Source: a virus. Taken from it: 30,568 nucleotides of DNA. The DNA lies in IMG/VR virus record IMGVR_UViG_3300042907_001243, positions 1 through 30,568 of that record. One strand, 5' to 3'. A program made the translations under genes and the position numbers. Below the pieces are notes generated by a model. The model saw only the letters and a program-made list of their open reading frames with translations. It did not search any database and was not told where the DNA came from. Of the stretch, positions 1 through 30,568 are shown piece after piece. The number at the start of each line of letters is the position of its first letter. Positions within the stretch are counted from its first letter, which is position 1.

Positions 1-377
1 CCCCCCACATTTTTTGTAGGAGTAGTCAAGGTTTTATTTGTGTTATTTTCGGTTATTTTGGGTGTTTTAGATGCGTCAAATGAATCTAAAAGCATCCTTA
101 CAACTCTTTGCTGATCTTCACTATATTTTGATATATCAACAATATTTTTGTTGTTTCCATTTGATTCATTTTCTACTAAGTCCATCCAGCCATATGGCTT
201 ATTAAGTAGTTGTTCAATTTTACGCGCTGCTTTTTCACCAATATTTCTTTGTCCAGTTAGAAGATGATTAACTCTAGCGGGGCTTAATTCAATGATTTCA
301 GCAAGCACAACTTGAGTGCCATGCTTCAGCACCATTTTATTTAAATTTAATCTTCTGATTTCAGTCACATCTTTCAT
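1..377 (-). CDS. CI-like phage repressor, N-terminal part (cut by window edge)
   Basis: This leftward reading frame is open from an ATG at 377 to the window edge, 125 codons, so the C-terminus is missing. Residues about 10-60 look like an XRE-type helix-turn-helix: a Gln-Val-Val-Leu-Ala-Glu turn, then SPARVNHLLTGQRNIGEKAA, which resembles the recognition helix and following helix of many phage and plasmid repressors. A Ser/Thr/Asn-rich linker follows from about residue 95. It is divergent from the Cro-like gene at 461, and three operator-like palindromes lie between them, the classical layout of a lysogeny repressor. An AAGG lies directly against the ATG, so a GTG three codons in (at 368) is an alternative start with better spacing. 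Whether a LexA-type peptidase domain follows cannot be seen. Confidence 0.8.
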   Translation of the reverse strand, partial: MKDVTEIRRLNLNKMVLKHGTQVVLAEIIELSPARVNHLLTGQRNIGEKAARKIEQLLNKPYGWMDLVENESNGNNKNIVDISKYSEDQQRVVRMLLDSFDASKTPKITENNTNKTLTTPTKNVG

Positions 378-384
378 CCTTACT

Positions 385-412
385 ACATTACCAAATAGTT
401 AATTTTTAACAA
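385..412 (-). promoter_or_regulatory. Candidate leftward repressor promoter
   Basis: On the minus strand a TTGTTA box (plus 407-412) and a TAATGT box (plus 385-390) are separated by 16 bp and lie just upstream of the repressor start. The degenerate operator at 389-400 falls in the spacer and overlaps the -10. This is weak promoter evidence from sequence alone; its main support is the mirror-like arrangement with the rightward promoter. Confidence 0.4.
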
Positions 413-450
413 CTACCAAAAGGTATTGCTTAATAATCTACCATTTGGTA
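389..450. promoter_or_regulatory. Triple operator, TACC-N4-GGTA at 25-bp spacing
   Basis: Two perfect 12-bp dyads, TACCAAAAGGTA (414-425) and TACCATTTGGTA (439-450), are preceded by a degenerate copy, TACCAAATAGTT (389-400). The starts are exactly 25 bp apart (389, 414, 439). The outer sites sit inside the predicted leftward and rightward promoters. This resembles the three-site operator of lambdoid phages, with the repressor and the Cro-like protein as expected ligands. The degenerate site overlaps the repressor promoter, as expected for autoregulation by a weaker site. Binding itself is inferred. Confidence 0.8.
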
Positions 451-454
451 TATT
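426..454 (+). promoter_or_regulatory. Rightward early promoter (PR-like)
   Basis: TTGCTT (426-431) and TATATT (449-454) are separated by a 17-bp spacer that contains the operator dyad at 439-450. The predicted start of transcription falls at about 460-462, on the ATG of the Cro-like gene at 461. The first early message may therefore be leaderless. Confidence 0.6.
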
Positions 455-460
455 TAACCC

Positions 461-661
461 ATGATAAGTGAAATTAAAACAAATGAATTGGCTAGTTTTC
501 TTGGTAAAACCAATGGATGGGCCACTAACCTCAAAAAAGGAAGGAAAAAACTTCCTCTTGCTGAGTGTTTTCGTGTTTCAGAACACTTTGGCATCCCATT
601 ACATGATTTACGTGATGAATTTCCTCGTGAAGAAACAACCCCCGACATATTTGGTAAATAA
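461..661 (+). CDS. Cro-like small DNA-binding protein
   Basis: This 66-residue protein is divergent from the CI-like repressor and is the first gene of the rightward early operon. Residues about 6-45 can be read as a compact helix-turn-helix: a SFLGKTNGWATNL turn and recognition segment, a basic KKGRKKLP stretch, then a helix containing FRVSEHFGIPLHDL. Size and position fit Cro or a YdaS-like antirepressor. No Shine-Dalgarno sequence is visible before the ATG, and the predicted promoter places transcription start at or next to it, so translation may be leaderless. The role as a lytic switch protein is inferred from context; I do not see a decisive family signature. Confidence 0.7.
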   Translation: MISEIKTNELASFLGKTNGWATNLKKGRKKLPLAECFRVSEHFGIPLHDLRDEFPREETTPDIFGK

Positions 662-850
662 ATGGCACGAGACTTTAAAGAAGAAACGTTACTCAACTCA
701 GCCGAATTTTATATGTTGCGTGAATTAGCTGGGCAGATGGGGTTATCCAAGTCTGCGACGTTACGTCTAGCACTGCTCCAGCTTGGAGATAATTTTCTCA
801 GAAAACAAAGGTGTACCGATACTAGGGAACGCCATGAAGATTTAATGTAG
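662..850 (+). CDS. Small ribbon-helix-helix-like regulator, unidentified
   Basis: A 62-residue protein starts at the base after the Cro-like stop codon. Its centre, LRELAGQMGLSKSATLRLALLQLG, split as an amphipathic helix, a GLSKS turn and a second helix, resembles the helix-turn-helix part of ribbon-helix-helix repressors; the N-terminal FKEET-LLNSAEFYML segment could give the strand. It occupies the position where lambdoid phages carry cII, but I see no CII similarity. It is probably a regulator of early transcription. Confidence 0.6.
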   Translation: MARDFKEETLLNSAEFYMLRELAGQMGLSKSATLRLALLQLGDNFLRKQRCTDTRERHEDLM

Positions 851-887
851 TAAAAGTTTAAAAGTAGTCTACCGCCATAATTTTTCC

Positions 888-923
888 AAAAAAAAACCGC
901 TCATCCCGTTAAGAATTGAGCGG
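888..923 (-). terminator. Rho-independent terminator acting on the minus strand
   Basis: The inverted repeat CCGCTCA (897-903) / TGAGCGG (917-923) has a 13-nt loop. Nine A residues at 888-896 would be a U-run directly 3' of the stem when read leftward. Read rightward, the hairpin is followed by CTCTAAAC, so it would not end the early operon. All neighbouring genes are rightward, which makes a leftward terminator here unexpected. Confidence 0.7.
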
Positions 924-936
924 CTCTAAACAACAA
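888..936 (-). ncRNA. Candidate short leftward RNA in OOP-like position
   Basis: On the minus strand a consensus TATAAT (plus 942-947) with a weak GTGAAA box 16 bp upstream (plus 964-969) would start transcription near 935-936. The strong leftward terminator follows after about 25 nt of stem-loop, giving an RNA of roughly 48 nt. In phage lambda the OOP antisense RNA occupies the corresponding place between cII and O. The terminator is clear; the promoter is a guess from motif matches. Confidence 0.35.
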
Positions 937-948
937 GGTCAATTATAC

Positions 949-1755
949 ATGAATATCTATGAATTTCACGAAGTCGCTAATATCTTTCCTATGATGGGAG
1001 AGCCAGAGTTTAGCGAGCTAAAAACAGACATTGCAAAGAATGGTCTTAAATTACCGATCTGGTTGCATGAAGGGAAAATCGTTGACGGCAGAAACCGTTA
1101 TAAAGCTTGTTTAGAAATAGGCGGGCATGTTGAGCGCTTTCAAGAATGGGATGGTGTCGGAAGCCTAGTGGAGTTTGTAGTGTCTCTAAATACAAAACGT
1201 CGCCACCTTACACCTAGCCAGCTTGCAATAGCTGCTCAATTCTGCTTACCAGCTCTGGAAGCAGAGGCCAAGGCTAAGCAGGTTTTGGCTGGTAAATTGT
1301 ATGGAGAGAATCACTCTAAAGAGGTTGATTCAGTGCTGAATCAACCTCTAAATGCTACGAGCAGCGCGGAGTCACTAAAAAGAATACCTCAAGCAACACA
1401 GCAAGCATCAAAAATAATGGGCGTTGGCGCAACGCTCATATCAGCAGCTAAAGCGATTGCCAAAGCCTCACCTGAAATGATTGAAAAGATACAGTCTGGT
1501 GAAATTACAGTTACAGCAGCAACCAAGGAATTGCAAGAAACAGGGACTTTAAAGCGAATCATTAGAAAGACGCCTAAACCTTTAATTGAACTAACTAAAG
1601 ATGGTGTTCCTTATACCACCGCCATGCACTACGCAAGACTAGCTAAAAGCCAGCTTGAAAGAATAAGAAACGATGATGTTAGTCGCGTTGAAGCGCTAAA
1701 TTTCATCATAGATTTTGCTACAACATTACTAAACAACAAAAAGGCTAAACAATGA
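949..1755 (+). CDS. ParB-like nuclease-fold protein (first copy)
   Basis: This 268-residue protein has an N-terminal ParB/sulfiredoxin-like domain: after a short strand (KLPIWLHEGKIV) comes D46-G-R-N-R50, the GxxR-type nucleotide-binding loop of ParB-like proteins. About 100 residues of helix-rich sequence follow (LTPSQLAIAAQF, residues ~86-97), reminiscent of the ParB helix-turn-helix region. Phage ParB-like proteins act in DNA binding, and some have nuclease activity; here it lies between the immunity and replication genes and is translationally coupled to a second ParB-fold gene (4-bp ATGA overlap). The frame is open from a TTG at 916, but ATG 949 with AAGG 11 nt upstream is preferred, because 916 lies in the terminator stem. 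Biochemical role unknown. Confidence 0.75.
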   Translation: MNIYEFHEVANIFPMMGEPEFSELKTDIAKNGLKLPIWLHEGKIVDGRNRYKACLEIGGHVERFQEWDGVGSLVEFVVSLNTKRRHLTPSQLAIAAQFCLPALEAEAKAKQVLAGKLYGENHSKEVDSVLNQPLNATSSAESLKRIPQATQQASKIMGVGATLISAAKAIAKASPEMIEKIQSGEITVTAATKELQETGTLKRIIRKTPKPLIELTKDGVPYTTAMHYARLAKSQLERIRNDDVSRVEALNFIIDFATTLLNNKKAKQ

Positions 1756-2519
1756 AATTATTATCAACTACCGATTACTCAATATTTGAGACAGCTCATA
1801 CCAATAGGAATATCGGCAATACAAAAAAACTAGAGGCTTCATTTCGAAAACATGGCTTTATTCCAGCCTATCCGTTGCATGTAATAAAAGCAGAAGGAAA
1901 GCTGGTTATTAAAGCAGGACATCACCGCTTTACAATTGCATCAAAGCTTGGGCTTCCTGTTTGGTACATAGTTAGTAATGATAATATCACCATCACAGAA
2001 GCAGAAGACGCCACCAATAAATGGTCAATTGCTGACTTTGCCATATCTCACCAAAGAGTTGGTGATAAAAATTATATGGACGTTATCGAATATCACGAGC
2101 GAACTGGAATTGCTATTGGCATGTGTATTTCGATGTTAGGCGGAGAAATGGCCTCAAGCGGAAATAAAAGAACATCTTTTAAGGAGGGAACCTATAAAAC
2201 ATGCCCTAATCAATATCATGCAAATACGATAGAAATGCTTGTGTTAACTCTTAAATCAGCTGGAATTAAATGGGCAACCGATTGTAAAGTCATTCAGTCA
2301 TTATCAAGAATTGTATCGGCTGGCCATGCAGATATTGATCAACTGAAAAAAAGAATAGTAAGCAATTCTGCATTTATTGTTAAAAAGCAAAACTTAGAGC
2401 AGTACATGGATTTGTGGCAGGAGATCTATAACAGAAATTCGAAAGGCCAAAGATTGCAACTCGTTTTTTTAACCAATGAAACGATTAAAGAAAGATTGCT
2501 TGCAACAAGATTTAGTTAA
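1752..2519 (+). CDS. ParB/sulfiredoxin-like protein (second copy)
   Basis: This 255-residue protein has an N-terminal ParB-like domain. It has a LEASFRKHGFIPAYPLHV strand-helix, then G56-H-H-R59-F inside AGHHRFTIASKLGLPVWYIV, equivalent to the GExR box of ParB proteins. The remaining ~160 residues are helical and unassigned. The start overlaps the stop of the preceding ParB-like gene (ATGA), so the two are probably co-translated and may work together. The two proteins are not close copies. A DNA-processing or regulatory role next to the replication genes is inference. Confidence 0.7.
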   Translation: MKLLSTTDYSIFETAHTNRNIGNTKKLEASFRKHGFIPAYPLHVIKAEGKLVIKAGHHRFTIASKLGLPVWYIVSNDNITITEAEDATNKWSIADFAISHQRVGDKNYMDVIEYHERTGIAIGMCISMLGGEMASSGNKRTSFKEGTYKTCPNQYHANTIEMLVLTLKSAGIKWATDCKVIQSLSRIVSAGHADIDQLKKRIVSNSAFIVKKQNLEQYMDLWQEIYNRNSKGQRLQLVFLTNETIKERLLATRFS

Positions 2520-2524
2520 TAAAA

Positions 2525-3322
2525 ATGTCACTTTTCTCCATCATGCCAATTGAAGCTTTCTTAGATGATCGTTTAAGTAAAACTGATTTGCGTGTATTGG
2601 GCGCTATTTTGTCATTTGCTGATAAAAAGACCGGCTTATGTTGGCCTAAGCGTGAGCAGATATCAGATCGATGTGGATTATCTTTGCCAAAAATATCAAC
2701 AGCAACAACCAGCCTGGTATCTTTAGGTTGGCTTGAAAAAGAAGGTGATGGTGGTCGATCAAGATCTGTGCATTACAAATTAATAACACCTATTTTAAAC
2801 ACTAAAACGGTTCCTAAATCAGAAACGGTTCCTAAATCAGAAACGGTTCCTGATTCGGGAACTAAAAAGGTTCCTGATTCGGGAACGGGCATAAAACAGA
2901 CCATTGAACAGACCAATAAAGTAAGTAAACACGCACGCGAAAAATTACAAAATGGATTTAATGCTTTCTGGGTGGCTTACCCGAAAAAGAAAAGCAAGGA
3001 TGATGCGCTAAAGGCTTATTTGAAAATTAATCCCGACGAGCAATTACAGCAAAAAATTATTGATGCGGTAAATCTGGCCACGACTCAGGATCAAGATTGG
3101 CTGAAAGACAATGGGCAATATGTGCCATTTCCAGCAACCTACCTCAACGGTAAACGCTGGGAGGATGAGATAACACAAAAAAGCCCGAACCCTGCTACTA
3201 ACAGAAATTCAGGCTTTGTGAAACAACCTATGCAACGCCCCGTATATTCCTATCCCGGAGATATAGGCGATGCAATAGATTCAACTTCGACGGAGATTAT
3301 ATATGCACAAGCAAGACTTTAA
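2525..3322 (+). CDS. O-like replication initiator
   Basis: This 265-residue protein has three parts. Residues ~1-90 form a winged helix (LSKTDLRVLGAILSFADKKT, then a REQISDRCGLSLPKISTATT recognition helix and a wing). A linker at ~95-122 repeats VPKSET/VPDSGT and is encoded by iteron-like DNA repeats. Residues ~140-225 carry the conserved tail of phage O-type initiators (FWVAYPKKKSKDDALKAY, then PFPATYLNGKRWEDE). As in lambda O, the gene appears to contain the origin it recognises. It is followed, with a 20-bp overlap, by a gene in the position of the helicase loader P. Function: origin binding and recruitment of host replication proteins. Confidence 0.8.
   Translation: MSLFSIMPIEAFLDDRLSKTDLRVLGAILSFADKKTGLCWPKREQISDRCGLSLPKISTATTSLVSLGWLEKEGDGGRSRSVHYKLITPILNTKTVPKSETVPKSETVPDSGTKKVPDSGTGIKQTIEQTNKVSKHAREKLQNGFNAFWVAYPKKKSKDDALKAYLKINPDEQLQQKIIDAVNLATTQDQDWLKDNGQYVPFPATYLNGKRWEDEITQKSPNPATNRNSGFVKQPMQRPVYSYPGDIGDAIDSTSTEIIYAQARL
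2809..2887. repeat. Iteron-like repeats, putative replication origin
   Basis: Four copies of GGTTCCT start at 2809, 2827, 2845 and 2869 (spacing 18, 18 and 24 bp). The first two lie in an identical 18-bp unit, ACGGTTCCTAAATCAGAA. The last two are each followed by GATTCGGGAAC, making GTTCC/GGAAC dyads. They lie inside the O-like initiator gene, as the lambda ori iterons lie within O. Direct proof of origin function is lacking; the repeats also encode a low-complexity linker. Confidence 0.6.
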
Positions 3323-4076
3323 CAAATTTTCTGATGCTTGGGCTGATGCCCATGAAGTCATGGCGGCTGGAAAAGTGTTATCACCTCGCGCAATGGTATC
3401 AATTTTTGATGACTTGGAAGACTACAGCGTTGAGTCGGTACTGGCAGCGCTCAAGCATCATCGTAAAACCGCACGTTTTGCACCAACAGCCACCGACATT
3501 ATTGAGCTTTTAGGCTCGCACAATAAACGCTTAACACCTGATGAAGCCTGGGCAATGATGCCAGCGTCAGAGCGTGAGACGGTGGTCTGGACGGATGAAA
3601 TGGCCGGTGCTTATGCGGTGGCTTATGACTTGATCGTTGAAGGCGACAAGATTGCAGCTCGTATGGCATTTAAGGGCGCTTATGAGCGGTTATGCAATGA
3701 AGCGTCTTTGATGCAAAAGCCTGTTAGCTGGAAAGCTTGTGTTGGTTATGACAAGGAATTGATCGAACCCGCTTTAATAAAGGCCGTTGCTGTTGGTCGC
3801 ATTACTCAGCAAACCGCCAACAAGCTGATACCAGCGCCACAGGATGCAGGCGTTATTGCAGGACTATTAACCGGCAAAGTAACTGACTTACCAGACAATG
3901 CTCAACATCTAAAATCAAAATGGCGAGAGCTTAATCAAGCTATGCGAGATGGACAAAAAAGACTAGAGGGTAAAAGGCGGCAAGATATTTTAGACCGTGA
4001 GGCTATAAGATCAGAACGAGAGCAGATTAATAAATCTGTGATTGATAAAGCACAATTATTATCTGAATCAATTTGA
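3303..4076 (+). CDS. Replication-module protein, possible helicase loader (P position)
   Basis: This 257-residue protein overlaps the O-like initiator by 20 bp. The N-terminal ~75 residues (DDLEDYSVESVLAALKHHRK, then FAPTATDIIELL) are the part most often seen in phage replication proteins of the loader type. The middle holds a helical ERETVVWTDEMAGAYAVAYD segment and the C-terminus is a long charged, probably coiled region. Position directly after the initiator suggests the equivalent of lambda P, which delivers host DnaB to the origin. I see no diagnostic motif, so the assignment rests mostly on context. Confidence 0.55.
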   Translation: MHKQDFNKFSDAWADAHEVMAAGKVLSPRAMVSIFDDLEDYSVESVLAALKHHRKTARFAPTATDIIELLGSHNKRLTPDEAWAMMPASERETVVWTDEMAGAYAVAYDLIVEGDKIAARMAFKGAYERLCNEASLMQKPVSWKACVGYDKELIEPALIKAVAVGRITQQTANKLIPAPQDAGVIAGLLTGKVTDLPDNAQHLKSKWRELNQAMRDGQKRLEGKRRQDILDREAIRSEREQINKSVIDKAQLLSESI

Positions 4077-4315
4077 TTGACCCAGCAGCTAAAGCGAAAG
4101 CGTTAGAAGATAAAGCAAAAAATAAGAGACTAGATACATGGAATCAAATCAAATCAACAGATCCACAACTAGCCCAGCTTATGCTTGATATTAATCAGCT
4201 TACCGGAAAGCCTGCGTTTATCGAGGTGGTTATTAATGACAGGGTCGTGCTTAAGCAGGGCGTTGAGCAGGGTGTTAGGGATATGTCAGTTAAGGTCAGT
4301 GGGAGGCGTTGGTGA
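4073..4315 (+). CDS. Small hypothetical protein, TTG start
   Basis: An 80-residue protein whose TTG start overlaps the stop of the preceding gene. No better start is visible. The first 25 residues are lysine/alanine-rich and helical; the rest contains PQLAQLMLDINQLTGKPAFI and a basic C-terminus. I do not recognise the family. Tight coupling on both sides (the next gene's GTG also overlaps its stop) supports it as a real cistron of the replication/nin operon. Confidence 0.5.
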   Translation: MIDPAAKAKALEDKAKNKRLDTWNQIKSTDPQLAQLMLDINQLTGKPAFIEVVINDRVVLKQGVEQGVRDMSVKVSGRRW

Positions 4316-4452
4316 AGCGTTGCTATAGATGCAGAATAAGTCACGAACGATCAATGTTCAATCGTGATTTATCGCGTAACGATGGCATTAATAATTTATG
4401 CAGATTGTGCGTAAAGGAACGAAATAAATATTATAGGGATTTAGCTAAGTGA
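4312..4452 (+). CDS. Small zinc-ribbon protein
   Basis: This 46-residue ORF starts at a GTG overlapping the previous stop, with a strong GGGAGG at 4301-4306. It has C4-x2-C7 near the N-terminus and C30-x2-C33 near the C-terminus, with FNRDLSRNDGINNLC between, a pattern common in short phage zinc-ribbon proteins. Four cysteines probably bind one zinc ion. The stop overlaps the NinB GTG start, so the gene is embedded in a continuous overlap chain. Function unknown; members near HNH or recombination genes are common in phages. Confidence 0.75.
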   Translation: MKRCYRCRISHERSMFNRDLSRNDGINNLCRLCVKERNKYYRDLAK

Positions 4453-4886
4453 CATTTAAAAGCGTAACTTTTGTTATTGATAGTGACCGTAAACACTTCC
4501 ACGCGGTTAAAACAATTAATGATCTTCCAACTGATGGCAGCTTGGCTGTAACTATACAAAAAGTAACGCGAACACTGGCTCATAACGCTGTCCAGTGGCC
4601 TATTTTGAACGCATTTAGCGATCAACTACAGTGGCCTGTCAATGGCGCTATGTGCAAACTCACAGGTGAGGAGTGGAAAGATATTTTAACAGCCGCTTAT
4701 CGCCAAGAAACAGGACGCATTGCTCAGGGCTTAGATGGTGGCATGGTTATGCTAGGTCATAAGACCAGAGAGTTTAAAGCTGCTGAATGGTCGGATTGGA
4801 TGGCGTTCTTAGAATCGGTTGCGGCTGATCGAGGCGTAAAAGTACCGATGTCAAAAAGCCGATGTAAGGCGATGGGTTATGAGTAA
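4449..4886 (+). CDS. ninB: NinB family recombination protein
   Basis: This 145-residue protein matches the size and core of NinB (lambda Orf), a single-strand-DNA-binding recombination mediator. The characteristic parts are RTLAHNAVQWPILNAFSDQL (residues ~41-60), PVNGAMCKLTGEEWKDILTA, and a C-terminal GGMVMLGHKTREFKAAEWSD stretch followed by AADRGVKV. A GTG start overlaps the upstream zinc-ribbon stop. It lies with two nuclease-type genes in a nin-like recombination block. In lambda, Orf/NinB can replace host RecFOR; the same role is likely here. Confidence 0.85.
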   Translation: MTFKSVTFVIDSDRKHFHAVKTINDLPTDGSLAVTIQKVTRTLAHNAVQWPILNAFSDQLQWPVNGAMCKLTGEEWKDILTAAYRQETGRIAQGLDGGMVMLGHKTREFKAAEWSDWMAFLESVAADRGVKVPMSKSRCKAMGYE

Positions 4887-5172
4887 GCTAAGAAAAAGCG
4901 CACGCGGCCAAGAGTGTTTGGTGCGAATACCTGGCGTGTGTAATCGAAACCCTGAAACGGTGGTATTGGCACATTTGAACGGTGGCGGCATGGGAATGAA
5001 AACACACGATCTTCATGGTGCATATTGCTGTAGTAGCTGTCATGACATGCTTGATGGTCGATCAGCTAGAGCGGCTCATTTATACACAGGCGCAGAGTTG
5101 AAGCTGATGCACTACGAAGGCATAAAGAGAACTCAGGATTATTGGATAGCGAATGGCTTACTCAAAATTTAG
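4879..5172 (+). CDS. DUF1364 (YbcO-like) putative nuclease
   Basis: This 97-residue protein has the DUF1364 pattern: KLRKSARGQECLVRIPGVCN (C13, C21), PETVVLAHLNGGGMGMK (H32), DLHGAYCCSSCHDMLDGR (C51, C54, H55). The Cys/His set can bind zinc and forms an HNH-like centre in this family, which includes the DLP12 prophage protein YbcO. It overlaps ninB by 8 bp. A role in resolving or trimming recombination intermediates is inferred. Confidence 0.8.
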   Translation: MSKLRKSARGQECLVRIPGVCNRNPETVVLAHLNGGGMGMKTHDLHGAYCCSSCHDMLDGRSARAAHLYTGAELKLMHYEGIKRTQDYWIANGLLKI

Positions 5173-5491
5173 AAATGTAAAAACCGTCATTGATGGCGTT
5201 AAATTCGACAGCAAAGCCGAATCAAGGCGCTACTTAGAATTAAACCTAATGCAACAAGCAGGGGTTATTTTTGGCCTACAAATGCAGGTTAGATATACAT
5301 TATTAGCTAGGCAAAAAAGAGATGATGGTGTGACTGAATTGCCCGTATTTTATGTGGCTGACTTTCAATACTTTGAAAAAGGAAAACTGGTGGTTGAGGA
5401 TGTGAAAGGGGTAAAGACACCTGTTTACATTGTAAAGCGCAAACTGATGCTGGAAAAACACGGCATCACAATTAAAGAGGTGACTAAATGA
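5153..5491 (+). CDS. DUF1064 PD-(D/E)xK-type phage nuclease
   Basis: This 112-residue protein overlaps the DUF1364 gene by 20 bp. Recognisable parts are FDSKAESRRYLELNLMQQAG (residues ~18-37), an aspartate in YVADFQYFEKGKLV, and EDVKG, which together form the E...D...ExK active-site pattern of the PD-(D/E)xK fold. DUF1064 proteins are phage-encoded and usually sit where a Holliday-junction resolvase such as RusA would. That role is plausible here beside NinB. Confidence 0.8.
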   Translation: MAYSKFRNVKTVIDGVKFDSKAESRRYLELNLMQQAGVIFGLQMQVRYTLLARQKRDDGVTELPVFYVADFQYFEKGKLVVEDVKGVKTPVYIVKRKLMLEKHGITIKEVTK

Positions 5492-5571
5492 CAGAATTAT
5501 TTTCCATCCCGTTTTATTTATCAGTAATAATTTTTATGTTTGTCATGTATCAATTAAACAGGTGGCCTTGA
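5488..5571 (+). CDS. 27-residue single-span membrane protein
   Basis: A very short ORF begins at an ATG overlapping the DUF1064 stop and ends at a TGA overlapping the next ATG. It is nearly all hydrophobic after five residues (SIPFYLSVIIFMFVMYQL) and ends NRWP, so it would make one transmembrane helix. Start/stop coupling on both sides is the main evidence that it is translated. It could be a tiny membrane effector near the endolysin, but nothing shows a holin function. Confidence 0.5.
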   Translation: MTELFSIPFYLSVIIFMFVMYQLNRWP

Positions 5572-5678
5572 TGAGACATTTTATCGAGGTGCTGATTATT
5601 CGTTTACTGCTGACAGTGGTTTTAATCATAGCCAGTCCAGCTATTTTATTTGATTTATGGCGTAAAACACATGAGTGA
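5571..5678 (+). CDS. 35-residue single-span membrane protein
   Basis: A short ORF starts in the TGATG overlap of the previous tiny ORF, preceded by GGTGGCC, and ends within the start of the next gene. It has a hydrophobic helix of about 22 residues (VLIIRLLLTVVLIIASPAIL) flanked by basic residues. It may pair with the preceding small membrane protein. Function unknown. Confidence 0.5.
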   Translation: MRHFIEVLIIRLLLTVVLIIASPAILFDLWRKTHE

Positions 5679-5850
5679 AATAGATTTAGATTTGGATTAT
5701 CTATACGGAAAGTCAAAGATAATACACAAACGCCCAACTGAGGCAAATGAAGATGATTTTTTAGCACGAATACGGGTGTTAGTGGTAGATCAGAAGATGA
5801 GTAACACAGCGGCACGATCAAAGGCATTTAACGAGGTGATGATTAAATGA
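5671..5850 (+). CDS. Small acidic hypothetical protein
   Basis: A 59-residue protein whose ATG overlaps the stop of the upstream membrane ORF. An in-frame upstream ATG at 5650 is less likely, because 5671 fits the overlap chain. It has an acidic N-terminus (SEIDLDLDYLYG) and a helical C-terminus, DDFLARIRVLVVDQKMSNTA, which looks like short early-phage proteins of unknown role. Family not recognised. Confidence 0.55.
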   Translation: MSEIDLDLDYLYGKSKIIHKRPTEANEDDFLARIRVLVVDQKMSNTAARSKAFNEVMIK

Positions 5851-6026
5851 TTAACTGGCCCATGCTGAATCTACAGCCTATCAACTTATTCAATCTACCG
5901 GCACACATTAAGCACGCCTGCCGTCATACACACTGGGCCAATTATGTTAGCTGGGGTAAAAGAACGTGTATTGATTGTGGCATTGATAAGCCGCTATACG
6001 ATATTGAAATAAAACACCAAAGGTGA
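5847..6026 (+). CDS. Small Cys/His metal-binding protein
   Basis: A 59-residue ORF starts in an ATGA overlap with the previous stop and ends at a TGA beside the endolysin start. The motif HACRHTHWANYV followed by TCIDC (C25, H27 and C-x2-C) resembles the short zinc-binding proteins frequently found next to phage lysis and antitermination genes. No antiterminator family is recognisable at this length. Coupled overlaps and the Cys pattern support a real gene. Confidence 0.6.
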   Translation: MINWPMLNLQPINLFNLPAHIKHACRHTHWANYVSWGKRTCIDCGIDKPLYDIEIKHQR

Positions 6027-6028
6027 AT

Positions 6029-6490
6029 ATGAATTTAATTAAACAATTGAAGCAACAAGAAGGGTTTTCATCAGTTGTGTACAAATGCCCTGGTGGATTT
6101 AATACGATTGGGTATGGCTATAATCTTGATGCTAACCCATTAAAACTAAGCAGTTTAGAAATTGCCCACGCTCATACGAAAGGTATGCCAGAGCATGAAG
6201 CTGATCGTCTATTAAAACTGATGATAAATAAATTACAGACAGAACTGCCCGATAAGATTAAAAGCTGGTCACGGTTAAGTCAGGTTCGTAAAGATATCCT
6301 GGTCAATATGGCGTTTAATATGGGTGTGGATGGCTTGCTTGAATTTAAAGCGATGCTGGCTTGTTTGAGTGCTGATAATTACCTATCGGCATCTGATGAG
6401 ATGCTAAACAGTAAATGGAAGAAGCAGGTTAAAGGTCGTGCAATTGTGTTAGCTGAACAAATGCGGTTAGGTGTGTATGCTAGTCGCTGA
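6029..6490 (+). CDS. GH24 (T4-type) muramidase, endolysin
   Basis: This 153-residue protein has the size of phage GH24 lysozymes. The catalytic signature E11-G-F...Y-K-C20-P-G-G-F-N-T26-IGYGYNLD is present; in the T4-type triad (Glu-Asp/Cys-Thr) the middle residue is cysteine, as in many P21/R21-like members. No signal peptide or anchor is visible, so a holin should be needed for export. AAAGG at 6018-6022 supports ATG 6029; a GTG at 6023 would add two residues. It degrades peptidoglycan at the end of infection. It lies before the terminase genes, not at the end of the late region. Confidence 0.85.
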   Translation: MNLIKQLKQQEGFSSVVYKCPGGFNTIGYGYNLDANPLKLSSLEIAHAHTKGMPEHEADRLLKLMINKLQTELPDKIKSWSRLSQVRKDILVNMAFNMGVDGLLEFKAMLACLSADNYLSASDEMLNSKWKKQVKGRAIVLAEQMRLGVYASR

Positions 6491-6977
6491 TTGTTACAAA
6501 GAAATAGGGCAATCAACAATAACTGATAGCGTTTGGTCGTTAGTTCATGACGAGAATGAATGGACAGAACACAATTCGTTTTTAGCTAAACAAATTCCAC
6601 AACACATATATCTGCAAGATCCACTACTAGCATTTTTAGCAAGCAGGCATAAATTGTTAGTTGGTATATTGATGATGCAAAACTATCAAGTTTACAACTG
6701 GCACACAGACGGTAACAGACGCTGTGGCATTAACTTATTACTGAGCGACAGCCCAAGCCATTGCTTTTTTACGGACGATCACACAGCAATAAATTCAAAT
6801 GTCGAGGAGTTGTTTTATAAGCCATCAACGTATTACGCATTTAACACAGACATAAATCATATGGTTGTTAATCTAAACAAAACAAGATACTTGTTAAGTG
6901 TCGAGATTGATGGCGGTGCTAATACAATTATTTATCATGATTTACTAAAGGAGCTAGATGAATATGCTAACGTCTAA
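6477..6977 (+). CDS. 2OG-Fe(II) dioxygenase-like protein
   Basis: This 166-residue protein shows the metal and cosubstrate signature of the family: H76-x-D78 in YNWHTDGNRRCGINLLL, a distal H128 in INHMVVN, and R137 in KTRYLLSVEI nine residues later. Spacing and the double-stranded beta-helix pattern fit a compact 2-oxoglutarate oxygenase of the kind found in tailed phages and cyanophages. The substrate is unknown; a protein or nucleotide hydroxylase is possible. The start overlaps the endolysin by 14 bp; an in-frame GTG at 6471 is the alternative. It sits unusually between endolysin and terminase genes. Confidence 0.65.
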   Translation: MLVADCYKEIGQSTITDSVWSLVHDENEWTEHNSFLAKQIPQHIYLQDPLLAFLASRHKLLVGILMMQNYQVYNWHTDGNRRCGINLLLSDSPSHCFFTDDHTAINSNVEELFYKPSTYYAFNTDINHMVVNLNKTRYLLSVEIDGGANTIIYHDLLKELDEYANV

Positions 6978-7344
6978 ACAAGAGGCTTTTGCGATATCGG
7001 TGGCTAGTGGTAAAACACAGGCTGATGCTTATCGTGATGCTTACAATGTGAAGCCAACAACAAGCCCAGCATCAGTGCAAAATAAAGCATCATTGCTAAT
7101 GAAAAAGGGTGAGGTTAGGGTTAGGGTGGAAGAATTAAAGAAACCGATCATTGAAGCATCAGGGATTACCCTTGAATCACACTTAAATCGCCTCGCACAT
7201 TTGGGGCAGAAAGCGGAAGAAGCAGAGAGTTATACAGCGGCAATATCGGCAGAGGTTGCACGCGGAAAGGTTGCCCAACTTTACACGGAGCGCGTCGAGT
7301 TAACTGGAAACTTTAATGTCGATATAAAAGTACATGGCAAATAA
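6958..7344 (+). CDS. terS: Terminase small subunit
   Basis: This 128-residue protein has an N-terminal DNA-binding region typical of Terminase_2-type small subunits: LTSKQEAFAISVASGKTQAD, AYRDAYNV, then NKASLLMKKGEVRVRVEELK, followed by an oligomerisation helix. It overlaps the terL start by 11 bp, the usual pairing. An AAAGGAG at 6947-6953 could serve ATG 6958 or ATG 6964. It recognises the packaging site and loads the large subunit. Confidence 0.85.
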   Translation: MNMLTSKQEAFAISVASGKTQADAYRDAYNVKPTTSPASVQNKASLLMKKGEVRVRVEELKKPIIEASGITLESHLNRLAHLGQKAEEAESYTAAISAEVARGKVAQLYTERVELTGNFNVDIKVHGK

Positions 7345-8602
7345 TATTAATGCTGATATAGAGATTCCATCGAAGCTATTGCCGTTTATGAGTCCTATGC
7401 GTTACAAGGTCGCTTATGGTGGCAGAGGGAGTGGTAAGAGTTGGACGGTGGCACGTTTACTTATCATTAAAGCAATTGAGAAGCCTACTCGGATATTGTG
7501 TGCTAGAGAGACACAAAACTCAATCCAAGAATCAGTCCATTTTCTGCTCAAGAAACAAATAGAAGATATGGGCTTTGCTGATCTATTCACGATTCAACAG
7601 AACCGGATAATCTGTAAGAACGGAAGTGAGTTTGTCTTTGCTGGTATTCGTCAGCAATCTATCGTTAACCTAAAATCATTTGAATCTTGCTCGATTTGTT
7701 GGGTGGAAGAAGCCCAAGTGGTCACTAGAAAATCATGGGATGCGTTAATCCCGACTATTCGCGCACCAGGCTCAGAGATTTGGATAACATTCAATCCTGA
7801 ATTAGATACGGATGAAACCTACCAGCGTTTTGTTCTTAATCAATCGGATGATTCACTGGTGGTTAAGGTCAATTACTCGGATAACTTGTGGTTTCCTGAA
7901 GAACTGGAAAAAGAGCGCATTAACTGGCTTAAACGAGATCCAGAAGGTTATAAGACCGTTTGGGGTGGAGAATGTCGTCCGGCGGTTGAGGGTGCGATTT
8001 ATGCCCAAGAGATCACCAAGCTATTGCTAGAGAAGCGTAATCATAACGCGCCTTATGATCCGATGCTTAAAGTGCATACGGTCTGGGATTTGGGCTGGAA
8101 TGACTCAATGTCTATTGCAATGGTGCAACGCTCTGGCTCTGGCGAGATTCGTATCATAGATTACATCGAAGATTCGCATAGGACATTAGATAGTTATGTC
8201 GATGAACTGCGAAACAAGTCGTACAACTGGGGAACAGATTACATTCCGCACGATGGTCGAAGCCGTGACTTTAAGTCGGGTAAATCTACTGAGGAAATGC
8301 TACAGGCGTTTGGGCGTTCGGTGTTTGTCTTGGGTCGTGATGATATCGAGGAGGGAATCAAGGTGGCTCGCATGATGTTTGGGCGTGTGTGGTTGGATAG
8401 TAAGGCCAGTATGCTATTGAATCAGCTTAAACGCTACCGAAGGACACAAAACCAATCAACTGGTACATTTGGTGCGCCTCTGCATGATGATAGCTCTCAC
8501 GGGGCTGACTGTTTCCGGTATATCGCAATGGCTGAACAGCACATGAGTAATGATTCTTGGGGTGGTGGTAAGCTTAAATATCCATCACTCAACTACAACT
8601 AA
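7334..8602 (+). CDS. terL: Terminase large subunit
   Basis: This 422-residue packaging motor and nuclease has a Walker A loop, GGRGSGKS (29-36), and a Walker B with catalytic Glu in ICWVEEAQ (121-128). It also has a coupling motif region around GSEIWITFNPE and a C-terminal RNase H-like nuclease domain beginning near VWDLGWNDS (D252), with DGRSRDFKSG and the terminal HGADCFRYIAM carrying further acidic residues. Length is normal for Terminase_3-type proteins. It cuts concatemers and pumps DNA into the prohead through the portal encoded at 9403. Confidence 0.93.
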   Translation: MANNINADIEIPSKLLPFMSPMRYKVAYGGRGSGKSWTVARLLIIKAIEKPTRILCARETQNSIQESVHFLLKKQIEDMGFADLFTIQQNRIICKNGSEFVFAGIRQQSIVNLKSFESCSICWVEEAQVVTRKSWDALIPTIRAPGSEIWITFNPELDTDETYQRFVLNQSDDSLVVKVNYSDNLWFPEELEKERINWLKRDPEGYKTVWGGECRPAVEGAIYAQEITKLLLEKRNHNAPYDPMLKVHTVWDLGWNDSMSIAMVQRSGSGEIRIIDYIEDSHRTLDSYVDELRNKSYNWGTDYIPHDGRSRDFKSGKSTEEMLQAFGRSVFVLGRDDIEEGIKVARMMFGRVWLDSKASMLLNQLKRYRRTQNQSTGTFGAPLHDDSSHGADCFRYIAMAEQHMSNDSWGGGKLKYPSLNYN

Positions 8603-8639
8603 CATTTGTTATGTTATAACATTGCAATTATGGTATAAT
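8603..8639. promoter_or_regulatory. Intergenic palindrome and extended -10 promoter candidate
   Basis: A perfect 12-bp dyad, ATGTTATAACAT (8611-8622), lies in the terL-holin gap. A TGGTATAAT extended -10 follows at 8631-8639, without a good -35. The 21-bp stretch at 8603-8623, read on the minus strand, matches 18604-18624 at 19 of 21 positions. These are two of the few non-overlapping gaps in the late region. Confidence 0.45.
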
Positions 8640-8663
8640 CGGCACAAATGGCAAGGGGTGACA

Positions 8664-8840
8664 ATGAAAGATTATTTTTTATCACGACTCAAAGAACCTT
8701 CAACCTGGCGTTCTGCTATCTGGGTGGCTACTTCCTTCGGCCTTATTGCGCTACAAGGTGAGCAAAAAGAGGCGATTATTGCCCTTGGCATGGCATTATC
8801 TGGGGCTGTTGGCATTGCTACTCCTGACAAGCTGCACTAA
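8664..8840 (+). CDS. Putative holin, two-span membrane protein
   Basis: A 58-residue protein starts at ATG 8664 after AAGGGGTGAC. Residues 15-31 and 36-54 are hydrophobic, joined by a short polar turn (GEQKEA), followed by PDKLH. The pattern SRLKEPSTWRSAIWVATSFG resembles small phage membrane proteins annotated as holins beside lysis genes. It would permeabilise the inner membrane to release the endolysin encoded at 6029. The gene overlaps a lipoprotein ORF in another frame. Confidence 0.6.
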   Translation: MKDYFLSRLKEPSTWRSAIWVATSFGLIALQGEQKEAIIALGMALSGAVGIATPDKLH

Positions 8841-8943
8841 GTTGAATTGCACGCCTAATCTTGCTGAAATCAATACATACACGTTTCAATCCAAACCGGA
8901 TGGGGCGTTACTATCCATCAACTGTCGGGAGATAGCTGAATGA
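8758..8943 (+). CDS. Small putative lipoprotein overlapping the holin gene
   Basis: A 61-residue ORF starts at GTG and overlaps the holin-like gene by 83 bp in another frame. The N-terminus is KKRR followed by a hydrophobic run ending in the lipobox LLTSC, so the mature lipoprotein would be about 36 residues with three cysteines. Overlapping small lipoproteins in lysis cassettes are often outer-membrane spanins (Rz1-like), but an inner-membrane partner is not clearly identifiable here. The start is uncertain; an in-frame TTG lies at 8746 and no Shine-Dalgarno is well placed for either. Confidence 0.45.
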   Translation: MSKKRRLLPLAWHYLGLLALLLLTSCTKLNCTPNLAEINTYTFQSKPDGALLSINCREIAE

Positions 8944-9176
8944 AAGTTAAACAGATAGCCATCTCAACATTATCAAAATTAATATTGGGCGGTGACTTGT
9001 GGGAACACGTCAGGCATTTAGTCTCAACGATTGATGCTAATAGCAAACTCACAGGCTCTCAGAAGCACAAGTCCGTAGCGGCTGATCTTAAAGCCATTTT
9101 TTCAGACGTGGGTTCGGCGCTCTTAAATTTAGCAATTGAGTTGGCTCTTTTTTGGATTCGCGGTGTTAGAGCATGA
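8940..9176 (+). CDS. Small phage protein of the lysis cluster
   Basis: A 78-residue protein whose ATG overlaps the lipoprotein stop, with GGGAG 8 nt upstream in a small hairpin loop. The central part LTGSQKHKSVAADLKAIF is polar and helical, and the C-terminal SALLNLAIELALFWIRG is hydrophobic enough to contact the membrane. Similar small proteins occur next to holins in phages, but I cannot name a family with certainty. It overlaps the next gene by 4 bp. Confidence 0.55.
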   Translation: MKVKQIAISTLSKLILGGDLWEHVRHLVSTIDANSKLTGSQKHKSVAADLKAIFSDVGSALLNLAIELALFWIRGVRA

Positions 9177-9403
9177 CCGATCTTGAAGAGATAAAAACCA
9201 TCCTTAGCGATTTAAAAGCCCACCATCTCGCCTTAAATGAAACGCATGAAGCTCATCATGAATGGGTGCAAGAACAAATCGAAAAAGACCGCGCCAAGAA
9301 AGAAATGATGTGGGAGATTGCTAAATCAGTCGCTCAGTGGTCAGTCATCGGGATGCTGGGCGGTTTTATCTACTACATTCAAAACGGTCACTGGAGCGCT
9401 TAA
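9173..9403 (+). CDS. Small protein with C-terminal membrane helix
   Basis: A 76-residue protein with a long charged helical N-terminus (residues 1-45, rich in Glu, Lys and His, likely coiled coil) and one C-terminal transmembrane segment, WSVIGMLGGFIYYIQNG. It starts in an ATGA overlap and ends in a TAATG overlap with the portal gene. The topology fits a lysis accessory protein, possibly antiholin or holin-like. No specific family is recognised. Confidence 0.55.
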   Translation: MTDLEEIKTILSDLKAHHLALNETHEAHHEWVQEQIEKDRAKKEMMWEIAKSVAQWSVIGMLGGFIYYIQNGHWSA

Positions 9404-11460
9404 TGTCTGCAATGACGGATGACAAACTCAAAGCGCTCACCGACCAAGAGATCAAGCAATCACTGGGTTATGGCTCTGGCAAGTTAACCAACGACCGCAC
9501 GAAAGCCCTGCAATACTACTACGCGGAGCCGATCGGTGATCTAGCACCACCATCAATTGACGGACGTTCAGCAGTCGTTGATACGTCAGTTATGGATACG
9601 GTTGAATGGATGCTGCCAAGTCTGCTCAAGATATTTGCAGGCGGTGACAAGGTCGTTGAGTTCGAGGCGAAATCGGAGGGCTTCGAGGAGCAAGAGGATC
9701 ATATTACTGAGTACATCGGTCGGCATGTTTTCTATGTCCAAAATCATGGCTTTCAAATCCTGCATACTTGGTTTAAAGATGCGCTACTCGCTAAGAATGG
9801 CATTATTAAAGTCTGGTGGGATAAAACCCAAGACGAAATGCGTGAGGACTATACCGGCTTAAATGACGTTGAACTGGGTATGCTGCTGGAAGATAAGCAC
9901 GTTGAGCCGATTGAACACTCAGCTAGTCAAGATCCCATGACCGGCGAACAGCTCCATGATATTGCCGTTAAGCGTGTCGTTGATAAAGGCTTTTGCCGGA
10001 TAGAGAACGTACCGCCTGAAGAATTTTTAATCTCTCGTCGTGCCAAGAACTGCGAAGATGCACCTTTTGTCGCTCATCGATTTGAACGGACGATTGGACA
10101 GCTTAAAGAGGCGGGTTACGAGAATGTTGACAATCTAAGTAGTGATGAGAATGATGGGGCATTTGGCTCTGAACGTGTCTCTCGCAAGATGCAGAATGAT
10201 GAATCACCTTATCTGGGAGGTCGTGGATCACAAGAGAATGGCGATCCGTCAAGTCGCGTTGTCTGGGTCACTGAGTGTTATCTCAAGGTTGATTATGATG
10301 GTGACGGTATTCCGGAGTGGCGAAAGGTCGTTCGTGCCGGCAATCAGATTTTAGAGAATATCGAGTGTGATGGTCAGCCTTTTATCTCTTTAACACCGGT
10401 ACCCATCCCGCATCAATTCTTTGGGTTATCAGTCGCTGATCTGGCAATGGAATCACAACGCACAAAGACCAGCTTAATGCGTGCGTTGATAGACAATCTT
10501 TATTTGACCGTTAATGGTCGCACCTGGGCGCTGGAAGGTCAGGTTAATCTTGATGACTTACTGACCTCAAGACCGGGCGGCATTGTCCGGGTTAAATCAC
10601 CCAATGCAGTCGGACCTATGCAGGCGGGTGGTGGTGACTTAACGTCTGCTATGTCTATGCTGGATTATGTCGACATTCAGCGTGGTAACCGTACTGGCTT
10701 TACCAGTGAGACGCAGGGCGGTAACGCTAACGCGATCAATCATACAGCGACCGGCATGAACATCATTACTAATCGTGCTGATATGCGGATTGAATTGATT
10801 GCAAGAAACTTTGCAGAGAATGGCGTTAAGCAACTATTTTTAAAGATTTTAGAGTTAATCTCAAAATATCAAGACAAAGCCGAGCGCATAAAAGCAACAG
10901 GCGGCTGGGTCGATATTGATCCTCGTGAATGGAAGAATCAGTTTCATTTGTCGGTTAACGTGGGTCTGGGTACAGGTAACAAAGATCAGATTATCCAAAA
11001 CCTTAACGCTTTAGGCGCTGCAATGGGTCAAGCGGCTCAAGCTGGGGTTGTTAAGCCTGAGAATGTCTATAAAGCGGGTGTTAAGCTGGCTGAAACGCTA
11101 GGGTTTAGTAATCCTGAACAATACTTTACTGATCCAGCAACGCAGCCCCCACCAGAAGAAAAGCCAGATCCTCAAATTGAGACAGCCAAAGCGATGATGG
11201 AGATTGAGCGCCTAAAAACAGAGGCCAAGATCGCTCAAGATCAACAAAAACTCGAAGCAGACATACAAATGAAGCGTGAGGAATTGGCGGCTAAGTACGG
11301 CCTCATGACCGAGGAAATGAATCACAAAGTTATCATGGGCCAAGCAGGAAATAACAATGGACTCTACGCAAGAGCTATACCGCAGTCAACAAGTGGAGGC
11401 GCTGGTCAACAGCCCGCTATTCCAGGAAGCGTTCAAGCACCTGGACAACCTTTATTTTGA
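9403..11460 (+). CDS. Portal protein
   Basis: This 685-residue protein starts at ATG 9403 in a TAATG overlap; an upstream in-frame start at 9337 lies inside the preceding gene and is unlikely. Residues ~1-60 are the polar lead-in (SLGYGSGKLTNDRTKALQYY). The core contains PPSIDGRSAVVDTSVMDTVE, VWWDKTQDE, PPEEFLISRRAK, and PHQFFGLSVADLAME before the long helices, all typical of podoviral portal proteins. The last ~80 residues are charged coiled coil. It forms the dodecameric vertex ring on which terminase docks and the tail assembles. Order after terminase and before scaffold and capsid supports this. Confidence 0.88.
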   Translation: MSAMTDDKLKALTDQEIKQSLGYGSGKLTNDRTKALQYYYAEPIGDLAPPSIDGRSAVVDTSVMDTVEWMLPSLLKIFAGGDKVVEFEAKSEGFEEQEDHITEYIGRHVFYVQNHGFQILHTWFKDALLAKNGIIKVWWDKTQDEMREDYTGLNDVELGMLLEDKHVEPIEHSASQDPMTGEQLHDIAVKRVVDKGFCRIENVPPEEFLISRRAKNCEDAPFVAHRFERTIGQLKEAGYENVDNLSSDENDGAFGSERVSRKMQNDESPYLGGRGSQENGDPSSRVVWVTECYLKVDYDGDGIPEWRKVVRAGNQILENIECDGQPFISLTPVPIPHQFFGLSVADLAMESQRTKTSLMRALIDNLYLTVNGRTWALEGQVNLDDLLTSRPGGIVRVKSPNAVGPMQAGGGDLTSAMSMLDYVDIQRGNRTGFTSETQGGNANAINHTATGMNIITNRADMRIELIARNFAENGVKQLFLKILELISKYQDKAERIKATGGWVDIDPREWKNQFHLSVNVGLGTGNKDQIIQNLNALGAAMGQAAQAGVVKPENVYKAGVKLAETLGFSNPEQYFTDPATQPPPEEKPDPQIETAKAMMEIERLKTEAKIAQDQQKLEADIQMKREELAAKYGLMTEEMNHKVIMGQAGNNNGLYARAIPQSTSGGAGQQPAIPGSVQAPGQPLF

Positions 11461-11608
11461 TGAATGGCTGAATAATTCAGAATTAACGAGAGAAGAACGA
11501 GAAGAAATATGGCGACAATTAAAATCCATGCAGCACCTGAAACGCTTCTTCCAAACAGTGTTGGAACAAGGGGTGCAAGCAGTAACAGCCCTGAATTTGA
11601 ATCATTGA
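11357..11608 (+). CDS. Small phage protein overlapping the portal gene
   Basis: This 83-residue protein overlaps the portal 3' end by 104 bp. AGGA lies 11 nt before the ATG. The sequence EREEIWRQLKSMQHLKRFFQ followed by TVLEQG is the helical hallmark of a short protein often encoded just after portal genes in podoviruses. The function is unknown, possibly head assembly. A shorter ORF of uncertain status overlaps its 3' end. Confidence 0.6.
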   Translation: MDSTQELYRSQQVEALVNSPLFQEAFKHLDNLYFDEWLNNSELTREEREEIWRQLKSMQHLKRFFQTVLEQGVQAVTALNLNH

Positions 11609-11778
11609 TCGAGTTTTGCAAAGCGGCTGAACTTGATAATGCTGCGCTAAGAATTTTAGAAGTCATAACTGATGATGTGACCTCACCCGAATTTGTCAGA
11701 CTGAAATATTCTTATCCAGCGGTAACGATAGGTGTTCCAGGCTACAAAGATAGCAAAGATAAAGTAGTAAAAATGTAG
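11509..11778 (+). CDS. Uncertain small ORF between portal and scaffold
   Basis: An 89-residue ORF overlaps the preceding gene by 100 bp in another frame but alone covers 11609-11778. The unique part, EFCKAAELDNAALRILEVIT, then PAVTIGVPGYKDSKDK, reads like real protein. A TTG at 11605 overlapping the upstream stop would give a 57-residue version with no large overlap. No family recognised. The product is probably real, but its start is unresolved. Confidence 0.4.
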   Translation: MATIKIHAAPETLLPNSVGTRGASSNSPEFESLIEFCKAAELDNAALRILEVITDDVTSPEFVRLKYSYPAVTIGVPGYKDSKDKVVKM

Positions 11779-11781
11779 GCA

Positions 11782-11819
11782 TGTCGTGAGACACCCTTAA
11801 TCAATGTCGTGATGACATT
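11782..11819 (+). promoter_or_regulatory. Two small hairpins upstream of scaffold gene
   Basis: TGTC-GTGA-GACA (11782-11793) is a 4-bp stem with a GNRA tetraloop. AATGTC-GTGAT-GACATT (803-819 of this kilobase, i.e. 11803-11819) is a 6-bp stem. Both lie between the previous stop and the scaffold start. Related hairpins precede other head genes and the DGR target gene. Confidence 0.5.
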
Positions 11820-11841
11820 ACAATCCCAAGCAGGAAATATT

Positions 11842-12780
11842 ATGGAACAAGAAGCTACCCAGCTAGATCAGGGCGCAGAAATACAACAAGATTCTGGTAA
11901 TACCGGAAGCGATGATGCCTCGTTGTTGTCGGCATTTTTGGCGCAAGAAAATGATTCAAGTAACGGTATAGAAGCCGCATCCAGTGACATACCTGCCACT
12001 CAAGATGACGCTCCTAGTCAGTCAGTTGATAATTTTACCGTCAAAATCAATGGAGAAGAAAAGCAAGTTACTCGTGACGAGTTGATCGCTAACTATCAAA
12101 AAGGCGAGGCCTCAAGCCAAAAGTTTGAAGAAGCCGCAAATTTACGACGTGAAGTAGAGCAACAAAAAGCCGCGACTAATCAGCAACATTCGATATTGCA
12201 AAACGCTATCAATCATTTCAGGCAGACAGCGAATCAGTGGGCGCAAGAAGGGCAACCGGATTGGGCAAACCTACTGGAAAACAATCCGCATGAATATTTG
12301 AGGCAAAAAGAAGTATTCGCAGCAAGACAAGAGGAATTTGGGAAAGCACAGGCTGCTCAGGCATACCTGGACCAACAAAATCAGTCTCAGCAAAACGAAT
12401 ACATGGCGCAACATTTAGCGTCTGAGAGCGCAAAACTGCTGGATATTATTCCAGAATGGAAAGACATAGGTCATCGTGAACGTGAGGAGCAAGAGTTAGT
12501 TAAGTATTTAACTGGCAAGGGCTATACACGCGATGAAATGGCTAACCTTAATCAATCCAAAGCTTCCAACATATCACTTGTCTTAAATGCTATGCGATAT
12601 GAAAAGCTAGTGGCGCAATCAAAGACAGCGGCTAAACAAGTGCAAAACCTACCACCACGCATTGAGCGTGCTGGGGTAACTAATCAGGGTAGTTCAGGAC
12701 GCGCAGAAGCTATGCAGCGACTCTCTAGGTCTGGTTCAATTTCTGATGCAACTGACGCGTTTGCGGCTTTGTTCGGATAA
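11842..12780 (+). CDS. Scaffolding protein
   Basis: This 312-residue protein is acidic and Gln/Glu/Ala-rich with long coiled-coil stretches. It lies directly between portal and major capsid genes, the position of phage scaffolds. The N-terminal ~75 residues are disordered and Asp/Ser-rich; VDNFTVKINGEEKQVTRDEL (~67-86) is a short globular motif seen in podoviral scaffolds; a Gln-rich coiled region follows, and the C-terminus is basic and helical (SGRAEAMQRLSRSGSISDAT), fitting capsid-protein binding. ATG 11842, with AGGA about 8 nt upstream, is preferred over GTG 11809 or ATG 11812, which fall inside a hairpin. Confidence 0.8.
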   Translation: MEQEATQLDQGAEIQQDSGNTGSDDASLLSAFLAQENDSSNGIEAASSDIPATQDDAPSQSVDNFTVKINGEEKQVTRDELIANYQKGEASSQKFEEAANLRREVEQQKAATNQQHSILQNAINHFRQTANQWAQEGQPDWANLLENNPHEYLRQKEVFAARQEEFGKAQAAQAYLDQQNQSQQNEYMAQHLASESAKLLDIIPEWKDIGHREREEQELVKYLTGKGYTRDEMANLNQSKASNISLVLNAMRYEKLVAQSKTAAKQVQNLPPRIERAGVTNQGSSGRAEAMQRLSRSGSISDATDAFAALFG

Positions 12781-12783
12781 TCA

Positions 12784-12795
12784 TGTCGAAAGACA
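12784..12795 (+). promoter_or_regulatory. GNRA-loop hairpin upstream of capsid gene
   Basis: TGTC-GAAA-GACA is a 4-bp stem closing a GAAA tetraloop in the 38-bp gap before the major capsid gene. The Shine-Dalgarno GCAGG lies further downstream, so the loop here does not itself carry the ribosome site, unlike at 13842 and 24427. Confidence 0.5.
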
Positions 12796-12818
12796 CAACT
12801 AATTTAGCAGGTATATAA

Positions 12819-13802
12819 ATGGCAATAGTAACAGGAACCTATCAAACGTTCCAAACCAAGGGTATTAAAGAAGATTTGGCAGATATCATCTACCGAATCA
12901 CCCCAACCAAGACTCCTTTTCTTTCAGCAATTCCGAAAGTAAAAGCTTCCAATACTTTTCACGAATGGCAAACTCAAGACTTGGCGGCTGTTACTGCCAA
13001 TGCTCAAATTGAAGGGGATGATGTATCAACCTTTGGTGCGGTCACGCCTACCGTTCGTTTAGGTAACTACACACAGATCTCTACTAAAAACGTGGTTATC
13101 TCTGGCACTAACCAAGCGGTTAAGTCCGCTGGTCGTAACAATGAAATGTCTTATCAGTTAAGCCTTAAATCGGCTGAGTTGAAGCGCGACATGGAAGCGG
13201 CTTTGTGTTCATCAGCTAATGGTGTTGCGGGTGCAGTTTCTAACGCTGGTAACTCCGCTGCTCATGCTGGCTCTACTTCTGCGGCTCGTCAGCTAAGAGG
13301 CTTGGAAGGTTGGATCGCTACTAACGTCGATTTAGGCGCTACCGGTGTAGCTCCTGTTTACACAATGGGATCTTGGGCAGCTCCAAGTGACGGTACTGCT
13401 AGAGCTTTTACTGAAACTCAGTTAAAGAACGCATTGCAGCTTGCTTATGCTCAAGGTGGCGAACCTGATTTAATCATGGTTGGTCCTGGTCAAAAACAAA
13501 CTTTCTCAACTTTCACAGGCGGTTCAACCCGTTTTGATAAAGCTGAAGATAAGTCTGTCACAGCGGCTGTTGATGTTTATATCTCAGACTTTGGTACGCT
13601 TCAAGTGGTTCCTAATAGGTTCCAGCGCACAAGAACAGCGTTTATCTTGGAAACTGAAAAATGGGCATTGGCTACACTAAGAAGTTTTGACACTGTTGAC
13701 CTAGCAAAAACTGGTGACGCAGAGAAAAAGCTGATTACGGTTGAATACACGCTTGAATCTCGTCAAGAGAAAGCGTCTGCTGCTGTAAAAGACTTGTTGT
13801 AG
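12819..13802 (+). CDS. Major capsid protein, SU10/BPP-1 type
   Basis: This 327-residue protein has the length of the BPP-1/SU10 (DUF5309-like) capsid family. Characteristic parts are the start MAIVTGTYQTFQTKGIKEDL, ITPTKTPFLSAIPK (~27-40), the FHEWQTQDLA stretch, NYTQISTKNVVISGTNQAVK (~85-104), and the C-terminal TLESRQEKASAAVKDLL. It is an HK97-fold subunit, which in BPP-1 has a permuted topology. It follows the scaffold gene and precedes a probable decoration protein. Confidence 0.88.
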   Translation: MAIVTGTYQTFQTKGIKEDLADIIYRITPTKTPFLSAIPKVKASNTFHEWQTQDLAAVTANAQIEGDDVSTFGAVTPTVRLGNYTQISTKNVVISGTNQAVKSAGRNNEMSYQLSLKSAELKRDMEAALCSSANGVAGAVSNAGNSAAHAGSTSAARQLRGLEGWIATNVDLGATGVAPVYTMGSWAAPSDGTARAFTETQLKNALQLAYAQGGEPDLIMVGPGQKQTFSTFTGGSTRFDKAEDKSVTAAVDVYISDFGTLQVVPNRFQRTRTAFILETEKWALATLRSFDTVDLAKTGDAEKKLITVEYTLESRQEKASAAVKDLL

Positions 13803-13810
13803 ACTTAACC

Positions 13811-13835
13811 TGAGTGGGTGTAAAAAGCCCACTCA
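13811..13835 (+). other. Strong intergenic stem-loop after the capsid gene
   Basis: TGAGTGGG (13811-13818) pairs perfectly with CCCACTCA (13828-13835) across a 9-nt A-rich loop. No T-run follows (ACCTACTG), so it is not a standard rho-independent terminator. Protection of the abundant capsid message from 3' decay, or partial termination, is a reasonable guess. Confidence 0.6.
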
Positions 13836-13841
13836 ACCTAC

Positions 13842-13853
13842 TGTCGGGAGACA
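13842..13853 (+). promoter_or_regulatory. GNRA-loop hairpin containing the ribosome-binding site
   Basis: TGTC-GGGA-GACA closes a GNRA-type tetraloop, and the GGGAG in the loop and stem is the Shine-Dalgarno sequence for the ATG at 13858 (7-nt spacing). Folding of this small stem could therefore modulate translation of the downstream gene. Confidence 0.5.
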
Positions 13854-13857
13854 CTAG

Positions 13858-14157
13858 ATGATTGATGATGCCATCCAAATTCAAGCAGTCGGAGTCAGCC
13901 TAACCACAGGCGCTGCTTCTGTTAATGCGACTATCCCTAATACGGCTAGTGCAACCAAACCTAATTATATTCGTATCTGTGTCACTGCCAACTGTTTCGT
14001 GAAGATCGGCGCTGCTGGTGTAGTCGCAACGGGTAACGATATATTAATGAATCCAGCCGATTGCCTGATTTTAAAGGTATCGGGAAATACCACGATTGCT
14101 GCGATTCAACAAGCTGCTGGCGGTATTTGTAACATCACCGCACTGGAAGATTTGTAA
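13858..14157 (+). CDS. Putative head decoration (cement) protein
   Basis: This 99-residue protein is predicted to be all beta, with repeated alternating segments (IQIQAVGVSLTTGAASVNAT, YIRICVTANCFVKIG, CLILKVSGNTTIAAIQ). Its position directly after the capsid gene is where BPP-1-like podoviruses encode a small capsid-stabilising protein. No family hallmark is certain, so the role rests on position and fold impression. The start has a well-placed GGGAG. Confidence 0.5.
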   Translation: MIDDAIQIQAVGVSLTTGAASVNATIPNTASATKPNYIRICVTANCFVKIGAAGVVATGNDILMNPADCLILKVSGNTTIAAIQQAAGGICNITALEDL

Positions 14158-14441
14158 TGGAGATGCAGACCAGCTTAAGTGTGCATGATGACTTGATGGT
14201 CGTTAAGTCCATGCAAGACGTTGAGCCAATACTGATGGCCTGCAAGGAAAAGGTAGAAGTAGGCGATGTTGGCACGAAAGACATGAAACATGCAGCCACT
14301 ATACCGATGGTAATTATCGAGGCCTACATGAACCGTGTTGGCTTGACGTTTCAAGAGTTCCTTCGAGACAAAGAGCATATTAAATCAATGCTCAATGATA
14401 AATCACTAGAGGGCTTTCGTGTCTGGAAAGGGGCGGTATAA
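14157..14441 (+). CDS. Small conserved head-module protein
   Basis: This 94-residue helical protein contains PMVIIEAYMNRVGLTFQEFL and ends in DKSLEGFRVWKGAV. This pattern, a short helix pair followed by a terminal FRVWxG segment, is seen in small proteins placed between capsid and adaptor genes of T7-like and BPP-1-like phages. It starts in a TAATG overlap and abuts the adaptor gene. Function not established. Confidence 0.55.
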   Translation: MEMQTSLSVHDDLMVVKSMQDVEPILMACKEKVEVGDVGTKDMKHAATIPMVIIEAYMNRVGLTFQEFLRDKEHIKSMLNDKSLEGFRVWKGAV

Positions 14442-15050
14442 ATGTCGATTGCTAACTATTCAGATTTAAGCGCGTCAATCGCCGCATGGATGCACCGGAG
14501 CGATTTAACGGCTGTTATTCCTGATTTTATTCGGCTTGCAGAAGCCAGGATGCAATTAGATTTAGATACCAGGCAACTCGATAAAACCAGCCCCCTAACC
14601 ACAACTCCAAGCACTAATACGCTGGCATTACCCACTGATTTTAATAAGGCATATTCCTTGTCAATGATTTCAGGCGGCTTGACAATTGTGCTAGACAATA
14701 TGCCGATAGAGCTACTGGTACAGCGCTGGGGTAGTTATACCTCATCCATGCCGCGTAGCTATGCAATCAGCGGCAGCAATCTGTTATTAGGCCCAACACC
14801 CAACGGGGCTTATGACTTAACGCTGGAATATTTGGGCGCGATACCTAGCTTAACCGCAATCAATCCAACCAACGATATTTTAACCAACTATCCAGACGCT
14901 TACCTCCATTGCTGCCTGATTTATGGCGCTCAGTACATCAGAGATGCTGAACTGGTGGCTGGTATGGAAAGCTTGTACGCAATGGATGTAGATCGAATTA
15001 ACATGCAGAACTGGGGACAGTCTGCCACCATGACGATGAAACAGGGGTAA
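14442..15050 (+). CDS. Head-to-tail adaptor protein
   Basis: This 202-residue protein has the features of podoviral adaptors: an N-terminal helix pair (YSDLSASIAAWMHRSDLTAV, PDFIRLAEARMQLDL), the LALPTDF segment (residues ~65-71), then beta strands and a C-terminal PDAYLHCCLIYGAQYIRD helix. It should bind the portal ring and connect it to tail proteins. The next gene begins three bases after its stop. Confidence 0.7.
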   Translation: MSIANYSDLSASIAAWMHRSDLTAVIPDFIRLAEARMQLDLDTRQLDKTSPLTTTPSTNTLALPTDFNKAYSLSMISGGLTIVLDNMPIELLVQRWGSYTSSMPRSYAISGSNLLLGPTPNGAYDLTLEYLGAIPSLTAINPTNDILTNYPDAYLHCCLIYGAQYIRDAELVAGMESLYAMDVDRINMQNWGQSATMTMKQG

Positions 15051-15053
15051 GCA

Positions 15054-16781
15054 ATGGCATTAGAAACTGGTACAGTCGTTAATGATTTAGTGACAACAAA
15101 CCCGACCGCGAGTGATGCTAAATCACAAGGTGACGATCATCTTAGGCTCATCAAGGCGGCGGTAAAAAATAGTTTCCCAGGCTTTACGGGTGCAGTGATT
15201 GTGGGTGGTACAAGCACAGGCGCTGTTAATGCTTATGTTTTAAGCGCAGCCATGCAAAGTTATGTAGCAAATACCTTGGTCGTTTGGACGCCATCGATCA
15301 CCAATACAGACGCCACAACAATTAATATTAACGGCCTTGGCACTGTCGCTATTAAGCGAGTTGATGGCGCGCCTACATTACTAAATGACTTAATCGCTGG
15401 TCAATATGCGGTCATGGCTTATACAGGCACAGAATTTAGAATTGTGGGGGTCACTAAAAGCTACATTGACAGCCTATCTTTTAGCTCGTCATTACCCGCA
15501 CAGACAGGTAGTGCTGGCAAAGTGATTACAACAGACGGCACAACTGCTTCATGGACCAATACGCTTACGTTAGCAGGCTTGGACCTGGTTTCGCCTTTAG
15601 CAGTAGCCCAAGGCGGCACAAGTTCAAACAATGCAACCTCAGCAAGAACAGCATTATCGGCGGCAAAACTAGGAGCTAATGCTGATATTACTGCGTTGTC
15701 AGGGCTAACAACCCCCTTATCTGTCGCTCAAGGCGGTACGGGGACTACGCTGATTACTGGGACTGGTTCGACCGTACACAGTGCATCTCCGACTCTTTCA
15801 TCTCCTACACTGATAACACCGGCGCTAGGAACACCGTCATCCGGTAATCTTACAGATTGCAGCTTCCCGACCTTAAATCAAAATACCACAGGTAATGCAG
15901 CCACCGCTACTCTTGCAGAAAAATCATCAACACTTGCGAATGGTGGTGGTAATGGCGGCGCCTTAACATTTACTTGGACTGATACTGGCGAGCAACCTTC
16001 CTATCTTTGGGGTAGTGTTGATGGTAGCAATATGAAAGTTTATCCTCCTAGTAGACTTAGTGTTGATTATGCAAATAGTGCTGGCTCTGCGACTAATGCC
16101 ACTAATGGAAGGTATGTTTATGATAATGGTGCTTGGAGTGGCACCGCTGATTATCGAGAAGCATCAAATATGCACGTGTACAAATCAAGATATGCTACCT
16201 ACGCTACCAACGCTGGTTATGCAGATAGTGCGGGATCTGCTCCGGCTAATGGTGGAACAGCCACTTATGCTAATGGTTCTCAACAAAGTTCATTTGTATT
16301 GTCAGGTACAACAGGTGATGGCGCTTTAATAATAACAAATGCCAGAACTGCTGCCGGAAGTTGTTATATCGATATGCACGCAGGACTTGCAGGAGCTAAT
16401 AGACTCAGGATGCTAAAGCAAACTGGAAACTTTCTTGTTACTAATGATAGTGCAAGTGGAGTTTATTTGGCAGTTGGTGGTACAGGATGGAATACTCCTT
16501 CTGATGAAAGATTAAAAAATATTGATAGATCTATAACGGATGCTATTAGTAAAGTAAGTTCTTTGAGAACCGTTATTGGTTCATATAAAACAGATGAAGT
16601 GGGCAAAGAAAGAGTTTTTGTTATTGCCCAAGATGTTGAAAAGGTACTGCCTCAAGCAATAAATATTGATGATGATGGTATGTTAGGGGTGGCATATACC
16701 GACCTTATTCCATTATTAATTGCGGCAATTAAAGAACAACAGGTGCAAATTGATCAGCTTAAAACATTAGCTGGAATTTAA
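15054..16781 (+). CDS. Tail fibre with C-terminal S74 self-cleaving chaperone
   Basis: This 575-residue protein has an N-terminal virion-attachment region (MALETGTVVNDLVTTNPTAS, then DDHLRLIKAAVKNSFPGF). A Gly/Ser/Thr-rich beta shaft follows, with AVAQGGTSS and SVAQGGTGT repeats (~180-230). The C-terminal intramolecular chaperone of the peptidase S74 family begins at TPSDERLKNI, with the cleavage serine likely S483 before D484. The final helix EQQVQIDQLKTLAGI forms the trimeric coiled coil. S74 domains assemble the trimer, then cut themselves off. The fibre probably contributes to host recognition together with the DGR-diversified protein at 24441. Confidence 0.85.
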   Translation: MALETGTVVNDLVTTNPTASDAKSQGDDHLRLIKAAVKNSFPGFTGAVIVGGTSTGAVNAYVLSAAMQSYVANTLVVWTPSITNTDATTININGLGTVAIKRVDGAPTLLNDLIAGQYAVMAYTGTEFRIVGVTKSYIDSLSFSSSLPAQTGSAGKVITTDGTTASWTNTLTLAGLDLVSPLAVAQGGTSSNNATSARTALSAAKLGANADITALSGLTTPLSVAQGGTGTTLITGTGSTVHSASPTLSSPTLITPALGTPSSGNLTDCSFPTLNQNTTGNAATATLAEKSSTLANGGGNGGALTFTWTDTGEQPSYLWGSVDGSNMKVYPPSRLSVDYANSAGSATNATNGRYVYDNGAWSGTADYREASNMHVYKSRYATYATNAGYADSAGSAPANGGTATYANGSQQSSFVLSGTTGDGALIITNARTAAGSCYIDMHAGLAGANRLRMLKQTGNFLVTNDSASGVYLAVGGTGWNTPSDERLKNIDRSITDAISKVSSLRTVIGSYKTDEVGKERVFVIAQDVEKVLPQAINIDDDGMLGVAYTDLIPLLIAAIKEQQVQIDQLKTLAGI

Positions 16782-16783
16782 TT

Positions 16784-18331
16784 ATGCTGAAAGTTCAGAG
16801 TGTCGGGCAAATAGGTTTAAACAAAGACTTATCACAGCATGAACTGCCGGTAAATGCGTGGACTGATTGTCGAAACATCCGCTTTTTAGACGGCTATGCT
16901 TATCAGTTTATCGGGCATGGTGAGGTGTACAATTCACCCACTTTTATTCCACAGCACGTCATGCCGTGTAATGCTGGAGGCTCTCGTTATTGGGTGTATG
17001 CCACAGCAACCAAGCAATTTGCAGCGACTAATACGGGCGGTGTGTCAGTACATACAGACATAACGCATTTAACGCCTCGTGCAGGCATTAGCAATAACTG
17101 GACAAGTACACTATTGTCCGGTGTGCCTATTCTCAATGCTGGTGATACGTCTAGTGTGCCGATGGCTTGGAGCTTGAATCTAGCCAACAAATTTGTTGAT
17201 TTAACCAACTGGCCTGCTGCAACTTACTGTAAATCAATCCGCAGCTTTAAAAACTACCTGATTGCGTTAAATATTACCAAAGGTGCGGCTAATTATCCCT
17301 ACATGGTGAAATGGTCACACCCAGCCGATCCAGGCTCACTGCCGTCAAGCTGGAACGAAGCCGACGCAACCAAACAAGCGGGTGAGTCTGACTTAGCGGA
17401 AGGGTATGACGCGATCATTGACGGCCTACAGCTTCGTGATTCGTTCATGATCTATAAAGAATCTAGCGTATGGCGTATGGATTTTATTGGCGGGAATTAC
17501 ATCTTTAAATTCAGTAAGGTGCTGGGTAAGTCGGGCGCAATGAATCGAAACTGTATCGCTGATATAGACGGTTATCATGTCGTATTAACTAATAATGACA
17601 TTATCATTCACGATGGCAATCAAGCAGATTCAGTGTTAGATAAGGCGACAAGGCGGTGGTTTTTTCAAAATATCGACACTGATAATTACAGTAAATGTTT
17701 TCTGTTTGTTAATCCGTTTTTCAATGAAGTTTATATCTGTTACCCGCAAATTGGATCTTCTGTTTGTGATAAAGCGATGGTGTATAACTACAAAGATAAG
17801 ACCGTTTCATCACGCGATATGCCAAATATCAACCATGCTAATTATGGCCCGGTTGATAATGGTCTTGCCGGTCTTTGGTCTCAAGATGGCGACACATGGG
17901 GTAGTGACTTAACGCTATGGAACGGGCCTGATTTTGTGCCTAGCGCTTCACATTGCATCATGGCGAGTAATGACACCAAACTGTATTTACTAGATGGTAG
18001 CGCGTCATTTAACGGGGTTATTGCTAATGCGTTTCTTGAGCGTCGAGGCTTGTCGTTTGATTCGCCAGAGTCTATTAAGCTCATAAAAGGGGTTAGACCG
18101 CGCGTGAGTGGAAGCACTGGGCAATCCATCCAAATACAGATAGGTAGTTCCGACGATCCATTTACGGAACCAACGTGGGGCCTACCAATGACGCACATTA
18201 TTGGCTCAACAATAGCTAATGATTGTTTGGTATCAGGACGCTATATTGCTATACGGTTCTCAACGGGGTCTGCTTATCAGTGGAGACTGGACAGCTACGA
18301 TATTGACATTGACATAACTGGGAGCTGGTAA
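16784..18331 (+). CDS. Large tail protein, probable beta-propeller nozzle
   Basis: A 515-residue protein rich in aromatic and beta-type segments with repeated patterns of Trp and Gly (SRYWVYATATKQFAATNT, DGLQLRDSFMIYKESSVWRM, GYHVVLTNNDIIIHDGNQ). This resembles the propeller-type tail nozzle/tubular protein of short-tailed phages. It follows the adaptor and fibre and overlaps the next gene by one base. The assignment is by fold impression and position, not by a signature motif. Confidence 0.55.
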   Translation: MLKVQSVGQIGLNKDLSQHELPVNAWTDCRNIRFLDGYAYQFIGHGEVYNSPTFIPQHVMPCNAGGSRYWVYATATKQFAATNTGGVSVHTDITHLTPRAGISNNWTSTLLSGVPILNAGDTSSVPMAWSLNLANKFVDLTNWPAATYCKSIRSFKNYLIALNITKGAANYPYMVKWSHPADPGSLPSSWNEADATKQAGESDLAEGYDAIIDGLQLRDSFMIYKESSVWRMDFIGGNYIFKFSKVLGKSGAMNRNCIADIDGYHVVLTNNDIIIHDGNQADSVLDKATRRWFFQNIDTDNYSKCFLFVNPFFNEVYICYPQIGSSVCDKAMVYNYKDKTVSSRDMPNINHANYGPVDNGLAGLWSQDGDTWGSDLTLWNGPDFVPSASHCIMASNDTKLYLLDGSASFNGVIANAFLERRGLSFDSPESIKLIKGVRPRVSGSTGQSIQIQIGSSDDPFTEPTWGLPMTHIIGSTIANDCLVSGRYIAIRFSTGSAYQWRLDSYDIDIDITGSW

Positions 18332-18600
18332 TGCAAGCACTCAATAGCAATTCGGTATTCTACGCCCCTGCACCGATACCCACCGATAGCCAGTATCTAG
18401 CGCAATACATCGTTAACGAATTAGGCGCTATACAGGCAGCGATTAATGCGCTTGCCGCCGGTCATATTGATAAATCCTATGCTGTCCCTACCAAGCCAAG
18501 AGAGGGTGATATTCGTTATGCGGATGGGTCAACCTGGAACCCAGGAAGCGGCGCAGGAATCTATTACTACAATGGCAGTATTTGGAAGCTGTTAGGCTGA
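18331..18600 (+). CDS. Small tail-associated protein
   Basis: An 89-residue protein. The first half is helical (YLAQYIVNELGAIQAAINAL). The second half, VPTKPREGDIRYADGSTWNP then GAGIYYYNGSIWKLLG, is a short beta unit with the YADG and YNG-WK pattern common at the ends of small phage tail proteins. The ATG overlaps the upstream stop by one base. Exact role unknown. Confidence 0.55.
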   Translation: MQALNSNSVFYAPAPIPTDSQYLAQYIVNELGAIQAAINALAAGHIDKSYAVPTKPREGDIRYADGSTWNPGSGAGIYYYNGSIWKLLG

Positions 18601-18603
18601 TGA

Positions 18604-18624
18604 AATGTTATAATGTAACAAATG
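18604..18624 (+). promoter_or_regulatory. Extended -10 promoter candidate and shared 21-bp motif
   Basis: TGTTATAAT (18606-18614) is an extended -10 without a clear -35 in a 34-bp gap. The 21-bp stretch matches the minus strand of 8603-8623 at 19 of 21 positions. It ends at the GGAGGT (18624-18629) used by the GTG at 18635. It could start transcription of the distal late genes. Confidence 0.4.
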
Positions 18625-18634
18625 GAGGTGTTTA

Positions 18635-19084
18635 GTGGCTATTGAATATGAAAATATGGCAGTACACGAAGTAACCGACGATCTTGAGTTATATCAAGTT
18701 TGGCCTAACGTCCGCGACGGTATCAATGCCATGCGTGCTAAATGTCCTCACATGCTCGACTATCCAGAGCATATCTGGCACGAAATTAAACTACGTCAGT
18801 CAAAGCTTTTGGTTGCAGAAATAGATGGCGTGTATGCCGGTTTCTTTACCGTTAAGACCGTAGACTGTGCTGACGGGTACGGATTGCTGATCTCACTTAT
18901 TCATAACGCTAGTACAGATAAAGATTATCTGCTTAAGTTTTTCAAGATCATTGAGGAACTGGTACGGCTTACAGGCTACCGGCGTGCAACCTTTGCGATC
19001 ACTCGCAAGGGCTGGCTACCGGCACTAAAAAAACTCGGCTATGACTCAGACAATAGCGTCACCTATCAAACTATAGAGGCTTAA
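18635..19084 (+). CDS. GNAT-like virion-module protein
   Basis: This 149-residue protein starts at GTG with GGAGGT 5 nt upstream. It shows an N-acetyltransferase-like order: a helix, a central strand KLLVAEIDGVYAGFFTVKTV (~54-73), then YRRATFAITRKGWLPALKKLGY as the last strand-helix of the fold. A canonical acetyl-CoA loop (Q/RxxGxG/A) is not obvious. Similar GNAT-like genes lie among internal virion protein genes of podoviruses; a structural or modifying role is open. Confidence 0.55.
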   Translation: MAIEYENMAVHEVTDDLELYQVWPNVRDGINAMRAKCPHMLDYPEHIWHEIKLRQSKLLVAEIDGVYAGFFTVKTVDCADGYGLLISLIHNASTDKDYLLKFFKIIEELVRLTGYRRATFAITRKGWLPALKKLGYDSDNSVTYQTIEA

Positions 19085-20455
19085 ATGGGAACTCCATCTA
19101 CACCATCATCAACCACAACAAATTCAACCAATACACCTTGGTCGGGGGCAGCGCAATACTTAACGGGTGGTGGCACATCTGGTAATGGGGTTTATGGCGA
19201 TGTAGCCGACTACGCCAAAAAATACAGCAGCTTAACGCCGCAGCAAACTAAATTAGTAGCAGGACAGCAAACCACTCTAAATGGACGACCTGCCATTGCT
19301 AATAGCCTATACAAAGGCTCTACTGATTTAGGCAATAGTATTTTAAAAGGCAATTACAACACTAATTATGGGCCGGTCGCTAATTCGGTAGCAGGGCAGG
19401 CGACTAATGGACAAGCGGTAGCCGGTCAAGCGACTAATGGTCAAGCGGTAGCAGGGCAGGCGACTAATGGACAGGCTACAGCAGGATATAGTGATTTACA
19501 GCGGGGTATGGCTAATTTTGGCGGTAATGATCCTCGCGATGCGATATCAAGAGCGCTGTCGGGTGATGTGAATAATGATGTCGTCGGCTCAATGAATCAA
19601 GCCAATATCAATCGCTCAATGCAGGGCTATAACGATGCAATGATCAATATGGGGCAGACGGTTTTGCCATCCATTAATAATGATTCATTTGCGTCGGGTC
19701 AGTATGGCGGCAGTCGTCAAGGTGTCGCGCAAGGTCTAGCGATACAGGGCGCTGAACGTAATGCAAGAGATTTGGGTATTGCGGCAATGGATAGTGGCAA
19801 TCTGCTCTATGGTAATGCTTACAATGCGGCACAAGACAGGTCATCATCAACCGCCAATAACTTGGCTGGATTAGCATCTGATAATGAACAATTTAATGCA
19901 GGCCAAACCACGCAAAATAATCAATACAATAACAGCCTTGATGCGGATACAAGTCGTTTTAACGCAGAACAAACAACACAAAACAATCAATATAATAATA
20001 CGCTTGATGCTAACACCAGTCAGTTTAACGCGGGCCAAACGACTCAGAACAATCAATACAACAACACTTTAGATGCTAATACCAGTCAGTTTAATGCCGG
20101 TCAAACTACGCAAAATAACCAGTTTAACGCTGACTTAGGCATACAAAACAACACACAGGGCATGGCACAGAACGCGCAAAACCTTGGCAATATGACCACT
20201 GGCAATGAAATAAAAACCAATGCGGCTACTGATCTTTTTAATAATCAGGATGCTACTTATGCTAAAAAACAGAACTTAGCCAACACGCCACAGCAACAAG
20301 CTCTGGACATGCTGAATCTAAGGCTTAACTCAGTTTCGCCTGGTGCAGCGATGGGCGGCAGTTCATCACAAACTGATCCGCTATATAGCAATACCTTTGG
20401 TCAGGCAGCCGGGCTTGCTTCGTCGGTAGGTGGCTTGGTTAAAGCGTTTAAATGA
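19085..20455 (+). CDS. Gln/Asn-rich repetitive internal virion or tail protein
   Basis: This 456-residue low-complexity protein contains two repeat arrays. AVAGQATNGQ recurs three times (~102-131). A 22-residue unit, core FNAGQTTQNNQYNNTLDA, recurs about 3.5 times (~269-346). The rest is Asn/Gln/Ala-rich helix with an NNDSFASGQYGGSRQG turn. Such proteins in this position of podoviruses are usually structural, often tail or ejected internal proteins. No enzymatic domain is visible. The ATG abuts the upstream stop. Confidence 0.55.
   Translation: MGTPSTPSSTTTNSTNTPWSGAAQYLTGGGTSGNGVYGDVADYAKKYSSLTPQQTKLVAGQQTTLNGRPAIANSLYKGSTDLGNSILKGNYNTNYGPVANSVAGQATNGQAVAGQATNGQAVAGQATNGQATAGYSDLQRGMANFGGNDPRDAISRALSGDVNNDVVGSMNQANINRSMQGYNDAMINMGQTVLPSINNDSFASGQYGGSRQGVAQGLAIQGAERNARDLGIAAMDSGNLLYGNAYNAAQDRSSSTANNLAGLASDNEQFNAGQTTQNNQYNNSLDADTSRFNAEQTTQNNQYNNTLDANTSQFNAGQTTQNNQYNNTLDANTSQFNAGQTTQNNQFNADLGIQNNTQGMAQNAQNLGNMTTGNEIKTNAATDLFNNQDATYAKKQNLANTPQQQALDMLNLRLNSVSPGAAMGGSSSQTDPLYSNTFGQAAGLASSVGGLVKAFK
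19387..19477 (+). repeat. Tandem 30-bp repeats
   Basis: Three near-identical in-frame 30-bp units begin with GTAGC(A/C)GG and encode VAGQATNGQA. Differences are mostly synonymous third-position changes, which indicates duplication followed by drift under protein-level constraint. Confidence 0.75.
19888..20122 (+). repeat. Tandem 66-bp repeats
   Basis: About 3.5 in-frame units of 66 bp encode FNAGQTTQNNQYNNTLDANTSQ-like blocks. Units differ mainly at silent positions. Copy-number change without frameshift is expected at such a locus. Confidence 0.75.
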
Positions 20456-20871
20456 GTTCGTTGGCGCTGGCTGGCAACATGCCTGAGATATTAGCCTTAG
20501 AAAAAGTGTTACTGACACTGGAGCAGGTTGAGTGTCCGGTCAGTCATTACCACATCGATGGCGTGTATGTACGCTCGATGTTTATACCGGCCGGTACAGT
20601 CTTAACAGGTGCTATCCACAACAAAGAAAACGTGTCGATCTTGGCACAAGGCACGATTCGAGTCACAAACGGCACTGAGTCAAAAGTGATAACAGCACCT
20701 TATGTGATGGTCGATCAGTCGGGTATTAAACGGCTTGGTGTTGCAGAAACGGATGTCACTTTTATTAATGTATGGCGTACTGATTTAACCGATATTGACG
20801 AGCTTGAAAAAGAGCTACGCTCTGAGTCGTTTGACGACTACGAACTTAAACTATTAACAGGAATAAATTAA
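20452..20871 (+). CDS. Cupin-like phage protein
   Basis: A 139-residue protein whose central part has the strand pattern of a small beta barrel: VYVRSMFIPAGTVLTGAIHN (H at the first metal-motif-like site), VSILAQGTIRVTNGTESKVI, APYVMVDQSGIKRLGVAETD. Cupin-like proteins of this length are encoded near virion genes in several podoviruses. The normal full set of metal-binding histidines is not present, so enzymatic function is doubtful. It overlaps the previous gene by 4 bp and the next by 1 bp. Confidence 0.55.
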   Translation: MSSLALAGNMPEILALEKVLLTLEQVECPVSHYHIDGVYVRSMFIPAGTVLTGAIHNKENVSILAQGTIRVTNGTESKVITAPYVMVDQSGIKRLGVAETDVTFINVWRTDLTDIDELEKELRSESFDDYELKLLTGIN

Positions 20872-21563
20872 TGTCACTTATAGCATCAGCAGCAGCAATC
20901 GGCTCAAGCGTTTTATCGACAGCACTTGGAGCAGGGATAGTGGGGGGTGTGGGTACGGGGGCGCTAGGCTTATCAGCAGGCGCTATTGGTGCGGCAGGCT
21001 CTGCAATCGGTGGAGGTATAGCAGGTGGCGCAGTAGGCGCAGGCTTAGGCGCGATTACCTCGGCAGCTCAAGGCGGTGATGTTGGAAAAGGCGCATTAAT
21101 GGGCGGTGTAACAGGCTTGGCTGGTGGCGGCATAGCAGGTGGATTAAGTGGTGCAGCAGGCGCAGGTGCGGGGGGTGTCGGAGGCACAACAGCCGGTAAC
21201 AGCGGTGGATTATTAAATAGTGGCGTCAGTAATGCAGCCCCAGCTGCTAATATGTCAACCATACCTGGTGGTGCTGTCATGCCTGCAAATACCGTTAATG
21301 CCGCAATATCTGGTGTTCCGTCAACAGTAACACCGATGGCTTCCGCAGTCGTACCAGCAGCGCCGTCAATCGGTGGTGGTCTGGCGATGCCGACATTAGA
21401 TCAAATTGGTACAGGGCTACAAGTCGCAGGAACAGCAGGCGATATGACAAAACCTAATCAAGCACCCGTCGCGCCACGCCCACAAGTAGCACCAAGACCG
21501 ACCAATCAAATACCTTATCAAAAACCAATCATACGCGGCATGGGTCGCTTTGGGGGCATGTAA
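20871..21563 (+). CDS. Gly/Ala-rich membrane-active internal protein
   Basis: This 230-residue protein has residues 1-110 nearly all Gly, Ala, Ile, Leu and Ser, with glycine-zipper-like GxxxG patterns, then a Pro/Ala/Val-rich tail (APVAPRPQVAPRPTNQIP). Composition fits a DNA-ejection protein able to insert in the host membrane, and the neighbours are similarly ejection-like. No motif-level assignment is possible. Confidence 0.5.
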   Translation: MSLIASAAAIGSSVLSTALGAGIVGGVGTGALGLSAGAIGAAGSAIGGGIAGGAVGAGLGAITSAAQGGDVGKGALMGGVTGLAGGGIAGGLSGAAGAGAGGVGGTTAGNSGGLLNSGVSNAAPAANMSTIPGGAVMPANTVNAAISGVPSTVTPMASAVVPAAPSIGGGLAMPTLDQIGTGLQVAGTAGDMTKPNQAPVAPRPQVAPRPTNQIPYQKPIIRGMGRFGGM

Positions 21564-22819
21564 TGGCTGGATTACTCGATTATCTATCGAATCTTAAATA
21601 TGAACCTGATGCAACATCAATGGGGCTGATGAACATGGGCGCTCAGATGATGGCTAACAGTGGCCCGTCAAGGTTGCCTACTAATTTCTTGCAGCAACTG
21701 GGCGGTGGTGTACAAGGCTTTAATCAAGGCTATACCGCTCAGAATAATGAGGAGCAAGCACTCGCACTAGCAGAACAAAAGAAGCTGACGGATGCGGCCG
21801 CAATCAATAAAGATAATGCGATAGCTGGGTACTACACAGCAGGTGGGGCAGGCAGTGATGGCTATCATCAACCTATACAGACAGCGCAGGGCTGGGCTAA
21901 ATGGGATCCAGTTACAAATGATTATAAATTAATTGAATTGCCTGGTGGTGTCGCCTTGCCGGTAACTGCGGATGTTGGCTTAAAAGGGCGAATGTCGGCC
22001 GTAGGTCATGCGTGGGATCCACAGCAAACAACAGACTCACAAGGTCATCCAATGGTTAGGCCTACTTTTGAAATGAATGGTGCTTATCCTAATCCTAACC
22101 AAGACATGCAGCTACCTCAATTCAACGGCAATGAGCAGCAACTGATTGACCAATTAAATAATAATGCAGCACCTGCAAATAATATTATCAATAATCAAAA
22201 CGGCAATCCACAACAACCATTGGTAAATAATACTTATCAGCCGCAACAACAACAATATACTGGATTACCACAATCGCCCGCTGAAAGAGCGCAATCGTTA
22301 GTACCAGCAGCCGTTGCCCAAGCAGGCCAATCAGAGGCGGCAAAAATAGCGGCAGAAGCGCAAGCTAAAGCACAACTTGAATTACCTAATAATATAGCGC
22401 AAGCACAGAATCTTAGTGATTTGACCAATCAAATGCTTAATCATCCTGGCCTTGCTGGTGTTGTTGGCATGCCTAATTTTCAGGGTGCTATTCCGTTCCC
22501 TGGCACAAATGAGGCTGACTTTAAGGCGCTGCTTGAGCAGGTAAAAGGAAAGGCATTTTTACAAGCATTTGACTCTTTAAAAGGTGGCGGTGCTATTTCA
22601 GAAGCTGAGGGCATAAAAGCATCTCAAGCCCTAGCAAGACTCCAAACTTCCCAAACCGAAGGCTCTTTTAAAAATAGTCTGCAAGAGTTTAATAATATTG
22701 TTTCTAATTCTGCGAATAGAATGAAACAAAGGGCGGGAGGAAATAATCAACTAAATACCCAACCACAAAGCCAACCATCTATTGATGATCTTGTTAATCA
22801 TTATGGTGGGGGCAAGTAA
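21563..22819 (+). CDS. Putative internal virion/ejection protein
   Basis: A 418-residue protein. The N-terminus resembles short-tailed phage internal proteins (LLDYLSNLKYEPDATSMGLM, then a GVQGFNQGYTAQNNEEQALAL helix). A WAKWDPVTNDYKLIELPGGV region follows, then an Asn/Gln-rich linker and a C-terminal helical domain (AKAQLELPNNIAQAQNLSDL and AFLQAFDSLKGGGAISEAEG). The latter resembles an internal-protein segment common in these phages. It abuts its neighbours by 1-bp overlaps. The precise role is inferred from the block of internal proteins. Confidence 0.55.
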   Translation: MAGLLDYLSNLKYEPDATSMGLMNMGAQMMANSGPSRLPTNFLQQLGGGVQGFNQGYTAQNNEEQALALAEQKKLTDAAAINKDNAIAGYYTAGGAGSDGYHQPIQTAQGWAKWDPVTNDYKLIELPGGVALPVTADVGLKGRMSAVGHAWDPQQTTDSQGHPMVRPTFEMNGAYPNPNQDMQLPQFNGNEQQLIDQLNNNAAPANNIINNQNGNPQQPLVNNTYQPQQQQYTGLPQSPAERAQSLVPAAVAQAGQSEAAKIAAEAQAKAQLELPNNIAQAQNLSDLTNQMLNHPGLAGVVGMPNFQGAIPFPGTNEADFKALLEQVKGKAFLQAFDSLKGGGAISEAEGIKASQALARLQTSQTEGSFKNSLQEFNNIVSNSANRMKQRAGGNNQLNTQPQSQPSIDDLVNHYGGGK

Positions 22820-24417
22820 TGGCAACTAGAGAGCAGATTGCCGCAGCGCTACAAAATGCCCATAATGCAGGTGATACTGAGTCTGCTGCACAATTGGCGC
22901 AAGCTTATAAAGCTATGCAGCAGGAAGCACCTGAGCCGACCATAGAAAGTCATCCGTTTTCTGATACTGTCAGAGGGTTTGCTAATCGTGGTAATCAAGC
23001 GATGACCGCTTTAAATCCATTCGCTACACAAGAAGATATTGATAAGAGAGCGCAGGAACAAGAGTGGGTTAATAAAAGACCTTGGGCGCAAGGTGGGCAG
23101 ATTGGCGCTGATATGATGATGACAGCCCCTGTAGGTGGTTTAGTTTCAGCCCCTGCCAGAGCCGTTGGATCAGGTGTTATTGAAGCGATGACCACGCCAG
23201 GTAATACCGACAAAAGAGCGGATGCCTTTAATTATGGCACGATAGGCGCTGGCATTGGTGAGGGTGTTGGAAAGACTGCGGAATTTCTAATCAATCCTTT
23301 CAAAAAAGTAGCCAGTCCCATTAAAGACAAGCTTATTCAGCAAGCTGAGCAGTTAGGCATTAAGCTAAATGCAGCTCAAGTAACCGGCAATAAGTCTCTA
23401 AAAACTATGGACACAGCTTTAGATTATATTCCCTCATCATCGGTTATGCAGCAAGAAGCAAAAGATGCTCAGCGCACAGCATGGAAAAAAGCCTTATTTA
23501 ATCAAGGTGGAGAAAATGCAGACAATGCTTCAGCAATGGGTGATATGAAAAGACGCATATCAGGTGACTATAACGATGTTGCAAGTCGCAATAATATCAC
23601 TGTTGATCAGCAGCTAAAAGATACGCTTGATGCGATTGGGAGTTCTAGAAACATGAATTTAATGGATGTTAATAAGCGCCCTATTGTTTCTCAATACTTA
23701 CAAGATTTTAATCAAGGGCTAGTCGGCAGCACATTTAGTGGGCAAGGTTATCAAAATACCCGATCAATGCTTGATAAGCAGTATAAATCACTAAAAAACT
23801 CTAATCCAGCAGAAGCAGAGGCTTTAAATGGTATTAGATCAGCAATAGACTCTGCAATGGGCAGGAGCGTATCGCCAGAAGATGCTGCGAAATGGAGCAA
23901 GGCTAATAATGATTGGTCTGTTATGAAATCAATTGAGAGAGGCGTTGATCCCACGACCGGAGAAGTTAGCGCTAATCTATTATTGAACGGATTAAAACAA
24001 CGTAACCCGGATAGTGTTATTTATGGTAACGGCCCACAAGAGTTAAATAATATCGCTAAGGTTGGAAAAGAGTTTATTGCTCCACCAGATACAAGTTCGC
24101 CAACTGCTCAAAGAACAGCAATGATTAAGATGCTGACAAGCGTTCCAGCAGCAGGTGCTTTAGGTGGCGGTACAGGTTTAGCTTATACCAATGATCCTGT
24201 TGGCGCTCTTGGTGGTGCCGGTGCATCTATGCTTGGAGCCGTATTAGTACCCAAACTAGCAGCAAAATTAATGCAGAAAGACGGAGGCTATCTGTCAAAA
24301 GGATTGATAGACCTATCAAAAGAAACTTTACCAGGAGTGTCGAGAAAAGGGCTTTTAGAGTTTCTAACACGACAAACAGGACTCCAGGCTGGTAATGAAT
24401 CAAGATTAACTAATTAA
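22819..24417 (+). CDS. Putative internal virion/ejection protein, large
   Basis: A 532-residue protein. The N-terminal ~45 residues form a charged helical module (REQIAAALQNAHNAGDTESA), followed by an Ala/Gly-rich stretch at ~95-150 with membrane-like segments. A large helical middle follows (LIQQAEQLGIKLNAAQVTGN and NKSLKTMDTALDYIPSSSVM), and a hydrophobic Gly/Ala-rich region near the end. It resembles ejection proteins that precede receptor-binding genes in BPP-1-like phages. No catalytic site was recognised. Confidence 0.5.
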   Translation: MATREQIAAALQNAHNAGDTESAAQLAQAYKAMQQEAPEPTIESHPFSDTVRGFANRGNQAMTALNPFATQEDIDKRAQEQEWVNKRPWAQGGQIGADMMMTAPVGGLVSAPARAVGSGVIEAMTTPGNTDKRADAFNYGTIGAGIGEGVGKTAEFLINPFKKVASPIKDKLIQQAEQLGIKLNAAQVTGNKSLKTMDTALDYIPSSSVMQQEAKDAQRTAWKKALFNQGGENADNASAMGDMKRRISGDYNDVASRNNITVDQQLKDTLDAIGSSRNMNLMDVNKRPIVSQYLQDFNQGLVGSTFSGQGYQNTRSMLDKQYKSLKNSNPAEAEALNGIRSAIDSAMGRSVSPEDAAKWSKANNDWSVMKSIERGVDPTTGEVSANLLLNGLKQRNPDSVIYGNGPQELNNIAKVGKEFIAPPDTSSPTAQRTAMIKMLTSVPAAGALGGGTGLAYTNDPVGALGGAGASMLGAVLVPKLAAKLMQKDGGYLSKGLIDLSKETLPGVSRKGLLEFLTRQTGLQAGNESRLTN

Positions 24418-24426
24418 CAACTAACT

Positions 24427-24438
24427 TGCCGGGAGGCA
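24427..24438 (+). promoter_or_regulatory. GNRA-loop hairpin containing the ribosome-binding site of the DGR target
   Basis: TGCC-GGGA-GGCA forms a GC-rich 4-bp stem with a GNRA-type loop. The GGGAGG in it is the Shine-Dalgarno sequence for ATG 24441. It is the same design as at 13842 but with compensating base changes in the stem (TGTC/GACA versus TGCC/GGCA), which supports pairing. Confidence 0.5.
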
Positions 24439-24440
24439 TT

Positions 24441-25841
24441 ATGTCATTATCAGGAATAAATAATATCGATCAGTATGCTACAGAAGCTAATCTGCCAATC
24501 GCGTCGAACGGCAGTGGCATGATGCAGGTGATTGATACCAACGATCTATATCTTAGCAACGGAATTGTTTTAAATAAAATTAATTCAATCAATATTTCAA
24601 ATATAGGCACACCCGGTACTCAAGGCTTTGGTGTGGGTATTTGTCGCAACCTGCCTGACGGTTTTTCTAAGATGGTCGGCACAGACGATACTGCCTCTGA
24701 TAACTATGGCAATTATCAGTACACCGATGGCTCAATAATGTGTTGGGTGCCGGCCTTTTATTACAAGATCGGCACAGGTAGCAATGGCTTGGCTTTAAAT
24801 ATCGTTGATATTAAAGACTACATTTATTATGCAGACGTTACGACTGCTAATACAGCAGGTTATGCCCTACATCGTGCTTTTTACAATGCCGGTGCGATAC
24901 AAACAGGTGTGTTTGTTGATAAGTATCAATGTTCAAATAATGGCGGTATTGCTTCGAGTCTAAAGCTGGGCAATCCTTTGTCCAGTGCTTTAGTGCATAA
25001 CCCGTTTAGTGGCTTAACTGGCTTAACCACAGGCGATAATATCTATGCAGGCGCTTTTAAGGCAGCGAAAACACGAGGCACCAAGTTCTTTTGTAATTCA
25101 CGCTTTATCTTTAGTGCGTTAGCGCTGTTATCGTTAGCGCATGGACAAGCGGCTACTTCTGCGACTGCGTGTGCTTGGTATGACGGAGCAGGTATTACTA
25201 ACTTTCCAAAAGGCAATAATAATAACGCCTTGAAAGATGCTAATGATGCCACCGTTACCTATATCACGGATGGGTATCCTAACTGCGGACAAACCGGATC
25301 AGCGTCTAATTTAGCCAAGACAGCGCATAATGGTCAAAGCTGTGGTGTGGTTGATTTAAACGGCAATGTGTGGGAAATCAATACCGGCTTGATCAGCAAC
25401 GGTAGTAATTATTATCTATTAAAAACCACTGTTGATATTAATGCGCTAACAGGTGGAAATACGTTAAGTACCGACGCATGGGGGGCTACCAGTATTGCCG
25501 CCAATTATGATTTGTTGGGCGCAACGTATGGCGGCTTAACGGCTTCCAACACCGCAAAATATTTTAATTCGACGGGGCAAGTATTTAGCGAAGTGGTAGC
25601 TGGAGCAGGTGCGTGGGCAGCTACAGGTGCAGGCCTACCTTTGGCAACTGGCGTGTCAACGGGTGGCACTAACGCAATGGGCAATGATGTGCTTTATGAT
25701 TACCGGCCGAATGACATGTGCGCTATTGCCGGTGGTAATTGGAGCGATGGGGCGGCTGCGGGTGTTTGGACGCTCTATTTGAACAACTTTCGGGCGAATT
25801 CGGACAGCACTATTGGCTTTCGCTCGGCCTTGTATCTTTGA
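24441..25841 (+). CDS. DGR target protein, C-type-lectin-like receptor-binding protein (Mtd-like)
   Basis: This 466-residue protein ends in the variable repeat. The N-terminal ~60 residues likely attach it to the tail. The body has a formylglycine-generating-enzyme-like C-type lectin fold: GVFVDKYQCSNNG (~154-166), CAWYDGAG, and GVVDLNGNVWEINTGL (~307-322). The variable end reads MCAIAGGNW-...-GVWTL-...-IGFRSALYL. TR-VR comparison predicts diversified residues 435, 436, 439, 440, 446, 450, 452, 455, 456, 457 and 461, alternating around conserved Trp and Gly positions as in BPP-1 Mtd. It most likely binds the host receptor. ATG 24441 with GGGAGG is chosen over TTG 24426. Confidence 0.9.
   Translation: MSLSGINNIDQYATEANLPIASNGSGMMQVIDTNDLYLSNGIVLNKINSINISNIGTPGTQGFGVGICRNLPDGFSKMVGTDDTASDNYGNYQYTDGSIMCWVPAFYYKIGTGSNGLALNIVDIKDYIYYADVTTANTAGYALHRAFYNAGAIQTGVFVDKYQCSNNGGIASSLKLGNPLSSALVHNPFSGLTGLTTGDNIYAGAFKAAKTRGTKFFCNSRFIFSALALLSLAHGQAATSATACAWYDGAGITNFPKGNNNNALKDANDATVTYITDGYPNCGQTGSASNLAKTAHNGQSCGVVDLNGNVWEINTGLISNGSNYYLLKTTVDINALTGGNTLSTDAWGATSIAANYDLLGATYGGLTASNTAKYFNSTGQVFSEVVAGAGAWAATGAGLPLATGVSTGGTNAMGNDVLYDYRPNDMCAIAGGNWSDGAAAGVWTLYLNNFRANSDSTIGFRSALYL
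25716..25830 (+). repeat. DGR variable repeat (VR)
   Basis: This 115-bp repeat aligns without gaps to the template repeat at 26262-26376. Fourteen positions differ, and every one is an adenine in the template (8 to G, 3 to T, 3 to C). Positions that are C, G or T in the template are unchanged. Homology stops one base 5' (C versus T) and right after 25830 (T versus C). The invariant 17 bp TATTGGCTTTCGCTCGG (25811-25827) is the probable start of mutagenic homology. Confidence 0.97.
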
Positions 25842-25852
25842 GGTCCTGAGCG
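25821..25852 (+). other. Imperfect hairpin at the VR 3' end
   Basis: CGCTCGG at 25821-25827 can pair with CC-T-GAGCG (25845-25852) with one bulged T, across the target stop codon. Hairpin or cruciform structures just downstream of VR help homing in known DGRs. This one is imperfect and overlaps the VR end, so the match is tentative. Confidence 0.3.
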
Positions 25853-25858
25853 ATAGCG

Positions 25859-26260
25859 ATGGGGCTGCACTCTGAAGCAGGATTAGATAGAAAATTTATT
25901 GAATTTGCAAAACTGATGACAATTTATTTAAATCACTTTCCTGCCCATGAAAAATACGGGCTTGCTTTAGAAATAAGGCGAGCTGCGTATGACGCGTATG
26001 CGCTGATTGTCGAGTGCCAAAAGCGCTATCATAAGAAAACCACGCTCACGAGTCTGGATATTCGCCATGAGCAATTGCGTATGCTGATTCGCTTGGCTAA
26101 TGAACTGGGCTATTTTGGTTTTAAAGACGGTAAAAAGGATAAAAAACTGGCAGAGCATCGATATTTAAACCTGTCTTTGCTGGTTGATGAGCTTGGACGC
26201 ATGATTGGCGGCTGGATTGTCGCTGATCGTGATAAGAGTGTAGTACGGGAAGTATCTTAA
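25859..26260 (+). CDS. avd: Avd, DGR accessory variability determinant
   Basis: A 133-residue helical protein in the standard slot between VR and TR. It has the Avd four-helix-bundle signature, with NHFPAHEKYGLALEIRRAAY (~24-43), then LDIRHEQLRMLIRLANELGY and the final RYLNLSLLVDELGRMIGGWI helix. Avd forms a basic pentamer that binds the DGR RNA and the reverse transcriptase and is required for mutagenic homing. The sequence has many Lys/Arg residues, especially FKDGKKDKK. It begins 17 bp after the target stop and ends one base before TR. Confidence 0.9.
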   Translation: MGLHSEAGLDRKFIEFAKLMTIYLNHFPAHEKYGLALEIRRAAYDAYALIVECQKRYHKKTTLTSLDIRHEQLRMLIRLANELGYFGFKDGKKDKKLAEHRYLNLSLLVDELGRMIGGWIVADRDKSVVREVS

Positions 26261-26261
26261 T

Positions 26262-26376
26262 ATGTGCGCTATTGCCGGTGGTAATTGGAACAATGGAGCG
26301 AATACGGGTGTTTGGACGCTCAATTTGAACAACAATCGGACGAATTCGAACAACAATATTGGCTTTCGCTCGGACT
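26262..26376 (+). repeat. DGR template repeat (TR)
   Basis: A non-mutated 115-bp template starts one base after the avd stop. It has 32 adenines, many arranged as AAY codons in the frame equivalent to VR (N at relative codons 10, 11, 14, 21, 23-25, 28 and 30-32). These can change to many residues by A substitution but never create a stop codon. Fourteen of the 32 adenines differ in the current VR. Confidence 0.97.
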
Positions 26377-26539
26377 CGGTAAAGCCTCGAAATCTGATGT
26401 ATGGATATGGTGGAGCCAAGGGAGATACTTTCCGGTGCGTAGCAAATGCTATGGCGAAATCGGTCTGCCCTCATTTTTCTGGTAGCAATAATCCGGTCAA
26501 TTTTGTACTTGGGTGCGAACGTCAGATGAGGGTTTTATT
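26262..26539 (+). ncRNA. DGR template RNA (TR plus spacer)
   Basis: The 163-nt stretch 26377-26539 between TR and the reverse transcriptase start corresponds to the Sp segment of BPP-1. There, the RNA 3' of TR folds, binds Avd-RT and primes cDNA synthesis from within itself. No convincing ORF other than read-through of TR is present. RNA boundaries are inferred from position. Confidence 0.7.
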
Positions 26540-27556
26540 TTGAAACGGCAAGGACAGTTATTTGAGCAGGCTTTTACTCACGATAATTTAGTGCAAGCAT
26601 TTCATGATGCAGCAAAAAGCAAGCGAGGTCGTCGTGGCTGCTTTGATTTTGAAAAGCACTTGGCGATCAATATTAAAGAACTGCATGGCGAACTGCATAG
26701 CGGCAACTATTGCCCAAAGCCTTATTTTACTTTTACTATTCATGAGCCTAAAGAGCGGGTTATCTTTGCGCCTGCATTTCGGGATTGTGTTGTACAGCAT
26801 GCCATTTACCGCATCATATCGCCCATTTTTGAAGCCACTTTTATAGATCAGTCATTTGCTTGTCGGGTTGGTTTCGGTACGCATAAAGCCGCTGATTATG
26901 CACAACACGCGCTGCAGCAAGCGCCTCACGATAGCTATACACTTAAACTTGATATTAGAAAATTCTTTTATCGCATTGACCGGGTTATCTTGAAAACGCT
27001 TATTGAGAAAAAGATAAAAGATCAGCGCATGGTTAGGGTGATGATGCTATTTACAGAGCATGGTGAGGTGTTAGGTATTCCAATTGGAAATCTGTTGTCA
27101 CAACTTTATGCGTTAATTTATTTGAATCCACTGGATCATTATATAAAGCGAGCGTTACAGATTAAATATTACTGTCGCTACGTGGATGATTTTATCTTGT
27201 TTGGTATTACGCATAAGCAAGCTGTAGCGTATCAACAACTCATTATTGATTACATTGATAGTAATTTAAATCTTGAGCTATCCAAGTCAACGATTGCCAA
27301 AGTCAGTAAGGGTATTAATTTTGTGGGCTATCGCACCTGGTCAAGCAAGCGCTTTATTCGTAGGCGCAGCTTATATAATTTTAAACAAGCTGTAAAAGCA
27401 TTAAAACTCGATTCAATTATCGCTATATTGGGTCATGCACGTAAAACCCATACTTTAAACTACCTTTTAACAACACTAAGAGAAACTTATGCCGACTATT
27501 TACAGTTACCAAAAATATACCGATCCACTAATCAGCCGTACTTTGCTTTTGCCTGA
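26540..27556 (+). CDS. DGR reverse transcriptase
   Basis: This 338-residue error-prone reverse transcriptase starts at TTG 26540 after TGAGGG (26527-26532, 7-nt spacing). It then begins MKRQGQLFEQ, the usual opening of DGR enzymes; a GTG at 26513 gives 9 more residues but no better ribosome site. Motifs in order are RVIFAPAFRDCVVQHAIYRI, LDIRKFF with catalytic D138, GIPIGNLLSQL (179-189, the DGR-type IGxxxSQ motif), YVDD (214-217), and a FVGYRTW thumb-proximal motif. There is no maturase or endonuclease domain. It copies TR with adenine-directed misincorporation. The 3' end overlaps the next ORF by 68 bp. Confidence 0.95.
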   Translation: MKRQGQLFEQAFTHDNLVQAFHDAAKSKRGRRGCFDFEKHLAINIKELHGELHSGNYCPKPYFTFTIHEPKERVIFAPAFRDCVVQHAIYRIISPIFEATFIDQSFACRVGFGTHKAADYAQHALQQAPHDSYTLKLDIRKFFYRIDRVILKTLIEKKIKDQRMVRVMMLFTEHGEVLGIPIGNLLSQLYALIYLNPLDHYIKRALQIKYYCRYVDDFILFGITHKQAVAYQQLIIDYIDSNLNLELSKSTIAKVSKGINFVGYRTWSSKRFIRRRSLYNFKQAVKALKLDSIIAILGHARKTHTLNYLLTTLRETYADYLQLPKIYRSTNQPYFAFA

Positions 27557-27944
27557 AAGTGATACTCACAGTCCTTTAGGTACAGAACTGGCAACCATTG
27601 ATGGAATTACTTATGTGTCTATTCCTGATTTAGCTATATTGCCAACTAATCAACCGACAGAGATCAGTGGTAGTATTGCCGAAGTCACAATGACTGACAC
27701 ATTGAAAGAAGCAATCAGACTGGTTAGCCCACATACCCAGTTAATCGCACAGCGTATTATTGAAACAATACGCTCTAATTACACGATTGATGATGAAATG
27801 TATTTTGCCCGCATTGGCGTGGGTGCTTCAATGGGACTTTATGTGCCATCGACTCAAGAATTACATGAAATGACTGTCTTTGGTGAGTTTGTTGAAGCTA
27901 CGCGTCAATGGGGCAGAGATCAGCGGGCATTGTTAGGCTTATAA
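27489..27944 (+). CDS. Unknown protein overlapping the reverse transcriptase gene
   Basis: A 151-residue protein in another frame over the last 68 bp of the reverse transcriptase gene. AAGAG six nt before the ATG gives a reasonable ribosome site. The last part, YFARIGVGASMGLYVPSTQE then FGEFVEATRQWGRDQRALLG, has the feel of a folded helical protein. I do not recognise the family. It is the last rightward gene, and its stop directly abuts the stop of a leftward gene. Coupling to the reverse transcriptase suggests either a DGR accessory or a late structural role. Confidence 0.6.
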   Translation: MPTIYSYQKYTDPLISRTLLLPESDTHSPLGTELATIDGITYVSIPDLAILPTNQPTEISGSIAEVTMTDTLKEAIRLVSPHTQLIAQRIIETIRSNYTIDDEMYFARIGVGASMGLYVPSTQELHEMTVFGEFVEATRQWGRDQRALLGL

Positions 27945-28235
27945 TTATTCCGGTAGATTCAACTCCTGTATAGGATCTTCTATTAATGGATTAGTAACAA
28001 GATTTGGGTTATTAGGCGATTGGCTACTAGAGCGAGAGCCGTATAACCCGCGTGGGTTATTGATGCTATATCTAGCATTAGGGCTTCCGTGTGGCCCATA
28101 AGGATTAGATGTTGAGTTATACGCCCATTTAGCTCCACCCAGCTCACCTAAATAAGAGCCGTCTGGTGCATAAAGTGAGGCTGATAAAACTGACTGTGTT
28201 AATAAAATAAGTGTTAGTGCGATTAGTGTTTTCAT
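27945..28235 (-). CDS. Secreted NPYG-repeat protein beside integrase
   Basis: A 96-residue protein with a Sec signal peptide (MKTLIALTLILLTQSVLSAS, cleavage probably after residue 18 or 19). A mature part follows beginning LYAPDGSYLGELG, with a glycine/tyrosine/asparagine repeat: SNPYGPHGSP...YSINNPRGLYGS. Small periplasmic proteins with YLG-SNPYG-NNPYG patterns are widespread in bacteria; their function is unknown. It is 17 bp downstream of int on the same strand with AAGGAA 6 nt upstream, and could be a lysogenic-conversion gene expressed from the prophage. Confidence 0.7.
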   Translation of the reverse strand: MKTLIALTLILLTQSVLSASLYAPDGSYLGELGGAKWAYNSTSNPYGPHGSPNARYSINNPRGLYGSRSSSQSPNNPNLVTNPLIEDPIQELNLPE

Positions 28236-28252
28236 AATGATTCCTTGGTTAA

Positions 28253-29260
28253 TTAATCTATATCTTCGGGTTTTAGGTGGGTATATCTAGCTAGGGTTCT
28301 CCAGTCGGTGTGCAGCGTAAATTGCTGGACTTGCTGAATACTATAATCTTGACTAAATAATCGTGTAGCAGCCGCATGACGCATATCATGAAAGCGCAGA
28401 TTTTTAATTTGAAGTGATTTACAAGCAGAGTTAAATATTACGCTAATACTTCCAGACGGGTAGGGAAATATAAATTGACTGGTGGTCGGTTGTCTTTGCG
28501 CTATTTTCCAGGCTGATTTTTCATATTTAAATCGCCTATGGTTGCCTTTTTTATCTCTAGGATGCTTGGCATCTCTAACCATTCCAGTTTGTTTTTCATT
28601 GTTATTGTCACTCCATTCTATTCGTGTAATTTCAGATAGTCGTCTTGCCGAAAAATAAGCAAACCACATAATGTCGGACATGGGCGTTCTGCTCTTTTTC
28701 TGTTGTCTAAAAAAACGGGTAAGCTTTAGCATTTCCTGCCAAGTCGGTATGCGGGTTCGCTTGTCCGGTTTTGCAATCAATCTCTCTTGCTTTAGCACGA
28801 TGGCTGCACGATCAAACACGCTGAGATCACAGTCAAAGCCATCAACTGCACTCATCGTGGCAAGGGCTGTTTTCATTGTCGAGAGATCCATTGATACTGT
28901 TTGAGGCTTTGCTTCTGTATTTCGTTCAATACAATGATCAATTAAATGTTTAGCAGTTAATTCTCTGATATCTATACTAGCGATATCATAAAAAGATAAT
29001 CGTAACAGGTCATTACTTTTTGAACGCCCAAAGCCATCTCCGAATCGCTCTATATAATTATCAATAATTTCTTTGATAGTCAGCGTAGACACTTCACCGT
29101 GTATTAATGCACGTTCTATTTCTTTGATTCTTTTTTCTCCCCAATCAATTGCAAGTTGCCGGGTAGAGAATGTTTTGCTTTCGCGCTTGCCTTCTTTGGT
29201 TATGAATGCACGATAAGATAGGGTTCCGTTTTTGTTTTTTATTTTCTGAGGCCGTATCAT
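28253..29260 (-). CDS. int: Tyrosine recombinase, phage integrase
   Basis: This 335-residue protein starts at ATG 29260 (MIRPQKIKNKNGTLSYRAFI, an arm-binding-like N-terminal domain of three-strand type). A TTG at 29308 would add 16 residues and is unlikely. A core-binding SAM-like domain with LTAKHLIDHCIERNTEAKPQ follows. The catalytic domain carries the first Arg in FSARRLSEITRIEW, the H-x-x-R box HDMRHAAATRL, a histidine-containing FTLHTDWRTL, and the nucleophile Tyr326 in RYTHLKPEDID at the C-terminus. It integrates and excises the phage. A regulator of PrtN type lies upstream. Confidence 0.93.
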   Translation of the reverse strand: MIRPQKIKNKNGTLSYRAFITKEGKRESKTFSTRQLAIDWGEKRIKEIERALIHGEVSTLTIKEIIDNYIERFGDGFGRSKSNDLLRLSFYDIASIDIRELTAKHLIDHCIERNTEAKPQTVSMDLSTMKTALATMSAVDGFDCDLSVFDRAAIVLKQERLIAKPDKRTRIPTWQEMLKLTRFFRQQKKSRTPMSDIMWFAYFSARRLSEITRIEWSDNNNEKQTGMVRDAKHPRDKKGNHRRFKYEKSAWKIAQRQPTTSQFIFPYPSGSISVIFNSACKSLQIKNLRFHDMRHAAATRLFSQDYSIQQVQQFTLHTDWRTLARYTHLKPEDID

Positions 29261-29281
29261 ATTATCTATTATTGTATTTAT

Positions 29282-29320
29282 TTGCACGATGGAATAGTTA
29301 TCGTGCAATCATCGTGCAAT
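29282..29320. promoter_or_regulatory. ATCGTGCAA repeat boxes upstream of int
   Basis: Two direct copies of ATCGTGCAA (29300-29308 and 29311-29319, 11 bp apart) and one inverted copy (29282-29290) surround the integrase translation start. Related ATCGTGCA/ATCGTGCG copies recur at 29486-29500. The helical-turn spacing suggests protein binding, either integrase arm sites or a regulator of int transcription. Confidence 0.5.
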
Positions 29321-29474
29321 CATAAGTAAAAAGAGTACGATATGATACAAAAGAATACATTTAAAACCGAGCTAACACAGGTGTTTGCTTGCAACTCATT
29401 AATTTATATAAGAGATTACACCGATGACTTTTTGGCTTAAAGAATAAAAAAGTAATTATAAAATCAGTGAGTTA

Positions 29475-29505
29475 ATAAGCGCATTATCGTGCATCGTGCG
29501 CTTAT
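29475..29505. promoter_or_regulatory. Long inverted repeat between int and prtN-like gene
   Basis: ATAAGCGCA (29475-29483) and TGCGCTTAT (29497-29505) form a perfect 9-bp dyad around 13 bp. The centre overlaps two ATCGTGC boxes. No T-run follows on either side within the stem edge, so it is more likely an operator or recombination-protein site than a terminator. The rest of the 29309-29529 gap is AT-rich with no gene. Confidence 0.5.
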
Positions 29506-29529
29506 CGTAACAGGGTGGTAAATTATCAC

Positions 29530-29784
29530 TTAATTTGCACTCTTAAACTCAGATCTAGATTTTTCTTTTATTTTATCTAAATAATTTGCAAACTCGGCAA
29601 TATCTACCATTAATGTACTTTGTTGGTTACCTGGCCTAAATGTTGGGAAAGGATATTTATTTGCTGCTGCTGTTCGTTTTGAAATTTCTTTGCTATGCCC
29701 AAAATATTTAGCGCCTATTTCCGTAACTGGAATATGCGCTGTTCCAAACTCAGCTAACAATCCAAAATAAGTTGATGGTGTCAT
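29530..29784 (-). CDS. PrtN-like (pyocin activator family) protein
   Basis: This 84-residue protein matches the PrtN pattern: LAEFGTAHIPVTEIGAKYFG (~10-29), then PFPTFRPGNQQSTLMVDIAE and a final FANYLDKIKEKS helix. In pyocin clusters PrtN activates transcription, but small homologues next to integrases may act as AlpA/excisionase-like directionality or regulatory factors. The ATG overlaps the upstream stop (ATGA), with AAGGAAGG nearby. It lies directly before int on the same strand, fitting an xis-like or int-control role. Confidence 0.7.
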   Translation of the reverse strand: MTPSTYFGLLAEFGTAHIPVTEIGAKYFGHSKEISKRTAAANKYPFPTFRPGNQQSTLMVDIAEFANYLDKIKEKSRSEFKSAN

Positions 29785-29990
29785 AATGCCTTCCTTCTTT
29801 TCTCTTCCAAAAAACTAATAAACCAATTTTTTACCAAACCATAACTAAGCTGTCTTATTTTATCTAATTGAAAATTTAAAACCTTGTTGCAGTCATAACA
29901 AACATGCTTTATATACTGAGTTTGGTAACTTTCTAGTAGATCATATAGTTCTTCTTCTGTTTCCTTCAAACAGACATCACACTGTTTCAT
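29781..29990 (-). CDS. Small zinc-ribbon protein in the leftward operon
   Basis: A 69-residue protein. C4-x2-C7 (KQCDVCLKE) and C31-x2-C34 (VCYDC) form a four-cysteine zinc-binding site; the remainder, FQLDKIRQLSYGLVKNWFIS, is helical. The second of two adjacent ATGs is chosen because it stands 6 nt after GGAG. The start overlaps the preceding gene by 14 bp. Function unknown. Confidence 0.6.
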   Translation of the reverse strand: MKQCDVCLKETEEELYDLLESYQTQYIKHVCYDCNKVLNFQLDKIRQLSYGLVKNWFISFLEEKRRKAL

Positions 29991-30405
29991 CATCTACTCC
30001 AATACCGTGTGCTTTCTCTGCACATAAAAAACCTTCAATAAAACCATATCTATAGTCAAGAGTATCCAAAGTTTTGGATTGTATTTCTAAATTGGCTATA
30101 TCTTCATTGCTAAGCGGTTTGCGTTTGGGCGGTGCAAATTCTTCAATATAACAAATGGCATCTTCTAATAGTATTAACGCCTCACCCTCATCGGTTTGGA
30201 ACATTTCCGAATCAAATGCACTCTGAAAGTGTTCTATTAAAGTTTCTTTCCAAGCCACAGGTTCTTGCTCAGGTTGGGCGAGGAGTTCTATAATCTGCTC
30301 TATTACAGATAAGCGAGTGTCCTCGTCCTGAAATTTGTCAATGTGTAAATGAGCATCTTCCAATGCTATTAACGCCATTGCTAGTAACTCTCTTTCTTTA
30401 CTCAT
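29977..30405 (-). CDS. Hypothetical early phage protein with HGIGVDDE tail
   Basis: A 142-residue acidic helical protein. The N-terminal half has ERELLAMALIALEDAHLHID; the middle has LAQPEQEPVAWKETL, a short motif common in hypothetical prophage proteins; the end has PPKRKPLSNEDIANL and EGFLCAEKAHGIGVDDETV. The C-terminal module PLS-E-I...EKAHGIGVDDE is shared with the next upstream gene, showing the two are related by duplication. Start at ATG 30405, 6 nt after GGAG; the ORF is open further upstream to 30480. No known function. Confidence 0.6.
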   Translation of the reverse strand: MSKERELLAMALIALEDAHLHIDKFQDEDTRLSVIEQIIELLAQPEQEPVAWKETLIEHFQSAFDSEMFQTDEGEALILLEDAICYIEEFAPPKRKPLSNEDIANLEIQSKTLDTLDYRYGFIEGFLCAEKAHGIGVDDETV

Positions 30406-30433
30406 CATCAACTCCAATACCGTGTGCTTTCTC
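29988..30433 (-). repeat. 31-bp duplicated stop-to-start junction, two copies
   Basis: Copies at 29988-30018 and 30403-30433 differ at one base. Each encodes the EKAHGIGVDDE end of one gene and, in another frame, the GGAG and double ATG of the next. The unit duplicated was therefore the end of a gene with the following translation-initiation site. Confidence 0.85.
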
Positions 30434-30568
30434 AATAGTTTTTGCAAATGCGATAGTGGGGGACATATCACCAATAACAAAAGTATTCCTAAAAAAGTCT
30501 TGGTATAGCTTTAAAATTTCCTCATCACTCAAAGGCTCACGTTTAGGCTCTTGCTTTGCCTTTTCATA
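30398..30568 (-). CDS. Partial early protein, related to its neighbour
   Basis: Only the last 56 codons lie in the window; the 5' end is beyond its edge. Visible sequence includes KQEPKREPLSDEEILKLYQD, then MSPTIAFAKTIEKAHGIGVD and DE before the stop. The PLSDEEI...FAKTIEKAHGI pattern is common in small prophage proteins of unknown role. It shares its final ~11 residues and the flanking ribosome site with the following gene. Confidence 0.6.
   Translation of the reverse strand, partial: YEKAKQEPKREPLSDEEILKLYQDFFRNTFVIGDMSPTIAFAKTIEKAHGIGVDDE

Follow-up and report, generated by a model that had tools for sequence, protein, structure and literature searches.

Short hairpins with GNRA tetraloops recur on one strand of a phage genome next to the starts of late genes, and the question raised by this locus is whether they form a genuine RNA element and, if so, what the element does. 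The genome is an IMG/VR phage record of 30,568 bases, referred to below as the window (the whole stretch of DNA that was analyzed). It encodes a terminase, a portal protein, a scaffold protein, a major capsid protein, an integrase and a lambdoid NinB/YbcO/DUF1064 group; given the integrase and the lambdoid group, the phage is probably temperate. The motif, as defined from homologues and pattern scans, is YGYY-GNRA-RRCR and comes in two placements. In class I (n = 58 across all loci), a GGGA loop lies 2-8 nt 5' of the start codon, and the Shine-Dalgarno sequence GGAG spans the loop and the 3' arm; the purity of this loop is not independent evidence because the class is defined by it and many of the loci were found with a GGGA pattern. 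Class II comprises 36 hairpins (all loci) located 11-59 nt from the start, with loops that are mostly GTGA or GAGA, and also GAAA. These hairpins often begin within a few nucleotides of the preceding stop codon, and most are separated from the start by a distinct Shine-Dalgarno-like word. An exception to this scheme, in locus L227, is TGCC-GTGA-GGCA, only 3 nt before the start. The hairpins of the window and the adjacent head genes are the following.

8923..8934, + strand: class I hairpin TGTC-GGGA-GATA, a near match with one G-U pair
11782..11793, + strand: class II hairpin TGTC-GTGA-GACA, an exact match, its place kept in relatives
11803..11819, + strand: class II-like hairpin AATGTC-GTGAT-GACATT, with a pentaloop; homologues have a tetraloop
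11842..12780, + strand: scaffold gene (phrog_3927), with ATG 11842 as the most likely real start
12784..12795, + strand: class II hairpin TGTC-GAAA-GACA, an exact match; relatives have a double change
12819..13802, + strand: major capsid gene (phrog_1328)
13842..13853, + strand: class I hairpin TGTC-GGGA-GACA, Shine-Dalgarno in the loop, start ATG 13858
24427..24438, + strand: class I hairpin TGCC-GGGA-GGCA, with GGAGG across loop and 3' arm as the Shine-Dalgarno sequence

The initial annotation of this DNA described four exact TGYC-GNRA-GRCA hairpins, located between genes, and both observations hold. Exact matches to TGYCGNRAGRCA number four (11782, 12784, 13842 and 24427), all on the + strand and all intergenic, with none on the - strand, compared to a mean of 0.08 in dinucleotide shuffles of the window, none of which reached four (0/100). 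The hairpin at 24427 falls inside a mechanically called open reading frame with a TTG start at 24426; the real start there is ATG 24441. The near match at 8923 is as described, with its Shine-Dalgarno GGAG across the loop and 3' arm followed by ATG 8940 of a 78-aa gene, and the placement of a Shine-Dalgarno sequence in the loop, proposed for three hairpins, is true of those at 8923, 13842 and 24427. The purported longer cousin at 11803 is a hairpin as well but closes on a pentaloop rather than on a GNRA tetraloop. Among the class II hairpins, that at 11782 starts 3 nt past the stop codon of the gene at 11509-11778 and precedes the scaffold gene, and that at 12784 starts 3 nt past the scaffold stop codon, 5' of a separate Shine-Dalgarno sequence, AGCAGG, and the capsid gene start at 12819. 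The stems are short (4-6 bp), and the energies of the bare hairpins range from -1.0 (8923) to -5.0 kcal/mol (24427). The hairpins at 11782 and 11803 share TGTCGTGA, and an alternative fold pairing the two is predicted (-11.5 kcal/mol); this mutual pairing is probably a coincidence because the second hairpin differs in relatives.

Conservation was traced among the 80 loci returned by a major capsid query. The expectation that relatives retain the hairpins is borne out in L005-L011 (95-99% capsid identity), where they are kept in the homologous gaps, but not in seven of the nearest relatives (L013-L018 and L020, 84-85% capsid identity), which lack hairpins and have plain Shine-Dalgarno sequences instead. 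L019, which begins inside the capsid gene, keeps the hairpin 3' of that gene; L012 (87% identity) has one exact and two altered hairpins; and the more distant L022 (59%) carries two, CGCC-GAGA-GGCG 5' of the capsid gene and CGTT-GAGA-AACG 5' of the gene that follows. Many homologues use a plain Shine-Dalgarno sequence or an overlapping stop/start in place of the hairpin. A small gene similar to that at 8940 is preceded, in L159, by a perfect CTGTC-GGGA-GACAG.

The compensatory changes originally cited were differences among distinct sites of one genome; double changes at orthologous sites do occur in the relatives. The hairpin at the 11782 place is retained in L005-L011 with a GTGA or GGGA loop and becomes TCGCC-GTGA-GGCGA in L012; at the 11803 place, homologues have AACGCT-GTGA/GAGA-AGCGTT, so that in L006, a close relative with AACGCT...AGCGTT, the whole stem of this second scaffold hairpin is replaced relative to AATGTC...GACATT of the window. 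In L009 and L011 (TGCC-GAGA-GGCA), the capsid-site hairpin changes on both sides from U-A to C-G in the pair adjoining the closing pair; the remaining stem positions are invariant, and 18 of 500 shuffles score as high. L012 has GCGTC-GAGAT-GACGC at the same site. Further orthologous double changes are found at the portal site and at one site in a Pseudomonas prophage. Compensatory changes at orthologous sites, the criterion for a structured RNA, are therefore present at the capsid, portal, prophage and scaffold sites, with few sequences behind each. Loops are swapped as well, GGGA being replaced by GTGA or GAGA at related sites (the scaffold site in L005 and L009; also L087 and L120).

The hairpins are strand-specific and concentrated near starts. 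Tetraloop hairpins on the coding strand before starts (stem >=5, <=45 nt from the start) have a GNRA loop in 36/80 cases, compared to 2/80 for the opposite strand and 117/1785 within coding regions, in loci that come mainly from protein homology but include 14 stretches of carrier records, some of them picked for the motif. With these 14 stretches excluded, the core GYY-GNRA-RRC is found in 34 of the 41 GNRA hairpins near starts compared to 34 of 274 in coding regions; the gene calls come from a simple script and many loci are fragments. The third stem pair is G-C in 37 of the 41 hairpins near starts, with pyrimidines on the 5' side and purines on the 3' side.

The element is present, patchily, in several unrelated phage groups, including prophages of Pseudomonas and methanotrophs. 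A first collection scan, for TGTCGGGAGACA followed by ATG, is a search in which hundreds of chance matches are expected; among the matches listed, many loci had several hairpins on the same strand, and a fifth pair that the query left unspecified was formed in 26/37 'clean' matches versus 27/73 others. In three of seven rechecked genomes, the TGTCGGGAGACA repeats cluster on one contig. A stricter pattern produced 49 intact matches in the viral collection versus 4 with a broken stem (one control pattern) and 27 genome matches, some of them in prophage-like loci from Pseudomonas, Stutzerimonas and methanotrophs. The locus in a P. brenneri prophage has no DNA similarity to known phages. No core hairpin was found near starts in the isolate relatives LUZ24, Venkman, BroderSalsa, MW202481, vB_Pun_Y3, Pmp11, PAE2, P26218, MW202691 and MW202573 or in the phages BPP-1, lambda, F116 and P22, nor at any of 726 starts in 760 kb of sampled host chromosome (Methylobacter marinus and a Pseudomonas). 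Carrier-phage loci have 48 core hairpins at 401 starts versus 2 on the opposite strand, a count in which close relatives enter separately and some loci were chosen for the motif. The suggestion that the element is phage-wide does not fit these data: about a tenth of the starts in carrier phages bear the hairpin.

Association with virion genes proved to be part of a broader pattern. The downstream genes match PHROG families of portal, major head, tail and DNA-ejection proteins, but also of the terminase small subunit; small membrane or lysis-type genes are likewise preceded by the hairpin, and several downstream genes are of unknown function. With this correction, that the element is not virion-only, good support for a phage RNA element that recurs where late genes start comes from the strand and gap enrichment, the double changes, the occurrence in unrelated phages and the absence from the host starts sampled. 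Rfam gave no matches in the window and none at E up to 1 in L126, L120 and L123 in a permissive scan, and an open-access literature search retrieved no description of this hairpin family.

Of translation, message processing and protein binding, the three roles put forward for the hairpins, translation is the best supported. In their natural context, class I stems are predicted to form with a median of 0.85, and their GGA is predicted to be unpaired with a median of 0.91, against 0.45 for the Shine-Dalgarno sequences that these phages have at other starts, a comparison of GGA with whole Shine-Dalgarno words across loci that are not all independent. This predicted accessibility favors a hairpin whose role is to display the ribosome site or to shield it. 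In the predicted ensemble for 13842, GGA is unpaired at 0.99 and the stem formed at 0.98; by contrast, the 24427 stem is weak in its local context (probability 0.04), and of 28 class I contexts, 5 are predicted to have GGA mostly paired, including that of window start 24441. In class I, the final G of GGAG is paired (median unpaired 0.02), and the hairpin may therefore hinder as well as help.

We put at about even the chance that these are a tailed-phage family of self-folding mRNA hairpins, YGYY-GNRA-RRCR, placed so that the ribosome can find late-gene starts. Under this model, the Shine-Dalgarno sequence of class I would be built into the hairpin, with GGA in the GNRA loop, the next G closing the stem and the start codon 2-8 nt on, such that the ribosome-binding bases would be kept from longer-range pairing; in class II, a hairpin just 5' of an ordinary Shine-Dalgarno sequence would insulate the ribosome site from the upstream message. 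The effect on translation, and a single role for both classes, are what we infer from predicted folding and placement.

Structure alone does not account for a third pair that is almost always G-C or for the bias to pyrimidines on one side of the stem and purines on the other, and this is where the main competitor of the translation model comes in. The hairpins might be binding sites for a phage or host RNA-binding protein that times or sets late-gene translation, that is, an operator regulon. This is a serious possibility, if clearly the less probable one, because the stem sequence is constrained beyond what pairing requires, in class II too, where the Shine-Dalgarno sequence makes no such demand; moreover, one hairpin is repeated before the portal, scaffold and further late genes of a single genome. 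No common candidate gene speaks for such a protein, however: none common to the hairpin-positive relatives alone could be singled out, the replication modules being too divergent, and a CsrA-family gene occurs in only some of the phages. Furthermore, unrelated phages sharing the motif would need a host reader, yet the sampled host starts lack it. The strongest named alternative, in which host or phage CsrA/RsmA binds the loop GGA and represses translation, has only a slim chance of being correct. CsrA recognizes targets of this type, with GGA displayed in a hairpin loop (PMC7366521), and a CsrA-family protein is encoded in 3 of 13 carrier records:

G023:C1:42742-42906: CsrA-family gene
G027:C1:41132-41326: CsrA-family gene
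G049:C1:14927-15121: CsrA-family gene

Nevertheless, the tetraloops follow GNRA and not NGGA (GGGA 31, AGGA 3, CGGA 0, TGGA 0), the replacement of GGGA at related sites loses the GGA, and the gene is absent from the window, G005, G035 and G037, all of which are fragments; the loop spectrum and loop swaps led us to reject CsrA as the general reader. The CsrA/RsmA hairpins resemble class I in displaying GGA in a short loop over the Shine-Dalgarno sequence but use ANGGA loops with a variable N (PMC7366521), whereas the loop here, among the tetraloops counted, is GNRA, and class II has no GGA. It is improbable, albeit somewhat less so than CsrA, that the role of the hairpins is to mark or protect the ends of messages, as 5' stabilizers or as nuclease processing sites between late genes: class II hairpins often follow closely behind a stop codon and stand 5' of capsid genes, for which high expression is expected, but the position of the Shine-Dalgarno sequence in class I is tuned to translation, and the stems are merely 4-6 bp at -1.0 to -5 kcal/mol. 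DNA-level palindromes (operator or cruciform) or intrinsic terminators, suggested by inverted repeats in intergenic gaps, are already disfavored and very unlikely, given that the loop is strand-specific (36/80 vs 2/80) and its identity interlocks with the Shine-Dalgarno sequence, and that no T run lies 3' of the hairpins. Chance matches around Shine-Dalgarno sequences can be practically dismissed for the family: GGGAG is a common Shine-Dalgarno sequence and the first scan would yield hundreds of matches by chance, so single matches are uncertain, but the shuffles, the excess of intact over stem-broken matches, the fifth pair, the double changes and class II, which has no Shine-Dalgarno sequence in the loop, all refute it.

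Among known systems, lambdoid boxB, to which some class II stems look similar, has a short stem and a GNRA-type loop, but this is a pentaloop found in early operons beside boxA. Hairpins near ribosome-binding sites in phage messages include the T4 gene 43 operator and those of T4 lysis genes (PMC3014915). Like the present hairpins, they are short and lie where translation of a phage gene is initiated, but they are gene-specific and repressive, in contrast to a single sequence-constrained GNRA hairpin before many late genes of unrelated phages. The sites of T4 RegB are GGAG sequences whose GGA is unpaired and whose fourth G is constrained (PMC3014915), a geometry matched by class I, whereas class II has no GGAG; PF10715 (RegB) has no match in the 13 carrier records and none in control genomes either, a search with no positive control. 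The window also contains a complete diversity-generating retroelement (25716-27553), which targets the tail gene whose ATG 24441 follows the 24427 hairpin:

25716-25830: variable repeat, in the tail gene 24441-25841
25859-26260: Avd gene (phrog_3206)
26262-26376: template repeat, 115 nt, 88%
26513-27553: reverse transcriptase

In such elements, the variable repeat is followed downstream by a hairpin with a GRNA tetraloop (PMC4372165), likewise a short inverted repeat with a GNRA-like loop. We rejected this identity: the hairpins, at 8923-24438, are not just downstream of the variable repeat but 5' of gene starts, up to ~17 kb from it, and similar GNRA hairpins are found in many other loci.

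A bolder reading, that unrelated gammaproteobacterial phages share a previously undescribed late-start RNA code, YGYY-GNRA-RRCR, read by a single component of the host, either an RNA-binding protein or an element of the ribosome, is in our estimate unlikely; if true, a shared host reader would let phage messages compete for ribosomes. Under the translation model, the hairpins would be a portable, recurring translation element common to phages with different capsid and portal types; they would make late genes and phage gene starts easier to call in metagenomes, and they might reveal by what means a temperate phage adjusts the ratios of its virion proteins without additional promoters.

Several minor observations remain. 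As a possible lead for the host-reader idea, the class II form TGTCGTGAGA matches a host 16S rRNA segment over 10 nt (e.g., G068:C1:2213777), which may be a coincidence; we take this segment to be helix 36, near protein S2. Two of the three CsrA-bearing carrier records are close relatives of Pseudomonas/Stutzerimonas prophages, and the CsrA-like gene of F116 has no homologue among the loci compared. The window has two other inverted repeats: TAACAT-TTGTT-ATGTTA at the terminase stop codon (8600-8616), which is not GNRA, and GAGTGGG...CCCACTC just 3' of the capsid gene (13812-13834), which is kept in relatives without GNRA hairpins and occupies the position of a stem-loop annotated after the P22 coat gene, in an annotation that states its presence in HK97 and lambda as well.
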